Of a stretch of DNA of 64,000 nucleotides, positions 1 through 64,000 are shown piece by piece. The position numbers and the translations under genes are program-made. Numbering within the stretch: the stretch's first letter is position 1; the number at the start of each line of letters is the position of its first letter. The notes under the pieces are model-generated. The model was given only the letters and a program-made list of their open reading frames with translations, made no database searches and had not been told where the DNA came from. Where the stretch lies: the NCBI GenBank assembly GCA_027487835.1, contig JAIYCU010000032.1, positions 1-64,000 on the forward strand. The letters are read 5' to 3'. This DNA comes from Bacteroidota bacterium (GTDB taxonomy: Bacteria > Bacteroidota > Bacteroidia > UKL13-3).

Positions 1-1058
1 ATATCTAAGCGAGCCCAAGGCCAGCCCCCAAATTGGGTTTGATGGTAATCGTTAAATGCCTGTTGTATCTCTTCTTTTGTGTTCATTACAAAAGGTCCAT
101 ACTGCATTACTTGCTCTCCAATAGGTTTGCCTTGTAGTACTAAGATACTTGCATTGCCCTTGCTTGCAGTAATTTCTACGGGTACATTTGGCATCAATTG
201 TACTGCCTTGTATTTCCCAATTTTATGCTCATCAATACTTAGCTCTTCGCCTTCATAAAAATACAATTTCCTGTTTATGCCCTTAGTGGCTTGAGGCAGA
301 GAAAGACTAGCACCTTCGTCTAATTTAATTACCCAAATACCAACTTCATTTGCGGGATTAGCGGCCCAAGAATTTGGGGGTGCTTGCATAGCGGTGTGTT
401 TTCCAAAATTACCTGCTATTACCTCTACCTTAGATATTCTACCCTTCTCATCTTTCAATTGAACATTTGGTATTTTTTCAGACCAAAACATTTTAAAATG
501 AGGCTCTACCATTTTATTTTTAGCAGGTAGGTTCAACCAGATTTGAAAAAGCTCTAAAGGATTTTCTTTTTCTTGACTTAATAAGGGAAACATTTCTGAA
601 TGTTGCACACCTTTTCCTGCGGTCATCCATTGAACATCACCATTTCCATAACGACCAGCAGCCCCAAGGCTATCGGCATGATCTACAAGGCCTTTTCTAA
701 CTACAGTAACTGTTTCAAAACCCCTATGTGGATGACCAGGAAACCCAGGCACTTGGCGGCCATGGTACATTCTAAATCCATCTTTAACAATAAAGTCGTC
801 TCCTAAGCTTCTACCTGTTAAAGCGGTAGCCGGACCCATAGCGGCATTCCCTTTTGGGAAAAAATCTTCATGATGCACACAAAATAAAAAAGGATCCGCG
901 GTTTCCCATTGGAAACCCATGGGCTGAACCTGCAATATTGGATTTAATTTTTCCATAGACTTTTTGATTGAATTTGCGGCACTTTCTATGGGTGCAGCAA
1001 TGGCTGCCCCAATTCCTAAGGTTAATCTGCTAAGAAATTTTCTGCGGTGAATAGCCAT
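1..1058 (-). CDS. pirin family protein with twin-arginine-like leader (3' end cut by window edge)
   Basis: Two-domain cupin of the pirin family. The N-terminus MAIHRRKFLSRLTLGIG looks like a Tat or related export leader, which cytoplasmic pirins lack. The metal-binding signature HPHRGFET is visible about 110 residues in, followed by GVQHSEM. The translation runs to the window edge in a GGWPWAR stretch typical of the last 20 residues of pirins, so only a short tail is missing. Start is the ATG at 1058. Family members are metal-binding cupins, some with quercetinase activity; the substrate here is unknown. The gene diverges from the lipoprotein at 1162. Confidence 0.85.
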   Translation of the reverse strand, partial: MAIHRRKFLSRLTLGIGAAIAAPIESAANSIKKSMEKLNPILQVQPMGFQWETADPFLFCVHHEDFFPKGNAAMGPATALTGRSLGDDFIVKDGFRMYHGRQVPGFPGHPHRGFETVTVVRKGLVDHADSLGAAGRYGNGDVQWMTAGKGVQHSEMFPLLSQEKENPLELFQIWLNLPAKNKMVEPHFKMFWSEKIPNVQLKDEKGRISKVEVIAGNFGKHTAMQAPPNSWAANPANEVGIWVIKLDEGASLSLPQATKGINRKLYFYEGEELSIDEHKIGKYKAVQLMPNVPVEITASKGNASILVLQGKPIGEQVMQYGPFVMNTKEEIQQAFNDYHQTQFGGWPWARLD

Positions 1059-1137
1059 AACTAATAAAATAGAATATTAACAATTTAACTGCATTTTAGG
1101 AGGAATGTTTCACATCCGCAAATTTCTACACATTTCT

Positions 1138-1145
1138 TAATTTTG
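1138..1145 (+). promoter_or_regulatory. Bacteroidota-type -7 box TAATTTTG
   Basis: TAATTTTG fits the TAnnTTTG -7 consensus of Bacteroidota sigma-ABfr and ends 16 nt before the ATG of the lipoprotein gene. No clear TTTG -33 box is seen. Confidence 0.4.
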
Positions 1146-1161
1146 TTTAAGAAATAAATAA

Positions 1162-1659
1162 ATGAAAATTAACTTAGTTTACGCAGCAATTATAACCGTA
1201 CTATCGGTTTCAAGCTGCACAAAAGAAAATGAAAATTCTAATCCAATTAATAATTCAGCAAAAGAAAAACCAATTTCGTTTAAGGTAGATGGTGCCTTAA
1301 TAGAAGCCGATTCTACCACCGCAATTATCTATAACCTAGATTTTGCTCCTTACGATAGAAAATTAGATATTATTGGGTATAAGGCTGGCAAAATAATCTT
1401 TGAGGGTAACTTTTTTCCAAATGCGGGTAAGCAAACGTTGGGTGATGGCGGTAATAGTTTAATTACCTATAAACCAGGTGCAGACCTAAACGAGCATTTT
1501 GCGAGTAAAAACGGCACACTTACACTCAGTAAATGTGACACAATCACACCTGAAATTATAGGAACCTTTGAAACAATGCTTGGACAGGTTTTGGGCGGAA
1601 GTCAAATAAAAATTATATCTGAAGGTAAACTTAAAGTTATTAAATTAGTTAAAAAATAA
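1162..1659 (+). CDS. hypothetical lipoprotein
   Basis: A 165-residue protein starting with a lipoprotein signal peptide: short positive N-terminus, hydrophobic core, lipobox VSSC with Cys at residue 19. The mature part is polar with no motif I recognise. It probably sits on the periplasmic face or the cell surface. It is followed 40 bp later by a sensor kinase on the same strand, but nothing ties the two functionally. Confidence 0.7.
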   Translation: MKINLVYAAIITVLSVSSCTKENENSNPINNSAKEKPISFKVDGALIEADSTTAIIYNLDFAPYDRKLDIIGYKAGKIIFEGNFFPNAGKQTLGDGGNSLITYKPGADLNEHFASKNGTLTLSKCDTITPEIIGTFETMLGQVLGGSQIKIISEGKLKVIKLVKK

Positions 1660-1699
1660 ACTATTTTGGGATTGGATTGTTTATGCTTATATTTTATAC

Positions 1700-3478
1700 A
1701 TGGATAAAGTAGAATCCCTTTCTATAAATCAACTAAAAGAGGCTAAACAACAAGCCCAAGAGGCCTTGCAACGCCAAGGTGAGTTACAAGATATTCTGAT
1801 GCGTGTGGCTTCGGAGTATATTAATATGCCCACAGAGCAGGTTGGCAAGTCCATTCAAAATACGCTTGAAGAACTTGGATTATTTGCCAAAGCAGACAGA
1901 TCCTACATTTTTGACTACGATTGGAATCAAAGTGTTTGTAATAATACTTACGAATGGTGCGCTGATGGGATAACGCCGCAAATTCAAGAATTACAAGGTG
2001 TACCTTTAGAAGCAATTCAACAATGGGTAGAAACCCATAAAAAAGGGGAGGTGATGTATGTGCCTGATGTATTAGCTTTAGACATTAATGACCCTCTGCG
2101 AGAAATTCTAGAATCACAAGAAATCAAAAGTTTGATTGCCATTCCAATGATGGATGGTAAAAATTGCATTGGATTTATTGGGTTTGACGCGGTTAAAACA
2201 TATTATGTCTATTCTGATAAAGAAAAAAGCCTTTTGGTATTATATGCTCAAATGCTAGTAAACATTAGGATGCGAACCTCCTTGGTTCAAAACTTAATTG
2301 AAGAAAAAGAAAAAGCACAAACCGCCAATAGGGCCAAAACAGAATTTCTTGCCAACATGAGTCATGAAATAAGGACTCCTCTCAATGGCGTAATTGGTTT
2401 TACCGAGTTGCTGTTGAATTCTCCATTAAACCCACTTCAAACAAAGTTTGTTAATAATGCTATATCCTCTGGCAAAGCACTTTTGGGCATTATCAATGAT
2501 ATTTTGGATTTATCTAAAATTGAAGCAGAGAAACTAGATCTCGACCTAATTGAAGTAGATATTACGGCGCTTACCAAAGAATCTTTAGAAATCATTCGCT
2601 TCCATGCCGAACAAAAAGAAATTGCCTTAGTTTTAGATATTAATCCAAATCTCCCTACACAAGCAGAGGTTGACCCTATTAGGCTAAGGCAAGTGCTGTT
2701 AAATCTCCTAAGCAATGCCATTAAATTTACAGAGGCAGGTGAGGTTTCTGTTTCGGTTTGGTTCGACCCAATTACTGATACAAGAGGTAGGTATTATTTT
2801 GCTGTAAAGGATACCGGAATTGGCATACCAGAAGCCCAGCAAGCAAACTTATTTAAAGCATTTACCCAAGCAGATACCTCCACTACCAGAAAGTTTGGTG
2901 GCACCGGTTTAGGCCTAACAATATCTAACCTACTCGTTGAAAAAATGGGGGGCAAAATAAGGATGCAAAGCGCCCCAGGTTTGGGTTCAACCTTTTACTT
3001 TGATATTGAAACCAATTATTTAAGCAATGAAACGAAAGCCCAAAGGCTAAGATTTAATCAACAAGAATTAGAAGAAAAAAACCACACAAGTGAATTACAT
3101 CATGTGCACCAGATTTTAATTGCAGAAGACATAGAACTCAATATGGTGCTCATTAAAGCGGTGTTAAGCAACCTTTACCCCAAAGCGAATCTAATTGAAG
3201 CAAAAACAGGCCTTGAGGTAATTGAGTTTTTAAAACAAAATGAAGTTGACTTGGTACTAATGGATGTTCATATGCCTCATATGGATGGCATAGAAGCCAC
3301 TAAACAAATCCGCACAATGGAAGTAAACCATCCTAAGAAAACCCCCATTGTGGCCCTAACAGCTGGAGCCTTAAAAGAGGAAAAAGATAAATGCATAGCA
3401 GCAGGAATGAATAACTTTCTAACCAAACCTCTAGATCAAAGCCTTTTAAAGCAAGTTTTGTCAGAATATTTGCATTAG
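1700..3478 (+). CDS. hybrid histidine kinase (GAF-HisKA-HATPase-REC)
   Basis: Cytosolic hybrid sensor kinase of 592 residues with no membrane segment. Order: short coiled coil (1-30), GAF-like sensor domain (about 30-200), HisKA with phospho-acceptor His222 in FLANMSHEIRTPLNG, HATPase with N box around 338 (LLSNAIKF), G1 box DTGIGIP near 371 and G2 box GGTGLGL near 400, then a C-terminal receiver (about 470-592) with Asp522 in LVLMDVHMPHMDG and Lys576. It has no DNA-binding output, so the phosphate probably passes to another protein. The signal sensed by the GAF domain cannot be read from the sequence. Confidence 0.9.
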   Translation: MDKVESLSINQLKEAKQQAQEALQRQGELQDILMRVASEYINMPTEQVGKSIQNTLEELGLFAKADRSYIFDYDWNQSVCNNTYEWCADGITPQIQELQGVPLEAIQQWVETHKKGEVMYVPDVLALDINDPLREILESQEIKSLIAIPMMDGKNCIGFIGFDAVKTYYVYSDKEKSLLVLYAQMLVNIRMRTSLVQNLIEEKEKAQTANRAKTEFLANMSHEIRTPLNGVIGFTELLLNSPLNPLQTKFVNNAISSGKALLGIINDILDLSKIEAEKLDLDLIEVDITALTKESLEIIRFHAEQKEIALVLDINPNLPTQAEVDPIRLRQVLLNLLSNAIKFTEAGEVSVSVWFDPITDTRGRYYFAVKDTGIGIPEAQQANLFKAFTQADTSTTRKFGGTGLGLTISNLLVEKMGGKIRMQSAPGLGSTFYFDIETNYLSNETKAQRLRFNQQELEEKNHTSELHHVHQILIAEDIELNMVLIKAVLSNLYPKANLIEAKTGLEVIEFLKQNEVDLVLMDVHMPHMDGIEATKQIRTMEVNHPKKTPIVALTAGALKEEKDKCIAAGMNNFLTKPLDQSLLKQVLSEYLH

Positions 3479-3538
3479 GAATTAGGTTGTTTAGGTTTTA
3501 AAAATAAACCTTATTTTGCGTTGCAAAGCAGCTAGTAT

Positions 3539-4849
3539 ATGAGCCAAATTCTATTTCTGATTATTTCTGGAATCTCCATTTATTTCTTTGCCAAAAACTT
3601 AGGCAAAATTAGAAGAAACATCTTGTTAGGAAAAGATATTGACCTTTCAGACAATAAGCCCCAACGCTGGAAAACAATGCTGCGCGTAGCTTTTGGGCAA
3701 ACTAAGATGGCCGTTAGGCCTGTACCTTTTATTCTGCATCTTATCGTTTATGTTGGCTTTGTCTTGATTAATATAGAAGTTTTAGAAATTTTAATAGATG
3801 GGATTTTTGGCACACACAGAGTACTTTCTATCTTGGGCCCAATTTATGATTATGCCATTGGCTTCTTTGAAATCCTCGCCTTTGGGGTATTGTTGGCTTG
3901 CATCGTTTTCTTAATAAGAAGGTATGTTTTAAAGATTGCGCGCTTTCAGAGTCCAGAATTAAAAGGCTATGCCAACCAAGATGCAGCCAGCATTTTATTT
4001 ATAGAAATTATCCTAATGGCTGCCTTATTAATCATGAATGCTGCCGATCAAATTTTGCAATCAGGAGGGGACGAACATTATTTGAAAGCCGGTGCTTTCC
4101 CTATTAGTTCGTGGCTAATTGTTCCATTATTTAACGGTTTGAACCTAAGCAATGCAACCCTCATTTTTGCTGAACGTGCCGCTTGGTGGTTTCATATCAT
4201 AGGCATTTTTGCCTTTATGAATTACCTTCCTTTTTCTAAGCATTTTCATATTATCATGGCTTTTCCTAATACTTGGTATTCTAACCTAAAAGCAAAGGGT
4301 GAGTTCAATAATATGGCAAGTGTGACGCAAGAGGTAAAGTTAATGCTCGACCCAAGTGCGGCGATTCCAGAAGGATATCAACCCCCAACCAGTTTTGGTG
4401 TAAAGGATGTTACAGACCTTACATGGAAAAATCTAATGGATGCATATACCTGCACAGAATGTGGCAGATGCAGCAGCGTTTGCCCGCAAAATCAAACTGG
4501 CAAGGTATTGTCGCCACGCAAAATTATGATGGATACGCGTGATAGATTAGAAGAAGTGGGTAAAAACATAGACACCAACAAAGGCACCTTTGTGGATGAT
4601 AATAAAAACTTACATAGCTACATTTCCGAAGAAGAACTTTGGGCTTGTAATACTTGTAATGCTTGCGTAGAAGCGTGTCCGATTAATATCAACCCAATGG
4701 AAATTATCGTAGAAATGCGACGTTATAAAGTAATGGAACAAAGCTCTGCACCCAATTCTATTAATAGCATGTTTTCTAATATGGAAAACAATCAGGCTCC
4801 TTGGCAATTTAGCCCAATGGATAGAGCAAATTGGACACAAGAAGCTTAG
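3539..4849 (+). CDS. membrane-bound [4Fe-4S] oxidoreductase subunit (HdrC/NarI-like)
   Basis: A 436-residue protein with about five membrane segments in the first 235 residues (NarI/HdrE-like), then a ferredoxin-like domain with two [4Fe-4S] motifs: C305-C308-C311-C315 and C370-C373-C376-C380. Such proteins pass electrons between the membrane quinone pool and a soluble CCG-domain partner. That partner is probably the gene at 7375, normally adjacent in related genomes as I recall, but here separated by two genes on the opposite strand. The physiological donor is unknown. The TAG stop overlaps the stop codon of the convergent methyltransferase gene. A GGTTTGAACC motif lies at 4136. Confidence 0.8.
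   Translation: MSQILFLIISGISIYFFAKNLGKIRRNILLGKDIDLSDNKPQRWKTMLRVAFGQTKMAVRPVPFILHLIVYVGFVLINIEVLEILIDGIFGTHRVLSILGPIYDYAIGFFEILAFGVLLACIVFLIRRYVLKIARFQSPELKGYANQDAASILFIEIILMAALLIMNAADQILQSGGDEHYLKAGAFPISSWLIVPLFNGLNLSNATLIFAERAAWWFHIIGIFAFMNYLPFSKHFHIIMAFPNTWYSNLKAKGEFNNMASVTQEVKLMLDPSAAIPEGYQPPTSFGVKDVTDLTWKNLMDAYTCTECGRCSSVCPQNQTGKVLSPRKIMMDTRDRLEEVGKNIDTNKGTFVDDNKNLHSYISEEELWACNTCNACVEACPININPMEIIVEMRRYKVMEQSSAPNSINSMFSNMENNQAPWQFSPMDRANWTQEA
4136..4145 (+). repeat. dispersed decamer GGTTTGAACC, copy 1
   Basis: Exact copy inside the Fe-S membrane protein gene; read in frame as Gly-Leu-Asn. Confidence 0.8.
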
Positions 4850-5883
4850 GCTTTTATTGCCCAACGCAATTTAGCAGACCTAGCCCTTGGATTGCCACCA
4901 ACTTCTTTTGCCGATGGCCTAATAAGGTCTGGAGCTACAGCGCTGTAGATACCTTGACGGTAAAATGATTGAAATGCCTTTTTTACCCTTCTGTCTTCAC
5001 CTGAATGAAAGGATAGAATTGCAACTTTACCACCAGAGCTAAGGGCATCGGGAAGTTTTTCTAAAAAAGAATCAAGAACACCAAATTCATTATTGATAGC
5101 TATTCGCAAAGCTTGGAAACAGCGTGTGCACGATTTTTTAACTGTATCTGGGTCAACAAAATCCAGCACTTCTTTTATCGTATTTTTTAATTGGAATGTT
5201 GTTACTATTGGGTCTCCATTTTTCAATTTAAATAGAATTGTCTCGGCAATTTCTGCAGCATATGGCTCATCTGCATTTTCTATGAGTAGCTCTTCCAGCC
5301 TATCTTGGGTAATAGTTTTTAAAAATGCAGCAGCAGATATTCCACTTTTGGGGTTTAATCGTAAATCCAAGGGGCCATCTATCTTTAAAGAAAAGCCACG
5401 TTCGGGGTTGTCAATTTGCATGGATGAAACACCTAAATCGGCTAAGACAAAATCCAATGTGCCAGCTTCCTGAACAATTAAATCAATATGGGCAAAATTC
5501 ATTTTCCGAGGAAAAAATATATCTGACCCATATCCCAAAGCAGCAAGACGGTCGGTGGTTTTTGGCAACTCAAAAGGGTCAACATCAGTAGCATATAATT
5601 TGCCACCAGGCGATAGAAGTTTCAACATCTCCAAACTATGTCCTCCATAACCCAAGGTGGCATCGAGCCCAACTTGACCAGCTGTTATTTGTAGTACTTC
5701 CAGAATTTCATTTACACAAATAGAACGGTGCATTCCAGCTGGGGTGGCCCCTTTTTCTTTTATTCTTTCTATGTCATCAGCATACTTTTCGGGTTGTAAT
5801 TCTTTATATTTCTCTTTAAACACTTTTGGATGTGTCCCTTTATACCTTAGCCTTCGTTGGGGTTTTGGATCATTATTTTCCAT
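4846..5883 (-). CDS. RsmH-family rRNA (cytosine-N4)-methyltransferase, RsmH2-like
   Basis: SAM-dependent methyltransferase of the MraW/RsmH family, 345 residues. Visible: SAM loop DATLGYGGHS (residues 74-83), DLGVSSMQID, RGFSLKIDGPLDLR, ALRIAINNE, AILSFHSGEDR and the C-terminal NPRARSAKLR. Family members methylate 16S rRNA C1402 (E. coli numbering). Compared with standard RsmH it has a 45-residue basic N-terminal extension (YKGTHPKVFKEKYKE) and MHRSICVNE in place of the usual YHxPVLLxE. I recall this from the RsmH2-type paralogues. It is not in a cell-wall (dcw) cluster here, which fits a second copy. Confidence 0.8.
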   Translation of the reverse strand: MENNDPKPQRRLRYKGTHPKVFKEKYKELQPEKYADDIERIKEKGATPAGMHRSICVNEILEVLQITAGQVGLDATLGYGGHSLEMLKLLSPGGKLYATDVDPFELPKTTDRLAALGYGSDIFFPRKMNFAHIDLIVQEAGTLDFVLADLGVSSMQIDNPERGFSLKIDGPLDLRLNPKSGISAAAFLKTITQDRLEELLIENADEPYAAEIAETILFKLKNGDPIVTTFQLKNTIKEVLDFVDPDTVKKSCTRCFQALRIAINNEFGVLDSFLEKLPDALSSGGKVAILSFHSGEDRRVKKAFQSFYRQGIYSAVAPDLIRPSAKEVGGNPRARSAKLRWAIKA

Positions 5884-5942
5884 TTGGTAAAGTTACTAAA
5901 CCTATGAACATAAAAACAACTGCAACAAATGTTCAACATTGT

Positions 5943-6956
5943 TTAAGGAACTTTAACGATGCGGAAGCGCGCTTGGCCAATTAAAATGACATAGGTACCA
6001 TTATGGATACTGCTAAGAGAAACAACATGATTGTTTGAGATAGCCTTTCCTGAAAGCCATTGATTACCTTGTAAATCATACAGCTGATAAAACTCCCCTT
6101 CAGCATTTTGGATATAAAACAAATCATTAGCGGGGTTAGGGTAAACAATCATTTTTGATTTAGTAAGAACAGGTTGAAGAGAGGTTGTTTTACTACACAG
6201 TTTTGTTAAGGTATCAATTTGCTTGGCAATAAAATCCGTTTTTCGGTCTTGATCCCCATCCCTCCAAACCCTAACACACTCCGGGTTTCCATTATGGCAA
6301 CCACTCATAAAATCCATGCTTTCTTTGTTCCACAAGCTATCGGGTATAGGAAAACTATAACTAGAAAAACCATCACCTGGAACACCAATCAAATACCATT
6401 TAGCATTGTTGCAATTATACATTTGAAAATAATGAGCAATCAGGCTTTTAAACCACATTTTCCAAGTTTGACCACCATCAAAGGAACGGATAACACTCGA
6501 TTCGTAATAGCCATCAAACAGGACTATGGTATTCTTATCTAAAAATTGAACTTGGTTAATGCTTTTGTGAAGTGATGTTCGATAGTAACTTGTATCCAAC
6601 TTAAATGATAGTCCTCCATTGGTAGTTAAATATAATAATGAAGGAACACCAATATACATACTACCAAACAAAACATAACCTTTCTGATCATCTGCAAAAT
6701 CAACATCGCGTATGTAAAAAGTAGAGTCGTTAGGAATTGAAAAGTCTTTTACTTTAGTTATGACCCCATTTTGATTCTTATAAAGAATTCGCTTCCCAGC
6801 AATATAAGAGAGGCTGCTATCAATTTTATAGGTAGTAGAGTCCCGGAAATAATAATCACGCTGGGCAAAACAATTAAAAGAAAAAAAGACACTAAAAATA
6901 AAAACACTTAGGCTATCAAAAAATATTGACCTAATTAAGTTAATAATAATATTCAT
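5943..6956 (-). CDS. T9SS-secreted beta-propeller-like protein
   Basis: A 337-residue protein with an N-terminal signal peptide ending near FNCFAQ. The body holds BNR/sortilin-type repeats (TTNGGLSF, SFDGGQTWKMW) as in small Ycf48-like propellers. The C-terminal 70 residues form a type IX sorting domain (MIVYPNPANDLFYI ... LYDLQGN ... GTYVILIG), so the protein is probably exported and attached to or released from the surface. Ligand or activity is unknown. It sits alone, codirectional with the upstream methyltransferase, between the two Fe-S protein genes. Confidence 0.7.
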   Translation of the reverse strand: MNIIINLIRSIFFDSLSVFIFSVFFSFNCFAQRDYYFRDSTTYKIDSSLSYIAGKRILYKNQNGVITKVKDFSIPNDSTFYIRDVDFADDQKGYVLFGSMYIGVPSLLYLTTNGGLSFKLDTSYYRTSLHKSINQVQFLDKNTIVLFDGYYESSVIRSFDGGQTWKMWFKSLIAHYFQMYNCNNAKWYLIGVPGDGFSSYSFPIPDSLWNKESMDFMSGCHNGNPECVRVWRDGDQDRKTDFIAKQIDTLTKLCSKTTSLQPVLTKSKMIVYPNPANDLFYIQNAEGEFYQLYDLQGNQWLSGKAISNNHVVSLSSIHNGTYVILIGQARFRIVKVP

Positions 6957-7374
6957 AAGATAAAAGCTATCAATTTTAACTTAGACCAATCTATAAAAGG
7001 TTTGGTTGCTTATTATATCTATTAACAAAAGAAAATGAATCCAATTTCGATAAAACCCAATTTATTAAATTACTCAAAACAGCATAAACCTACTGCCTAT
7101 AGTTACACCGCAAAAGAGGCTCTTCTAAAAATGGGTGTAGGAATTAGTATTTAAATTGGAGAATGAGGATAGGAGAATTTGGTACAAATTTTAACTACTT
7201 TTTTAAAATGAGGATAGGATCAAATTCCGACTAAAAATACTTACTAAAAAGCGAGAGAACTTATTGAGATTGGCCAAGAGTTTACGATTAGGTAAAAAAC
7301 CCCATTTACATTGTATTTGGGGTTTTTCTTTTATAGGATTTTACTAAATTGCCTCGGTTATTAAAAAACAAGTT
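6957..7374. other. 418-bp gene-poor spacer with possible gene remnant
   Basis: No convincing gene. A 39-codon frame starts at 7034 (MNPISIKPNLLNYSK...) and is closed by TAA near 7154. A 13-bp direct repeat, AATGAGGATAGGA, lies at 7162-7174 and 7207-7219. The spacer ends in a terminator-like hairpin at 7295-7327 with no intact upstream gene on its strand. This fits a decayed gene between the Fe-S partners. Confidence 0.45.
7295..7327 (+). terminator. rho-independent-type hairpin, orphan
   Basis: Inverted repeat AAAAACCCCA / TGGGGTTTTT with a 13-nt loop followed by CTTTT. It lies about 48 bp before the next start codon and has no intact gene directly upstream on the + strand. It could act in both directions. 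Confidence 0.6.
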
Positions 7375-8163
7375 ATGAGCGATTTTAGAGTAAGAACAAT
7401 GGCTGAAGTTGCAGCAGCAGGCGAAGAAGCAGAAATTTTATTTTGGGTAGGCTGTGCGGGTAGCTTTGATGAACGTGCGCAAAAAATTACAAAGGCAGTC
7501 GCTAAAATTTTGCATCATGCCAAAATCAACTTTGCCATCCTTGGAACAGAGGAAGCCTGCACTGGCGACCCTGCCAAACGCGCTGGGAACGAGTTCTTAT
7601 TTCAAATGATGGCCATGCAAAATATCACAACATTGAATATGTATGGTGTTAAAAAAATAGTAACCGCCTGCCCGCATTGCTTTAATACACTTAAAAATGA
7701 ATACCCTGAATTAGGCGGTAATTATGAAGTTTTGCATCATACCACTTTAATTAACCAGTTACTATCTGATAATAAAATTAGCATTACAGGTGGTAGTTTT
7801 GCTGGAAAACGCATTACTTACCATGATAGCTGCTACCTCGGCAGGGCTAATAATATTTATGAAGCCCCAAGAGAAGTCATTCAAAAACTTGATGCCGCTT
7901 TGGTTGAAATGAAAAGAAGCAAAGCAAACGGCTTATGTTGCGGCGCTGGAGGTGCTCAAATGTTTAAAGACGCCGAAAAAGGCAATAAAGAAGTTAATCT
8001 TGAACGCGCAGATGATATGCTAGAAAGCAATGCAAACATAGTTGCTGCCGCGTGTCCTTTTTGTATGACCATGCTAAGAGATGGCGTTAAACACCATAAT
8101 AAAGAGGGAGAAATTGAAGTGAAAGATGTTGCCGAATTAGTTGCAGGTGCGATAGACCTATAA
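7375..8163 (+). CDS. CCG-domain Fe-S oxidoreductase subunit (HdrB/GlcF-like)
   Basis: A 262-residue soluble protein with two cysteine-rich CCG repeats: C99/C102 (TACPHCFNTLKNEYP), C153 (HDSCYLGR), Cys188-Cys189 (GLCCGAGG) and C227/C230 (AACPFCMTMLRDG), plus GCAG near residue 27. CCG domains bind unusual Fe-S clusters or catalytic cofactors in heterodisulfide reductase HdrB and in glycolate or lactate oxidase subunits. It probably works with the membrane Fe-S protein at 3539-4849. Its true substrate is not known; a disulfide or an organic acid are both possible. Confidence 0.8.
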   Translation: MSDFRVRTMAEVAAAGEEAEILFWVGCAGSFDERAQKITKAVAKILHHAKINFAILGTEEACTGDPAKRAGNEFLFQMMAMQNITTLNMYGVKKIVTACPHCFNTLKNEYPELGGNYEVLHHTTLINQLLSDNKISITGGSFAGKRITYHDSCYLGRANNIYEAPREVIQKLDAALVEMKRSKANGLCCGAGGAQMFKDAEKGNKEVNLERADDMLESNANIVAAACPFCMTMLRDGVKHHNKEGEIEVKDVAELVAGAIDL

Positions 8164-8312
8164 ACTTCCTATTAAAATCTTACAAAAAGCCGACCCGCAA
8201 TTGCTTGCAGGCCGACTCTGCTTGCTTACTTATTGTATTCCTACAACAGTTTTGTTGTCCAAAAAAGGATTTTTCAATTTATTTTTATCAAAGGTAGGGA
8301 AAATTATCATTA

Positions 8313-8343
8313 TAATAATTTAATTTACAAAAAGTAATTATTA
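8313..8343. promoter_or_regulatory. inverted repeat at the start codon of the XRE regulator gene
   Basis: TAATAATT (8313-8320) and AATTATTA (8336-8343) are perfect inverted arms separated by 15 nt, and the second arm abuts the ATG at 8344. It could be an autoregulatory operator or an RNA hairpin hiding the ribosome-binding region. The sequence is very AT-rich, so chance is possible. Confidence 0.35.
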
Positions 8344-8748
8344 ATGCCCCATTGTAAGCAAATAAAACTAAACCTTGCAGATCTCATGCACTTAGGTTTA
8401 AAAATAAAAATAGCAAGAATTGGAAAAGGATTTACCCAAGAACAACTTGCAGAAAAGATTGACAAAACACGCCCACTGATTTCAAGTATAGAACAAACTG
8501 GAAAAGTTAACCATTATACGCTCAAAAAAATTTGCGAGGTATTGAATCTAGATATTAATGCTATTGAAAATAGCAGCGCAGAACCACAAGAATCCTATAA
8601 CCTTAAAGACCAAAATATACTCCAAGATCAAATGAATCAAATGACCTTGGAGCTAAGTTATCTCAAAAATTTGGTAGAGTCTCAGAAGGATCTCATTACT
8701 TCATTAAAAGGCCAAATAAGTTTATTACAAAAAGAGACAAAGAAATAG
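8344..8748 (+). CDS. XRE-family helix-turn-helix regulator with coiled-coil tail
   Basis: A 134-residue protein. Residues about 18-78 form a Cro/C1-type HTH (KIKIARIGKGFTQEQLAEKI ... PLISSIEQ ... LKKICEVLNLD). The last 50 residues are heptad-like (MNQMTLELSYLKNLVESQK), suggesting dimer formation. The ATG at 8344 is used; a second ATG 14 codons later (MHLGLK) would still keep the HTH. An inverted repeat sits immediately upstream. Its targets are unknown. It ends 3 bp before the stop of cphA on the other strand, so the two transcripts must overlap or be cut. Confidence 0.75.
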   Translation: MPHCKQIKLNLADLMHLGLKIKIARIGKGFTQEQLAEKIDKTRPLISSIEQTGKVNHYTLKKICEVLNLDINAIENSSAEPQESYNLKDQNILQDQMNQMTLELSYLKNLVESQKDLITSLKGQISLLQKETKK

Positions 8749-8751
8749 TTT

Positions 8752-11364
8752 TTAGCTATTATCATCTTCTTCTTTCAATCTCAAGATTTGGTCCAAAGCA
8801 TCGGGAACTACATCGCTGCAAATAGTAATAAAACTGCCGGGTTCAGCATTTTTAATAACATATTCTATTGCTTCGGTTTCCTTTTTAATGACTGTCAATT
8901 TTTTATTGGGGTCAATTTCAAAAATACCTTTGCTTATTAAATCAATAATTTCTTGCTCGGTGCGCCCACGCATATTTTTATCTTGGCGGATGATGATTTC
9001 TTGAAACATTTTAGCTGCTTGTCTGCCAAGTGCTATTGTGTCTTCCTTTCTTCTATCGCCAACGCCTGCTATAATGCCAATATGCTTAGCATTAATTTTT
9101 GCTAACATATCGCCAATTGCTTCAAATCCTGCTGTATTATGTGCGTAGTCTACCATAACATCAAAACGCTTGAACCTAAAAATATTCATACGTCCTGGCG
9201 TTTGTGCTGGCCCAGGAATAAATGTTTGTAAGGCCGTGCGCATATCTTCTATCTTAAACTGCCTTATAAAACCTGCCAGCAAAGTGGGTAATACGTTTGA
9301 AATATTATAAATGGCACGCCCACCAAAAGTTAAAGGGATATTTACCACTTTTTCTACCCTTATTTTCCAGGTTCCTTTGGCAATAGTAACAAATCCATTT
9401 TCGCAAATGGCAGCTAAACCGCCGGCTTTCATGTGTTCTTGAATTAATGGGTTATTCTCGTCTAGGCTAAAATAAGCCACCTTACAATCCAAATCTTTAG
9501 CCATTGAAGCTGCCCATTTATTATCAGCATTTAATATCGCATATCCACTTGGTAAAACACTTTTAGGTACCACAGATTTCACCCTTGTTAATTGCTCTAT
9601 GGTATCTATATCCTGTAATCCTAAATGGTCTTCAGAAATATTGGTTACAATTGCCAAATCGCAGCGGTGAAAACCAAGTCCTGCACGTAAAATCCCTCCC
9701 CTTGCCGTCTCTAATACAGCGAAATCTACAGTGGGGTCTTTTAAAACAAACTCGGCACTTACCGGACCCGTACAATCGCCTTTCATCATCATTTGATTCT
9801 GAATATAAACTCCGTCTGTGGTAGTGTAGCCAACTTTATATCCCATTGTTTTTACCATATGAGCCATTAACCGCGTGGTAGTGGTTTTTCCATTGGTACC
9901 TGTTACTGCAATAATTGGAATTCTGGCACTTGCCCCTGGAGGGTATAACATATCAATAACAGGTTCTGCTACGTTGCGTGGCAAGCCTTTGGCTGGGTCG
10001 ATGTGCATTCTAAAACCTGGGGCTGCATTAACCTCCAAAATAGCACCCCCATTATTTTGAATAGGCTCAGAAAGACTACTTGCCATGATGTCTATCCCGC
10101 ATATATCCAATCCAATAATGCGCGCAATTCGCTCACACATAAATATGTTATCAGGATGTACATAATCTGTAATGTCTGTTGCCGTTCCCCCTGTACTTAA
10201 ATTAGCCGTAGGTTTTAACCATAGTTCTTCACCTTCCGATAAAATACTATCTAGGGTCAAACCTTTCTTTTCTAAAATATCTAAGGTGTAATCATCTACC
10301 TTTATACTGGTAAGTGTTTTCTCATGTCCATAGCCTCTTCTAGGGTCTTTATTAGTGATGTCGATGAGTGCTTGAATGCTATGCTGGCCATCGCCCGTAA
10401 CGGAGGCAGGCTTTCGAATAGCTGCTGCAACAAACTTATAGTTTATTACCAATACGCGATGATCAAGGCCAGTTATAAACTTTTCTACTATAATACCACG
10501 TGAGTATTTCTTTGCTGCTTCAAAACCTTTAAGGGTATCCTCCCAATTGCGCAAATCTGTGGTAGCTCCTTTCCCATGATTACCGTTTACAGGTTTTGTA
10601 ACTGCTGGGTATCCAATACGATCAATGGCTTCTTTAAGTTCCTCTTCGTTATAAACAATTCGGCCACCTGGTACAGGTATTTCTGCAGCCTCTAACAAGT
10701 TCTTTGTTTCTTCTTTATCAGAAGCAATATCTACTGCAATACTGCCGGTTGTGCTAGCTATCGTAGCACGAATTCTTCTTTGGTTTACCCCATATCCTAA
10801 TTGCACTAATGAATGCTTATTTAACCTAATGTAAGGAATACCACGGGCCACTGCTTCATCTACAATGCATCCTGTACTCGGACCCAATCTTTCTACTTCT
10901 CTTATTTCTCTTAAATTCTGAATGTCTTCGCTTAAATCATATTCATTTCCTTCAATCAATGCCTCAGAAATGCGCACAGAAGCCTTGGCGGTATAGATTC
11001 CTGCCTTTTCTTCCATATAGCTAAAAACCACATTGTAAACGCCGTCCTTACCTGTGCTGCGGGTGCGTCCAAAGCCGCATTCCATGCCAGCTAAGGTTTG
11101 TAACTCTAAAGCAATATGCTCAATAACATGACCCATCCATGTGCCTTCTTCTACCCGTTGAAAAAAACCACCCACCGTACCCACCGAACAACGATGTGTA
11201 AACATACTTGGAAACATCTTTTCTAAGCGTTCACTAAACCCTGGGATGGAATTTGTTGGCCTTTGTTCCATGTCCTCTAAATCTAAACGCATCTGTATGA
11301 GTTTGTGTCTCTTAATGCTCCAATAGTTTGGGCCACGCATCACTTTAATATCAAGTATCTTCAT
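8752..11364 (-). CDS. cphA: cyanophycin synthetase
   Basis: ATP-dependent polymerase of multi-L-arginyl-poly-L-aspartate, a nitrogen reserve granule. At 870 residues it has normal family length: N-terminal domain (1-160), ATP-grasp domain (about 210-475; KPVNGNHGKGA near 258 and LEVNAAPG near 443) and a Mur-ligase-like domain with P-loop GTNGKTTTT at 489-497. ATG start at 11364. Cyanophycinase is divergent 85 bp away and isoaspartyl peptidase follows it, so synthesis and breakdown genes are clustered. Confidence 0.95.
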   Translation of the reverse strand: MKILDIKVMRGPNYWSIKRHKLIQMRLDLEDMEQRPTNSIPGFSERLEKMFPSMFTHRCSVGTVGGFFQRVEEGTWMGHVIEHIALELQTLAGMECGFGRTRSTGKDGVYNVVFSYMEEKAGIYTAKASVRISEALIEGNEYDLSEDIQNLREIREVERLGPSTGCIVDEAVARGIPYIRLNKHSLVQLGYGVNQRRIRATIASTTGSIAVDIASDKEETKNLLEAAEIPVPGGRIVYNEEELKEAIDRIGYPAVTKPVNGNHGKGATTDLRNWEDTLKGFEAAKKYSRGIIVEKFITGLDHRVLVINYKFVAAAIRKPASVTGDGQHSIQALIDITNKDPRRGYGHEKTLTSIKVDDYTLDILEKKGLTLDSILSEGEELWLKPTANLSTGGTATDITDYVHPDNIFMCERIARIIGLDICGIDIMASSLSEPIQNNGGAILEVNAAPGFRMHIDPAKGLPRNVAEPVIDMLYPPGASARIPIIAVTGTNGKTTTTRLMAHMVKTMGYKVGYTTTDGVYIQNQMMMKGDCTGPVSAEFVLKDPTVDFAVLETARGGILRAGLGFHRCDLAIVTNISEDHLGLQDIDTIEQLTRVKSVVPKSVLPSGYAILNADNKWAASMAKDLDCKVAYFSLDENNPLIQEHMKAGGLAAICENGFVTIAKGTWKIRVEKVVNIPLTFGGRAIYNISNVLPTLLAGFIRQFKIEDMRTALQTFIPGPAQTPGRMNIFRFKRFDVMVDYAHNTAGFEAIGDMLAKINAKHIGIIAGVGDRRKEDTIALGRQAAKMFQEIIIRQDKNMRGRTEQEIIDLISKGIFEIDPNKKLTVIKKETEAIEYVIKNAEPGSFITICSDVVPDALDQILRLKEEDDNS

Positions 11365-11390
11365 AGAATTTAAATATAATTTAGGCGAAA

Positions 11391-11423
11391 TTTGAGGCTA
11401 TCTATTGTCAAAACCTATATTTG
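11391..11423 (+). promoter_or_regulatory. promoter of cyanophycinase gene
   Basis: TTTG at 11391-11394 and TATATTTG at 11416-11423, 21 bp apart, match the Bacteroidota -33/-7 consensus. The -7 box ends 26 nt before the TTG start of cphB. It lies in the 85-bp divergent gap shared with cphA. Confidence 0.6.
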
Positions 11424-11449
11424 CCAGTTAAACGATAATAAATAATAAA

Positions 11450-12319
11450 TTGGAATTACCAAAAGGAAAACTGGTTTCTGTTGGCGGCGCTGAAGATAAA
11501 GGAACCGATTTAGAAGAAGGATTTGTGCAACGCAACAGGTTAAATTTCTTTGAACTGGGCATTTTAAAACGCGTGGTAAACGAGGTTGGCGGCACAGATA
11601 AACACATAGAAGTAATAACTACAGCCTCATCTATACCCGAAGAGGTTGGGCAAAATTATATTGATGCCTTTGGCAAAATTGGCTGCACCAATATTAGCAT
11701 CATGGATATCCGAAAGAGAGAAGATGTTCAAAACCCCGAGTATATTGAAAGAATTAGAAAAGCAGATGGTGTAATGTTTAGTGGGGGCGACCAATTGCGC
11801 CTTACCAGCATTTTTGGAGGTACAGAGATATATCAAATTCTACACGATAGATACCTTGAAGAGGAAAATTTTGTAATTGCAGGAACTAGCGCAGGTGCAA
11901 TGGCCATGAGCAATACCATGATTTATCAAGGAAAAAGCGATCTAGCACACCTTAAAGGAGAAGTAAAGCTTACCACAGGCCTTGCCTTTGTTGGAAATGT
12001 TATAATAGACTCCCATTTTGACAAACGTGGCAGATTTAACAGACTTGCCCAGGCGGTTGCCAGTAACCCGCAGTGCACCGGAATAGGCTTAGGTGAAGAC
12101 ACAGGTGTAGTAATTAAGGAAGGAAATGAACTAGAAGTAGTAGGAAGCGGTGCAGTAGTTATTGTTGATGGTAAAGATATTTTACATACCAATATTACGG
12201 AGGTAGATATGGGTGAACCCATTGCAGTAGAAAACTTAAAAGTTAGTATTATGGTAAGGGGAAATAGATACTTGCTTAAACAAAGAAAATTTATTGCCAA
12301 CGCAAACACCTCAGTTTAG
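11450..12319 (+). CDS. cphB: cyanophycinase (peptidase S51)
   Basis: Exo-peptidase of family S51 that cuts cyanophycin into beta-Asp-Arg dipeptides. 289 residues; nucleophile Ser147 in IAGTSAGAMAMSN; also SGGDQLRLT and DSHFDKRGRFNRL of the family. The start must be the TTG at 11450 (MELPKGKLVSVGG), since no in-frame ATG precedes the conserved beginning. It ends in a TTAG where its TAG overlaps the TAA of the convergent isoaspartyl peptidase gene. Confidence 0.93.
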   Translation: MELPKGKLVSVGGAEDKGTDLEEGFVQRNRLNFFELGILKRVVNEVGGTDKHIEVITTASSIPEEVGQNYIDAFGKIGCTNISIMDIRKREDVQNPEYIERIRKADGVMFSGGDQLRLTSIFGGTEIYQILHDRYLEEENFVIAGTSAGAMAMSNTMIYQGKSDLAHLKGEVKLTTGLAFVGNVIIDSHFDKRGRFNRLAQAVASNPQCTGIGLGEDTGVVIKEGNELEVVGSGAVVIVDGKDILHTNITEVDMGEPIAVENLKVSIMVRGNRYLLKQRKFIANANTSV

Positions 12320-13257
12320 TCTTTGTAGATGGCGGTTTGAACCAAACCATCTGCATAAGACCATGCACGATACATTCCTTCGCTATTAAAAGGCAAGGAT
12401 ATATTTCCAAACTTGTCAATTGCTACTAGACCGCCTTCACCTCCCATTTTAACGAGTTTATCATTTACAACAAACTTGCATGCTTCGGCAAGCGACAATC
12501 CTTTGTATTCTATAAGGCAGCTGATATCATAAGCCACAACTGCTCGAATAAAAAACTCACCATGGCCCGTACAGCTAATCGCACAAGTTTGGTTATTGGC
12601 ATAAGTGCCTGCTCCTATAATGGGTGTATCGCCAATGCGGCCATAACGCTTATTGGTCATACCGCCAGTACTAGTGGCCGCTGCTAAGTTGCCATGGACA
12701 TCCAATGCCACCGCGCCAACGGTTCCAAATTTTTTTTCACCTTGTTCTAATTTATCTGCATGATCCAATTGATAGCTGTCTGTATCTTTTACTGCTAACC
12801 ATTGTTGGTATCTTTCTTCTGAATAAAAATATTCATTTGGTTCAAACCGAAACCCACAAGTGGAAGCAAATGCTTCTGCTTCTTCGCCAGATAAATAAAC
12901 ATGCCCAGATTTTTCTTTAATAGCCCTTGCCAATTGAATGGGGTTTTTAATTCTACTTATACCACTCACTGCTCCTGCGGTTAAATTTTTTCCTTCCATA
13001 ATGGAGGCATCCATTTGATGGGTTCCTTGGTGGGTAAAAACAGCGCCGCAACCTGCGTTAAATAAAGGGAAATCTTCTAAACTCATTACTGCTGCTTCTA
13101 CTGCCTCTTCTGCATTTGCACCCACTTTAAGTAAAGCCATTCCCGCATTGATTGCATTGGTTAATGCACCTCGATAGGCTTGTTCTTTCTCGGGTGTCAT
13201 TAAAGATGGTAAAATTGTACCCGCACCCCCATGTATGGCAATTGCAAATTTATTCAT
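12316..13257 (-). CDS. iaaA: isoaspartyl peptidase / plant-type L-asparaginase
   Basis: N-terminal nucleophile hydrolase of family T2, 313 residues. It should self-cleave at Thr179 in KFGTVGAVALD to give the catalytic threonine; GNLAAATSTGG, RIGDTPIIGAGTYA and SCTGHGE are visible. Family members hydrolyse beta-aspartyl dipeptides. Next to cyanophycinase, the expected substrate is beta-Asp-Arg, releasing Asp and Arg. No signal peptide, so it should be cytoplasmic. Two GGTTTGAACC-type motifs (12334 and 12839) lie in this one gene, in different frames. Confidence 0.92.
   Translation of the reverse strand: MNKFAIAIHGGAGTILPSLMTPEKEQAYRGALTNAINAGMALLKVGANAEEAVEAAVMSLEDFPLFNAGCGAVFTHQGTHQMDASIMEGKNLTAGAVSGISRIKNPIQLARAIKEKSGHVYLSGEEAEAFASTCGFRFEPNEYFYSEERYQQWLAVKDTDSYQLDHADKLEQGEKKFGTVGAVALDVHGNLAAATSTGGMTNKRYGRIGDTPIIGAGTYANNQTCAISCTGHGEFFIRAVVAYDISCLIEYKGLSLAEACKFVVNDKLVKMGGEGGLVAIDKFGNISLPFNSEGMYRAWSYADGLVQTAIYKD
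12334..12343 (+). repeat. dispersed decamer GGTTTGAACC, copy 2
   Basis: Exact copy within iaaA near its 3' end; read on the coding strand as Val-Gln-Thr. Confidence 0.8.
12839..12848 (-). repeat. dispersed decamer GGTTTGAACC, copy 3
   Basis: Exact copy within iaaA, opposite orientation to copy 2; read as Phe-Glu-Pro. Part of the longer GGTTTCGGTTTGAACC form (12839-12854). Confidence 0.8.
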
Positions 13258-13292
13258 AGTGCGAAAATAACTTTAGTTACTTGCTTTTTAGC

Positions 13293-13694
13293 TCATGCAT
13301 TATGATACGATTCAAAAATGGCTCTTAATACTTCTAAAGATATTGGTTTCTCAATGTAGTTTTCTTCAGGCAAAAATCTTTTTGCAGTCTCCTTGTCTGC
13401 TCTATTGGCAGAACTTGTAAAAATATAAATGCACAATTGATTAAGTAGACCAGCCAATTTTAACTCCTCCAAAGTGCGCCATCCATCCCAATCTTGCATA
13501 TTAATATCTAAGAATATAATCTCTGGCAAAGTGTTATTGGTTGAATGCCTTGCTAGGATGTTTTCAAATGCAAGCTTGCCATCAGTGATGGTAAGAACGG
13601 TTTGAACCATGCCTGTAATTTCAATAAACTTTTGGGTTAAAAATAACAGGGTTGGGTCATCATCCACTACCATAACCTCTTTAATTCTGTTCAT
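13293..13694 (-). CDS. receiver-only response regulator
   Basis: A 133-residue single REC domain: acidic pocket VVDDDP (9-14), phospho-acceptor Asp63 in IIFLDINMQDWDGW, switch region FTSSAN and Lys in YIEKPI. It has no output domain. Its start lies inside the last 14 bp of the PAS kinase gene, so the two are translationally coupled and probably act as a pair or phosphorelay. A GGTTTGAACC motif lies at 13599. Confidence 0.88.
   Translation of the reverse strand: MNRIKEVMVVDDDPTLLFLTQKFIEITGMVQTVLTITDGKLAFENILARHSTNNTLPEIIFLDINMQDWDGWRTLEELKLAGLLNQLCIYIFTSSANRADKETAKRFLPEENYIEKPISLEVLRAIFESYHNA
13599..13608 (+). repeat. dispersed decamer GGTTTGAACC, copy 4
   Basis: Exact copy inside the receiver-only regulator gene; read on the coding strand as Val-Gln-Thr. 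Confidence 0.8.
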
Positions 13695-15942
13695 AGGGTA
13701 ATTTTATTATAAAAGTAGTACCAATATTTTCTTCACTAAATACATCAATTTTTCCGCCCATTGCCTCAACTTGATTGAGGGTCATAAATAAGCCAAGTCC
13801 TTTAGAATCTGCCCTTGGATGTATAATTTTATACATCCCAAAAATTTTCTCTTTGTGCTTTTGCAAATCAATGCCTATGCCATTGTCTTCAAAAATTAAC
13901 AATAACCAACCTGGCTCAATAACGGCCTTAATATGCAAATATGAATCGCGAGAATTTTCACAAAATTTAATGGCATTGGTAAGCATATTTAATACAATGC
14001 TATCTATATATGCCGGTATTGCATGGATGTAAATAGTTGCATCTATGGCTACGGTAATAGTTAATGTAGCTTCTTTGGCCAAAGTGGATACGCTATCTAC
14101 TACGGATTTTACTGCCGCTAAAAGTTGCAATGGCGCCCACTCTTCCTTGTTTACCAAACTAATGTCTAATACCTGATTTAAATGCGTAATGGTTTCATTC
14201 AAATTTTCGGATGATTTTAACATCATTTTCAAATAAGGATGATCAAATACATCAGGTGATTCAATTTTTAATAACTTGAGCAAGCCTTCCATGTTGGCGG
14301 AATGCGAGCGCAAATTATGCGAAACAATATGGGTGAAGTTTCTTAAGCGTTGATTTTGCGCTTCCTCCACTTTTAATAAATTCTCAATTCTTTGCAAATT
14401 TTCTACTGCCTCTGTAACATCTAAATTTGTGCCCCTAATACCCCTAAATGCGCCTTTACTGTCATACGCTGGTTGACATAAATGTTTAATGTATTTAAGT
14501 TGACCCGATTTATTTCGAATTCTAAACTCAACTTTTTCGCTATGCGGATGCACTTTAACATGATGCCGATGATTGGCATAAATGCCACTATCTTCGGTCA
14601 AAATAATATCACTCATTAATTGAGGATTCTGAATAAACTCCTCAGCTGTAAAGCCAGTTAAGGTAACGCATGAAGGGGAAACATAAAGCAATTTTCCTTC
14701 CTCGTCTTCCCAGAACTCCCAGTTATAGGTATTATTGGCAACAATCCGATAGCGCTCTTCAGAAAGGAAAAGTCTATCATGTTCATCCACCCTTTCTGTA
14801 ATATCTGTAATAATTCCATACCACAATGTGCTACCATCTGAAAGCAGCTCTGGGCGAGCATCGCATTTACACCAACGCAGGCCCTTGGTGGGTAATATTA
14901 CTTTAAATACACTGTGAAATAACGTTTGCTTTTCTGCCGATTCATAAATTTCTTTTGACACCCGGTCTTTATCGTCAGGATGTAATCGATTAAAAACCAT
15001 GGAGGCATCTTCAACCAATTCATGGGGGTGGTGCTCATAAATATCATACATCCCCTCGCTTGCAATTGGAAAACATGAACGACCATCTGGGTACAAACGA
15101 TACTGATAAACAACACCAGGTACTTGTGCCATTAGCTTGCTTAGCATTTCATAAGTACTCGATAGTTTTTCTTTAATAACTATGGATTCTGTTACATCTT
15201 GAACAGTGCCTAAGGCACGAATGGCATTTCCATTCTCGTCAAAATATATCTCTGCTCGTTCTTCCACCTGCTTAATGTTCCCATCAGGTAGCAACAATCG
15301 GTGTAAGATAAAATAGGGCAGCTTGCTTTCAATTGCATTTTTAAATGCGGAGTCTAACTTGGCCCTATCCTCTGGATAAACTAAGGTTAAAAACCTTTCG
15401 TAGCTTGGCTCAAAACTACCTTTATTTTGCTGGGTAATCTTATATACTTCATCCGACCAAGTTAATTGGTTCGACACTAAGTCAAAGTCCCAATAGCCTA
15501 TTTTTGCTAGGCGTTGGGCTTCATTTAAAAGGTATTCACTTCTGGTAATGCGTCGCTCCCATTCTCTGCGCTCACTGATATCTCTTACATTTCCCATGAG
15601 GTAAATGGTTCCAGAAATATGTACTTTACTAATGTGTATTTCTACATCTAAAATCACTTTATTCTTGCACAGATGGCGCCCATAAACCATATTGGGCTTG
15701 TCAAAATCCATTTGGTTCCAAATGGCAATTAGCTCTTGGTGATTTTGGTATGTAATATCTAGGTCTATTACATTTTTCTGCAATAGCTCTTCCTTAGAAA
15801 AGCCAAGCATCTGAGAGGCTGCTTGGTTGGCGAGCAGTATATGCCCCTCCATATTTGCTAAATAAACAGCAATCGGCGAGTTATCAATCAAAACCCGCAA
15901 GGTTTCGATGCCCTCTAATGGATGTAATAATGGGTCGTTCAT
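13681..15942 (-). CDS. multi-PAS sensor histidine kinase
   Basis: A 753-residue soluble kinase with four PAS/PAC units (about 12-125, 135-255, 265-385, 395-515), then a dimerisation domain with the likely phospho-acceptor His542 in IVSHNLRSHSANM, and an HATPase domain (NMLTNAIKF, EDNGIGID, GLGLFMTLNQVEAMGGKI). The HNLRSH sequence is a Bacteroidota-type variant of the usual HELRTP. No membrane segment is seen, so the signal is probably internal (redox, ligand or light). Paired with the overlapping receiver gene downstream. Confidence 0.9.
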   Translation of the reverse strand: MNDPLLHPLEGIETLRVLIDNSPIAVYLANMEGHILLANQAASQMLGFSKEELLQKNVIDLDITYQNHQELIAIWNQMDFDKPNMVYGRHLCKNKVILDVEIHISKVHISGTIYLMGNVRDISERREWERRITRSEYLLNEAQRLAKIGYWDFDLVSNQLTWSDEVYKITQQNKGSFEPSYERFLTLVYPEDRAKLDSAFKNAIESKLPYFILHRLLLPDGNIKQVEERAEIYFDENGNAIRALGTVQDVTESIVIKEKLSSTYEMLSKLMAQVPGVVYQYRLYPDGRSCFPIASEGMYDIYEHHPHELVEDASMVFNRLHPDDKDRVSKEIYESAEKQTLFHSVFKVILPTKGLRWCKCDARPELLSDGSTLWYGIITDITERVDEHDRLFLSEERYRIVANNTYNWEFWEDEEGKLLYVSPSCVTLTGFTAEEFIQNPQLMSDIILTEDSGIYANHRHHVKVHPHSEKVEFRIRNKSGQLKYIKHLCQPAYDSKGAFRGIRGTNLDVTEAVENLQRIENLLKVEEAQNQRLRNFTHIVSHNLRSHSANMEGLLKLLKIESPDVFDHPYLKMMLKSSENLNETITHLNQVLDISLVNKEEWAPLQLLAAVKSVVDSVSTLAKEATLTITVAIDATIYIHAIPAYIDSIVLNMLTNAIKFCENSRDSYLHIKAVIEPGWLLLIFEDNGIGIDLQKHKEKIFGMYKIIHPRADSKGLGLFMTLNQVEAMGGKIDVFSEENIGTTFIIKLPYEQN

Positions 15943-16029
15943 TGCAACTTAGGATAGTGTAAAAAATAATTTCAAACACAATACTAAGCTGCAATTTTTT
16001 AAATTACTATGATATATGTTGGTAAAAAT

Positions 16030-16785
16030 CTACCATTCTGCGCTAGGGTCAATCTTAAACACTTCACTCATTTCTTCTACCAAAGGTTCTAAATGAGCGG
16101 TATGCTTACCAACTCTTCCGCCATAAACTGGCTCCCAGGTATCTTGTGGAGGTATGGATAATCCTGCTTTTAACAATTGCGGGGTAATATTGGTTAACCA
16201 CCTGTCAAACAAAGCTTGTTCGCCTTCAAATACGCCAGTGTTTATCAAATCTTCTTCATAAGCACTGGGTTCAAAAATCCCCAAGGCATAATTCCAAGCT
16301 TGATTTAATGCTGCTTGCATGCGAGTATGACTTTCTTCATTGGCTGAACCTAATTTTACCACCCAAGTATTGGCATGAAAAACATGGTATTTTAACTCGC
16401 CTTTTACTTTCCTAGCAACCTTAGCCAATGGCTCATAACTAGAGTTTGCCAATAGCTCAAAACGCAATTGGTCGGCATGGTCAAACAAAAAATGACGCAT
16501 CAAGCTAAAGTCGTATTCGCCATTAGGCAGCTCCACCAATTGGCAATTATGAAACTGTGCTGCACCTCTTGCAAAAGCTACCGTATCGGGTTCTTGTTCG
16601 CCTAATTCGTGCAATAAATGAAACAAAGCTTGCGATTGGCCAATCTTATCTTGTGCCATGCTCGAAAAAGAAATGTCTTCCTCTAAAATGGGTCCTAGGC
16701 CTGTCCATTCGCTATTTCTATGACCAATTATCAAAAGGTCGTCGGCCATTTTGTAAAGTAATTCTTTGGTTGCTGTATTATTCAT
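16030..16785 (-). CDS. paaC: phenylacetyl-CoA 1,2-epoxidase structural subunit PaaC
   Basis: A 251-residue ferritin-like helical protein of the PaaC family: DDLLIIGHRNSEWTG, SSMAQDKIGQSQALFHLL, YDFSLMRHFLFDHADQLR, ELKYHVFHANTWVVKLG and the C-terminal GGRVGKHTAHLEPLV. PaaC is the non-catalytic scaffold that pairs with PaaA in the oxygenase turning phenylacetyl-CoA into its ring epoxide. Its start overlaps the end of the membrane-protein gene upstream by 8 bp. No paaD or paaE follows; the next gene is a sensor kinase. Confidence 0.92.
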   Translation of the reverse strand: MNNTATKELLYKMADDLLIIGHRNSEWTGLGPILEEDISFSSMAQDKIGQSQALFHLLHELGEQEPDTVAFARGAAQFHNCQLVELPNGEYDFSLMRHFLFDHADQLRFELLANSSYEPLAKVARKVKGELKYHVFHANTWVVKLGSANEESHTRMQAALNQAWNYALGIFEPSAYEEDLINTGVFEGEQALFDRWLTNITPQLLKAGLSIPPQDTWEPVYGGRVGKHTAHLEPLVEEMSEVFKIDPSAEW

Positions 16786-18181
16786 AAGTTGAAAGATTAA
16801 TTGTATCGTAAGGGTGTAAAGGGAGTTTAAAAAAACGTGGGTTTAAATCTGCCAAAGATCTATCGCGCCACCAATTAGTATATAAAAAGGAAATTGTTTG
16901 TTGGGCATGCGCCAAGTTTTCGTCTGATTGATATAAATATAAAGTTACCGATACTTTGTTTTGCAAGGTGCTTCTCACCAAAACATCTGCCGCGGTGGCC
17001 CACCAATAACCACGCCAAATGCCTGCTGCGCTTTCTTGATTGGCCATTACCTTATATTGGTTTTTTGCAATGCATTGTATTACCAGCTTGTCTATAGCCA
17101 ATAAGCGCGGCTTAAATTCTTTATTACCCACAAAGTTAATTTGCCCTAAAGCAAAGGTGTAAAACACCGCCAAAAAAGACATTCCAATTTTTGACATCAA
17201 ACCTGTTTCAAAAAACAGGGGAGCCGTTGCAATGGCCAACATAGTAAAGCCTGGCATATACGCTTTTTCCATCATCATTTGCGAATCTCCATGGTAAAAG
17301 GTTGCCGCAGCAAGGGACGTAAATCCAAGCACTGCCAACAATAAAAAAGAGATTTTAAACCAACTCCCTTTTTGAGCAAAGTAAATAGTACCTAGAACTG
17401 TTAGGGCAATTGGCCAAACATAAAGCTGAGGACGTTGTATCAAAAAAGAAATTGAATTCCATTTAAAAAACAACTTGTAATTGGCTATGGCTTCATACAA
17501 ATTTTGATATTGCGCGGCATCGTAATTGCCCTCATTCAACTTAGACCTTATAACAGAAAATAGGGCCAAAACCAAAATACCCAAATAGGGTGCTGGATTT
17601 TTGAATGCTCTATTTTCTATTATATGCCAAGCCAGTGAAAAAGCCAACATAAACACCGCTGCAGGATGGGAGAAAATGGCCAAAGCAAAACTCAAAATTG
17701 CAATGGGTATTACCCTTATTTTGGCCTGGTTTGAACCAAGGCTTGCATAAAATAAAATGCTCCAGGCAATGGCTTGATGCGTTTCTGTTACAGGATGATA
17801 AAAACTATGCGCCACACCCATTAACAAGGCTAAAACCAAAGCCACTGAGGCTTTGGCCTGAACCAACACAAATTGGGTCAAACCGAAAACCAAGAGATAC
17901 AACACAAAATAAGAAGCAGAAAAAACATACAAGATTGTTTTTAGGCTTGCCCCTGCTTTGATAAATAACCAAGGTAAAAATTGCGGAACGGCGGCACTGT
18001 AACGCTGCTCTGCTACACTAGGCCACTCTGCGTTAACCAAGTTAAAAAAGAAGGCACTATTATCTGTATTTAAAATGCGCTCTTGGGCAAAAAATAGAGA
18101 TAAAAAAAGGCAGGCTAACAATGCTGTGCCACTTAGCCACAGTGCTGCTAACCTGCCTTGGTATGCTGTATTGCGAAACAA
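16778..18181 (-). CDS. polytopic membrane protein within the paa operon
   Basis: A 467-residue protein with about 9-10 hydrophobic segments in residues 10-345 and a soluble C-terminal region of about 110 residues. The layout (first helix, then NTDNSAFFFNLVN with an acidic residue in the first outside loop) recalls GT-C-type or similar polytopic enzymes, but I do not recognise the family. It is inserted between paaB (3 bp upstream) and paaC (8-bp overlap), so it must be co-translated with the oxygenase. Start is a TTG (LFRNTAYQ...). A transport or membrane role in aromatic catabolism is only a guess. GGTTTGAACC copy at 17728. Confidence 0.65.
   Translation of the reverse strand: MFRNTAYQGRLAALWLSGTALLACLFLSLFFAQERILNTDNSAFFFNLVNAEWPSVAEQRYSAAVPQFLPWLFIKAGASLKTILYVFSASYFVLYLLVFGLTQFVLVQAKASVALVLALLMGVAHSFYHPVTETHQAIAWSILFYASLGSNQAKIRVIPIAILSFALAIFSHPAAVFMLAFSLAWHIIENRAFKNPAPYLGILVLALFSVIRSKLNEGNYDAAQYQNLYEAIANYKLFFKWNSISFLIQRPQLYVWPIALTVLGTIYFAQKGSWFKISFLLLAVLGFTSLAAATFYHGDSQMMMEKAYMPGFTMLAIATAPLFFETGLMSKIGMSFLAVFYTFALGQINFVGNKEFKPRLLAIDKLVIQCIAKNQYKVMANQESAAGIWRGYWWATAADVLVRSTLQNKVSVTLYLYQSDENLAHAQQTISFLYTNWWRDRSLADLNPRFFKLPLHPYDTINLSTYE
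17728..17737 (+). repeat. dispersed decamer GGTTTGAACC, copy 5
   Basis: Exact copy inside the membrane-protein gene of the paa operon; read on the coding strand as Gly-Ser-Asn. Confidence 0.8.
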
Positions 18182-18184
18182 ATG

Positions 18185-18556
18185 TTAAGCCTTAACAGAT
18201 TTTTTATACTTATTTATTTTGTCCATCACCTTATAACCACCCGCTTCTCTATATTGCTTTTCCGGAACGGTTTCAAAGATGTCTGAATCATCATAATCTG
18301 TAGTGAATACATCCCTTGTTTTTACCACCCAGATGTTTACACTTAAACCACGTCTGCCATATTGCTCTTTAGCAAAAAGCAAAGCCATGTCTGCATTTGG
18401 AGCGTGTACAATGCCCACATGCATGTGTTGATCGCCTCGTTTCTTTTGATGAAACACTTCAAAGGTTTCCCATTGGTCCATTTCTTTTAATGGCTCAATA
18501 GGATTTTCAAGTTCTATGGATGCGCGGTTAACGCGCGGGTCGAGTGATTTAATCAT
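18185..18556 (-). CDS. paaB: phenylacetyl-CoA epoxidase subunit PaaB
   Basis: A 123-residue PaaB: WETFEVFHQKKRGDQHMHVG, APNADMALLFAKEQYGRR and SVNIWVVK are family hallmarks. PaaB is the small structural subunit of the PaaABC(E) oxygenase. It is slightly longer than the usual 95 residues, with an extra basic tail (KVMDKINKYKKSVKA). Lies 12 bp after paaA. Confidence 0.92.
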   Translation of the reverse strand: MIKSLDPRVNRASIELENPIEPLKEMDQWETFEVFHQKKRGDQHMHVGIVHAPNADMALLFAKEQYGRRGLSVNIWVVKTRDVFTTDYDDSDIFETVPEKQYREAGGYKVMDKINKYKKSVKA

Positions 18557-18568
18557 TCTAAACTAAGC

Positions 18569-19558
18569 TTAGGCTAAAGGCACAATATATTTTGATTCTG
18601 CAGTGTTAAGGGCTTCTCTTACCCAACGACCTCTTTCTTCGGCATTTCTGCGAACCGCTAGTCTTTCTGCATTGCAAGGTCCACCGCCATTGATTACGCG
18701 TTTAAACTCGTCCCAATCTGGCTCTGTATAATCCCATTTGCCTGTTTCTTCGTTTTTGATCAAGTTGACATCTGGAACAGTTAAACCTAAATCCCAAATC
18801 TTAGGCACATACATGTTTAAGAATTGTTGGCGCATATCGTCATTGGTTGCCATTTTTACTTTCCAACGCATTAAGATTTCAGTGTGGTTAGAAATTTTAT
18901 CACTTGGACCAAAGAAATGCATGATTGGAGGCCACCAACGGTTAAGTGCTTCTTGAACCATTTTGCGTTGCACCGGCGTTCCTGTAGCAAGGGTAACTAC
19001 ATTGTCATGTCCGTATTTTAAATGGAAAGACTCTTCTGTACAAATTCTATCCAAGGCTCTGCAATATGGGCCATAGCTACCTTTTGCATTTGCTACCTGA
19101 TTAATAATAGCACCTGCATCAATTAACCAAGCAATTACACAAGCATCTGCCCAAGTAAATGCGGGATAGTTAAACACATTTGAATATTTACTTTTGCCAG
19201 TAATTAAATCATTAATCATGGCTTCTCTACTTTTGCCCAAAGTTTCGGCAGCACTGTAAAGTAATTGACCATGACCTACCTCATCTTGCACCTTTGCCAT
19301 AAGGGCTAATTTTCTTCTAAAACCAGGAGCGCGGGTAATCCAAGTACCTTCTGGCAAAGCACCAATAATTTCTGAGTGTGCATGTTGTTCAATCATTCGC
19401 ACCAATTGTTTGCGGTATTCTTTAGGCATCCAATCTTTGGGCTCAATTTTTTCGCCGCGTGCAATACGAGCTTCAAATTCTGCCAGCTTTTGTGGATCTT
19501 CTCCAGCTAAAATACCAGCGGCTTTTTCATTTGGGTCGATGTAAGCGTTTCCGTACAT
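18569..19558 (-). CDS. paaA: phenylacetyl-CoA epoxidase catalytic subunit PaaA
   Basis: A 329-residue di-iron oxygenase subunit. Di-iron ligands are expected in the ferritin-like helices: [46 protein letters not shown] are visible. It inserts oxygen into the ring of phenylacetyl-CoA. ATG start at 19558, 34 bp downstream of the tetR stop, so regulator and oxygenase genes form one transcription unit. Confidence 0.95.
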
Positions 19559-19592
19559 AGTTTTATTTTTATTGGCGTTTGTAATGTTTATT

Positions 19593-20198
19593 TTAAGGCT
19601 GATAACCAGGGTCAGTAACCAGTTTTTTGCGCAATCCGCCCAAGATAAAATCGCTAATATTCTTAGCTATTTCTCCCGGACTCATTTTGCCATCAGGTTT
19701 ATACCACTCATTAATCCAATTGACACTGCTTAAGATGCTAAGCACTGCAAATTTTGGTTCAATGGAATCAAAAATATCTTCCTCTATTCCTTCCTTCACA
19801 ATTTGATTAAAGCCACTTTCATACTGGTTACGCAAAACCAAAAACTCATTTAAGGCAGCCGCTGGCAAGCTTCTCCACTCATGCAAAAAAACAGCGCTTC
19901 GTTCTTGATTTTGAGTAATTAGTTTAACATGGTTTAAGATAGCCATGCGCAATTTTTCTTCTGCATTAAAGTAAATATCATTTACCTCTGCAATGGCAGC
20001 AATAAACTGCTCAGCCATATCAAAACAAATGATCTCAAGAATTTCTTCCTTAGACTTAATGTGGTGATACAAACTTGCGGCTTCAATATGCATAGCAGTA
20101 GCTATGTCTCTCATAGACGCGGCTTGATAGCCTCTTTCTCTAAAGAGCGTAGCAGCAGTTTGCAATATTTGGGCTTTTCTATTTGGGGTATTAGGCAT
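19593..20198 (-). CDS. TetR/AcrR family regulator of the paa operon
   Basis: TetR regulator, about 201 residues from the ATG at 20198; a TTG at 20210 is also in frame but lies inside the operator-like palindrome. N-terminal [23 protein letters not shown] followed by [20 protein letters not shown]. The C-terminal ligand domain is of the fatty-acyl/phenylacetyl type ([14 protein letters not shown] ... [12 protein letters not shown]). As first gene of the paa operon it probably responds to phenylacetyl-CoA and represses its own promoter. Confidence 0.85.
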
Positions 20199-20203
20199 GT
20201 TCC

Positions 20204-20217
20204 CTAACAATTGTTAG
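20204..20217. promoter_or_regulatory. 14-bp palindromic operator for the TetR regulator
   Basis: Perfect palindrome CTAACAATTGTTAG, 5 bp upstream of the tetR ATG (minus strand). Its size and symmetry fit a TetR-dimer site, and its place would block transcription of tetR-paaABC. No second copy is seen nearby. Confidence 0.6.
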
Positions 20218-20261
20218 ACAAATATAGAAGTAATTGATTATTAGTCAAGCAAAATTTTCTA

Positions 20262-20277
20262 GGTTTCGGTTTGAACC
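20262..20277 (+). repeat. extended dispersed motif GGTTTCGGTTTGAACC, copy 6
   Basis: Intergenic copy between the tetR promoter and tRNA-Ser; the core decamer GGTTTGAACC is 20268-20277. Not coding, which helps show that the motif is a DNA-level signal. Confidence 0.8.
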
Positions 20278-20356
20278 AAATTATTTTACAAAACTGGCTA
20301 CTGGCATCTAGCTACTGGCCAAGACACTCCCAAGCTAAAGCCTCGGGGTGTAAGTG

Positions 20357-20443
20357 CGGAGAGAGAGGGATTCGAACCCTCGATACAGTTTCCCATATAC
20401 ACACTTTCCAGGCGTGCTCTTTCGGCCACTCAGACATCTCTCC
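20357..20443 (-). tRNA. tRNA-Ser (anticodon GGA)
   Basis: An 87-nt gene on the minus strand with acceptor stem GGAGAGA/TCTCTCC, discriminator G, anticodon loop CTGGAAA (GGA, reads TCC/TCT), a long variable arm typical of class II tRNA, and T arm GAGGG-TTCGAAT-CCCTC. CCA is not encoded. Confidence 0.93.
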
Positions 20444-20528
20444 AAAAAGGAGGCGAATATCAAAATTTAATTTATATTATAAAACATAAATACATTAACC
20501 TGCGTTTAGCCACTACAAATCAACATTT

Positions 20529-21419
20529 ATGAAAAATAATCAAATAGTAAAACTAATTAAATTTCTGTTCTTATTTATCCTCGTTATGCCACTTTCAGCT
20601 CACCTGCAGGCACAAAACAAACCACTTGTTACAGATGTGTTTTTTGCCGGTGGAACCTTATTAATAGAAAATCCACGATTGAGCAATGCAGAACTTTTGT
20701 CGTTGGCACCTAACTCACAATTACTCAATGCCAATCTTAGCAAGTATCGTGTTAGCAGTAGCATTTATGGATACTCTAGCACGCAAGGCGCTACCTCGTT
20801 CTCGGCTCAAATAGGTCTTAACCCTTTTAAATCTGAAGTTAAAAAATCTGTAAGTCCACTACTAAGAATTGGATTTACAATGGGCCCTGTAAATTTTGTA
20901 AACGAATATTTATCATATACTGACCTATTCCCTTACGATACACTCATCTCTCAAAGAACAGGTGAAAAAATATTCCTAGATTCTATGGCAGGAAGCCAAA
21001 TGAATGTTAATCAACGTGGCAATCAAATAAGTCTAAACATTGCCTTAATATATCAAACCGACCTTGAAAGAAGGATTTCTGTTTACAGCGGCATGGAGTT
21101 GGGTGCAGGGCTAACATTTAACAATACCACCCAAATTACAAAATCAGAATACTTTATGGGTCCTAGCAGTTATTCCTTTTACTATAGCGGTAATAGCAAC
21201 TTTCAATGGGAAAATTTCAACAATAAAAATGGCTATTCGGTTCAAGCTGGAATACCGATTGGATTTAACTTGCGCCTAAGCAAGCAAAAACCTTTGCTAA
21301 AACAAGCAATTCTGTATTTTGAGTTTACCCCAGGTATTGCTTTTTATCATATTCCTGAACTCAAAACCATCTCTAACTTTACTTATCAAACCCAAGCTGG
21401 TTTAAGGTTTAGGATATAA
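20529..21419 (+). CDS. putative outer-membrane protein, unknown function
   Basis: A 296-residue protein with a signal peptide (LFLFILVMPLSAHLQAQ). The body has alternating polar and hydrophobic stretches, ending in an aromatic/basic strand (TYQTQAGLRFRI), as in outer-membrane beta-barrels. No family motif recognised. It is followed 21 bp later by the M1 peptidase gene and may be cotranscribed. Confidence 0.6.
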   Translation: MKNNQIVKLIKFLFLFILVMPLSAHLQAQNKPLVTDVFFAGGTLLIENPRLSNAELLSLAPNSQLLNANLSKYRVSSSIYGYSSTQGATSFSAQIGLNPFKSEVKKSVSPLLRIGFTMGPVNFVNEYLSYTDLFPYDTLISQRTGEKIFLDSMAGSQMNVNQRGNQISLNIALIYQTDLERRISVYSGMELGAGLTFNNTTQITKSEYFMGPSSYSFYYSGNSNFQWENFNNKNGYSVQAGIPIGFNLRLSKQKPLLKQAILYFEFTPGIAFYHIPELKTISNFTYQTQAGLRFRI

Positions 21420-21440
21420 AACCTTTATATTGCCAGCGCA

Positions 21441-23384
21441 ATGAAAAAAGTTTTATCCTTCTGTTTGATCCTATGCGCAAAACTAGCATTGGCCCAAACA
21501 CCTCATGTGTGTTCCTTAAGTAAGCAAAATGCGTTTCAAAAAAACAGCTTAACCAAAAATAACCTTAGCGCTGCGCAAGCCAGTTTAATTGAAAAATATG
21601 ATGTGGGCTTTCATCATCTTTCATTGGCGGTTGAACGCACCAGCACTGCTATTAAAGGAAATGTTAGAACCATTGCTCGTTCAAAGGTTGCAGCCTTAGA
21701 TACTTTCCTTTTTCAATTGCACGCTAACTTTACGGTTGACTCTATCCTTGGGTCAAACCAAAACCTTTATGCTTTCACCAAACTTGGCGATGTTACTGCA
21801 GTTATTTTGCCGCAAAGTATTGGCTTGAACCAAACCATTGACCTCACTATTTATTACCGAGGCACACCGCCAAGCGGCGCCAGTGCTGCCATTGGAAACG
21901 GCTTTAGCAACCGTGCTTCCCCTACTTATGGCAATCAAATAACTTGGAGTTTGAGTCAGCCTTATAGCGCTTATGAGTGGTGGCCCTGCAAGCAATCGCT
22001 GCAAGATAAAATAGATTCTATTTTTGTGAGTGTTACAACTGATACCGCCAATAAAGTAGGCTCACACGGACTGCTTAAACAAATAGAACCAAAACCCAAT
22101 GGCAAACATACTTATCACTGGCAAAGTTTTTACCCCATCAACTATTATTTGGTGATGGTAACAGTTGGCCAGTATGCAGAATATAGGCAATATGCTAAGC
22201 CAAAAGGTTATGCAGATAGTATTCTTATTCAGAATTATATTTACAGCAACCCAGCAGCTTATACCAATAACGCCACAAGCATTTTGGCTACCAAACCACA
22301 ATTAGAACTGTTCTCCGATATATTTGGTCTGTATCCTTTTCATCAAGAAAAATATGGCCATGTAATGGCACCCTTTAGCGGAGGTATGGAGCACCAAACC
22401 ATGAGCAGCATAGGAATTTTTAATTATGGCATAGTAGCCCATGAGGTTGCCCATCAATGGTTTGGCGACAATGTTACCTGCGCCACTTGGGCTGATATTT
22501 GGTTAAACGAAGGTTTTGCTTCGTATAGTGAATACTTGGCTAGATTTTATTTATTACCCAATACTGCTTCACAAGAGTTAAGTGATATGCATGCAGCAGC
22601 CAAACAAGAAGTTGGTTCAGTATATGTAACCGATACCGCCAATGTAAATAGAATATTTAGCAGCTCTTTAACTTATAATAAAGGGGCGGCCGCCATTAGG
22701 GTATTGCATTACTTATTGGGAGATTCTATGTTTTATAAGGTTTGTAAAACCTATCAAACCCGTTTTGCAAATAGCAATGCCAGTACACAAGATTTTAATG
22801 ATTTGGTAAACGAACTTAGTGGTAAAAACTACGATTTTTATTTTGAACAATGGATTTATGGCGTTGGTTTCCCAACTTATACCACAACATGGAATCAAAC
22901 AAATGGCAAATTCTATTTAAAAGTAAAACAAACCAATACTCAAAATGGAGGCTTATTTAGTTTACCCATTGCATTTACCCTAAAACGCGCCACTGGCGAT
23001 ACCTTCCTTATATTAGATATCAATACAAGCGAGCACAATTTTGAATTTCCCATAGGCGGTACTATAAGCAGTGTAGTTATAGATCCAAATGTTTGGATAT
23101 TAAAAAACAGCACCTTAACAAAGGATGCCAGTTTAAGCATTGGGGAGCAGGCAGAAACATTGGGCTTGCTTGCTTATCCAAATCCGGGAGAAGGAATGCT
23201 TTGGTTTGAACCAAGTTTGCAAAGTACGGTTTGGTTAGAAGTAATTGATTTAAGGGGCAGAATCTGCATGACCTTAAGTGGCAAAGAAGGTTTTGATTTG
23301 CGCCAATTACAAGCAGGTATTTATGTGCTGCGTTTACGTGACCAAGAGGGAAGACAACAGATGATTAAATATCAGAAATATTGA
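21441..23384 (+). CDS. secreted M1 family aminopeptidase with T9SS tail
   Basis: A 647-residue gluzincin. Signal peptide to residue 19 (ALAQ), M1 N-terminal beta domain, substrate motif GGMEH (314-318), zinc site HEVAHQWFGD with His334, Glu335, His338 and Glu357 (WLNEGFASY), then a type IX sorting tail from about 575 (AYPNPGEGMLWFEP ... DLRGRICMTLSG ... GIYVLRLRD). It is much shorter than ERAP-type M1 enzymes and lacks the large C-terminal helical domain. Probably a surface or secreted aminopeptidase feeding peptide uptake. GGTTTGAACC copy at 23203. Confidence 0.9.
   Translation: MKKVLSFCLILCAKLALAQTPHVCSLSKQNAFQKNSLTKNNLSAAQASLIEKYDVGFHHLSLAVERTSTAIKGNVRTIARSKVAALDTFLFQLHANFTVDSILGSNQNLYAFTKLGDVTAVILPQSIGLNQTIDLTIYYRGTPPSGASAAIGNGFSNRASPTYGNQITWSLSQPYSAYEWWPCKQSLQDKIDSIFVSVTTDTANKVGSHGLLKQIEPKPNGKHTYHWQSFYPINYYLVMVTVGQYAEYRQYAKPKGYADSILIQNYIYSNPAAYTNNATSILATKPQLELFSDIFGLYPFHQEKYGHVMAPFSGGMEHQTMSSIGIFNYGIVAHEVAHQWFGDNVTCATWADIWLNEGFASYSEYLARFYLLPNTASQELSDMHAAAKQEVGSVYVTDTANVNRIFSSSLTYNKGAAAIRVLHYLLGDSMFYKVCKTYQTRFANSNASTQDFNDLVNELSGKNYDFYFEQWIYGVGFPTYTTTWNQTNGKFYLKVKQTNTQNGGLFSLPIAFTLKRATGDTFLILDINTSEHNFEFPIGGTISSVVIDPNVWILKNSTLTKDASLSIGEQAETLGLLAYPNPGEGMLWFEPSLQSTVWLEVIDLRGRICMTLSGKEGFDLRQLQAGIYVLRLRDQEGRQQMIKYQKY
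23203..23212 (+). repeat. dispersed decamer GGTTTGAACC, copy 7
   Basis: Exact copy inside the T9SS tail of the M1 peptidase gene; read as Phe-Glu-Pro. Last copy before a 20.7-kb motif-free stretch. Confidence 0.8.
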
Positions 23385-23385
23385 G

Positions 23386-23416
23386 TTTGTCCAAAATTTA
23401 GAAAGGCGTATATTTG
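23386..23416 (+). promoter_or_regulatory. promoter of tRNA-Arg
   Basis: TTTG (23386-23389), 19-bp spacer, TATATTTG (23409-23416): a full match to the Bacteroidota -33/-7 consensus. The -7 box ends 17 nt before the tRNA 5' end. The clearest promoter in the window. Confidence 0.75.
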
Positions 23417-23433
23417 TGCAGCCCTAGGGCAAT

Positions 23434-23505
23434 GGTCTCGTAGTTCAACGGATAGAATAGATGTTTCCTAAACATTTGATAGCAGTTCGATTCTGCTCGA
23501 GACTA
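23434..23505 (+). tRNA. tRNA-Arg (anticodon CCT)
   Basis: A 72-nt cloverleaf: acceptor GGTCTCG/CGAGACT (one G-T pair), D arm GTTC...GAAT, anticodon stem GATGT/ACATT with loop TTCCTAA (anticodon CCT, reads AGG), T arm AGCAG-TTCGATT-CTGCT, discriminator A. CCA is not encoded. A consensus promoter lies upstream and a terminator downstream. Confidence 0.93.
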
Positions 23506-23540
23506 CAGAAGCTTTTAGCGGTTAGCTATTGGCTGTTAGT

Positions 23541-23573
23541 AAAAACCTGTCAAGATTTTGGCAGGTTTTTTTT
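23541..23573 (+). terminator. rho-independent terminator after tRNA-Arg
   Basis: Stem AAAAACCTGTCAA / TTGGCAGGTTTTT with a short GATT loop, followed by an unbroken T run. Confidence 0.85.
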
Positions 23574-24087
23574 GTGTTTTGGGGTTGCCACTGATGCACA
23601 GGTAATTGATTTGCTTTAGTTGTGGGGTATCATTTTATATTTAAGAATGTACACAGATGACTTAGTGCGTTTCGCGCACTTTGAGGATTGACATTGAATT
23701 TGATGAAAAATTGTCATTTTTTGCTTATAGAATTTACCAAAATGTATCAAAGTAAAAACAATATGCTTCAATATTTAAGCAATTTGCTTTGACGCTTTGC
23801 TCTTTTGGTTCAAACTAATAATAGATTAAATCTTTGTGCTCTTAATTTAAGTCATCTATAGATTGAAATTAAATCTATGTAAACTGCTTTTGCTTCTCCA
23901 TTAAACTGAATTGCTTTTAGGTTAAACCAAAATGAAACTTGTTACCTGACAAAATGGCTCAGCAAATAAGCAAAACGCTTTTACATCCACCCAACTTGCT
24001 TCTCATCTGAAGTAATTTGCTTCATTGGGTTCCTAAACGATTGAAATTTATACAATTCAATTGGCTGGAAATAATTATTTTTGATTT
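23574..24087. promoter_or_regulatory. 514-bp regulatory spacer upstream of the amylase gene
   Basis: No coding frame is convincing. It holds a GC-rich hairpin AGTGCG-TTTCG-CGCACT (23664-23680), six TTGCTT words (23721, 23784, 23890, 23911, 23996, 24017) and two complements AAGCAA (23777, 23968), and the word GATTGAAATT twice (23861, 24039). Some TTGCTT copies are 21 bp and 106 bp apart. A promoter-like TATTTTTG (24076-24083) ends 4 nt before the amylase ATG. This looks like a multi-site regulator region for glucan-induced expression. Confidence 0.45.
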
Positions 24088-26793
24088 ATGAGAAGGCTTA
24101 TTATTTTATTTTTAGTATTCATTCAATATACTTTTTCTTTTGCTCAGAATCTAAAAGAAGAGTCGATCTATTTTTTATTAACCACACGCTTTTTCGATGG
24201 GGATTCAAGCAATAACAGGCCTACTGAATGGTGCTCCTATTATCCAAATTCCGGCAATAATGTTACAAATCCTCAGGATGTAACATGGAGAGGTGATTTT
24301 AAAGGTTTAGTTCAGAAGTTAGATTACATTAAGGACATGGGTTTTACAGCCATTTGGATTACACCGATCGTGCAAAATAGAAGTCCGCTCGATTACCATG
24401 GTTATCATGCATGGGATTTTACCAAAGTTGATCCAAGGTATGAGTCCCCAGGATATACCTTTAAAACATTTATCGATTCAGCACATGCAAAAGGATTGAA
24501 AGTTATTCTTGATGTAGTCTTAAATCATGCAGGACGCTTTGGTGTGAAAGGCCGGGCTGAGATAAAATACAATACTGACCCCAATCAGCCATGGGGAAAA
24601 AGGAGCAATGGTCAACCCTTAACAGATAATTCAAATTGGCAGTACAACGGAATAACACCTAATCCAGAGGATGGGAAAATTTGGAGCAGGGCAAATCTGG
24701 CCAAATTGCCTCCTCCTTACAATAACAATTTGGCTGCTTTCAATTGGCCATCAATGGAGAGCTATGTTAATACAAGTGATGGGGCTTGGTATAATAAATC
24801 TGGTAATGGTTTCGCACAGGGTTTTGACGATACAACAAACCTTTATTATCGAGCACTTGCAGGAGATACACCTGATTTTTTAACAAGAGGTGATAGTGTA
24901 AGAAATTACTTATTTAATGCCTATAAGACTTTTATTGACATGGGTATTGATGGGATGCGATTAGATGCCTTAAAGCATATGCCCAAAAGAGATGTTTTGT
25001 ATTTTGTGGATAGGTTTAAGCAAGTAAACCCAAACCTAATGATTTTTGGAGAAGTTGCTCAAAAGCGACATGAATTGCATCAAATAGAAGAGATAAATCC
25101 GCACTGGTATACATGGAGAGGAAACACGAATAGTTCTGCCAATAGCGAAATTTCAATTCTAGATTTTTATGCCATGGGTACCTTTCATTTGTTTGGCAAA
25201 GGAGAAGGCTTTTCAGGTGTTAAAGCAGCAGCACGTTACGATCATTTGTATGCAGATCCCGGGTCAAATGTGCTATTTTTAGATAATCATGACTTTGGAC
25301 CAAATAATGATTGGAACAGACGTTATGACGGATCAGAAGAGAATTTAGCTGCTGCTTTAAATTTTATGTTTACTTGGAGAGGATTGCCTTGCGTTTATTA
25401 TGGAACCGAGGTGCAATTTAAAAAGGGAGCTTATTGCGATATTCATAGTGCCAACGATATAAACAATAGCATTGATTTGACTGGTCGCGCTTATTTTGGG
25501 AATGAAATTGTAAACGCGCCTAATCATAAAATCTATAAGCACATTCGTAAATTAAATGCAATGCGAAAAGCAATTCCTGCCCTACAAAAAGGAACCTGGC
25601 GATGGGATGGCACAAATGCAGGGAATGGTGTTGGTTTTGTTAGGAAATTTGGAACAAGTGAATGTGCAGTTGGCCTTGCAAAAGATGGCGCTTGTTCTTT
25701 CTCTTTCTCTGGTTTAACCAATGGAATTTACAGAGACGCTGTTACAGGTGCAGAGGCTACTGTGTCAAATGGAACCTTAAGCTTCACAGTGTCTGGTTCT
25801 AGTGCAGGAATTTATGTGTTAAATGGGACTGGAAGAATAGGGGCTTTGGGTGAAGGATTTTTTCAAAGCAGCAGCACTGGCGGATCTGGAAATACAGGAG
25901 GCGTAAGCAGTGTTCCAAGCAACCCAATTCCTGGTCAAAATACTACCATTACTTACACGGGTAATTTGGCATCGGGTAATTTAGTAGTAATGCATTATAG
26001 CTTCGACAACTGGGCAGTTGGTGGCATTAACAATGCCAATATGACTAAACAAGGAAATAGTTGGGTAACTACCGTTTTAGTTCCGGCAAGTGCCAAATTA
26101 AACTTATCGGCTGCATTTAATAATGGGTCAGGAACATGGGATAATAATAATGGTCAGGATTACAAGATTGCACTTTCACAACCTGACATTACTAGCCCAA
26201 TTTTATCGAGTATTTTACCAGCAAACGGTGCGCAAAATATAAATAATCAGCCAGCATTGCGACTCACCTTCAATGAAGCAGTAAGGCTTGGTCAAGGGGC
26301 AATAAGTATTTATGAAAATGGGATATTAAAGACAAGCATCAATGTTGCAAACCATCAAGGAAAATTGATAGTAAACGGACAAAGTGTAGAAATTTTGGGG
26401 CAAAATTTTCAAGCGGGCAGTTTGGTTAACATAATAATCAGCAGCGGGGCAATTGAGGATTTAGTAGGAAATGATTTTGCGGGAATTCAAGGTTCTTCGG
26501 GTTGGTCTTTTTCTATTACTCAAGGCACATCGATTGATGAAGCAATTGTAAGGACTGATTTAGTCATTTATCCAAATCCTACAGTTGACAAAATTTGGAT
26601 TGATTTTGGAATAGCTATGCAAGCTGAAAGATTGGCAATTGTTGATTTAAAAGGAAGGGTAATAATTGATCAGGTACTTCAAACATCATCAACTTTAGAA
26701 GTTGATTTACGTAATTTAGGGAATGGCGTTTACAATTTAATAGTTACTAAATCTGATGGGACATTGATACATCGAAAAATAGTAAAGCAGTAA
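24088..26793 (+). CDS. secreted GH13 alpha-amylase-like enzyme with CBM and T9SS tail
   Basis: A 901-residue glycoside hydrolase. Signal peptide to about residue 19 (FSFAQ); GH13 barrel with nucleophile Asp293 (GMRLDALKH), acid/base Glu322 (IFGEV) and transition-state Asp402 (LDNHD), plus DVVLNHAG near 142. Then a starch-binding module resembling CBM25 (about 605-700; HYSFDNW, TWDNNNGQDYKIAL), a bacterial Ig-like domain (about 705-810) and a type IX sorting tail (IYPNPTVDKIWIDF...). It should attack alpha-1,4-glucans outside the cell or on its surface. It lies upstream of the SusCD operon but has its own spacer on both sides. Confidence 0.92.
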   Translation: MRRLIILFLVFIQYTFSFAQNLKEESIYFLLTTRFFDGDSSNNRPTEWCSYYPNSGNNVTNPQDVTWRGDFKGLVQKLDYIKDMGFTAIWITPIVQNRSPLDYHGYHAWDFTKVDPRYESPGYTFKTFIDSAHAKGLKVILDVVLNHAGRFGVKGRAEIKYNTDPNQPWGKRSNGQPLTDNSNWQYNGITPNPEDGKIWSRANLAKLPPPYNNNLAAFNWPSMESYVNTSDGAWYNKSGNGFAQGFDDTTNLYYRALAGDTPDFLTRGDSVRNYLFNAYKTFIDMGIDGMRLDALKHMPKRDVLYFVDRFKQVNPNLMIFGEVAQKRHELHQIEEINPHWYTWRGNTNSSANSEISILDFYAMGTFHLFGKGEGFSGVKAAARYDHLYADPGSNVLFLDNHDFGPNNDWNRRYDGSEENLAAALNFMFTWRGLPCVYYGTEVQFKKGAYCDIHSANDINNSIDLTGRAYFGNEIVNAPNHKIYKHIRKLNAMRKAIPALQKGTWRWDGTNAGNGVGFVRKFGTSECAVGLAKDGACSFSFSGLTNGIYRDAVTGAEATVSNGTLSFTVSGSSAGIYVLNGTGRIGALGEGFFQSSSTGGSGNTGGVSSVPSNPIPGQNTTITYTGNLASGNLVVMHYSFDNWAVGGINNANMTKQGNSWVTTVLVPASAKLNLSAAFNNGSGTWDNNNGQDYKIALSQPDITSPILSSILPANGAQNINNQPALRLTFNEAVRLGQGAISIYENGILKTSINVANHQGKLIVNGQSVEILGQNFQAGSLVNIIISSGAIEDLVGNDFAGIQGSSGWSFSITQGTSIDEAIVRTDLVIYPNPTVDKIWIDFGIAMQAERLAIVDLKGRVIIDQVLQTSSTLEVDLRNLGNGVYNLIVTKSDGTLIHRKIVKQ

Positions 26794-27282
26794 ATTTAAT
26801 TTCAAAAATTTGCAGAAGCATAGAAACAAATTGCTTCCTATAAGCGAAAAAGCCTCAAGCTAATTTCCAAACACAACCTAAAAATTCATTTTAAAAGTAC
26901 CAAAATATGACTAATAATATTGGTAAAATGGATTAAAAATAGGGATAAACACTCAATTAAAAGGTAAAAGTGGGCTATTTTGACGCTCAAAGGTTCTAAA
27001 TTAAAGCTCCAATAAAATATTATATATATTTATTTATCAATTATTTACATTTTCATGTAGTAGCTATGATGTAGACTTCTTATTTAATGATGTAGGTGTT
27101 TTGGGTAGCCAAGAAAAGGTATTTAGATAATTTCAATAGACATTCACAAAACCATTTTGAAATTATACGAGCAACGAATACGGCAAAATGTTTACCAATT
27201 AAATTTTTTATGAGAAAAATACCCAGCATCTTAAACTTAAAAGTATCTATTCTAAAACATCTATAAAGTAAAACTAAATACA
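26794..27282. other. 489-bp spacer upstream of susC
   Basis: AT-rich, without a credible gene. A TTGCTT word like those upstream of the amylase occurs at 26831. A short frame at 27210-27266 encodes an 18-residue peptide (MRKIPSILNLKVSILKHL); a leader-peptide role is possible but unsupported. The promoter of the SusCD operon should lie here, but I cannot place it with confidence. Confidence 0.35.
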
Positions 27283-30177
27283 ATGAGAGGAAAATTTACA
27301 CTTCTGCCCTTAGCACTCCTGTTGGGTTTTTCTACACAACAAGTAAGCGGGCAAACGGGTCCAAAACCCGGTAAACTAGCCGACACAACTAAACTTTCTG
27401 AAGTGGTTGTAGTAGGTTACGGAACCCGAAAGGTCACAAAAGTTTCAGGTGCAATTTCTACCATTAAAAGCATCGAAATTGAAAAGTTACAACCTGTAAG
27501 GGTTGAAGACGCTTTGCAAGGAAGAGCCTCAGGCTTATCTATTATCAATAGTGGAAGTCCGGGTTCAAAGCCAACTGTTTTTGTGAGGGGGATACCTTCC
27601 TTTTCTGGGACAGATCCATTGGTAATTATTGATGGTGTGCCTCAAACCCTTACTGATTTAAATGCAATCAATGCTGCTGACATAGAATCAATTAGTGTAT
27701 TAAAAGACGCAGCAACAACTGCAATCTATGGGGTTAAAGGGGGCAACGGAGTAATTGTAGTAACTACTAAAACAGGTAAACAAAATCAAAAAACCGATAT
27801 CAACTACAGCAGCTATTATGGATTCCAAGAAGTAGTAAACACAGTTGGGGTATTAAATGCTACAGAATATGGTGCCATGGTGAATGAAGGAAGTAGGTTA
27901 GCTGGTGGTGGTTTGGTATTCTCTGATTTGAGCAAATTGGGCGTTGGTACCAATTGGCAAAATGAAGTTTTTAAAAGGGCAGCTATTCAATCTCACAATG
28001 TGACGGCTAGAGGTGGAAGTGATAAGATGACATATTTCTTATCTGCAGGGGCATTGCAACAAGGTGGAATTGTTGGAGGCATGGATAAATCTAACTTCAA
28101 TAGAGGAAATATAACAGCAAACTTGATTTTTGATTTAACACCAAAATTAAAGTTTATAATGAACACAACCGGTGTTGTATTAAATAGCAAAGGTGTACAA
28201 GAAAACGCTTTTAATAGTGTACTAGGTAGTGCCATTAATTTTGACCCAACAGTAGAAAATACCAATGTTGGATACAGTAATTTACTTTTGTCTGAAATAT
28301 ACAATCCACTTACCAAATTAGATAATACCTATAACAGAAATGTGGGTACCAAAATCTATGGTAAATTTGAATTTCAGTATGACATCATTAAAAACTTAAA
28401 AGTAAGTACTCGCTTTGGGTATACAAAATTTGACAATGATGCCAAATCTTTTACACCACTTGTTTTTTATGGCCCATTTAACGTAGACAATACAATGAAT
28501 GCAGATGGCACACCGGTAGCTGGCAAGCACAATCAAGTTAACCATGATAAAATGGGTAATTTTAATTGGACCTGGGAATCATTTGCCAATTATAACTTTA
28601 AATACAAAGAGAACCACGACTTTGAGACAGTTGTTGGATTTGCGGTGGCTAAAGTATCAGGAAATGCACTAGGTGCTAGTCGCCAAGATGTGCCATTTAA
28701 CTCATGGGAGTTTGCAGATTTTACAGCTGCCACAGGCGCCAATACAGCTTTAAACCCAACCGCAATTAATGGCTATTATTACCAATATTTTAGAAGAAAT
28801 CTATCCTCATTTGGTCGTATTAACTATGACTATAAATCACGCTATTTAGCCTCACTTACTGTTAGACGTGATGGCTCTTATGCCTTTGGAATTGATAATA
28901 AATTTGCCAACTTCTATTCTGGTTCATTGGGATGGATAGTTTCTGAAGAAGACTTTTTCAAATCTAAATTCATCAATAACTTTAAAATCAGAGGAAGCTA
29001 TGGTGCAATTGGAAACGAAAATGTAAATCCTCAATTTGTAGGAATTATAATAGGCGGCCCAAGTTATGGCCCAACAGGCAATAGCAATGGTTATAGTTTT
29101 GGAGACATCTTTGTACCTGGCGCAACGGTAGGTTCAGCAGCAAACAACGCTTTGAGATGGGAAAAACAAATTCAATCAAACTTTGGATTTGACATGATTT
29201 TCCATAAATATAAATTCTCATTAAGTGCCGATATATTTAGGAAAGCTGTAGACGGATTATTATTTACCCCGTCGGCGTCACTTTATTTAGGAACAGTGCC
29301 TATTCCAACAGATAATATTGGATCAACCCAAACCACAGGAATAGATATCACCTTTGCTTACTATGAGAAAATTAAAGACAAAGTAAAAATTAACAATTCT
29401 ATCACCTTTACAGCTGCCAAAAACGAAGTTACAGCCACCAATACAGATGGTACTGCCAGAATATTTGGCGGGTATTATTTCAATGGACAATCGCAAAGTG
29501 TAACAGTATTTGAAAAAGGATTTTCACCTGGCTATTTCTATGGGTACAAAACTGATGGTTTGTTTCAGAATGAGCAACAGATTTCTGGTTCTGCCACACA
29601 ACTAGGTGCAAAGCCTGGTGATATAAAATTTGTAGACATAAACAACGATGGTGTAATTAATGAAAATGATCGCACTCAAATTGGCAATCCATTTCCAGAC
29701 TTTACATTGGGTTGGAACTTGAACATTGAATACAAGAACTTTGATTTAAATGCATTCACTTATGCATCGGTAGGCAATGACATTTACAGGGCATATGAAC
29801 GTAATGCAAACTATACCAATAAAGACAGGAGAATCTTAGAAAGATGGACATCCGAAGGAAGCACCAACGATGCACAGAATCCAAGGTATTCATTTGTTGA
29901 TGCAAACAACAACAGCAGGGTTTCTGACAGGTACGTTGAGGATGGATCTTTTGTAAAGTTAAAAAATATACAATTGGGCTACAACTTCAGCAACTTTCCT
30001 AAGCGCATAAAAATCAATAAAATTAGGGTTTATGCGCAAGTAAAGAATGCTTTTGTAATAACGAAATACACTGGTTTTGATCCAGAAATTGCAGGCGGCG
30101 TTTTAGACACAGGTATTGACAGAGGTGCCTATCCACAAGCAAGAACATTTGCCTTAGGAATTGATGTTAAATTTTAA
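27283..30177 (+). CDS. susC: SusC/RagA family TonB-dependent outer-membrane transporter
   Basis: A 964-residue transporter that imports oligosaccharides with the SusD lid. Signal peptide to about residue 24; TonB-box-like LSEVVVVGYG at 38-47; plug domain (VEDALQGRASGLSI, VFVRGIPSFSGTDPLVIIDG, IESISVLKDAATTAIYG), then a 22-strand type barrel ending in TFALGIDVKF. The usual carboxypeptidase-like domain between signal peptide and plug is missing: only about 14 residues separate them. First gene of susC-susD-SGBP-SGBP-GH16. It probably carries glucan fragments. Confidence 0.93.
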   Translation: MRGKFTLLPLALLLGFSTQQVSGQTGPKPGKLADTTKLSEVVVVGYGTRKVTKVSGAISTIKSIEIEKLQPVRVEDALQGRASGLSIINSGSPGSKPTVFVRGIPSFSGTDPLVIIDGVPQTLTDLNAINAADIESISVLKDAATTAIYGVKGGNGVIVVTTKTGKQNQKTDINYSSYYGFQEVVNTVGVLNATEYGAMVNEGSRLAGGGLVFSDLSKLGVGTNWQNEVFKRAAIQSHNVTARGGSDKMTYFLSAGALQQGGIVGGMDKSNFNRGNITANLIFDLTPKLKFIMNTTGVVLNSKGVQENAFNSVLGSAINFDPTVENTNVGYSNLLLSEIYNPLTKLDNTYNRNVGTKIYGKFEFQYDIIKNLKVSTRFGYTKFDNDAKSFTPLVFYGPFNVDNTMNADGTPVAGKHNQVNHDKMGNFNWTWESFANYNFKYKENHDFETVVGFAVAKVSGNALGASRQDVPFNSWEFADFTAATGANTALNPTAINGYYYQYFRRNLSSFGRINYDYKSRYLASLTVRRDGSYAFGIDNKFANFYSGSLGWIVSEEDFFKSKFINNFKIRGSYGAIGNENVNPQFVGIIIGGPSYGPTGNSNGYSFGDIFVPGATVGSAANNALRWEKQIQSNFGFDMIFHKYKFSLSADIFRKAVDGLLFTPSASLYLGTVPIPTDNIGSTQTTGIDITFAYYEKIKDKVKINNSITFTAAKNEVTATNTDGTARIFGGYYFNGQSQSVTVFEKGFSPGYFYGYKTDGLFQNEQQISGSATQLGAKPGDIKFVDINNDGVINENDRTQIGNPFPDFTLGWNLNIEYKNFDLNAFTYASVGNDIYRAYERNANYTNKDRRILERWTSEGSTNDAQNPRYSFVDANNNSRVSDRYVEDGSFVKLKNIQLGYNFSNFPKRIKINKIRVYAQVKNAFVITKYTGFDPEIAGGVLDTGIDRGAYPQARTFALGIDVKF

Positions 30178-30198
30178 TTACACTAATTGAATTAAAAA

Positions 30199-31707
30199 AT
30201 GAAAAGAGAATTATCAACAGTAGTTTTTTTGTCGGTGTTGGTTATAACATTGGCATCTTGTAAGAAGTGGGTAGATTACAGCCCAAATGAAGATTTTAAA
30301 CAAACAGAATTAGATTACCTTAGAGCAGAAGCAGACTATCGCACGATGGCAGTGAGCGTATACACTCCCATTCAATGGTTGAACCAAAGTGTTGTTATAG
30401 GAGAAATTGCATCAGACAACTCGGTAGCAGGTGGAGAAAGTGCCTCTGATATATTACCCTTGCAACAAATAGACGACATGTCCCATACTGCCAATAATTC
30501 AACACTAACTGAATTATGGCAAGCAGCATTTGAAGGCATTAACAGGGCAAATTATTTACACCAATACAAAGCCAAAAATCCAGGTGGTATTGCAGTAAAC
30601 TTTACTGGCAAAGAGGCCTTATATGGCGAAGTATATTTCTTGCGTGCTTATTATTATTTTCATTTGGTGCGTTTCTTTGGTGATGTACCACTGTTTGTAG
30701 ACAGGCGTCTAGGATTAACCGAAAGTAAATCATTGAAACGCTCAGACAAAGCACTTGTTTATGCACAAATTGAAAGTGACTTATTAAGTGCAATCGCAGT
30801 TCTTCCTAGTGCTCAAATTGAAAAAGGAAGGGTTACAAAATATGCCGCACAGGCCTTGTTAGGAAAAGTTTATTTATACCAACAGAAGTACACTGATGCT
30901 GCCGATATGCTTGCCAATGTAATTAATTCAAATGCATTTAGTTTGCCATCAAATTTTGAAGGGATTTTTCTTTCGAGTGGCGAAAACGGACCAGAATCTG
31001 TATTTGAAATTCAATACTCTAACACAAGTCCATACTTTAATTGGGGCGCAGTAAACAGAGGTCAAGGAAACCATTCGGTTCAACAATGTGGGATAAGAGG
31101 AATTAATGGAACAGATTCAATGCCATATGCGGCAGGTTGGAGCACCAATTTACCTACAACAGATCTAGCTGCTGCTTACCAAAGTGGCGACAAAAGAAAA
31201 TCAGTAACTGTGCTGGATATTGCAGCCTATAAAGCCGCCCACCCAAGTTATAACATTACCTATCAAGAAGCTCCATTTAAGAACACTGGTTTATACAATC
31301 AAAAATACTTGCCTAGAAAAGGACAAACCTCTGGGCAAATAGAATTAAACTATTTAAACAATTACCGCACCATCCGTTATGCCGACGTTTTACTAATGGC
31401 GGCAGAGGCCTTAGTAAAATCTGGTGGCAGTGAAGTAAAAGCCTTGTCATATGTTAACTTGATTAGAGAAAGGGCATTTGGCGATAATGCCCACAACATT
31501 TCTGCAAGTGGCAATGCTTTATATCTAGCCATTTTAGATGAAAGAAGATTAGAGTTAGCCATGGAAGGCGATCGATTTTTTGATTTGGTAAGAACAGGTA
31601 TGGCAGAAACAAAAATTACTGGATTTGTGAAAGGGAAACATGAAGTGTTTCCTATTCCTTTTGAGGAAATTAACATTTCTGGTTTAACTCAAAATGCTGG
31701 TTATTAA
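30199..31707 (+). CDS. susD: SusD/RagB family nutrient-binding lipoprotein
   Basis: A 502-residue lipoprotein (lipobox LASC, Cys21). TPR-type helices and family signatures: LWQAAFEGINRANYL, AEVYFLRAYYYFHLVRFFGD-like stretch near 150-170, and the C-terminal DERRLELAMEGDRFFDLVRTG. It caps the SusC barrel and binds the polysaccharide at the surface. Lies 21 bp after susC. A near-match of the dispersed motif, GGTTGAACC, occurs near 30379. Confidence 0.93.
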   Translation: MKRELSTVVFLSVLVITLASCKKWVDYSPNEDFKQTELDYLRAEADYRTMAVSVYTPIQWLNQSVVIGEIASDNSVAGGESASDILPLQQIDDMSHTANNSTLTELWQAAFEGINRANYLHQYKAKNPGGIAVNFTGKEALYGEVYFLRAYYYFHLVRFFGDVPLFVDRRLGLTESKSLKRSDKALVYAQIESDLLSAIAVLPSAQIEKGRVTKYAAQALLGKVYLYQQKYTDAADMLANVINSNAFSLPSNFEGIFLSSGENGPESVFEIQYSNTSPYFNWGAVNRGQGNHSVQQCGIRGINGTDSMPYAAGWSTNLPTTDLAAAYQSGDKRKSVTVLDIAAYKAAHPSYNITYQEAPFKNTGLYNQKYLPRKGQTSGQIELNYLNNYRTIRYADVLLMAAEALVKSGGSEVKALSYVNLIRERAFGDNAHNISASGNALYLAILDERRLELAMEGDRFFDLVRTGMAETKITGFVKGKHEVFPIPFEEINISGLTQNAGY

Positions 31708-31726
31708 TTATTAAAAAATAAAACCC

Positions 31727-33292
31727 ATGTACAAACTAAGATATTTAATGGTGCTTTCATCCCTTGTGCTCACATTGTGGGGTTGCAAAAAGAAAGAGTA
31801 TACAGACACCTCATTTTTAGATGGGATGTCGGCCCCAACTAATTTGGGAATGTTATTTGAAATTATACAAGATAACTCTGGAAATGTGAGTATCATCCCT
31901 ACCGGTGAAGGGGCTGCATATTACCAAATATACTTTGGTGATACCTCCACTTTACCTGGAAAAGTTAATGCAGGCCAAGTTCTTGTGCACAAATATGCCG
32001 AGGGAACTTATGATGTTAAATTGGTGGGATATAGTGCCACAGGCAAATCAGCTGAATTTACAAAATCACTTACAGTAACCTTTAAAGCTCCAGAAGCATT
32101 AGAGCTAACAGCTGTGCCGGATGAGAACAACAATTTTAGAATTATTGTAAGTGCCACAGCTTTATTCGAAACCAGTTTCAAAATTTACTTTGGAGAAGAC
32201 CCAAATGAAACTCCTATATCATTTAATGAAGGAGATACAGTTTCGCATGTTTATGCCAAGGTAGGAAATTACAAATTAAAACTTCAAGCCTTAGGAGGAG
32301 GAACAGCCATCTCAGAATTGGAGAAAAATATTTCGATTGAAAATCCTATTTTATTGCCAGTAAATTTTGAATCTAGCACCTTAGAGTATAAGTTTATTAA
32401 TTTTGACGGTGGCGCTGCAACTGTTATCGATAATCCTGATAAAACTGGCATTAATACCAGTAATAAAGTGGCTCAAATGGTTAAGAGTGGCGGACAAGTA
32501 TGGGGCGGCAGTTATATTGAGTTAAGTAAGCCTATAGACTTTACAACCAATAAAATCTTTAAATTAAAAGTCCGTTCGCCGCGCGCAGGTGCCAAGGTTC
32601 TATTGAAAGTTGAAAATTCAGGAGATAATAAAATCAATTACGAAAAAGAATTAAGTACCACTGTTGCCAATGGCTGGGAAGAATTGATATTTGATTATAG
32701 TGCTATTGACATTACTAAAAACTATAACAGGGTGATATTAATATTTGACTTAGGAACCATGGGCGACGGCTCTGCAAATTATACCTTTTGGTTTGATGAC
32801 ATTGATTTAGTCAACTCATTACCTTTAAAGTTACCAATGAACTTTGAGGCGGCATTTGTAGACTACACCTTTACTGGATTTGATGGTGGGGCGGTAAGTA
32901 CAGATGGCAACCCGAGTAAAAATGGAATCAACTTATCAAACAAGGTCGGCAAAATGGTAAAAAGTGCAGGACAAACTTGGGGCGGTAGTTTTGCCACCTT
33001 AGCCTCACCAATGGCCTTTACTGGCACTAAAACTTTTAAAATGAAAGTTTATTCTCCCAAAGTAGGCGCTAAGGTTTTGTTAAAAGTTGAGAATCTAACG
33101 GATGACAAAATCAACTATGAAAAAGAAGTAACAACTACCAGCAGCAATGCTTGGGAACAATTAACATTTGACTTTTCTGCCATTAATGTATCCAATAGTT
33201 ACCAGAAAGTTATTCTTATTTTTGAGAATGGCACGATGGGCGATGGAAGTGCTAATTTCACCTATTATTTTGATGATATTGAACTAAATTAA
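31727..33292 (+). CDS. surface glycan-binding lipoprotein with duplicated C-terminal domain
   Basis: A 521-residue lipoprotein (LWGC, Cys20) in the SusE/SGBP position. Two PKD-like domains (about 35-120 and 121-205) are followed by two near-identical beta-sandwich domains (210-362 and 369-521) that share NKV..MVKS.GQ.WGGS, AGAKVLLKVEN/VGAKVLLKVEN, DKINYEKE and GTMGDGSAN..., ending in FDDI. These resemble carbohydrate-binding jelly rolls. The likely role is holding glucan at the surface for the GH16 enzyme and SusCD. Confidence 0.8.
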   Translation: MYKLRYLMVLSSLVLTLWGCKKKEYTDTSFLDGMSAPTNLGMLFEIIQDNSGNVSIIPTGEGAAYYQIYFGDTSTLPGKVNAGQVLVHKYAEGTYDVKLVGYSATGKSAEFTKSLTVTFKAPEALELTAVPDENNNFRIIVSATALFETSFKIYFGEDPNETPISFNEGDTVSHVYAKVGNYKLKLQALGGGTAISELEKNISIENPILLPVNFESSTLEYKFINFDGGAATVIDNPDKTGINTSNKVAQMVKSGGQVWGGSYIELSKPIDFTTNKIFKLKVRSPRAGAKVLLKVENSGDNKINYEKELSTTVANGWEELIFDYSAIDITKNYNRVILIFDLGTMGDGSANYTFWFDDIDLVNSLPLKLPMNFEAAFVDYTFTGFDGGAVSTDGNPSKNGINLSNKVGKMVKSAGQTWGGSFATLASPMAFTGTKTFKMKVYSPKVGAKVLLKVENLTDDKINYEKEVTTTSSNAWEQLTFDFSAINVSNSYQKVILIFENGTMGDGSANFTYYFDDIELN

Positions 33293-33303
33293 TATTGAAA
33301 AAC

Positions 33304-34203
33304 ATGAGAAATCCAATTCAAAGAATAAGCATATTAATAGCGTTTGTTTTGTTTTTGACAAGCGCATGCAAAAAAGAAAATTATAAATTTGGGGAAGCAA
33401 ATGCCCCAAAGAACTTAAGTGTAAGTTTAACGGTTGAGGGTGCAGATTCTGCAACAGCACCAAGTGGTAATGGCTCTGGAAAAGTAAATGTTAACATAAG
33501 CAGTTCGGATGCGTTAACCTATTGGATAGATTTTGGTGATGGCGTAAGCAAAGAGGCCCAAACTGGTGCAATTACCTATAAATATAAAACACCTGGTACC
33601 AAAACTTATCTAGTTACCGTAAACGCGATAGGCAAAGGTGGCTTAAGCAGCACCACAGCAAAATATGTTACTGTATTTGTTGCCTTTGAAATTCCGGCAA
33701 ATATTTTACAATTTTTAACCAATGGTAGCTCTCGTGTTTGGGTTACAGATAAAGAAACTCCCGGTCATTTTGGTGTTGGGCCATTCATTGCATTTGAACC
33801 TATCTGGTATTCGGCACCACCAAACGGAAGGGATGCATGTGCCTATGACGATGAGATTACATTTACAAAGGATGCACAGAATAATGTTAGCATGTCTATT
33901 GACAATAAAGGTGAATTTTTTGCAATAGAAGCTGCAACAGGTTTTTATGGCGTCTCTGGAAAAGACGGTTGCTATGCCATCAATGCAGGAGCTAAAAACT
34001 TAGCTTTTATGGATGCCTCTTCAGGGTCAACACCTGATATTTCAACCCAAATTCAATTCATTGTTCCAGGCAATGGAATTATTAATTTTGGAACTGGCGG
34101 AACCGAGTATGAAATTTTATCTATTTCTGATACCCAGATTCATTTAAGAAGTGTTGGGGTAGATGGATTTGCTTGGTTTATGAAATTGACGCCTAAAAAA
34201 TAA
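33304..34203 (+). CDS. PKD-domain surface lipoprotein of the glucan locus
   Basis: About 299 residues from the ATG at 33304 (a TTG at 33295 is also in frame). Lipobox TSAC. One PKD domain with YWIDFGDGVSKEA and PGTKTYLVTVNAIGKGG, then a roughly 180-residue C-terminal beta domain (SRVWVTDKETPGHFGVGP ... CAYDDEITF ... GFAWFMKLTPKK). That second domain is often found beside laminarinase genes in Bacteroidota, as I recall. Probably a second glycan-binding protein. One base separates its stop from the next ATG. Confidence 0.7.
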   Translation: MRNPIQRISILIAFVLFLTSACKKENYKFGEANAPKNLSVSLTVEGADSATAPSGNGSGKVNVNISSSDALTYWIDFGDGVSKEAQTGAITYKYKTPGTKTYLVTVNAIGKGGLSSTTAKYVTVFVAFEIPANILQFLTNGSSRVWVTDKETPGHFGVGPFIAFEPIWYSAPPNGRDACAYDDEITFTKDAQNNVSMSIDNKGEFFAIEAATGFYGVSGKDGCYAINAGAKNLAFMDASSGSTPDISTQIQFIVPGNGIINFGTGGTEYEILSISDTQIHLRSVGVDGFAWFMKLTPKK

Positions 34204-34204
34204 C

Positions 34205-35230
34205 ATGACAAACCTAAAACTATTTCCTTTATTGGCTGCACTTATTATGATTGCCTGTTCAAAAGCAGAATCAGCAGACCCCTTAGAGATTGCCCCAAGC
34301 AACCTTAACATTCAAACAACCATAGCTATTGACAGCAGTGGCAACGTTACTTTTGTGGCAAGTGCGAACAATGCTAGTAGTTATGAGTTTGATTTTGGAG
34401 ATGGGGTATCTAGGGCTAGTGCAGATGGTAAAACCAGCTATAAATACAATAAAACTGGCATTTACAATGTAACAGTTTTAGCAATAAATGAAGCTGGCTT
34501 TACCAGTAAAACGGTAAAGGTTGATGTTTTTGTTACCAGTGCCGTATTTTGGTCAGATGAGTTCAATTATACTGGCTCTCCTGATGGAAATAAATGGACA
34601 TATGATATTGGAACTGGAAGCAACGGTTGGGGAAATGCAGAACAACAATATTATACAGATAGAACGGACAATGCTTTTGTTTCTAATGGCACCTTAAAGA
34701 TTACAGCAAAAGCTGAAAATTTTGGCGGTAAATCGTATACCTCTGCAAGGATGTTAACCAAAGGGAAATTTGTAATGCAATACGGCAAGGTAGAAGTACG
34801 CGCTAAACTGCCAGTTGGTGGCGGAACATGGCCTGCTATTTGGATGTTAGGAAATAACATTGATCAAGTGGGTTGGCCAGCCTGCGGAGAAATTGATATA
34901 ATGGAACATTTGGGTAACCAAGTAAATAAAATATATCATACCCTACACTATCCTGGTCATTCAGGCGGTAATGCCACTGGAATGAACCATATGATAAGCA
35001 ATGCTACCAGCGAATTTCATGTTTATACAATGGAATGGACTGCGGCTTCTATTCAATTTTCTGTAGATGGTGGTTTAAAATATACGTTTCCAAATAATAG
35101 CAGTATTCCTTATAATCACAACTTCTTTCTTATCTTAAACGTGGCCATGGGTGGTAATTTCGGGGGAACAATCGCACCAGGATTCTCAAGTAGTGCCATG
35201 GAAATTGATTATGTAAGAGTTTATAAATAG
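34205..35230 (+). CDS. GH16 endo-beta-glucanase lipoprotein (laminarinase-like)
   Basis: A 341-residue lipoprotein (lipobox IAC, Cys18). PKD module (about 30-112), then GH16 from about 113: WSDEFNYTGSPDGNKW, GNAEQQYYT, and the catalytic GEIDIMEHLG with nucleophile Glu229, Asp231 and acid/base Glu234. The methionine-containing ExDxxE bulge is typical of laminarinases and lichenases. It should cut beta-1,3- or mixed-linkage glucan at the cell surface. Last gene of the SusCD operon, followed by a terminator. Confidence 0.92.
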   Translation: MTNLKLFPLLAALIMIACSKAESADPLEIAPSNLNIQTTIAIDSSGNVTFVASANNASSYEFDFGDGVSRASADGKTSYKYNKTGIYNVTVLAINEAGFTSKTVKVDVFVTSAVFWSDEFNYTGSPDGNKWTYDIGTGSNGWGNAEQQYYTDRTDNAFVSNGTLKITAKAENFGGKSYTSARMLTKGKFVMQYGKVEVRAKLPVGGGTWPAIWMLGNNIDQVGWPACGEIDIMEHLGNQVNKIYHTLHYPGHSGGNATGMNHMISNATSEFHVYTMEWTAASIQFSVDGGLKYTFPNNSSIPYNHNFFLILNVAMGGNFGGTIAPGFSSSAMEIDYVRVYK

Positions 35231-35268
35231 TGTTGTAAAGAATAATTCATTGCAACAGATTGGGCAAT

Positions 35269-35303
35269 AATACCCTGCTAGATAAATTATCTGGTAGGGT
35301 ATT
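35269..35303 (+). terminator. terminator of the glucan-utilisation operon
   Basis: Imperfect stem AATACCCTGCTAGAT / ATCTGGTAGGGTATT with a short AT loop, 38 bp after the GH16 stop, followed by an AT-rich run. Confidence 0.7.
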
Positions 35304-35346
35304 TATTTATAAGTTTTAAATGAAACCTAAATGGAAAAGTGCACAC

Positions 35347-35487
35347 TTATTTCTTGATCAATTTAAAATTAGTTTCTCTTAGTACCAAAAAGTAAATTCC
35401 AGGAGAAAAATCACTTAGGTTAATGTTAACATCAAGTTCCTCTATTTTCTCAGAAATAAGCAAATTTCCATAAATAGTCAAGCGCAT
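35347..35487 (-). pseudogene. orphan T9SS sorting-tail fragment
   Basis: The minus strand encodes 46 residues, MRLTIYGNLLISEKIEELDV followed by NINLSDFSPGIYFLVLRE..., with the form of the last third of a type IX sorting domain. It resembles the tail of the SGNH-like protein at 36217 (GNLLECKKIEALETSINLSE, GIYLLEV). An in-frame stop lies 2 codons upstream of the ATG and no secreted protein body precedes it, so this is probably the remnant of a deleted T9SS protein at the edge of the glucan locus. Confidence 0.6.
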
Positions 35488-35560
35488 TTCTTAATGAAAT
35501 AAATGTTAATTAATGCCTGGGTGTTGAAGAATAAAACAGAAACAAATCTAAATGCAAATA

Positions 35561-36136
35561 CTATTCACGATGCTTTAGAAATCTTGCAGGAACGCCTCCC
35601 CAAATTTCATAAGGATTAATATCTTTATTCACTAAACAATTTGCACCAATTATAGCCCCATCACCAATTTTAACACCTTTTAGGATGGTTACACCTCTTC
35701 CAATCCATACGTCAGCACCAATAGTAATATCTGCAATTTTTGCCTTTTGGTTCATTATTAAATCTCCTTTAGAAAAACTGTGATCTTGGTCAATTATGAA
35801 TACATCGGGTCCAATTCTTGTATATTTTCCTATTGTTAATTTTCCTTTAATTGAAAAGTAACAATTTCTTCCAACACCAGAAAAATCGCCAATTGTAATG
35901 CTTGGATTTGGCATTGTTAAGATAAAATAACTATTCTCTTTCAATGTGCAGGACTGTCCAATAACAATCTTAGCATTATCAGTTAAATTAAATTCATTAC
36001 CCGATTTTATTATTGAATTGGACCCTACTTTAATTTTATTATTGCGCAACGTATAAAAAAGCGTAATTAATTTATCCCTCCAAGAGCGATTATAAGAGCT
36101 TGCCTTATCTTTTAATTCAAATCTTGTTACATGCAT
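35561..36136 (-). CDS. hexapeptide-repeat acyltransferase
   Basis: Left-handed beta-helix O-acetyltransferase of the WbbJ/maltose-acetyltransferase type. The helix runs from about residue 60 (IVIGQSCTLKENSYF, ITIGDFSGVGRNCYF, LTIGKYTRIGPDVFI), then active-site QDHS, ADVWIGRGVTILKGVKIGDGAIIGANCLV and the GGVPARFL end motif. I choose the ATG at 36136 (MHVTRFELKDK); a TTG at 36175 would add 13 residues. It probably decorates a surface polysaccharide, fitting the nearby glycosyl- and methyltransferase genes. Confidence 0.85.
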   Translation of the reverse strand: MHVTRFELKDKASSYNRSWRDKLITLFYTLRNNKIKVGSNSIIKSGNEFNLTDNAKIVIGQSCTLKENSYFILTMPNPSITIGDFSGVGRNCYFSIKGKLTIGKYTRIGPDVFIIDQDHSFSKGDLIMNQKAKIADITIGADVWIGRGVTILKGVKIGDGAIIGANCLVNKDINPYEIWGGVPARFLKHRE

Positions 36137-36216
36137 GGGAGGCAAGTTAAGCACTTTTATTTGGAGAATATACAAAAAATAATTCTATTAAAACGCTAAT
36201 CATCAAATTGCATCTT

Positions 36217-37485
36217 CTATTGCTTTAAAAACTTAAAATGGCTTGTTCCTACTTCTAACAAATAAATTCCTTGGGGTAGCTCACTTAGATTTATGCTGGT
36301 TTCTAATGCTTCTATTTTCTTGCATTCAAGCAAGTTTCCAGAGGCACTATACAACTTATAAAGTGTCCCAAAAGAAGCATCCATGACCGTAAAATAAACA
36401 AACGACTCTGCAGGATTTGGAAACACCTGCACTTTTTGAGGGGATAAATGATTAAAACCCGTTGTACTAATAGCAACCTCTGTCCAAGAAGTATCTGTTT
36501 CATTGCATCTAAATGCTACTAAATTTACCTTGAAGTTTCCGTTAGTTTTATAGGTATGCAAAGGCTCAAATTGTGTAGAAGTATCGCCATCACCAAATTC
36601 CCATAAATAGCCGTCTGCATTTGTTGAGGTATTTTGAAACTGAATGGTTTTGGGATTGGAAGTTTGATGTTTGAAGTTTGCTTTTGGTCCAAATTCACCA
36701 AGGTTCCAATCGCGTAACTTTTGATAAACAATCAACTTTGCCGCTTCTCTAATGGCCGCGGCTTGGGTAGTTGGCAATCCGCCATTATTTGTAATGAGAG
36801 TAGGATCTTTCTTGAGAATGAGTGCATAAAATGAACAAGCAGCAGCATAACTTCCTGCCAATGAAGGATGGCTTTCATCTGCGTTGTAAAGTTCGATGCT
36901 TGGGCTATTTGCTCTAAGGTATTTCCAAACGGCCCCTACGGGTGATAGTAAGGCTTTGTTATCATCAGCCATTTTCCTGTATCGCAACGCCAATAAACTA
37001 TCCATGCCTGTGTAGGTACATACGGGTGGCCAGGTTGGGCAGTTTTGAGCATCACCATTTTTTCTTCCCCATGTCATATAAAATACTGTCTTTGTACAGT
37101 TATTATTTGCCTTTATCAAACTATCCAAAGCCCTAGCATAAGGAAATACCTGGGTTTCCACTTGTTCAGATGGAAATGAGGGCAATTGGCTTTGCTCTTG
37201 TAATACAACATAATCCCATTTTTGGGAATTTATTTTTGCAAGTGACACTTCATTTTTTGAATGCCCCATTAATGTAAAACCACCTGGAGTATTGGCATCA
37301 GTTTGCAGGGTGTCTCCACTGGAAAGTGCTATATTGGTTAAAAGTAAAGGCAGGTTATTATATTGCGTATAGCTGTTACCTAGAAAAAGCACTTTGCGGG
37401 TGCCTGATTGCCCATTGACTTTTGCTTCAATTGTTAAAAAAGCTAAAAAAAATAGGATTATCCTAGCCCAAATTTTAGGAAACAT
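36217..37485 (-). CDS. T9SS-secreted SGNH/DUF4886-like hydrolase with PKD domain
   Basis: A 422-residue protein. Signal peptide to about residue 25; SGNH-type beginning KVLFLGNSYTQYNNLP with Ser as probable nucleophile; VLQEQSQLP; and DESHPSLAGSYAAA carrying the Asp-x-x-His part of the triad. A PKD domain follows (about 265-340; GYLWEFGDGDTSTQFEP), then a type IX tail (VFPNPAESFVYF ... GIYLLEVG). It may deacetylate a polysaccharide or another ester outside the cell. The substrate is not visible. Confidence 0.75.
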   Translation of the reverse strand: MFPKIWARIILFFLAFLTIEAKVNGQSGTRKVLFLGNSYTQYNNLPLLLTNIALSSGDTLQTDANTPGGFTLMGHSKNEVSLAKINSQKWDYVVLQEQSQLPSFPSEQVETQVFPYARALDSLIKANNNCTKTVFYMTWGRKNGDAQNCPTWPPVCTYTGMDSLLALRYRKMADDNKALLSPVGAVWKYLRANSPSIELYNADESHPSLAGSYAAACSFYALILKKDPTLITNNGGLPTTQAAAIREAAKLIVYQKLRDWNLGEFGPKANFKHQTSNPKTIQFQNTSTNADGYLWEFGDGDTSTQFEPLHTYKTNGNFKVNLVAFRCNETDTSWTEVAISTTGFNHLSPQKVQVFPNPAESFVYFTVMDASFGTLYKLYSASGNLLECKKIEALETSINLSELPQGIYLLEVGTSHFKFLKQ

Positions 37486-37495
37486 TCCAGTTTAG

Positions 37496-38410
37496 TTAAC
37501 GATATAAAAATGTTGCTATTCCACCCTCTTGTACTTCATGAATCAGTTCAAAGTTTGGATGTTGCTTAGTAAAATCAAGAGTTTGGTTATACCAAAGTCT
37601 TGGTCGTTCTCTATGTTGTCTCCAATCTTGCATTACAATTATTGTTTTGTTTGGGACAAAGTTTTTTGAAAAGATATTAAACCAAGCATTATTCGCATCT
37701 AGTGTTCTGCCACAATCAACTATAATGATTTCTATATTTTTATCTTCCCATTTTATTTGAGGAAGATTTTCATTTCCATCAAAATTTGTAAACTTACCTT
37801 GATATACCTGTATTTTGTCTAAAATATTAGCAGCGTATCTTTCAAAAATAAATTTGAAGTCGCCGTGATTATTTGGCCTATCAGCATCAGCATAATGGGG
37901 GTCCATCCAAGAAGATCGCCAAACAAAATCATCAAAAACATGCAACCTTTTATCATTAAACAACTGATTTTTACTAAAAGCATCCACTAAATGCAGGGTT
38001 GAATGCCCAAACCATGGCCCAAGTTCTATTACTTCTCCCCATCCAGAGTAGCTTTTGGCTATATAGTGATAATAACGTATTTCCTCCTTTGAAATCATGC
38101 CAGGCATATCATATACTTTTGGGTTTTCACTTAGCCATGGAGCAAATTTATCCATGATTGAATATTCTAATTGAAACTGCCCCTTCTCATTCTCCCAGCC
38201 AAGAACTTTTCCCTTAGGTGTGCTGCTAATTCTTTGAAAATCCTCAATCAACAATTGTAGTCTCTCCATTTGGTTCGATAAGTTCAATAACTGCTTATCA
38301 GACATAGATTTAAAACCTAATTCAATTGTATTTAGACAAAATTGAATTTGTGTATCTAATGGAATTTGGGAGAAAATTTTTCTTCCATATTTTGTAAATA
38401 TTGAACCCAT
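37496..38410 (-). CDS. class I SAM-dependent methyltransferase-like protein
   Basis: A 304-residue protein. A Rossmann-type core starts around residue 130 with VIELGPWFGHSTLHLVDAF (SAM motif I), then LHVFDDFVWRSSWMD, and IIIVDCGRTLDANNAWF as the acidic strand 4. This matches the Methyltransf_24/TylF-like group, which often modifies sugars. It is 11 bp from the hydrolase gene downstream and near an acyl- and a glycosyltransferase, suggesting surface-glycan work. The acceptor is unknown. Confidence 0.65.
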   Translation of the reverse strand: MGSIFTKYGRKIFSQIPLDTQIQFCLNTIELGFKSMSDKQLLNLSNQMERLQLLIEDFQRISSTPKGKVLGWENEKGQFQLEYSIMDKFAPWLSENPKVYDMPGMISKEEIRYYHYIAKSYSGWGEVIELGPWFGHSTLHLVDAFSKNQLFNDKRLHVFDDFVWRSSWMDPHYADADRPNNHGDFKFIFERYAANILDKIQVYQGKFTNFDGNENLPQIKWEDKNIEIIIVDCGRTLDANNAWFNIFSKNFVPNKTIIVMQDWRQHRERPRLWYNQTLDFTKQHPNFELIHEVQEGGIATFLYR

Positions 38411-38675
38411 CTTTTTTCTCCAAATATAAAAAAAACCTTAAGATAAGTGCGATAATTGATTTAAGCTTATTTTTATATCATCTAAAACCATTGGATTATA
38501 AATGGAGGAAGGAACTAAGTAAATTTTTTATTCTGCCTTTTACTCAAATTGTCTAAAAAACGATAGGGCAGAGCACAAAGGCTTGCATGTTTAACGAAAT
38601 GCATAAAATTTCTTCGAAAAGTCCAATATAAATCAATAAGGCTTAAAAGAGAGGAGAAAATTCTAAAAGAAACAA

Positions 38676-38683
38676 TAATTTTG
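38676..38683 (+). promoter_or_regulatory. -7 box TAATTTTG 4 nt before a start codon
   Basis: Full TAnnTTTG match ending 4 nt before the ATG of the thioredoxin-like gene; transcription would begin at or next to the start codon. Confidence 0.45.
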
Positions 38684-38687
38684 TAGC

Positions 38688-39323
38688 ATGAACCAAGTGC
38701 GAAATATCCATCAGTTAACCAAGTTTGAGTATAAAAGCTATTTTGAACAAGCCGTTGATTTTGATTCTTACCTGAACAAAATGCAGGAGGAAGCGGCTTT
38801 GAAATCTGAAGAGGGTCTATTGTCTTATGTTCCCATGAACTTGCAACGTGTAACACGGATTCTTAAAACCTATGAGGTTTCTTCGAGTTTATTAGAAACT
38901 ATTGAGCAAATTCAACATAAAATTTATTGGCTTGTTATTACAGAAAATTGGTGTGGAGATGCGGCACAGATTATTCCGGTTATGCACAAAATTGCACAAA
39001 GCGCTGGCGGTAAAATTAATTTGAAACTTATTTATAGAGATGAACATCTGCCCTTAATAGATGCCCACCTAACAGGTTCAAGCAGATCTATCCCCAAATT
39101 AATACAATTAGACACTCACTTTAACCTAACCGCAATCTGGGGACCTAGGCCAAATGATGCCCAGCAGCTAGTGGTAGAACTAAAAAATAATCCAGCAACT
39201 GCAGACAAATACAGTGAAGAACTTCATAAATGGTATGCCCAGAATAAACAGACTTATATAGAACGTGACTTAATCAAGGCAATTCAAAAAGGGTCTGCCT
39301 TATGCGCAGATTGCTTTATTTAA
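38688..39323 (+). CDS. thioredoxin-like protein with WCGD active site
   Basis: A 211-residue protein of the bacterial thioredoxin_9-type group. After a helical N-terminus the fold holds WLVITENWCGDAAQIIPVMH with Cys89 but Asp91-Ala92 where the second cysteine would be, then the cis-proline region SRSIPKLIQL. A C-terminal CADC pair might act as resolving cysteines. No signal peptide, so cytoplasmic. The role is probably thiol chemistry; the partner is unknown. Confidence 0.75.
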   Translation: MNQVRNIHQLTKFEYKSYFEQAVDFDSYLNKMQEEAALKSEEGLLSYVPMNLQRVTRILKTYEVSSSLLETIEQIQHKIYWLVITENWCGDAAQIIPVMHKIAQSAGGKINLKLIYRDEHLPLIDAHLTGSSRSIPKLIQLDTHFNLTAIWGPRPNDAQQLVVELKNNPATADKYSEELHKWYAQNKQTYIERDLIKAIQKGSALCADCFI

Positions 39324-39338
39324 GAGGAATTTTGTGCC

Positions 39339-40268
39339 ATGCGCATTATCCAATTGTTTTTCGGTCTGACCCTAAGTCTTAGTTTTACAAAAGGCTTTGC
39401 ACAAATCAAAGTTCAACCAGCACCTGCTAAAAAACTAAGTTTGAGTACCTTTTTTTCGGACAGTAACAGGAAAAATATCACCCTCACGCTTGTGCCAGGC
39501 TTTGGCAACAAGAAAGGTAATATGTTTGCACGAACCAATATTTATAGCCTGAATATTTTTGCAGGTGCTTCTGCCGGCAATGAGAGGCTAGAGATAGGCG
39601 GCCTGCTAAATTACGAAAGCGGTTCTGTAAAAGGCCTACAAATTGCAGGCTTATGCAACTATGTTGAAGGGAATGTGTCTGGCTTACAAATAGGCGGACT
39701 ATTTAATAGGGTAAAAGGTGCGGCCAGCGGCTTACAAATAGGATTCATAAACCACTCAGATAGCATCGCAGGACTTCCAATCGGTTTTTTAAGTTTTGGT
39801 AAAACACATTTTAAACAGATTGAAGTGAGTTTAAACGAAAAGCAGCTCTGGAATTTTGGATTTAGAACAGGTGTAAAAAAGCTTCAAAACATATTTTTAT
39901 TGGGCGTACAATCGGGTCAAACCAAACTAATTTGGACCTATGGATATGGCGTTGGAACACTTGTTCCTCTTGAAAAAAAATGGCAATTAAGTTTAGACTG
40001 GGTAATTCAACAAATGAGGGTAGCAGGAACCAATGATAGAAGCACAAATTTGATAAACACCATTTTTATTGGCTTTGTTAAGCCTGTTAATTCAAAGCTT
40101 TCTTTAAGTTTTGGGCCAAGCCTAGACCTAAGCATTTTTAGCAATAAAGGACCCAACTATAAGAGCAGATTTAGTTCTTATACTGCAAATTACTCCTTTT
40201 CTGAGAATTATGGACAAAAAACAGTGCGTATTTGGGTAGGAATTAAAGCAGGTGTACGCATTTGGTAA
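39339..40268 (+). CDS. outer-membrane/surface protein with LA_2272-like repeats
   Basis: A 309-residue protein with a signal peptide (LTLSLSFTKGFAQ). Residues about 85-150 hold repeats of about 20 residues built on GLQI: VKGLQIAGLCNYVEG, VSGLQIGGLFNRVKG, ASGLQIGFINHSDS, as in LA_2272-type surface repeats. The rest looks like a beta-barrel. It follows the thioredoxin-like gene by 15 bp. Function unknown. Confidence 0.6.
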   Translation: MRIIQLFFGLTLSLSFTKGFAQIKVQPAPAKKLSLSTFFSDSNRKNITLTLVPGFGNKKGNMFARTNIYSLNIFAGASAGNERLEIGGLLNYESGSVKGLQIAGLCNYVEGNVSGLQIGGLFNRVKGAASGLQIGFINHSDSIAGLPIGFLSFGKTHFKQIEVSLNEKQLWNFGFRTGVKKLQNIFLLGVQSGQTKLIWTYGYGVGTLVPLEKKWQLSLDWVIQQMRVAGTNDRSTNLINTIFIGFVKPVNSKLSLSFGPSLDLSIFSNKGPNYKSRFSSYTANYSFSENYGQKTVRIWVGIKAGVRIW

Positions 40269-40285
40269 AAGGCAAATAATAGCGA

Positions 40286-41077
40286 TTAGTCCAAAGAGCC
40301 TTCTAACAGTTTAGTATTTTGTGTTGCGGCAAATTTTACTTTTTTATCTGCTAGCTTTTGTTGCACCGCAATTGTTGAGTGATAATGTTCTGGATGCCAC
40401 AAGTGATATTGTATAAACCTGTTCTTTAATCTTAAGAAAGAAATACCAAGTGCATGTAAACGCCACTCTATATCGGTATCTTCACCGATACCTGCTTCCA
40501 CATAGCTTTCATCAAACCCCTTTGCAATTAAAATATCACTTTTATGAATGCTCCAATTATGACCCCAAATTCCAATTTTATACTTGGGAGGCAAAAAGGG
40601 TAAATACCAAGCGGCATCCAATCTTTGGGTTTTGCTAAAAAGCAATAGAATTGGGTTAAGCAAACTAAGTTGCTTTTTTTGATAAAATTGTTGCGTAAGA
40701 TTTTCACTAAGCATTACCCTGCGACCATATAGCGCTGCGCCAAGCTTTTTGGCTTGCACATGAGAATAGATAAACCTAGGATGTAAAATACAATCACCAT
40801 CAATAAAAATTAAATACGTGCCTTTGGCGTGTCTAATTGCCGCATTAAGAATTTTGCATTTCCTAAAACCATTATCGTCCTGCTGCAAGTGAACCAATGG
40901 AAATGGCATTTGATTTTGCCATGCGTTTATAAAGTTTTTGGCAACTTCGCTATCATTGTCTTCTGCCACCAATACTTCCAAACTGCCTGGCTTATATTGG
41001 GCCTGCAAACTTTTAAATATTAGCGCTAGGGCATCTAAGTTTTTATAAATAGAGATGATGAGCGTGGTTTCTATCAA
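40286..41077 (-). CDS. GT2 family glycosyltransferase
   Basis: A 263-residue GT-A enzyme: start TTLIISIYKNLDALALIFKS, VAEDNDS, the DxD motif in IFIDGDCILHP, and the galactosyltransferase-like C-terminal region with WGHNWSIHKSDI and GIGEDTDIEWRL. Start is a TTG at 41077. It transfers a sugar from a nucleotide donor, probably to a surface glycan. No membrane segments. Confidence 0.85.
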   Translation of the reverse strand: MIETTLIISIYKNLDALALIFKSLQAQYKPGSLEVLVAEDNDSEVAKNFINAWQNQMPFPLVHLQQDDNGFRKCKILNAAIRHAKGTYLIFIDGDCILHPRFIYSHVQAKKLGAALYGRRVMLSENLTQQFYQKKQLSLLNPILLLFSKTQRLDAAWYLPFLPPKYKIGIWGHNWSIHKSDILIAKGFDESYVEAGIGEDTDIEWRLHALGISFLRLKNRFIQYHLWHPEHYHSTIAVQQKLADKKVKFAATQNTKLLEGSLD

Positions 41078-41164
41078 AACAATTAAAATTAGAACACAAG
41101 ATTACTAAAATTAATTGCATTCGGGAAAAATCATATGCCTGCGTACCAATCATTATTAAATAAA

Positions 41165-41198
41165 AAGGGGAGTTTGCCAACAATGGCAAACTCCCCTT
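41165..41198 (-). terminator. terminator of the fasciclin lipoprotein gene
   Basis: Perfect 15-bp inverted repeat AAGGGGAGTTTGCCA / TGGCAAACTCCCCTT with a 4-nt loop, 23 bp past the stop of the minus-strand gene, ending in a T-rich run on that strand. The strongest hairpin in the window. Confidence 0.85.
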
Positions 41199-41220
41199 CC
41201 TTCTTTTGAGAAAAACTTAA

Positions 41221-42144
41221 TTAGGGTAAAATTACCTTGTTAATTACATGTACAACTCCGTTTATAGCTTGAATATCTGCGGCAACTACAGACGCATCTG
41301 TTGTTTTGCCACCGTTTAATTTTACGCCAGAAGTAGTATTAAAAGTAAGTTCAACTGCTGTATTTAAAGTAGTTACTTTTTGTCCGTTTCCGATTTGTGT
41401 TGATCTTACTTGGCTGCCTAGAACATGGGCAGTTAAAATTGGGACTAACTGCTCTTTAGTGGTTCCCTCTAAGTTAAAATTGATATCAGCAAAAGCTTGA
41501 TTAATGGGTGCAAATACCGTTAGGTTATCTGTATTGTCTAAAGTTTCTACCAATTCTGCTTTGGCAACTGCAGCTACCAAAGAGGTAAACAAAGGATCAT
41601 TTATAGCAATATCCACTACAGTTGGAGGCAACAAAACAGCATCAATAATGTGCACTACACCATTACTTGCATCAACATCCGCGGTGATTACATTTACATC
41701 TTTGTTTAATTTTATTGGAGCAATTCCAATTTTTAAGGAAACGCCATTATTACCAACTTTAAATAAAGTAGGTTCATACGCATTTTTTAACTGGGTAGAT
41801 TTAACTTCGGTACCTAAAACATGGTATAACAATACTGATTTAAATCCTTCAAGATCTTCTCCTGATAAGCCATTGATATATTTCTCATCAATTTGTAGTG
41901 CTCTGAAGGCTGCATTTTTAGGGGCAAAAACAGTAAAGTTTCCTGTTCCGTTTAAAGTAGCAACTAAACCAGCCTTAGTAAGCCCTGCCACTAAAATAGA
42001 AAATGAAGTATCGGCACTTGCAATACCTACTATGGTTTTTTGGGTTGGGGTTGGGGTTTCTTTTTTGTCTTCTTCTTTTGTACAAGCAGTAAACAATAGT
42101 GCAGAGGCTACCAATGCGCTAGTTAGAAAGCTAAGTTTTTTCAT
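41221..42144 (-). CDS. lipoprotein with two fasciclin domains
   Basis: About 307 residues from the ATG at 42144 (MKKLSFLTSALVASALLFTAC, lipobox TAC); a TTG further up would put 13 residues before the signal peptide. After a threonine/proline linker it has two FAS1 domains (about 35-170 and 175-305), each with TVFAPKNAAF / TVFAPINQAF, an LxxHVLG stretch and NGVVHIIDAVLLPP / NGVVHVINKVILP. FAS1 proteins act in adhesion. Probably surface-exposed. It has its own strong terminator. Confidence 0.9.
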   Translation of the reverse strand: MKKLSFLTSALVASALLFTACTKEEDKKETPTPTQKTIVGIASADTSFSILVAGLTKAGLVATLNGTGNFTVFAPKNAAFRALQIDEKYINGLSGEDLEGFKSVLLYHVLGTEVKSTQLKNAYEPTLFKVGNNGVSLKIGIAPIKLNKDVNVITADVDASNGVVHIIDAVLLPPTVVDIAINDPLFTSLVAAVAKAELVETLDNTDNLTVFAPINQAFADINFNLEGTTKEQLVPILTAHVLGSQVRSTQIGNGQKVTTLNTAVELTFNTTSGVKLNGGKTTDASVVAADIQAINGVVHVINKVILP

Positions 42145-42356
42145 GTTTAAAATTGTTTTTTTTGATTTGTAAGCTATAGACATACAAAGCCTTTCTTAGT
42201 TGTCTGAACAAGACTAAAAAAAACTATTCCAACTGATAATTAGACAAGAATATTTTTATCAAAACAATTTCTTTTCTTACTTGTACAAACACATCAAAAA
42301 TTTGTTTGTAAGTATTTGGTCTAAATTTTAGAACTTTGATTGCCGTAAAAAACCTT

Positions 42357-42872
42357 ATGCCAATATTAAAAACATTATCAGCAATTTTGTTACTTCTTTT
42401 ATGGAGTGCATGCGGGCAACAATACTATTATTTGAATAAAGTAAGAGCAAGTCCAAAAAAGGGAAGTTTTACAATCCAAATTGAAAACAAAGCGCCAAAG
42501 TATTTAAGTTCCAACTTTGAGGCAGAAGTTAAAGATGCGGCTATAAAAAAACTAATAAGGCAAGGTCATGCTTATAAACCAAATAATCCACAGTATATAT
42601 TTACCCTAAGTATAAAACTAGACTCGGTTGAAACCACCGGTATAGCTTATGTAGGAGGCATGTATGTTGGCAGAGCTATAGCCATAGGGAATTATAAAAA
42701 TTATACCTTAAATAGCAGGGGCATTTACCTGAAGTTAGCAACAGAATATGTGAAAACCAAAGCAAACATTTGGGAGATGGAGTATGATTTGTATTATTTT
42801 GCGCAAGCCCAAAAAGACCTACGAAGAACCAAAGGGGTAGTTCGGTATATGATGGGACAGTTTAAACATTAA
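42357..42872 (+). CDS. hypothetical lipoprotein
   Basis: About 171 residues from the ATG at 42357 (MPILKTLSAILLLLLWSAC, lipobox WSAC); a TTG 21 nt upstream is also in frame but poorly placed. The mature domain (KGSFTIQIENKAPKYLSSNF ... YIFTLSIKLDSVETT ... YVGRAIAIGNYKNY) is reminiscent of DUF4136-type periplasmic lipoproteins but I cannot confirm it. It lies 4 bp before the bestrophin gene and may be cotranscribed. Confidence 0.65.
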   Translation: MPILKTLSAILLLLLWSACGQQYYYLNKVRASPKKGSFTIQIENKAPKYLSSNFEAEVKDAAIKKLIRQGHAYKPNNPQYIFTLSIKLDSVETTGIAYVGGMYVGRAIAIGNYKNYTLNSRGIYLKLATEYVKTKANIWEMEYDLYYFAQAQKDLRRTKGVVRYMMGQFKH

Positions 42873-42876
42873 TAAA

Positions 42877-43719
42877 ATGGTTCAATATAATCCAAAAGAA
42901 TGGTTTGGGTTAATTTTCAAGTTTCATAAAAGTGATACTTTTAGACAACTATTTTGGGTAATGGTTTGTGTTGCCCTTTACTCCCTTCTATTGGCCTATC
43001 TAGAAATTGAAATACTTTCACTCAATTTTAAATCAACCCCGGCACTGCATAGTATTTTGGGCTTTGTCTTATCCATTTTATTAGTATTTAGAACTAATAC
43101 GGCTTATGATAGGTGGTGGGAAGGCCGAAGACATTGGGGGGCGCTCACCAATCATTCTCGCTCAATTGCTATTAAAATAAAAAACATGGTTCCTAATCAG
43201 CATTTTCATTATTCAGAGATTATGGAATGGATTGCAATTTACCCAAAGGTTTTAGCTACTCATTTAAGAAACAAGAAGCTAGACCATAAACACATACCAA
43301 ATACGGTGCACCAGCCTAATTTTGTCTATTTCAAAATTAGTGCAAGCCTAAATTTTCTAAAGACCGAAGGCGTAATAAACGATTTGCAGTTGCTTCAACT
43401 CAATACGGAGTTAATGGCTTATACCGACGTTTGTGGCGCATGCGAAAGAATTAAAAACACACCCATACCATTTAGTTATAGTATGTTTCTAAAGAAATTT
43501 ATTTTCATTTACATCATCACCATGCCGTATGGATTTATTAAAGAGTTTGAGTATGGAATTGTGTTAGTGGTAACCTTTGTTTTATATGTTTTGGGCAGTT
43601 TAGAATTGGTAGCAGAGGAAATAGAAAATCCATTTGGAACAGATGCCAACGACTTAAACCTCGATGAAATGGCCCATAACATTCAACTTAACGTGAACGA
43701 AATTGCTTACACTTTTTAA
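42877..43719 (+). CDS. bestrophin family anion channel
   Basis: A 280-residue membrane protein of the bestrophin/RFP-TM family: early WFGLIFKFHKSDTFRQLF, then NTAYDRWWEGRRHWGALTNHSR, a hallmark of bacterial bestrophins, and the C-terminal IENPFGTDANDLNLDEMAHNI. Bacterial homologues form pentameric chloride or cation channels. The AlkB-like gene starts 17 bp inside its 3' end. Confidence 0.88.
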   Translation: MVQYNPKEWFGLIFKFHKSDTFRQLFWVMVCVALYSLLLAYLEIEILSLNFKSTPALHSILGFVLSILLVFRTNTAYDRWWEGRRHWGALTNHSRSIAIKIKNMVPNQHFHYSEIMEWIAIYPKVLATHLRNKKLDHKHIPNTVHQPNFVYFKISASLNFLKTEGVINDLQLLQLNTELMAYTDVCGACERIKNTPIPFSYSMFLKKFIFIYIITMPYGFIKEFEYGIVLVVTFVLYVLGSLELVAEEIENPFGTDANDLNLDEMAHNIQLNVNEIAYTF

Positions 43720-44311
43720 CCAATCAACTTCAAACCTATTGCCATGCGACGGGGAGTTATACTTAATAGATAACTTTATTGAACCCCAAGAAGCCAACGA
43801 TATTTTCAGACAATTACAGGAAGAAATTGATTGGCAACAATATCAAATTAGAATGTTTGGTAAAATGCTCAATCAACCACGACTTACAGCATGGTATGGG
43901 CAAGCCAATATTGCATACAGTTATTCTGGTTTGAACCTAAAAGCCCAAGCCTTTACACCCTTGCTCGAAACATTAAAGACCTCCGTTGAAGCGAGCTATC
44001 AAACACAGTTTAACAGCGTATTGCTAAATCTATATCGCAACGAGAGAGACTCCATGGGCTGGCATGCAGATGATGAGAAAGAATTGGGCATAACACCTTT
44101 AATTGCTTCACTAAGTTTTGGTTCAACCCGAAAATTTTTGCTAAAACATAAAAAAGAGAAAACGCTTAAATTAAGCTTGAATTTAACACCAGGTAGTTTA
44201 GTTATCATGAAAGGAAGCATGCAACAAAATTGGTTGCATGCCATTCCAAAGGAAACAAAAACAGCTGGGGCAAGGATAAACCTTACTTATAGGGAAATAT
44301 TGAAGCGCTGA
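43703..44311 (+). CDS. alkB: AlkB-like 2-oxoglutarate/Fe(II) dioxygenase
   Basis: A 202-residue dealkylase-type oxygenase: PRLTAWYGQANIAYSYSG, iron ligands His121, Asp123 (MGWHADDE) and His179 (NWLHAIPK), and 2-oxoglutarate-binding Arg191 (GARINLTYR). It resembles the ALKBH2/3 type that removes methyl lesions from DNA or RNA. The start is probably the TTG at 43703, overlapping the bestrophin gene by 17 bp. GGTTTGAACC copy at 43928. Confidence 0.88.
   Translation: MLTLFNQSTSNLLPCDGELYLIDNFIEPQEANDIFRQLQEEIDWQQYQIRMFGKMLNQPRLTAWYGQANIAYSYSGLNLKAQAFTPLLETLKTSVEASYQTQFNSVLLNLYRNERDSMGWHADDEKELGITPLIASLSFGSTRKFLLKHKKEKTLKLSLNLTPGSLVIMKGSMQQNWLHAIPKETKTAGARINLTYREILKR
43928..43937 (+). repeat. dispersed decamer GGTTTGAACC, copy 8
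   Basis: Exact copy inside the AlkB-like gene; read as Gly-Leu-Asn. First copy after the 20.7-kb motif-free stretch. Confidence 0.8.
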
Positions 44312-44381
44312 AATATCACTCAAAAAGGGGATGGTGGCCTATAACGAAAATAGGTATTTTTGGACCATTAATAAACACCCT

Positions 44382-45278
44382 ATGATACTTTTAATTGGTG
44401 CCTCTGGTCTTCTTGGTTCAAGCATAGGCCAAACTTTACAAGAGAAAAAAATTCCATTTGTTGCCGCAGGAAGAAATGAAAATAAACTACTAAAGGCATA
44501 TAAGAACCCGCCGCCCTTTAGAGCACTCGATTTATTTAAACCCACTAATTTAGAAACCGCTCTAGATGGTATTGATAAAATTATCGTTAGCACCCACGCA
44601 CTTTTTGGTACTGGAAAAACAGATTCGTCTAAACTAGATAGAGATGGGATAATTGCTCTTATCAACTATGCTAAAACCAAAAATATTGCTAATTTCATAT
44701 TGGTTTCAGTACATGGAGCAGCTAATAAACATCCAGTAGATTTTTATGAAAACAAGTTTTTTTCTGAAACAGCTCTAGTTAATAGTGGCATACCTTACAC
44801 TATATTACAACCAACTGCATTTATGGAATTACATATAGGGGAGCTTTTTGGCAAACGTTTGATATTAAAAGGCAAGGCTAAAATACTAGGTAAGGGAGAA
44901 AGTGTGAATAATTATGTGTCTGTAAAAGATTTAGCTGACGTCATTGCACATCTAATTTTAGACAAACCAAAGAATCAAAGAATCGAGATTGGTGGCCCTG
45001 ACAATATGAGCAAAAAACAAATAGCTAATATTTATGCAAAGCATTTATTAATTGAACCCAAAATAAGTTATATCCCAATAACAATACTTAAGCTGATGTC
45101 AAATTTGTTGTATCCCTTTCATAAAGGAATTTCTCGGGTAATTAAAATGACTATTCATAATGATAGCTACAGCAACGCTATGCACAATTTGCAACTTTTT
45201 GAGAAATATAGCATACAACCAATGAGTACCGAAAAATTCATTGAATTACACATAAAAAGTGTCAGAAAGGTAATTTAA
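44382..45278 (+). CDS. atypical SDR / NmrA-like NAD(P)-binding protein
   Basis: About 298 residues from the ATG at 44382, which starts directly with the dinucleotide fold (MILLIGASGLLGSSIGQTL); an ATG 51 nt upstream would add an unlikely tail. Glycine-rich motif GASGLLG, then IIVSTHAL, FILVSVHGA, the YENKFFSE stretch replacing the classic YxxxK, and PYTILQPTAFMELH. Such proteins bind NAD(P)H as sensors or reductases. Substrate unknown. Confidence 0.8.
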   Translation: MILLIGASGLLGSSIGQTLQEKKIPFVAAGRNENKLLKAYKNPPPFRALDLFKPTNLETALDGIDKIIVSTHALFGTGKTDSSKLDRDGIIALINYAKTKNIANFILVSVHGAANKHPVDFYENKFFSETALVNSGIPYTILQPTAFMELHIGELFGKRLILKGKAKILGKGESVNNYVSVKDLADVIAHLILDKPKNQRIEIGGPDNMSKKQIANIYAKHLLIEPKISYIPITILKLMSNLLYPFHKGISRVIKMTIHNDSYSNAMHNLQLFEKYSIQPMSTEKFIELHIKSVRKVI

Positions 45279-45359
45279 GCCCCCCAGAAAGGGTGAATGT
45301 ATTTATTTAGTAAGTACAATATCTTTGATAATTATTTCTAATTTCATAATATTGAATCG

Positions 45360-45950
45360 ATGGATTACATTAAAGCCAGTGAGTTTATAATAAATAAGGT
45401 AAAGAATGATTTACCTGAATTTTTAAAATATCATAGTTACCATCATGTAATGGATGTGCTTGAAGCTGCCATAAACCTTGCTAAATTAGAATGTATATCT
45501 GACTATGATTGCCTTTTACTTAAAACGGCCGTTTTATACCACGATGCTGGTTTTATTAAACAAACCAATGAGCATGAGAAAATAGGTTGTGAAATTGCCC
45601 AAGAAACTTTACCTCAATTTGGCTATACCGCAGAGGAGATTGATAAAATTTGTGGAATGATAATGGCCACAAAAATTCCTCAATCGCCTAATAACTTGCT
45701 CGAACAGATCATTTGTGACGCAGACCTTGATTACCTAGGAAGGGATGATTTTTGGAAAATAGGCAACAACCTTTACCATGAGTTGAAGATTTATGGCGTT
45801 TTAAATAATGAAAAAGATTGGAATAGATTGCAACTTAAATTCCTTACTTCGCATAACTATTTCACAAAAAGTGCCATCGTGCTAAGACAAGAAAAAAAGA
45901 ATGAGCATGTAGAAAAAATAAAACAAATAGTTTCAACGTATCAAGAATAA
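45360..45950 (+). CDS. HD-domain phosphohydrolase
   Basis: A 196-residue metal-dependent hydrolase: metal ligands expected at His29 (YHSYHHVMDV), His61-Asp62 (LYHDAGF) and Asp120 (ICDADLDYLG). Similar small HD proteins hydrolyse nucleotides or are linked to cyclic nucleotide signalling. It lies 8 bp before a Usp gene and is likely cotranscribed, suggesting a stress context. Confidence 0.8.
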   Translation: MDYIKASEFIINKVKNDLPEFLKYHSYHHVMDVLEAAINLAKLECISDYDCLLLKTAVLYHDAGFIKQTNEHEKIGCEIAQETLPQFGYTAEEIDKICGMIMATKIPQSPNNLLEQIICDADLDYLGRDDFWKIGNNLYHELKIYGVLNNEKDWNRLQLKFLTSHNYFTKSAIVLRQEKKNEHVEKIKQIVSTYQE

Positions 45951-45958
45951 AAATAAAC

Positions 45959-46783
45959 ATGACTAAACCAGTTATACTTGTTCCTACAGATTTTACCCCA
46001 ATTGGTGAAAGTGCTGCTAACTACGCCCAGCAATTGGCAACAATTCTCCATGCCAAAGTAACCATGTTGCATGTGGTGAGTAAAGATAAAGAATTTGCCA
46101 AAGCCGAAGCAGCGCTTCAAACTGTTGCTTCCCAACTTACCCTAAAAGGCGTGGAATCTGATACCCATGTAGCGGTTGGAAATATTTTTGATGATATTGG
46201 TGCAGTAGCTAAAACCTTGGATGCCAAATTAATCGTTATGGGAACACATGGCGTTAAGGGCATGCAACACATTATGGGCTCCAAGGCCTTAAAAGTAATT
46301 ACAAACAGTGATGTGCCTTTTATTGTGGTTCAAAACAAGCCACTTAAACCAGAAGGATTTAAGAATATCGTCATCCCCCTAAACTTTCAACAAGAAGTAA
46401 AACAAAGCATCAAGTATGCATGGGAAATTGGCAAATACTTCAATGCAAAAATTCATATAGTTTACCTTAAAGAAAAGGACCCTTTTATTGCCGCTAAAAT
46501 TGAAAGAAACATTCCTTATGCTGAAGAGTTACTTGAGGAAAATGGCGTTAGCTACGAAATCACAGGAATAGAAAAAAATAATTTCGCCAAAGATTTCTGC
46601 CAATTCTCTGAAAAAGCAAATGCAGATTTAATCACTATCATTAATAACCAAGAGAACATTTTTACTTATTTCGGTGGCTCTTTTGAGCAAACAGTAATTG
46701 GAAATGAGCAAGAAATCCCTGTATTAGTTATTAACGCAATACATCTAAAAGCCGCATACAGCTTTAGCATTTACTTTGGATAA
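45959..46783 (+). CDS. tandem universal stress protein
   Basis: A 274-residue protein with two UspA folds (about 1-142 and 145-274). The first has the start VILVPTDFTPIGESAANYA and the ATP-loop motif IVMGTHGVKGMQHIMGSKA. The second is more diverged and lacks a clear GxxGxxxx loop, so probably only one half binds ATP. Shares the GTHGVKGMQHI core with the Usp at 61049. Confidence 0.88.
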   Translation: MTKPVILVPTDFTPIGESAANYAQQLATILHAKVTMLHVVSKDKEFAKAEAALQTVASQLTLKGVESDTHVAVGNIFDDIGAVAKTLDAKLIVMGTHGVKGMQHIMGSKALKVITNSDVPFIVVQNKPLKPEGFKNIVIPLNFQQEVKQSIKYAWEIGKYFNAKIHIVYLKEKDPFIAAKIERNIPYAEELLEENGVSYEITGIEKNNFAKDFCQFSEKANADLITIINNQENIFTYFGGSFEQTVIGNEQEIPVLVINAIHLKAAYSFSIYFG

Positions 46784-46832
46784 ACTTAGTTAAATGATCC
46801 TTGGCTCATTAATCTTTTAAAAACCTAAAGCC

Positions 46833-47564
46833 ATGAATAAAATAAACAATTTAGCAGCATTATTGGCTGTTACCTTTTTAGTAGGATTTGTATCCTGTAA
46901 AAGGCTAGAAGAAGGAAACAAAGGCGGCGGCTATTCTAAGGAATGCAATTTAACTGGCACCCTTATTAAAACAGAGTATAGCAAAAGCGTCTTAAATAAT
47001 TTATGGATACAAGGCAATAATGGAGAGGTTTATCAGGCTTGTGCAAATGATGTCATAAACTTTGCTGCAGAATCATTTGTTGAAGGACAAAAAGTAGTAT
47101 TTGGCACAAGAGCCCTAAAATCAAATGAAACTTGCGAGACTATTTTTGTTGAATGTCCAACGGGTATGATAATGCCAACTCAAAAAGTTGGAGTTACCTG
47201 CATTAGCAAAGTTTCTGGAAAATGTGGCAAAAGCCTCATTAATAGGCCATCTTTGGACAAAGAACAAACAGTAAGTATAGAAAATGTATGGCAAGAAGGT
47301 AACCACTTAAAGTTATTTGTAGCGTTTAGTGGCTGTAATTTTGATGCTTCGCCCATTAACTTACATTGGGATGGCAACTTAATGAAGAGCAATCCTGCGC
47401 AGGTAGAATTTGCTTTAGGAAATATGCCTCCTTCTCAAATGTGTACTGCTTATTTTACGGATACTTTATGTGTAGATATTAGCCGTTTAAAGACCTTTGG
47501 AAACCATTTTAGCTTACAAGTAAAAGGATATAAAAAGGGACCCATCTCCCTAAGTTTTAACTAG
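46833..47564 (+). CDS. cysteine-rich hypothetical lipoprotein
   Basis: A 243-residue lipoprotein (VSC, Cys22) with about nine further cysteines in the mature part (SKECNLTG, ETCETIFVECPTG, VTCISKVSGKCGKS, SQMCTAY), probably disulfide-bonded in the periplasm or on the surface. No family recognised. Its TAG overlaps the stop of the next gene on the other strand (CTAG). Confidence 0.65.
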   Translation: MNKINNLAALLAVTFLVGFVSCKRLEEGNKGGGYSKECNLTGTLIKTEYSKSVLNNLWIQGNNGEVYQACANDVINFAAESFVEGQKVVFGTRALKSNETCETIFVECPTGMIMPTQKVGVTCISKVSGKCGKSLINRPSLDKEQTVSIENVWQEGNHLKLFVAFSGCNFDASPINLHWDGNLMKSNPAQVEFALGNMPPSQMCTAYFTDTLCVDISRLKTFGNHFSLQVKGYKKGPISLSFN

Positions 47565-48052
47565 GGTGTAGCTGTGATATGCAGTTGTGTTCCGAGATTT
47601 CGCACATAATACTGTCTAAGGCCCCGCTTCGCGGGGCCTTCTATTTGCGAGCCATTGCTAGCCACAAACCTCGACCCACAACAATTCACAAAGGTGCTGC
47701 CACTAAACTGCCCACACCTAAAAAATAAGGTAGAATTTTCTACACTCACATAACTGCAACTGCTATCCACATTTACCGGACAAGAACGGTCAAACGCAAC
47801 ATACTTTTCTTGGCCTTCAAATCCAGTATTATAAATGATGACTCCTCTTTGTTTATATCCTTGGTTAGGCTCATAAACATATCCATTGGTAAACTGCAAG
47901 TCTGCATAACCCGGTAAGTTAAGATTCACATAAAAATCAACATTCACAGGCGGAAAAAAATCTCCTTGCTGATTCTGGTTCTCATCCTTGCGGCAGGCCC
48001 AAAAGCAAAGAGTAGCAAGACAAAATAATAAGGCAGTTTTAATTATCTTCAT
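47561..48052 (-). CDS. Rieske-fold-like lipoprotein lacking histidine ligands
   Basis: A 163-residue lipoprotein (FWAC, Cys20). Residues 85-160 follow a Rieske pattern: VAFDRSCPVN, later FVNCCGSRF, then a GxxxxGPA segment and a final beta strand. The two His ligands of a [2Fe-2S] Rieske centre are replaced (Val93 and Cys125), while Cys91, Cys99, Cys113, Cys124 and Cys125 are present. It probably binds no Rieske cluster; a disulfide-stabilised or all-Cys metal site are alternatives. A GC-rich hairpin overlaps codons 138-145. Confidence 0.55.
   Translation of the reverse strand: MKIIKTALLFCLATLCFWACRKDENQNQQGDFFPPVNVDFYVNLNLPGYADLQFTNGYVYEPNQGYKQRGVIIYNTGFEGQEKYVAFDRSCPVNVDSSCSYVSVENSTLFFRCGQFSGSTFVNCCGSRFVASNGSQIEGPAKRGLRQYYVRNLGTQLHITATP
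47618..47640. repeat. perfect GC-rich hairpin inside a coding sequence
   Basis: AAGGCCCCGC / GCGGGGCCTT, 10-bp perfect stem with a 3-nt TTC loop. It lies in the 3' part of the minus-strand Rieske-like gene and 53 bp past the stop of the convergent lipoprotein gene, for which it could serve as a terminator, though no T run follows. Far more GC-rich than its surroundings. Confidence 0.7.
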
Positions 48053-48056
48053 GCTT

Positions 48057-48064
48057 CAAAGATA
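48057..48064 (-). promoter_or_regulatory. -7 box TATCTTTG 4 nt before a start codon
   Basis: Minus-strand TAnnTTTG match ending 4 nt upstream of the Rieske-like lipoprotein ATG. Confidence 0.4.
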
Positions 48065-48097
48065 AATGATTTAACAAAAGCAAGGTGGGGCAAAAAA

Positions 48098-48601
48098 CTA
48101 CAAATCAGAATTTGCAACTGCTTCCAATTCTAAAATCTCTTTGTATAGACTTTTCCCATCAGAAAATACACCAATAAGCCTAAGTTTATCTCCGCGTTTA
48201 TCTATTGTATACGTAACTCTGCGCACAAAATCTACTCCTGTAGGTATCGTAAAAAAGCTAAATGACTTTGCCTCCTTCCAATCGGCATACCATAAAATGG
48301 CCGCCCCAGAACTTGTTAACTTCTGAAATGAATTGCCCCAAGATACAGGATACGCTTTCACCTTAAAATCTAACTGGTTATAAGTGTCGCTGCTATTGTC
48401 CCAAAATATAATGGTTCCCAATGTGTCTATATCATAAATGGTTTTATTGAAATCGCCAGATGCCGAATCTTGCTTTATCCATTGATAGCGGCTTATTTTT
48501 CTTGGACCACTAAAATTTTGTCTCAGTGCATTTTCTGTTTTGCATGCACTCAAAAAAACCAAAAATAACAATACGGTTTGAACCAAGTGCCTAGTCTTCA
48601 T
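48098..48601 (-). CDS. hypothetical lipoprotein
   Basis: About 167 residues from the ATG at 48601 (MKTRHLVQTVLLFLVFLSAC, lipobox LSAC); the longer frame upstream would bury the signal peptide. The mature part has a WxxD-rich beta pattern (TIIFWDNSSDTYNQLDF, ILWYADWKEAKSF) without a recognised family. Its start overlaps the end of the upstream barrel-like gene by 11 bp. A GGTTTGAACC copy falls inside the signal-peptide codons. Confidence 0.6.
   Translation of the reverse strand: MKTRHLVQTVLLFLVFLSACKTENALRQNFSGPRKISRYQWIKQDSASGDFNKTIYDIDTLGTIIFWDNSSDTYNQLDFKVKAYPVSWGNSFQKLTSSGAAILWYADWKEAKSFSFFTIPTGVDFVRRVTYTIDKRGDKLRLIGVFSDGKSLYKEILELEAVANSDL
48575..48584 (+). repeat. dispersed decamer GGTTTGAACC, copy 9
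   Basis: Exact copy in the signal-peptide codons of a lipoprotein gene; read on the coding strand as Val-Gln-Thr. Confidence 0.8.
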
Positions 48602-49379
48602 AAACATTGAAATTAAATTGTAAACCTGCGAACAACATAAAATAGTCCATCTTCCAGTATTGATCCTCTGGATAATCATAGAAATTCCCTGCAGGAATTA
48701 CCTTTTCGTAGGCTTCAAAATTCACAGGTACCCAGGAGTCGCTGCTGCCATCTTCGCCCCTAACTCCAGATAAATCATTATAATTAGAACCCATGTTGGT
48801 TGCCCCTGCTAAACCAAAATAAAGATTCAAAGGGCCTTTTAACTTGATGCTAGCATCTATTTTATAGAAAAATCCGAAAGTACTGTACGTGCCATTTATA
48901 GGCTGCAACTGGCTAAATGAAACGGTGCCATCTGGGTACTCAAAATTTGAAACTAAGGAGCTACTTGCAAAACCAATGCGCGTTTGCATGGCCCATTTCT
49001 TGCGGTTGCCAAATACCAAACCAAAATCTAATGGTGTGCGGTTGTATAAGGTAAATTGCCTTATGTTTCCATTATTAAACTCAGCCTTCATGGCGTTTCT
49101 GGCAGCGCTCATGTTAAGGCACATGCCAAAGTTATCAGTTAGCCAAAAACGCAGGCCTATGTCTGTAAGATAAGGCAGGCCTGAGGCACCCATTTCTCTT
49201 TTTAATTGCGAACCATATACTTCATTATAAGACTGTGTTGCAGCCTTGATACTTTTGCCGCCAATGCTATTGATGGCTGCACTAAAATTTAGGTCTATTG
49301 CCTCTAACTGTGCCTTGCTGGATAAAGCCAACAAAAGCATCAACAAAACAAGCAAACAAGGAGTATTAAGTTTTTTCAT
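48591..49379 (-). CDS. putative outer-membrane beta-barrel protein
   Basis: A 262-residue protein with signal peptide (LLVLLMLLLALSSKAQ) and many amphipathic strands (IGLRFWLTDNFGMCLNMS, FGLVFGNRKKWAMQTRIGF, FAGLQFNFNVYED). No catalytic motif. Lies 5 bp after a second barrel-like gene (49385-50092); the pair and the lipoprotein downstream form one probable operon. Confidence 0.6.
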   Translation of the reverse strand: MKKLNTPCLLVLLMLLLALSSKAQLEAIDLNFSAAINSIGGKSIKAATQSYNEVYGSQLKREMGASGLPYLTDIGLRFWLTDNFGMCLNMSAARNAMKAEFNNGNIRQFTLYNRTPLDFGLVFGNRKKWAMQTRIGFASSSLVSNFEYPDGTVSFSQLQPINGTYSTFGFFYKIDASIKLKGPLNLYFGLAGATNMGSNYNDLSGVRGEDGSSDSWVPVNFEAYEKVIPAGNFYDYPEDQYWKMDYFMLFAGLQFNFNVYED

Positions 49380-49384
49380 GGTGC

Positions 49385-50092
49385 TTATTTTTTATTTCCA
49401 ATGATGATAGCAGCTTGTATATTGAAGGAATTTAATTGGTAAGCATAAAATGGAGCAATGCCAAGCTCTGTGGGGATATAATCAATATAATAGGAAGCAC
49501 GCAGCCGAAAAAATCGCATGGGATACACATCGGCATAAAGGGTCATTCCCAAGGTAGTATTCTGAGAAAATAAACCAGTATTACCCTGGTATAATTGCAC
49601 AAATTCATCTGGATTATCAGTTGATTTTGTATCCTTTTTTAGTACTTTAAAATTGCCAATATCGATTGGGCAAACACCAAAGGTAAAGTTATCCGATAGC
49701 TTATAGCCAAGCCCAAAGGTATGAAACAAGTTGTGCCTAATTTTAACCGTTATGTCGCCTTCATAATTACGACCTTGACTAGTATAATCACCACTACCGT
49801 GGGTAGAGAAATGTTTGTTTTCCCAGCCTGTAAATACATGCATGCCATCTCTGGTATAAGTGCCCCATTCAAAACCCATACCGTGGAAGAAATTGTTGAA
49901 CTCAAACCTATCCTCAAAATTTGGATAGGTAAGGTGGTTCCATTTATATACTTCGTTCTTAAAATTGGGCAAACCCTTAGAGAAGGTAGAGCCTTGGTAA
50001 GTAATGCCAAAATACGTTTGTCCAAAGGCAGTAATTGCAATTCCCTGAATGCACAAGATTGCAAGAATAATTTTAACTTGGGTAGTTCTCAT
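49385..50092 (-). CDS. putative outer-membrane beta-barrel protein
   Basis: A 235-residue protein with signal peptide (IILAILCIQGIAITAFGQ) and strand-rich body (FGITYQGSTFSKG, GMGFEWGTYTRDG, HTFGLGYKLSDNFTFGV, LRASYYIDYIP). No known family recognised; similar in style to the next gene. Begins an apparent three-gene unit. Confidence 0.6.
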   Translation of the reverse strand: MRTTQVKIILAILCIQGIAITAFGQTYFGITYQGSTFSKGLPNFKNEVYKWNHLTYPNFEDRFEFNNFFHGMGFEWGTYTRDGMHVFTGWENKHFSTHGSGDYTSQGRNYEGDITVKIRHNLFHTFGLGYKLSDNFTFGVCPIDIGNFKVLKKDTKSTDNPDEFVQLYQGNTGLFSQNTTLGMTLYADVYPMRFFRLRASYYIDYIPTELGIAPFYAYQLNSFNIQAAIIIGNKK

Positions 50093-50149
50093 ACGTTAAT
50101 CGAATAGCAAGTATAAGAAAATACCCATGTTAAAAGAAAATGAAGTTTA

Positions 50150-52495
50150 TCAGTTTCCTTGCCTTGCCTTCTTCATTGGGTTGGCATCGTCATATTGACC
50201 TCTACCAAGGGTTTTAGATTTATACAATTCAAATGCAGTGGGTGTTAATTCTTTTGTCCAAGCATTATTGCGTTCATCTATGTCCGCGGTTTCTTTGTAA
50301 GGGTCAAGCTGTATGCCAACCACCTTTTTGTCTTTTGCAAAGGTTTTGATTACCTCTTTTTCATTCTTGCGCCAGATATAAGCATTGATATATTCAACCT
50401 CTTTGGTTCCGTCTTCGTAAGTCCACTCAACTATAATTGGCATTACACTGCCTCCTTTATTGCTAAAGTGCAATTCATAGTAATACTTGTCTTTATACTT
50501 TTCAAAATCAGCCTCGGTAATGGGTGTGGTGCTCTCATAGCGGTTAACGCGCCTTGAGCTGGTATCTGTTGTAGGTTTATAGTAATAATAAAAATCGCGC
50601 AAGCTAGTGTCTTTATCCACCAAAAATACCATGCCACTGGCTAAGTTTCTTTGCCTGCTTACATGAATAAACTCTTCTGGCTCTGGTCTACTTCTTCTTG
50701 TTTCAAACTTCTCTAAGGGTGCCTTTGGCACATCTGCTCTAAACACAAACACACTGTCTAATGAAATATCAACAGGTTCTATATCATAAAACCATGCGCG
50801 CCAATACCAATCTAAATCTACTGCCGATGCATCTTCCATGCTTCTAAAGAAATCAGCAGGTGAAGGATGTTTAAATGCCCAACGCTTGCAATATTCCTTA
50901 AAGGCATAATCAAATAATTCTCTACCCATTACAGTTTCCCTTAAAATATTGAGGGCTGTGGCTGGCTTTGCATAGGCATTCGGACCAAACTGTATGATGT
51001 TTTCGCTATTGGTCATAATGGGCTCTAGCTGATTTTTTGGTAGGCGCATATAATCTACAATCTTGTGAGCTGGACCTCTAGACGAAGGATAATTGTTATC
51101 AAACTCTTGCTCGGTTAAAAATTGCACAAAAGTATTTAGTCCCTCATCCATCCAACTCCATTGACGCTCATCGCTGTTAATAATCATTGGAAAAAAGTTG
51201 TGTCCCACCTCATGAATGATAACGCCAATCATGCCATACTTGGTTCTAGCACTGTAGGTTCCATCCTCTTCGGTTCGGCCAAAATTAAAACATATCATAG
51301 GATACTCCATGCCACTGGCTGCCTCCACACTTATGGCCACAGGATATGGATATGGAATGGTAAACTTGCTGTAAGTCCTAATGGTTTGTGCCACTACCTT
51401 ACTTGAGTATTTTCTATACAATCCATACGCTTCTTTTGGGTAATAACTCATGCACATTACCTTTTTACTTTCTACAGGTTCGGCCATGGCATCCCACACA
51501 AACTTCCTTGAGCTTCCCCAAGCAAAATCGCGCACATTTACTGCTTTATACTTCCAAATTTTATATTGGCCTTTTATTGGGTTTAACTCACGTTGTTTGG
51601 CCTCTTCTAAACTCACAATTTCTATAGGCTCAGTTGCTGTTTGTGCTTTGTTCCAGCGGGCCAATTGCTCTTTGGTTAAAACCTCTGCATAGTTACTGCA
51701 TGTTCCTGTAGAGCCCACCACATGGTCGGCAGGCACTTTCATATTCACCTCAAAATTTCCAAAAACCAATGAGAACTCTCCCCTACCTGTAAACTGTTTG
51801 TGGTTCCAACCTTGATAGTCGCTATACACGCACATTCTTGGATACCACTGCGATATGGTAAAGGTACAGTTACTGTCTGAACCAAAGCGCTCATAACCGC
51901 CTCTGCCGCCAATTTTCATGCGCTCAGGAATTTTGTAATTCCACTTAATTCTAAAGCTAAATTTCGACTTTGATTTCAAGGGCGACTTCAACTCTACACG
52001 CATCATGGTTTGGTTGATGGTATATTTTAATGGGTTGCCAAATGTATCTGTTACAGACAAGATGTTTACGCCATACCCTTCTAAGTTCTTTCTAAATTCT
52101 AATCCTTCCAACTGCCCAACAGATAGTGGATATGATTTCTCGCTGCCATCAAAATTGTTGCTTTCTGCGTTTGATTGATGCTGGTTTTCATCCAACTGAA
52201 GCCAAACATAACTTAGCACATCTGGCGAATTGTTGTGATAGGTAATTTGTTCATCGCCGTGCAAACGCAAATTGGCTTCATCTAAAAAAGCTTCGATTTT
52301 ATAATCGGCTTGTTGCTGCCAATATTGATGCCCTGGCGCACCAGAAGCAGCCCTGTAGGTATTAGCATCTGGCAAAATAGTTCCCAATTGCTCAAACTTG
52401 TTTCCATGATTTGAACTTGGATTGTTGCGGAGATTCTGGGCTTGCAAAACAAATGCACTGCCACAAATCCATAATAAAAGTAGAATTCTATTCAT
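50150..52495 (-). CDS. M1-like (gluzincin) metallopeptidase
   Basis: A 781-residue exported protein (signal peptide to FVLQAQ). Zinc site HEVGHNFFP with His428, Glu429, His432 and third ligand Glu451 in WSWMDEGLNTFVQF; a GMEYP stretch at 395-399 sits where GxMEN lies in classical M1 enzymes. HEVGH replaces the usual HELAH, as in a Bacteroidota branch of the family. The long C-terminal part is beta-rich. It is 3 bp downstream of HupE/UreJ. Confidence 0.85.
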   Translation of the reverse strand: MNRILLLLWICGSAFVLQAQNLRNNPSSNHGNKFEQLGTILPDANTYRAASGAPGHQYWQQQADYKIEAFLDEANLRLHGDEQITYHNNSPDVLSYVWLQLDENQHQSNAESNNFDGSEKSYPLSVGQLEGLEFRKNLEGYGVNILSVTDTFGNPLKYTINQTMMRVELKSPLKSKSKFSFRIKWNYKIPERMKIGGRGGYERFGSDSNCTFTISQWYPRMCVYSDYQGWNHKQFTGRGEFSLVFGNFEVNMKVPADHVVGSTGTCSNYAEVLTKEQLARWNKAQTATEPIEIVSLEEAKQRELNPIKGQYKIWKYKAVNVRDFAWGSSRKFVWDAMAEPVESKKVMCMSYYPKEAYGLYRKYSSKVVAQTIRTYSKFTIPYPYPVAISVEAASGMEYPMICFNFGRTEEDGTYSARTKYGMIGVIIHEVGHNFFPMIINSDERQWSWMDEGLNTFVQFLTEQEFDNNYPSSRGPAHKIVDYMRLPKNQLEPIMTNSENIIQFGPNAYAKPATALNILRETVMGRELFDYAFKEYCKRWAFKHPSPADFFRSMEDASAVDLDWYWRAWFYDIEPVDISLDSVFVFRADVPKAPLEKFETRRSRPEPEEFIHVSRQRNLASGMVFLVDKDTSLRDFYYYYKPTTDTSSRRVNRYESTTPITEADFEKYKDKYYYELHFSNKGGSVMPIIVEWTYEDGTKEVEYINAYIWRKNEKEVIKTFAKDKKVVGIQLDPYKETADIDERNNAWTKELTPTAFELYKSKTLGRGQYDDANPMKKARQGN

Positions 52496-52498
52496 TGT

Positions 52499-53092
52499 TT
52501 AATTTATAATTTCTTGTAAACGCTGCCATGTTAATCCCAAAGAAACAACAACAGCTAATAATCCATAAACCCTTATTTGCCTTGAGAGTTTAACTTTAAG
52601 CATATTCTCCAAAAGCCAGCAAATAGCAAATAGTACCAACACAATTAACAATTGGCCTGCTTCTAAACCCAAATTAAAAAACAATAAGGGCTGCAACATT
52701 GAGGCTTGGTCTGACAACATTGATTTTATTAAAGTGGAAAATCCCATGCCATGCACTAAACCAAAAAACACCACCAAGGCAAGGGTGGGTAAAAAAGCTT
52801 TGTTCTCTGACGCTTCTTTTTGCAAAATAGCCATTAACGCGGTTATCAAAATGGTGACGGCAATGCCCATTTCTACCCAAGCACTTGGCAATTTTATGAA
52901 ACCAAAAACACTTAATGCCAATGATAAACTATGCCCAAGGGTAAACCCCGTTATTAGCCAGAACAGGCGTTTTAGCTGATTGTTGCCAAAATAGGGCGTA
53001 CACAAAACCAATAAAAAAAGCATATGATCAAAGCCTGCAAAATCTGCAATGTGCAAACAGCCCTCTGTAAACCATAAACTTATTTCACCCAT
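52499..53092 (-). CDS. HupE/UreJ family membrane protein
   Basis: A 197-residue protein with about six membrane helices and the family pattern: GFDHMLFLLVL, ITGFTLGHSLSLAL, FFGLVHGMGFSTL and FNLGLEAGQL. The His residues in these helices suggest metal (nickel or cobalt) movement in characterised relatives. Here it sits with an M1-like peptidase and divergent DUF6702 rather than hydrogenase genes, so the metal role is uncertain. Confidence 0.85.
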   Translation of the reverse strand: MGEISLWFTEGCLHIADFAGFDHMLFLLVLCTPYFGNNQLKRLFWLITGFTLGHSLSLALSVFGFIKLPSAWVEMGIAVTILITALMAILQKEASENKAFLPTLALVVFFGLVHGMGFSTLIKSMLSDQASMLQPLLFFNLGLEAGQLLIVLVLFAICWLLENMLKVKLSRQIRVYGLLAVVVSLGLTWQRLQEIIN

Positions 53093-53100
53093 CTATTATT

Positions 53101-53108
53101 TATATTTG
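53101..53108 (+). promoter_or_regulatory. -7 box TATATTTG 5 nt before a start codon
   Basis: Perfect -7 consensus ending 5 nt before the DUF6702 ATG at 53114, in the 21-bp gap between divergent genes. Confidence 0.5.
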
Positions 53109-53113
53109 AAGAG

Positions 53114-53632
53114 ATGCAAACTAAAAAAAATATCCTAAAAGCCATCACCTTGTTTTGTTTAACGGCTGTATTATTATCTATGCGACCGGCTAAGCATCCC
53201 TATTACTTGAGTGTTTGCGATATTAATATTGAGCCCAAGTTTAAACAAATTACCCTGAGCTGCCGCCTCTTTGCCGATGATTTACAGCAAGAATTGCTTC
53301 AAGAATACAAACTTAAAGCAAACTTTTTGGTTCAAACCGAAACCCAAAAAAAAGCCTTAAACCAATACTTAGCAGCCCATTTAAAGATACGTGACAACAA
53401 GCAAAACTACCCTTTTACTGTAATTGGTTACGAGGTAAAAGAAGAGTCGGTTTGGATTTATGCAGAGGCCAAATGCAATAAAACACCTGGCCATCTCTTG
53501 GTTCATAACACCCTTTTATGCAAGGGTTTTAGCGGCCAATCCAATATTGTGCACGTAAACTTCGACCTGTTGCGAGAAAGCCACAAACACACTTGCACCG
53601 AGCCTGAGCACTTGTTTGATTTTGTGCCCTAA
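53114..53632 (+). CDS. DUF6702 family exported protein
   Basis: A 172-residue protein with an N-terminal signal or anchor segment, then [18 protein letters not shown], the typical beginning of DUF6702 proteins, which in Bacteroidota neighbour M1 peptidases and HupE genes, as here. Function unknown; presumably an envelope partner of those two. Its TAA overlaps the prfC stop by sharing CTAA. GGTTTGAACC-type copy at 53329. Confidence 0.8.
53329..53344 (-). repeat. extended dispersed motif GGTTTCGGTTTGAACC, copy 10
   Basis: Minus-strand orientation; core decamer 53329-53338. Inside the DUF6702 gene, read as Val-Gln-Thr. Confidence 0.8.
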
Positions 53633-55218
53633 GTGCGCTCGTACTCAGAAATGGTATGAAACTGCACCGATGGGAAATCGTTTTTTGATAGTGTAACATT
53701 CCATTCGCTTTCTGCTAAAAATACGGCATGCTCATCTTTATCATAAGCAATGGCGTGCGCTTTGCGCTGCAAAAACTGCTGAAATTCTGCTTTATTATCG
53801 CTGGTAACCCAAAAGGCTTTGTAATACCTTAGCGGACTAAACGTACACTTAGCGCCATACTCGTGCTCTAGTCTAAACTTGATTACTTCAAATTGTAGGT
53901 CGCCCACGGTGCCCACAATTTTTCTATTTCCTGGATTCTGAATAAACAACTGCGCAACGCCTTCTTCGCTCAATTGGCGAATGCCTTTTTCCAATTGCTT
54001 TGTCTTCATCGGATCGCGGTTTTCTAGCTCTTTAAAAATCTCAGGCGAGAAGCTAGGAATGCCTTTAAATTGAAGGCTCTCCCCTTCTGTGAGGGTATCT
54101 CCAATTTTAAAATTTCCGCTATCGTATAGGCCAATTACATCGCCAGGATAAGCCTCGCTTGTGAGTATTTTCTCATTGGCCATAAAGGTAGTTGGATTGG
54201 CAAATCGGAGGTTTTTTTGCAAACGGGTATGTGCGTAAAACTTGTTTCTTTCAAACTTGCCAGAGCATATTCTAAAAAAGGCAATTCTATCGCGGTGGTT
54301 AGGGTCTAGGTTAGCATGTATTTTAAACACAAAGCCGCTTAATTTTTCTTCTTCGGGTTGAACCAATCGCCCACTTGCGAGTCGAGGCAAAGGCGAAGGC
54401 GCAATTTCTAAGAATGTTTCTAGTACTTCTTGTACCCCAAAATTATTTACAGCCGAACCAAAAAACACAGGTGCAAGCAAGCCGCTTCTGTACAAATCAA
54501 GGTCGAAAGGCTCATAAAGGCCTTCAATTAAACTAACATCCTCGCGTAGTTTTTTTACATCCTTTGCTGGGAGTAATCCATCAATCTCGCTGCTATCAAT
54601 ATCTTGAATATTGAGCATTTGGTCTGTTAAGGTTTGCTTACTCGACTCAAATAGGTTGAGTTGTTTGCGGTATAAGTTATAAACGCCTTTAAAATCGGAG
54701 CCTTGGTTAATTGGCCAAGAAAGTGGGCGGGTAGAGATGCTCAGTTTCTTTTCAATTTCTTCGAGCAAGTCATAAGGGTCGCGGCCTTCACGGTCTAACT
54801 TATTAATGAACACAATCACGGGAGTATTGCGCATTCTGCAAACAGCCATTAGGCGTTCGGTTTGCTCTTCTACACCCTTTACGCTATCTACAACTAGGAT
54901 AACACTATCTACTGCAGTAAGGGTTCTATAGGTATCTTCGGCAAAATCCTTGTGACCAGGTGTATCAAGGATGTTGACGCGTTTCCCCATGTATTCAAAA
55001 GTCATTACTGAGGTGGCTACCGAGATACCACGTTGTTTCTCTATCTCCATAAAATCTGAGGTAGAGCTTTTCTTTATTTTATTACTTTTAACAGCGCCCG
55101 CTACTTGAATGGCACCTCCAAAAAGGAGTAACTTCTCGGTAAGCGTGGTTTTTCCGGCATCCGGATGGGAGATAATGGCAAAGGTTTTACGCTTTTCTAT
55201 TTCTTCTTTTAACGACAT
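53629..55218 (-). CDS. prfC: peptide chain release factor 3
   Basis: Translational GTPase that recycles RF1/RF2 from the ribosome after termination. 529 residues from the ATG at 55218 ([20 protein letters not shown]); upstream in-frame sequence has no family similarity. G1 [14 protein letters not shown]3 DTPGHKDF, G4 NKLDREGRD; also [10 protein letters not shown] of the switch I region and the C-terminal FQFLQRK-type domain. Normal family length. Confidence 0.95.
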
Positions 55219-55289
55219 AAGAGCGCGAAGATAGGATTTGAAAAGGGAAAAATATTTTGAACCGCAGATAAAATTATCTTCTAAAAAAG

Positions 55290-55297
55290 TAAGTTTG
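55290..55297 (+). promoter_or_regulatory. -7 box TAAGTTTG 6 nt before a start codon
   Basis: TAnnTTTG match ending 6 nt upstream of the glyoxalase-like ATG at 55304. Overlaps a partial copy (GTTTGAACC) of the dispersed motif. Confidence 0.4.
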
Positions 55298-55303
55298 AAC
55301 CAC

Positions 55304-55687
55304 ATGCTTCAATCTATTCACCACATTGCCATAATTTGTTCCAATTATCAGCGGTCGAAATACTTTTATAGTGAGGTGTTGAAATTAGAAGTTATTAGAG
55401 AAGTTTACAGAGAAGAGCGTCAATCTTATAAATTAGATTTGGCCATAAATGGGCAATATATTATCGAGCTTTTTTCTTTCCCATTACCACCTTCACGCCC
55501 ATCTCGACCAGAAGCCAGCGGATTGCGACATTTAGCTTTTTCTGTAGCTAATTTAGAAAATGTAATAGCTAACTTAGAAAAGCAGGGCGTTATTGCCGAA
55601 CCCATAAGAACAGATGAATTTACTGGCAAGCGCTTTACGTTTATAGCTGATCCCGATGATTTGCCAATTGAGTTTTATGAGATTTAA
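55304..55687 (+). CDS. VOC-family glyoxalase I-like protein (YaeR/SMU1112c type)
   Basis: A 127-residue metalloprotein of the vicinal-oxygen-chelate fold, from the ATG at 55304. Two beta-alpha-beta-beta-beta units: [20 protein letters not shown] with metal His, [20 protein letters not shown] with Glu, [16 protein letters not shown] with His, and [15 protein letters not shown] with Glu. The [12 protein letters not shown] loop is typical of the YaeR group. Substrate unproven; possibly a detoxification enzyme. Confidence 0.88.
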
Positions 55688-55739
55688 CCTTACCACTTCA
55701 TCCACAATTTCTGCTACTTTATCGGAAACAATTCGCTTC

Positions 55740-55755
55740 GGTTCAAACCGAAACC
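55740..55755 (-). repeat. extended dispersed motif GGTTTCGGTTTGAACC, copy 11
   Basis: Intergenic copy 28 bp before the membrane-protein ATG at 55783. Core decamer 55740-55749. With flanks it reads TTCGGTTCAAACCGAA, a 16-bp inverted repeat broken only at its two central bases. Confidence 0.8.
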
Positions 55756-55782
55756 TTTCTTTGTATTTCAATTCTTTAAACC

Positions 55783-56538
55783 ATGTCTTTTCTACTCGAA
55801 CTTAAAACAAGAAATCCAGAACTATTTTGGTTTGGCCTCATCTGCCTCATTTTAGCCCTTGTATTGGGCGTTCTTTCCAAAGTTATTCCTACCCAGTTTC
55901 TTGGCATTTCTGCCTTTTATAAGCCCATTAAGTTTTGTCTTTCTACCACGTTCTTTGCATGGTCTATGGCCTGGTTTTGCTTTTACTTGCCTAACTTTAA
56001 TGTAAAGTTTTTTAATTGGTCAACCATCATTTTACTTGGCTTCGAGATTGTCTATATTTTGGTTCAAGCCACCAAAGGACAAGCTTCTCATTTTAACCTT
56101 AGCACGCCCTTTTATGCATTTATGTATTCTCTTATGGCACTTGCGGCAAGCCTGGTTTCTATTTACACAGGATATATTGCTTATTTGTTTTTTAAGGAGC
56201 CACTCGCGCAATTGCCCGATTATTATGTTTGGGGCATCCGACTAGGAATGGTGCTTTTTGTGATCTTTTCATTTCAAGGTTTTGCCATGGGCTCAAGACT
56301 TACGCATACCATTGGTGCTGCAGATGGTGGAAAAGGCATTCCTTTTTTAAATTGGAGCATCTCTGCGGGCGATTTAAGAATTGCGCATTTCTTGGGCATG
56401 CATGCCCTGCAACTTATCCCGATTTTGGCTTTTTATGTGTTAAAAAACACCAAGGCTACTTTTGGCCTCGCAGCAGTTTATGCTTTAGTTGCCTTCTTAA
56501 GTTGGTACATGGCCATGCGCGGTAAATCACCCTTTTGA
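55783..56538 (+). CDS. hypothetical seven-helix membrane protein
   Basis: A 251-residue protein with about seven hydrophobic segments. Conserved-looking polar sites lie in or near helices: YKPIKFCLSTTFFAWSMAWF, SRLTHTIGAADGGKG, DLRIAHFLGMHALQLIPI. Two histidines in IAHFLGMHALQ might bind metal or haem. I do not recognise the family. Its 3' end overlaps the convergent helicase gene by 12 bp. Confidence 0.65.
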   Translation: MSFLLELKTRNPELFWFGLICLILALVLGVLSKVIPTQFLGISAFYKPIKFCLSTTFFAWSMAWFCFYLPNFNVKFFNWSTIILLGFEIVYILVQATKGQASHFNLSTPFYAFMYSLMALAASLVSIYTGYIAYLFFKEPLAQLPDYYVWGIRLGMVLFVIFSFQGFAMGSRLTHTIGAADGGKGIPFLNWSISAGDLRIAHFLGMHALQLIPILAFYVLKNTKATFGLAAVYALVAFLSWYMAMRGKSPF

Positions 56539-58707
56539 GGTATTCTCCCGCTTGGCTTGCAAGTAATTTACAGCATACCTTAAATCGGCAAAAGATACTT
56601 CTTCTCCCATTTTCGCCTTTAACTCGGTTAACTTATCTGTGCCTAACAAGCCTATCATTTCTTCGGTTTGAACCAATAGTTTTTCGTCGATAAAATCAAA
56701 AACATTTAATTCTCCACTGCCAACAAAACTTGCCAAATGACCTTTTATGGTGCTTAAAGCAAGCTCCCTTTGCTTGGCAATTTCTTCGGGTGTTAAACCT
56801 TCATGATAAAGTGCCAGGGTTTCTTTTTGCGTGCTTCCTTTTGAGGTACTTGGTTTCGCATTTTTATCACCTGTTCCCACCCTTTTTATTTCGGGTACTT
56901 CAAACCTAAATTCTCCATAAGCAGCGCGCTGAACGGCCTCAAGTTTTTTCCATAAAGTGGCTTCAAAATTTTTTAAGGCAGTAAGGTATTGTTTCACCTT
57001 AGATTTTCCCTTCAATTGGGTTTTTATTTCTTCTAAAGGCTCAAGCAGTTGTGCATGAATGGCAGATGCAAAAAACTGTTTGGCTTTTTGAACCCTTGTA
57101 TTCAACAATTCCGTATCAATGGGCTGCATGGATAAAATCTGTTGCAATTGAACAATAAACTTATCTGCCACTTCTTGTTGTTGTAGCGCATGGTTCGTTA
57201 TATCAGTACTAATTTTTCTAATGAGCTCCTTTTGTGGCAACTCCTTCTCTTGGGTAAGTGTATCAAAATCTTGCACTGCCAAACTAAGGTTAGCCCAGTC
57301 AAACAGGTTAATTAAAACTTGTGCAGCAAATTTTGGTTTTTCGCTGGCCAGTATGGTAGCTAGCTCTTCTTGGCTATTTTCCTTTTTAGAAAATTCAATG
57401 ATGCGCGCATCACTTTTTATGCTTTGTGCGGTAATGGGCGAGCTTAATACCAATCCTTCTAAGGTTCTGCATCTACTTAAAGCAACATATACCTGCCCGG
57501 CTGCAAAAGAAGCACCTGAATCTATTATGGCTTTGTCAAAGGTTAATCCTTGACTTTTATGAATCGTGATGGCCCAAGCCAAACGGATGGGATATTGACT
57601 AAAACTACCCAGTTCTTCCTCCTCTATTTTACTGCTTTCTTGGTTAAGTACATAGCGCACATTGCTCCATTTTTCTAAGGATAAATTTAGTTCTAAGTTA
57701 CTATCTGCTAATACAAGGCTAATGCTAGTTGCACTAAGCGCCTTAACAGTTGCCAACTTGCCATTAAAGTATCGCTTTTCTAGCTCAGGATCATTCTTAA
57801 TAAACATCACCTGCGCACCTACTTTTAAGGTAAGCTCCATTTCGGTTGGCAAAGCTTTTTCAGAAAAATCGCCTTCAATTTGACCGCTATACCTATAGGT
57901 TTTACCTGGCAAGCTCTCTAATGCCTGTTTGTTAATTCTATCTGCCTGAAAATTGTGTGTGGTTAGCGTAATGGTTTTATCTGAATTTGCCTCGGCATTG
58001 GGTTTGTATAAACTGTGCAGTAATTGCAAATCGACAGGGTCTAGCTGGTTATGTCTAATATGATTAAGCAAACTGATAAAACTGGCTTCGCTTTGTCTAT
58101 AAATTTTCTTTAATTCTATAAATAATGGCGGATGTGTTTCTAATACATGGGCGCTAAAGAAAAACGGACTATGGTACCATTCTTTAAGCATAGACCATTC
58201 TTCGTCGCTCACCACGGGTGGCAATTGAAAGAGGTCGCCAATAAACAAAACCTGAACCCCTCCAAAAGGCAGCTTTTGCCTGTTTCGGGTATAACGCAAA
58301 ATAGCATCAATGGCGTCTAACATATCTGCACGGAGCATGCTGGCCTCGTCTATAATAAGGAGCTCAAGGTTGCGTAGGAGCTCAAGCTTTTGTTTGTTGA
58401 ACCGAAGGTTCTTGAGCAAACCATGTTTATCAATTCGATTGGTTTGATCGAACAAGGGAATTTCTTTTGGCGAAAAAGGCACAAAAGGAAGTTGAAAAAA
58501 AGAATGCATGGTAACACCACCCGCATTAATAGCTGCAACACCCGTGGGTGCTACAACTATTGTATTTTTTTGCGTTTGTTCTTTGATGAACTTTAAAAAC
58601 GTGGTTTTACCCGTACCTGCTTTCCCGGTAAGGAAAAGGTTGCAAGCTGTAAAATTTACAACTTCGGAGGCAAGGTTAAAATAGTGATTTTCGTTTTCTA
58701 GGGCCAT
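56527..58707 (-). CDS. PIF1/RecD-like superfamily 1 helicase with C-terminal HTH
   Basis: A 726-residue helicase. Walker A LTGKAGTGKTTFLKFI (Lys34), motif Ib VVAPTGVAAINAGGVTMHSF, Walker B LLIIDEASMLRADM, later LAWAITIHKSQGLTFD and VYVALSRCRTLEGLVL (motifs V and VI). The C-terminal 110 residues end in an HTH-like domain (LYHEGLTPEEIAKQRELAL). PIF1-type enzymes unwind DNA 5'-3' and resolve replication obstacles. GGTTTGAACC copy at 56665. Confidence 0.9.
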   Translation of the reverse strand: MALENENHYFNLASEVVNFTACNLFLTGKAGTGKTTFLKFIKEQTQKNTIVVAPTGVAAINAGGVTMHSFFQLPFVPFSPKEIPLFDQTNRIDKHGLLKNLRFNKQKLELLRNLELLIIDEASMLRADMLDAIDAILRYTRNRQKLPFGGVQVLFIGDLFQLPPVVSDEEWSMLKEWYHSPFFFSAHVLETHPPLFIELKKIYRQSEASFISLLNHIRHNQLDPVDLQLLHSLYKPNAEANSDKTITLTTHNFQADRINKQALESLPGKTYRYSGQIEGDFSEKALPTEMELTLKVGAQVMFIKNDPELEKRYFNGKLATVKALSATSISLVLADSNLELNLSLEKWSNVRYVLNQESSKIEEEELGSFSQYPIRLAWAITIHKSQGLTFDKAIIDSGASFAAGQVYVALSRCRTLEGLVLSSPITAQSIKSDARIIEFSKKENSQEELATILASEKPKFAAQVLINLFDWANLSLAVQDFDTLTQEKELPQKELIRKISTDITNHALQQQEVADKFIVQLQQILSMQPIDTELLNTRVQKAKQFFASAIHAQLLEPLEEIKTQLKGKSKVKQYLTALKNFEATLWKKLEAVQRAAYGEFRFEVPEIKRVGTGDKNAKPSTSKGSTQKETLALYHEGLTPEEIAKQRELALSTIKGHLASFVGSGELNVFDFIDEKLLVQTEEMIGLLGTDKLTELKAKMGEEVSFADLRYAVNYLQAKRENTSKG
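56665..56674 (+). repeat. dispersed decamer GGTTTGAACC, copy 12
   Basis: Exact copy inside the helicase gene; read on the coding strand as Val-Gln-Thr. Confidence 0.8.
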
Positions 58708-58753
58708 TGCCCGATATTAGGCTATCTAATTTTGATTTCAAAAACAGAAAGGT

Positions 58754-59380
58754 TTACTTCTTGAACCAACCTTCGGCATACACCTTCATTTTCTCAAAGT
58801 TCTCGCGCAGTTGTCTGTTCATGTCTTCCATGTTTTCCATTGCCGTAGATTGCATAGATTTAAATTGATTGTTTAACTCTACTATCTTCTCGTTCAGCTC
58901 TTTCTTCTTTTCTTCCACCTCTTCCTTCGCATCCATTTTTGCCAAGTTGTATTGAATTTTAACAATATCCAACCCTGTTTTGAAGGCTTCTGATTGGCGG
59001 TCGAACATTTCTAAACCTTTTTCATAGTTTCCAGAAAATTGTTGTTTACCGGCTTGGTAAAACTCATGCATGGCCAATTCAATTTTCTTGCGTTGCAATT
59101 CAAATGCTTCCATGCCATCTGCTTTTCCAAGTGCCAATTGTAAACGCAATTCTTCGAGCTTGGTGCGCATTTCTGTGGCTTTGTCTTCTGCAAGGTCATT
59201 GGCCTTATCAATGTTTTCTTTCATAGAAACCAACATACCTCTTAATTGGTCTTTTTGCTTTTCAAAAGATTCTGAAGCATCCATTTTACCTAAAGAAAAT
59301 TGCATTTGCATTTCTTCTAATCTTTGTTGCCAGCTGCTTACAAAGTCTTTCATTTGGTCTTTCATTTGATTGGTATCCAT
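58754..59380 (-). CDS. coiled-coil protein with three internal repeats
   Basis: A 208-residue charged, almost wholly helical protein without a signal peptide. A unit recurs three times: MQFSLGKMDASESFEKQKDQ (27-46), LQLALGKADGMEAFELQRKK (80-99) and IQYNLAKMDAKEEVEEKKKE (142-161), i.e. LGKxDxxExFExQK followed by a long helix. I do not know the family; a cytosolic scaffold or membrane-associated coiled coil is possible. A run of seven C's on the coding strand lies 4 nt before the ATG. Confidence 0.65.
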   Translation of the reverse strand: MDTNQMKDQMKDFVSSWQQRLEEMQMQFSLGKMDASESFEKQKDQLRGMLVSMKENIDKANDLAEDKATEMRTKLEELRLQLALGKADGMEAFELQRKKIELAMHEFYQAGKQQFSGNYEKGLEMFDRQSEAFKTGLDIVKIQYNLAKMDAKEEVEEKKKELNEKIVELNNQFKSMQSTAMENMEDMNRQLRENFEKMKVYAEGWFKK

Positions 59381-59554
59381 AATTGGGGGGGTTAATATTT
59401 CCTTTTTTAATTATTTAAAGTTACAAAAGCACTTCAAAGATACCAGAAATTACAATGCCAATTAGCCCAATTATAGGAATGCCATTGTATTTAGATGGCA
59501 TAAGGTATAGGGGTATAGAATATTCATTAAATAAGAATGAATTAATTCAGGTGG

Positions 59555-60193
59555 CTAAACAATTTTCTCGTTAATAGCTTTGATAACCGCCTCTGTCATA
59601 CTTGCCACCTGCAATTTACCATAAACATTTTTGATATGGGAGCGGGTGGTTTCAAAACTAATATGGCAAACATCTGCAATCATTTTATAGCTTAATCCCT
59701 GTGTTAAATGTTTAAGTATTTCCAATTCCCTAGGAGTAAGCTCATAATTTGGTGCTTTAATGATTTGATTTTTTTCTTGAAACAACTTTAAAACCCTTCT
59801 TGCAATTGGAGGCGACATAGGGGCACCTCCAGTTATTGCTTCCTTAATTGCCATTTTCATCCCATTAGAAGAGATGCTTTTTATTAAATATCCATCGGCT
59901 CCCGCACAAATTGATTCAAATAGGCGCTCATCATCATCAAATACAGTGAACATGATCACAATGACATCCTTGAGTTCTTTTCTAATTTCTTTCACTGCCT
60001 CAATGCCACTTTTAGGCGGTATTTCTATATCCATGATGACAACCTTGGCGTCGCAAGCTTTTATTTTTCTAACAACCTCCTCGCAGTTCTCAAATGCATC
60101 AACTAATTCAATCTCCTTGTCCATTTCAAATATCAGAGACATAGAGTTTCTAATTTCCTTGTTATCATCAAATAGACATATCCTAGTTTTCAT
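59555..60193 (-). CDS. NarL/LuxR family response regulator
   Basis: A 212-residue regulator: receiver with acidic Asp9-Asp10, phospho-acceptor Asp55 (VVIMDIEIPPKSG) and Lys in YLIKSIS; C-terminal LuxR HTH ELTPRELEILKHLTQGLSYK then ETTRSHIKNVYGKL. Partner of the kinase gene 31 bp upstream. Likely target genes include the divergent Usp, but no site is visible. Confidence 0.92.
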   Translation of the reverse strand: MKTRICLFDDNKEIRNSMSLIFEMDKEIELVDAFENCEEVVRKIKACDAKVVIMDIEIPPKSGIEAVKEIRKELKDVIVIMFTVFDDDERLFESICAGADGYLIKSISSNGMKMAIKEAITGGAPMSPPIARRVLKLFQEKNQIIKAPNYELTPRELEILKHLTQGLSYKMIADVCHISFETTRSHIKNVYGKLQVASMTEAVIKAINEKIV

Positions 60194-60224
60194 CTTGCTA
60201 AGTTAAATAGACTTTTAAAACAAT

Positions 60225-60956
60225 TCATACCCAATTAGGGGGATAAGACATGTTTAATTGAATGCAGGTTCCCTTATCGAGCTCTGATTTAATTGAAAAG
60301 TTAGCACCTATTCGTTCTGCTCTAACTTTCATGTTAAGTAAACCATTGCTAGTTTTAAGTTTATCTGCCACATTAAAACCAATTCCATTGTCGCGTAAAA
60401 CCACTTCTAAATTCTGCCCTTTTTTGTTTACTAAAAACTCAACTGTTTTACTTTCAGAATACTTTGCAGCATTGTTCATTCCCTCTTTACAAATAAGGTA
60501 AAAATCTCGCCTCCAATCTAACCAGAATTTTGATTGTAACACTTCTGAATCAAATTGACAGATAAATTTTATCTCTTTGCTAGAAAATAATCCTTTTCCA
60601 TAATCTTCAAGCCGCTCAAGTAGTTTTTCTGTACCATCATTTTTAGGGTTTACCATCCAAACAATGTCATTCATTGCATCAATCATCCGCTTGGATTGAT
60701 TACCCATTTTATCAATTATTTGTAAGGCAGCATCTAATTTATCGGCCTCAATTCTTTGCTTAACAGCATCTGAATAGAATGAAATACTGCTAAGGGTTGC
60801 GCCAATATCATCATGCAAATCACGGGCAATCCTAAGTCTTACTAATTCTAGTTGTTTTATTAATCGTTGTTGTTTTTTACGTAACCATAATAAATATAAA
60901 ACTATGGCAAGCGAAAGCAAATTAATTAAGGTAATAATGATAATCCAAGAGGTCAT
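60225..60956 (-). CDS. NarX-type sensor histidine kinase (HisKA_3)
   Basis: A 243-residue kinase with one N-terminal membrane helix (6-25), a short linker, HisKA_3 with His48 in RIARDLHDDIGATLSS and an HATPase domain (NNAAKYSES, LRDNGIGFN, NGLLNMKVRAERIG). It has no periplasmic sensor domain, so it probably senses through the membrane helix or a partner. Divergent from Usp at 61049. Confidence 0.9.
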   Translation of the reverse strand: MTSWIIIITLINLLSLAIVLYLLWLRKKQQRLIKQLELVRLRIARDLHDDIGATLSSISFYSDAVKQRIEADKLDAALQIIDKMGNQSKRMIDAMNDIVWMVNPKNDGTEKLLERLEDYGKGLFSSKEIKFICQFDSEVLQSKFWLDWRRDFYLICKEGMNNAAKYSESKTVEFLVNKKGQNLEVVLRDNGIGFNVADKLKTSNGLLNMKVRAERIGANFSIKSELDKGTCIQLNMSYPPNWV

Positions 60957-61048
60957 AAGGCGAATATAAGCAGTTTGTAGAATTTTAATAATTTGCTATT
61001 CTAAAGGTATTCTTTAATTTACCTGACTTTCAAAAGAACATATTGCCA

Positions 61049-61900
61049 ATGTCTGAAAATGTTATTCTAGTTCCAATCGATTTTTCCAGTGTTGCTTTAA
61101 GTGCTATTGTGCACGCAGGTGTTATTGCAAAAAAAAATAAGCAGAAAATCTTGCTTGTTCATATCCTTACCAAGGAAATAAATCTAGACATCCAAAAGGG
61201 TAAAAAAAGCATAGAAAATATCTCTAATGCGCTTGAAACCTTGTGCACCGAATACGGAAATAAATTTGAAGTTGAAATAAATTGGTTCATAAAAAATGGC
61301 AGTATATTTAGCGATATAGGAGAATTGGCCTCTGAGAAGAAAGCGTCTTTAATTGTTATGGGAACACATGGTGTAAAAGGAATGCAACACATCACCGGGG
61401 CTTATGCCATTAAAGTTATTGCAAGCAGTAAGGTTCCAATAATCATTGTGCAGCACAAACATCCAGTAGGAAATTTATATCATACAATTCTTGTTCCTAT
61501 TGATAGCAGTGCAGACAATCGCCAAAAAGCTGTTCAAACACTCTCTATGGCTCATATTTTTGGGGCACAAGTTCACCTTTTTAAAATGTATGAAAATGAC
61601 CCAAAAGAAGAAGATAAAATGTTGGTGAACCTAAATTATTTTATACGATTTCTTGAAGACCATGACATAGCATATATAATTGCAAATCAGGAAAATAAAA
61701 CAAATGATTTTGCTAAATCATTTCTAAAGTATGCCAAGGATAACCGTGCTGATTTAATCATTATTTTAACCACCGCTGAAAAGGGATTGTTTGATGCTAT
61801 GTTGGGCCCAGTTGAACAAATGGTTATTAATAACTCAGAACAGATTCCTGTAATGTGCGTTAACCCACTTCAATCGATATATAAAAAGTCAGATGCCTAA
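61049..61900 (+). CDS. tandem universal stress protein
   Basis: About 283 residues from the ATG at 61049 (MSENVILVPIDFSS); a TTG two codons earlier is in frame. Two UspA folds (about 1-145 and 148-283); the first holds LIVMGTHGVKGMQHITGAYA, the ATP-loop-like motif also in the Usp at 45959. Divergent from a LuxR two-component pair, which may control it. Confidence 0.88.
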   Translation: MSENVILVPIDFSSVALSAIVHAGVIAKKNKQKILLVHILTKEINLDIQKGKKSIENISNALETLCTEYGNKFEVEINWFIKNGSIFSDIGELASEKKASLIVMGTHGVKGMQHITGAYAIKVIASSKVPIIIVQHKHPVGNLYHTILVPIDSSADNRQKAVQTLSMAHIFGAQVHLFKMYENDPKEEDKMLVNLNYFIRFLEDHDIAYIIANQENKTNDFAKSFLKYAKDNRADLIIILTTAEKGLFDAMLGPVEQMVINNSEQIPVMCVNPLQSIYKKSDA

Positions 61901-61905
61901 TATTC

Positions 61906-64000
61906 TTATAAGCCGAATATGCCATAATGCTTCATTACTTGATAAATGATTACACCAGCGATAAAGCCAATTAAAAACCGAATCCAAAATGGCATTCCTT
62001 TTTTCTTAAAAGGGTCCTTATAGTTTACGCTAGCATCTTTAGGGATTTCTGCCAAGTGGGTTAAGGTATCGCCAAAAGAAATATTAACGGTAGCTTTTGC
62101 ATTTATAGCCCAACCATTGGCATCCAAGACTGGTGCAAGGTTTCGCTTTCTAAGTTTAAGCCAAGCAATAATCATGGAAGGACCACTAATGAGCAATAAA
62201 ATTCCTGCTAAGGCCAAAGGCATTTTCCAATAAGGTAAGGCCAAAAATCCACTCACCAAACTAGACAATAAAGTTCCAATAGCGGCAATAGCCAAACCAA
62301 TGGCAGCAAAAATTCCCACAAATTTACCAATGTCAAAGGCGCTGGGAGTAGCTGCTTTTTCTGGCTCCGCATCGGCTAAGGCATTGCCCGCATGGGTTTC
62401 TGCCGTAGCGGCCATATCGCTTACTTTTGAACTAGAAGATTGCTCTATTTTTCCGTCTTGATCCGAAGCAAATTTATTTACTTGTGTTTCGATAAAACGT
62501 GCCACACGGCGGTAAGGGGTCCAAAACGCTTGTCTAATGCTAATTGGATTCTCAATAATCTTAACTACAGTGGCATCATAATCATTGCCTTTTCTATCAT
62601 AAAAAACGGCTTTTCGCCCTTCTATTAAATTGTCGATATCGCCATTGGTTAAGGCCGCAACAATGGTCATGCTTTCGCCAGTAGATTTAGAAACACAATC
62701 GCAATACAGCAAATACAATCCACTTAACGAAGCCATGGCATTGTGCCTATCCATATCATTTACTTTGATGCATAAATCACAACTGCGTTGGTCTATAAAC
62801 AGCGTACCTACTTGAAAAATAGCCTTTTGATCAGGTGCGTAAAAGTCGTAGAACGTAACAAAGTTTCTAAGCAAGCCAAACAAGTCTTTATGAAACCTAA
62901 GCAACTTATCTACTAAAATCATTCCTTCTGCTTCTGCCGTTAAAGCTACATCTTTTGCAATAAGTGTTTCCAAGGCAAGGCGTGTATCTGGCAACAAGGC
63001 AAATTCAATTTCGGCGGCACTAAGGCCTTCAACAACCTCACCTTCTTTAGCAGCCAACCAGATTTGGTAAGGTTCAAAAAGTGCTTTAATGTGTTCCCAA
63101 TCTTGTAAAGAAATTTCGGTTTTACCAGGGAATATTTTTGTTACTACTTCTGCAAGGAAATTTGCCACTGCGGTTTCCCAGGCAGGGTTAAGGTTTTGGC
63201 TTAACTTAAGCGTTGGTTCAAACCCAATTTTACTAAGAGGGTAATTAGAAATATCATTGATTTTTGCCAGCAAATTGGCGGCAGAAATTTCCTCCACTCG
63301 GCTACTACTAAGGTTAAGTGCAGAGAGGCTATCTTGGTCGAAGTTGGCCAATTTGCAACGCAAAAAATAGTCTTCAATTTTATCACAAAGCGCTTGATAG
63401 GCTGCATAGGCTGCGGCAGTATGAGCGCCAAAAGGTAAAATTGTTTGCCCGCCATTTTGGGCTTGTGTTTGCCAATTTTGAAAAGCGGTGAGGGCTGCAT
63501 AAAAACTTTCTATTTGCGGCAGGCCAATCCCTTCTTGGCCACTTCTGTCTTGGCTTGCACCAAATAGGTTTATAATGGTTTGAACCAAACTTTTGAGGCT
63601 ATCCGTATCAGCAGAAGTTAGGGTAATAATGCCATCCCCATTGAAAGCTGTATTGGCAAAAACCATTTCAAGGTCAGCAGTATCTAGCGAAGAGATGCTT
63701 AAAGCATCTTCTTTACCAATGTTTTTAAGAACAAGTTTAGCACTCAACAATAAATATTGGGCTTCATCAGAATCATTGAGGGCATCGAGAGCAAGGGTAT
63801 CAGCTTGTTTAAGCAGCTCATCCGGGTTTTTGAGCAAAGATAAAATCCAAGCCACAGCAGCCATCACTTCTGGGGCTCTAATTTTTCCATCGTCATCAGT
63901 ATCTATAAGCGCCAATGTTTTGGGGTCAATTTCTAAGCCCTCAACAGGGCAACTGAGGGCAGTCCATAGCTTTTGGTCGAGGCTATTCAAGGCCAATAAA
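61906..64000 (-). CDS. large EF-hand-like membrane-anchored protein (5' end cut by window edge)
   Basis: At least 696 residues; the frame is open to the window edge and the first in-frame start would be only a TTG, so the true N-terminus is probably outside. Near the N-terminus IDTDDDGKIRAPEVMAA forms an EF-hand-like loop, with a second DGIITL-type loop about 100 residues on. A long helical body is followed by a membrane region (about 565-625) and a last helix near the C-terminus (FLIGFIAGVIIYQV). I recall large unnamed proteins beginning in the same way; function unknown. It carries two dispersed-motif copies. Confidence 0.6.
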   Translation of the reverse strand, partial: LLALNSLDQKLWTALSCPVEGLEIDPKTLALIDTDDDGKIRAPEVMAAVAWILSLLKNPDELLKQADTLALDALNDSDEAQYLLLSAKLVLKNIGKEDALSISSLDTADLEMVFANTAFNGDGIITLTSADTDSLKSLVQTIINLFGASQDRSGQEGIGLPQIESFYAALTAFQNWQTQAQNGGQTILPFGAHTAAAYAAYQALCDKIEDYFLRCKLANFDQDSLSALNLSSSRVEEISAANLLAKINDISNYPLSKIGFEPTLKLSQNLNPAWETAVANFLAEVVTKIFPGKTEISLQDWEHIKALFEPYQIWLAAKEGEVVEGLSAAEIEFALLPDTRLALETLIAKDVALTAEAEGMILVDKLLRFHKDLFGLLRNFVTFYDFYAPDQKAIFQVGTLFIDQRSCDLCIKVNDMDRHNAMASLSGLYLLYCDCVSKSTGESMTIVAALTNGDIDNLIEGRKAVFYDRKGNDYDATVVKIIENPISIRQAFWTPYRRVARFIETQVNKFASDQDGKIEQSSSSKVSDMAATAETHAGNALADAEPEKAATPSAFDIGKFVGIFAAIGLAIAAIGTLLSSLVSGFLALPYWKMPLALAGILLLISGPSMIIAWLKLRKRNLAPVLDANGWAINAKATVNISFGDTLTHLAEIPKDASVNYKDPFKKKGMPFWIRFLIGFIAGVIIYQVMKHYGIFGL
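63215..63224 (-). repeat. dispersed decamer GGTTTGAACC, copy 13
   Basis: Exact copy in the large EF-hand-like protein gene; read as Phe-Glu-Pro. Confidence 0.8.
63577..63586 (+). repeat. dispersed decamer GGTTTGAACC, copy 14
   Basis: Exact copy in the same gene as copy 13 but opposite orientation; read on the coding strand as Val-Gln-Thr. Confidence 0.8.

Follow-up and report, generated by a model that had tools for sequence, protein, structure and literature searches.

A dispersed word with lineage dialects in one Bacteroidota genus, a putative DNA uptake sequence, and its ordinary absence from a glucan locus

The most frequent 10-mer of the window, that is, of the whole 64-kb stretch of DNA analysed here, is GGTTTGAACC (reverse complement GGTTCAAACC, extended consensus GGTTTCGGTTTGAACCAAA). 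This word is a DNA-level signal that is maintained genome-wide in one genus of the Bacteroidota and occurs in the lineage dialects GGTTTGAACC, GGTTCGAACC and GTCTGAACC. Its most likely role, with a probability of roughly 45%, is that of a putative DNA uptake sequence, and recognition during uptake is suggested by analogy with the Pasteurellaceae and Neisseriaceae. The initial annotation had counted 14 copies per 64 kb, which holds for GGTTTGAACC in the window, and had described a word-free stretch at 23213-43927, which is exact, as the bounding copies start at 23203 and 43928. The copies of the window referred to in the text are the following.

20268-20277, + strand: intergenic word copy, an example with the extended consensus GGTTTCGGTTTGAACCAAA
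23203-23212, + strand: word copy GGTTTGAACC at the left edge of the gap, within an M1-peptidase gene (21441-23384)
23807-23816, - strand: copy with one mismatch within the gap, reading GGTTCAAACT on the + strand
43928-43937, + strand: word copy GGTTTGAACC at the right edge of the gap, within a 2OG-Fe(II) oxygenase gene (43703-44311)
53329-53338, - strand: word copy that, like its extension, is identical in the relative G009

Genome G000 contains 655 copies of GGTTTGAACC in 3,378,966 bases, 329 on one strand and 326 on the other, which corresponds to 0.19 per kb and a mean spacing of 5.2 kb, whereas the reversed control occurs 10 times on each strand (20 in total). Individual copies were analysed in a sample of 831,625 bases, about a quarter of the genome, consisting of the window and parts of five contigs; the five contig samples end at listed word positions, which adds a few copies at most. 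The word is near-palindromic with a strongly favoured central TG (TG at 145 sites, CG at 10, TA at 3). The sample holds 145 perfect copies and 271 copies of all thirty single-mismatch words taken together; as the corresponding numbers for the reversed control are 7 and 124, perfect copies are greatly enriched, yet fewer than near-misses. Non-coding DNA, 5.6% of the sample, carries 18 of 139 copies and thus an excess (P=0.001), counted with mechanical gene calls and open-ended ORFs, 6 copies at sampled ends being excluded. The coding copies are spread evenly along genes and occur in both orientations.

Maintenance of the word was observed in an alignment of 432 kb between G000 and G009, in which 67 of 80 word sites agree fully between the two genomes; the corresponding figures are 52,530 of 431,872 (12%) for all 10-mers and 2586 of 13,122 for the other frequent ones. 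Among 933 frequent 10-mers it is the most conserved, and the runners-up overlap it. Third codon positions are conserved in 233 of 242 cases (96%) inside the word and in 2332 of 4074 (57%) beside it. The sites that are not identical differ by substitutions without a gap in 12 of 13 cases for G000 and in 35 of 37 for G009; the word changes mostly by point mutation and not by insertion.

The word is restricted to the genus. A 12-mer of the word is strongly enriched in all 19 genus genomes (24-985 copies) and occurs 0-14 times in 45 other genomes of the family; copies of the word itself range from 46 to 1318 by genome. A slight excess was also seen in genus g7 of the same family, where G046 has 14 copies of the 12-mer (control 5) and G024 has 19 of the 10-mer (control 8). 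Dialects were assigned for the genus genomes other than G015, G017 and G018. GGTTCGAACC leads in G010, G012 and G016, and the asymmetric dialect GTCTGAACC exceeds GGTTTGAACC in G001, G002, G005, G006 and G014, by a narrow margin in G001 and G014. In a ComEC tree built from 16 genomes of the genus and 2 from outside it, only 5 of 15 inner branches are well supported; it contains three supported groups, each with a common dialect profile.

If the word is a DNA uptake sequence, cells would preferentially import DNA bearing their own word, import would pass through ComEC, and the imported DNA would recombine back into the chromosome, by which word copies would be kept intact. Two proteobacterial families are established cases of sequence-based self-DNA recognition. 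Like the USS of the Pasteurellaceae and the DUS of the Neisseriaceae, the word is short and present hundreds of times on both strands, in coding and non-coding DNA with an excess in the latter; it likewise changes mostly by point mutation, forms lineage dialects and is limited to one taxon. It also shows strong over-representation on both strands and taxon restriction with dialects that follow phylogeny, as expected of an uptake sequence. The word is unlike these systems in that its host belongs to a different phylum, in its near-palindromic form and in the lack of a type IV pilus ATPase match in G000, and its density is lower than that of Neisseria uptake sequences, which is about 1 per kb. 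Published USS and DUS (PMC1626085, PMC3630211) show non-coding excess, dialects and an origin by point mutation, and their perfect copies far outnumber singly mismatched ones, which those of our word do not. Some USS/DUS genomes have closely spaced pairs of opposite orientation; in the sample, close pairs as such are not in excess (11 gaps of <500 bases, 11.6 expected), but such pairs are not a universal requirement. ComEC was found in 25 of 25 genomes; it is equally common in 9 genomes outside the family and therefore does not explain the genus restriction. Of 16 genus genomes examined, 15, among them G000, have no match to the type IV pilus/type II ATPase (PF00437) above the cut-off, and the sixteenth, G003, has one marginal match.

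The near-palindromic form with its preferred central TG also fits a dimeric DNA-binding protein, and it is conceivable, if rather unlikely, that a chromosome-organising or segregation protein binds the word and that selection for occupancy preserves it; Noc, SlmA, MatP and KOPS are systems of this kind. The strong conservation of silent sites and the presence of the word on both strands, inside genes and between them, would agree with this, whereas copy numbers that vary as widely as noted above and shifting dialects are hard to square with selection for occupancy. In addition, word orientation shows no relation to local GC skew, itself a weak signal here (Mann-Whitney P=0.33), and the sample has no regular spacing of copies. 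By this measure of GC skew there is no orientation bias along the replichore, and an oriented signal of the Chi/KOPS type is not supported. More improbable is a word comparable to HIP1 of cyanobacteria, an iterated palindrome that, as has been proposed there, a DNA methyltransferase and biased mismatch repair produce or maintain. HIP1 is highly iterated and has variants in some lineages (PMC4390886), and our word resembles it in being highly iterated and palindrome-like, in varying between lineages and in having a preferred extension. In contrast to HIP1, both the centre of the word and the dialect GTCTGAACC are asymmetric. Three methyltransferase families were searched. G000 has no match at E 0.001 to PF01555 or PF00145, two main families of this kind; a PF02086 gene occurs once in G000 and not in G007 or G009, G013 having a weak broken match only. 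Across the genus, the distribution of these three families does not follow that of the word. Finally, the word resembles a tRNA T-arm sequence, and in principle it might be a dispersed mobile element, an RNA arm or a protein-motif artefact. This is highly implausible: differences between G000 and G009 are mostly point changes and not insertions, none of the 145 copies lies within any of the sample's 4 tRNA genes, copies are found in five reading frames and silent positions are conserved. Explanations by tRNA arms or other RNA were rejected on the same tRNA count and because Rfam at the gathering threshold yields two tRNAs only in the window. A putative uptake sequence is the likeliest reading, and some published traits of such sequences are not seen in the word.

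The word-free stretch covers a glucan locus, and the initial annotation had given 4-5 expected copies and a chance of about 1% for none, before allowing for the choice of the largest gap. This was too strong. At 655 copies in 3,378,966 bases, a stretch of 20.7 kb should hold 4.0, the probability that any given gap is at least 20.7 kb long is 1.8%, and about 12 such gaps are expected across the genome of G000; when 14 random points are placed in 64 kb, the largest internal gap reaches this length in 5.6% of trials. In the sample, 7 of 139 gaps are at least 20.7 kb long, compared with 3.7 expected if lengths were exponential, and lengths are slightly over-dispersed (CV 1.13). The gap at 23213-43927 ranks seventh; the longest, on contig C9, measures 38.8 kb and includes two defence-like genes. 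Three of the six other long gaps lie to 80-98% in DNA collinear with G009, and two of these three, of 26.4 and 25.7 kb, are in conserved backbone with dxs, rpoN and uvrA between them. For a near-random point process whose mean spacing is 5.2 kb, a gap of 20.7 kb is an ordinary long interval; it was favoured here by the accessory segment of 12.8 kb, which lies next to largely shared backbone that happens to be word-free. Direct counts and alignments underlie this reading of the gap. The features of the locus are as follows.

23434-23506, + strand: tRNA-Arg (CCT), just past which collinearity with G009 ends; a terminator-like hairpin comes after the gene
23573-36409, no strand: accessory segment of about 12.8 kb without counterpart at the corresponding place in G009
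24088-26793, + strand: predicted secreted alpha-amylase with alpha-amylase domain, CBM25/53-like domain and T9SS sorting tail
27283-30177, + strand: SusC-like TonB-dependent receptor
30199-31707, + strand: SusD-like lipoprotein
31727-33292, + strand: PKD-domain protein (Pfam match under the curated cut-off)
33295-34203, + strand: PKD-domain protein
34205-35230, + strand: PKD and GH16 glycoside hydrolase, probably of beta-glucanase/laminarinase type by inferred substrate
35561-36175, - strand: hexapeptide-repeat transferase
36217-37485, - strand: DUF4886-PKD protein bearing a T9SS tail, 70% identical to its collinear counterpart in G009
37496-38410, - strand: possible methyltransferase (Pfam match under the cut-off); collinear in G009, 63%
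38688-39323, + strand: thioredoxin-like protein; collinear in G009, 83%
41221-42183, - strand: fasciclin-domain protein; collinear in G009, 76%
42877-43719, + strand: bestrophin-like channel, 82% identical to its collinear counterpart in G009, which contains a word

The locus is a composite of the accessory segment (amylase, SusCD-PKD-PKD-GH16, hexapeptide transferase) and a remainder much of which is collinear in G009, where the genes flanking 23573-36409 adjoin each other. Compared with G002, the SusC of the locus is 94% identical, the bestrophin gene of the backbone only 66%, and a close SusC has a patchy occurrence in 4 of 19 genus genomes. According to gene order and Pfam matches, SusC, SusD, the two PKD proteins and GH16 form one operon, with the make-up of a SusCD beta-glucan locus and in an order identical to that of SusCD-GH16 loci of the Chitinophagaceae; among SusCD polysaccharide utilisation loci with GH16 (laminarin/beta-glucan type) it is an unremarkable five-gene member. 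We regard it as a predicted mobile beta-glucan utilisation unit with a putative surface location. An integrase-type island at the tRNA gene is not supported, as the Pfam matches of the segment's seven ORFs include no integrase and 23381-24090 shares no words of 13-30 bases with 24091-36600 that would indicate a duplicated tRNA 3' end.

It had been proposed that the gap is one acquired 20.7-kb island and the word a tag of resident DNA, which now appears quite improbable. The part at 23573-36409, which begins past tRNA-Arg, is absent from its place in G009 and contains no word of any of the three dialects, in line with acquisition; collinearity with G009 is seen for the genes at 36.2-38.4, 38.7-39.3 and 41.2-44.3 kb, which contradicts a single island. 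The initial annotation had named orthologs in place in relatives and equally long gaps in core regions as observations against its proposal, and both were found at least in part, in these collinear genes and in the conserved dxs/rpoN/uvrA regions. The defence-like genes in the longest gap would suit a marker of acquired DNA, as would a mild shortfall of the word in 27 indel segments from G000 and G009, each 1.5 kb or longer (128 kb in total), although unaligned segments may also be strongly diverged ones. With 20 copies versus 26.9 expected, this shortfall is not significant (P=0.11), and the marker idea is weak. Unaligned runs spanning contig ends were excluded from this count (C20 48-103 kb, c2 120-168 kb, c3 47-106 kb and c5 105-119 kb). 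Moreover, copies of the beta-glucan unit from G003 and G008 bear genus words, with 3 words in four copies against an expected 5.9.

The gap in itself is of little importance, and the word matters more. Among the literature titles listed, none reports a DNA uptake sequence of this kind for the Bacteroidetes/Bacteroidota or the letters of the word as a dispersed genome word. Riemerella columbina, also of the Bacteroidota, prefers its own DNA, and no signal is known for this preference (PMC7965970). Tentatively, and again by analogy, GGTTTGAACC and its dialects might constitute the first DNA uptake sequence system in the Bacteroidota, a putative pilus-independent self-DNA recognition code of one genus, whose species dialects could channel gene exchange, including the transfer of loci for carbohydrate use, of which the beta-glucan unit of the gap is an example. 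A dialect-forming, silently conserved word in a genus offers a direct test of separately evolved sequence-tagged uptake in this phylum without type IV pili and, if this is true, the word would predict which species pairs exchange DNA.

The word-free stretch at 23213-43927 of the window was bounded exactly by copies of the 10-mer GGTTTGAACC (reverse complement GGTTCAAACC) at 23203 and 43928, and the observation is therefore real. The initial annotation had not spelled out the word; in the window, GGTTTGAACC alone among 10-mers had a count of 14. It occurred 655 times (329 + 326 by strand) in the genome of origin, G000 (3,378,966 bases in 46 contigs), compared with 10 + 10 copies of the backwards-read control word. 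At the G000 mean spacing of 5.16 kb, 4.0 copies were expected within 20.7 kb, and about 12 gaps of at least this length across the genome; random placement of 14 points in 64 kb produced a 20.7-kb gap in 5.6% of trials. Alignments and gap lengths were determined on samples rather than whole genomes of G000 and of the main comparison relative, G009. The gap sample (831,625 bases, comprising the window, almost the full length of contigs C1, C3, C6 and C9, and three quarters of C20) contained seven gaps of at least 20.7 kb among 139, with 3.7 expected, that of the window being the seventh longest. The rarity ascribed to the gap by the initial annotation was overstated.

Two of the gaps on C1 (26.4 and 25.7 kb) were aligned to G009 over 98% of their length and contained dxs, rpoN and uvrA among 10 annotated of 46 ORFs. 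On C20, a gap of 31.4 kb with an iron-sulfur/molybdopterin-type protein and exopolysaccharide genes was aligned over 80%, and a second over 56%. A further C1 gap was aligned over 5% and the longest of the sample (C9, 40377-79191) over 0%, both lying outside the sampled collinear contigs. The C9 gap looks like a defence island, the two ORFs scanned of its 37 encoding an Mrr-NACHT and an AAA_13 protein. Long word-free gaps are therefore found in backbone that is conserved and, probably, in islands as well. C1 121606-143922 contains two giant ORFs (3058 and 4283 aa); a search of the first identified GEVED and BNR-associated domains together with a T9SS tail.

Pfam analysis of mechanically called ORFs identified in the gap of the window an alpha-amylase with a T9SS tail, SusC, SusD, two PKD proteins, a PKD-GH16 enzyme, a hexapeptide transferase, a DUF4886-PKD protein with a T9SS tail, a possible methyltransferase, a thioredoxin-like protein, a family-2 glycosyltransferase, a fasciclin protein, a bestrophin-like channel and two proteins without a match. 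The interruption of collinearity with G009 is framed by the following features:

21441-23384, M1 peptidase gene; in G009 followed by the tRNA, a tandem array and the DUF4886 gene
23434-23506, tRNA-Arg gene with a terminator-like hairpin after it; collinearity ends just past both
36217-37485, DUF4886 gene; its G009 homologue comes after the M1 peptidase gene, tRNA and tandem array

The approximately 12.8 kb between the M1 peptidase/tRNA genes and the DUF4886 gene are absent from that place in G009. Just past the tRNA-Arg terminator, G009 carries an array of units of about 22 bases (TTTATGGAGTAGCTCCGCACC-like; contig C2, around 171400-171640). Neither an integrase, among the Pfam matches of its ORFs, nor a duplicated tRNA end was found for the 12.8-kb segment, and the difference may also stem from loss in G009. 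G009 has 11.6 kb of its own separating its homologues of the genes at 37496-38410 and 38688-39323, and a second stretch of the window, 39328-41217 (1.9 kb), was unaligned; within it, 39339-41077 encodes a protein without a Pfam match and the family-2 glycosyltransferase.

The five-gene beta-glucan unit (SusC-SusD-PKD-PKD-GH16) occurs in the same gene order in Chitinophagaceae, with SusC about 71-73% identical. Within the genus, a close SusC was present in four of 19 genomes, G000, G002 (94% identical), G003 (84%) and G008 (82%), and the four copies of the unit formed one supported group. In G002, the bestrophin gene was 66% identical to that of G000, compared with 94% for SusC. No other gene of the window matched at E 1e-10 in the three genus loci examined with their flanks (left, 10 kb in two and 0.9 kb in one; right, 5 kb). 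Transfer of the unit within and into the genus is the simplest reading.

The word had also been proposed to mark resident versus acquired DNA. In 432 kb of aligned G000 and G009 sequence, unaligned segments were scored if they were 1.5 kb or longer and flanked by aligned blocks, excluding four runs spanning contig ends. The G000 segments (n = 14, 71.8 kb) held 10 copies versus 13.3 expected and those of G009 (n = 13, 56.4 kb) 10 versus 13.6, together 20 versus 26.9 (P = 0.11). The accessory segment of the window (23573-36409) had none versus 2.8 expected, counting three dialects, and the unit copies in G003 and G008 do contain genus words, with three in the four copies versus 5.9 expected. Acquired DNA thus shows at best a mild shortfall, and at the scale of a single locus the word does not serve as such a marker.

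The word matters more than the gap. In the single species pair G000/G009, 67 of 80 copies in aligned G000 DNA were identical in G009, against baselines of 12.2% for all 10-mers and 19.7% for other frequent 10-mers; among the 933 10-mers for which 12 or more copies were aligned it ranked first, followed by words that overlap it. Excluding two sampled-end sites, 8/8 non-coding and 58/70 coding copies were kept. Third codon positions were identical at 233/242 sites within coding copies, compared with 2332/4074 beside them. The word is preserved as DNA. An inserted element was ruled out because 12 of the 13 changed copies differed by one or two substitutions, the remaining one by a gap. Perfect copies were strongly enriched yet fewer than near-misses (145 versus 271 for the thirty single-mismatch words pooled; reversed control, 7 versus 124). 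Non-coding DNA, 5.6% by the mechanical ORF call, held 18 of 139 copies (P = 0.001), many with the extended consensus GGTTTCGGTTTGAACCAAA. Coding copies were evenly distributed over the length of genes and occurred in either orientation and in five reading frames; no relation of orientation to GC skew was found, and the tRNA genes of the sample contained no copies.

The word is confined to one genus: GGTTTGAACCAA occurred 24 to 985 times in all 19 genus genomes and 0 to 14 times in 45 others of the family, the sole one returned for the order, the highest being a slight excess in G046 of genus g7 (14 versus control 5). The lead of GGTTTGAACC is strongest in G000, G007, G009, G013, G008 and G011; the perfect palindrome GGTTCGAACC leads in G010 (272), G012 (300) and G016 (186). 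The palindrome was also the top 10-mer of sampled G012 DNA without prior choice, and 22 genomes outside the genus each had between 0 and 4 copies of it. GTCTGAACC, a 9-mer whose counts are not strictly comparable with those of 10-mers, exceeded GGTTTGAACC in G002, G005 and G006 and, by a narrow margin, in G001 and G014; outside the genus it had 1 to 38 copies, mostly close to control, with an excess in the distant G031 (24 versus 0) and in G035 (33 versus 9). Several genus genomes mixed dialects. In a ComEC tree, most deeper branches of which lacked resolution, the supported groups G000+G007+G009, G010+G012 and G008+G011 each had one dialect profile. The commonest single-mismatch forms in the G000 sample were GGTTTGACCC (35) and GGGTTGAACC (36), and the overlapping GTTTGACCCA was partly conserved in G009 (14/23); these may be weaker sites or older dialects. 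Other strongly repeated 10-mers were TACATCGTAC-type overlapping words (contig C87 of G015) and GTAATATTAC (contig C12 of G012).

A methylation word resembling HIP1 is less likely: in a search of three methyltransferase families, neither PF01555 nor PF00145 was matched in G000, and the single PF02086 gene of that genome was not shared by G007 or G009. The main rival is that a chromosome-organising protein acts on the word. Against a role in DNA uptake count the lack of a PF00437 ATPase match in G000 and of an excess of close pairs of copies in the sample. ComEC was found in each of the 25 genomes searched for it, 16 from the genus and nine from other families. The uptake sequences of Pasteurellaceae and Neisseriaceae are reported to arise by point mutation, to be in excess in non-coding DNA and to form lineage dialects (PMC1626085, PMC3630211), features shared by the word, whereas perfect copies there outnumber near-misses and in G000 the reverse holds. 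Riemerella columbina preferentially takes up its own DNA, the signal being left open by the authors (PMC7965970). Since non-coding excess, point-mutation origin and dialects also characterise known uptake sequences, a DNA uptake signal would be the likeliest reading of the word.
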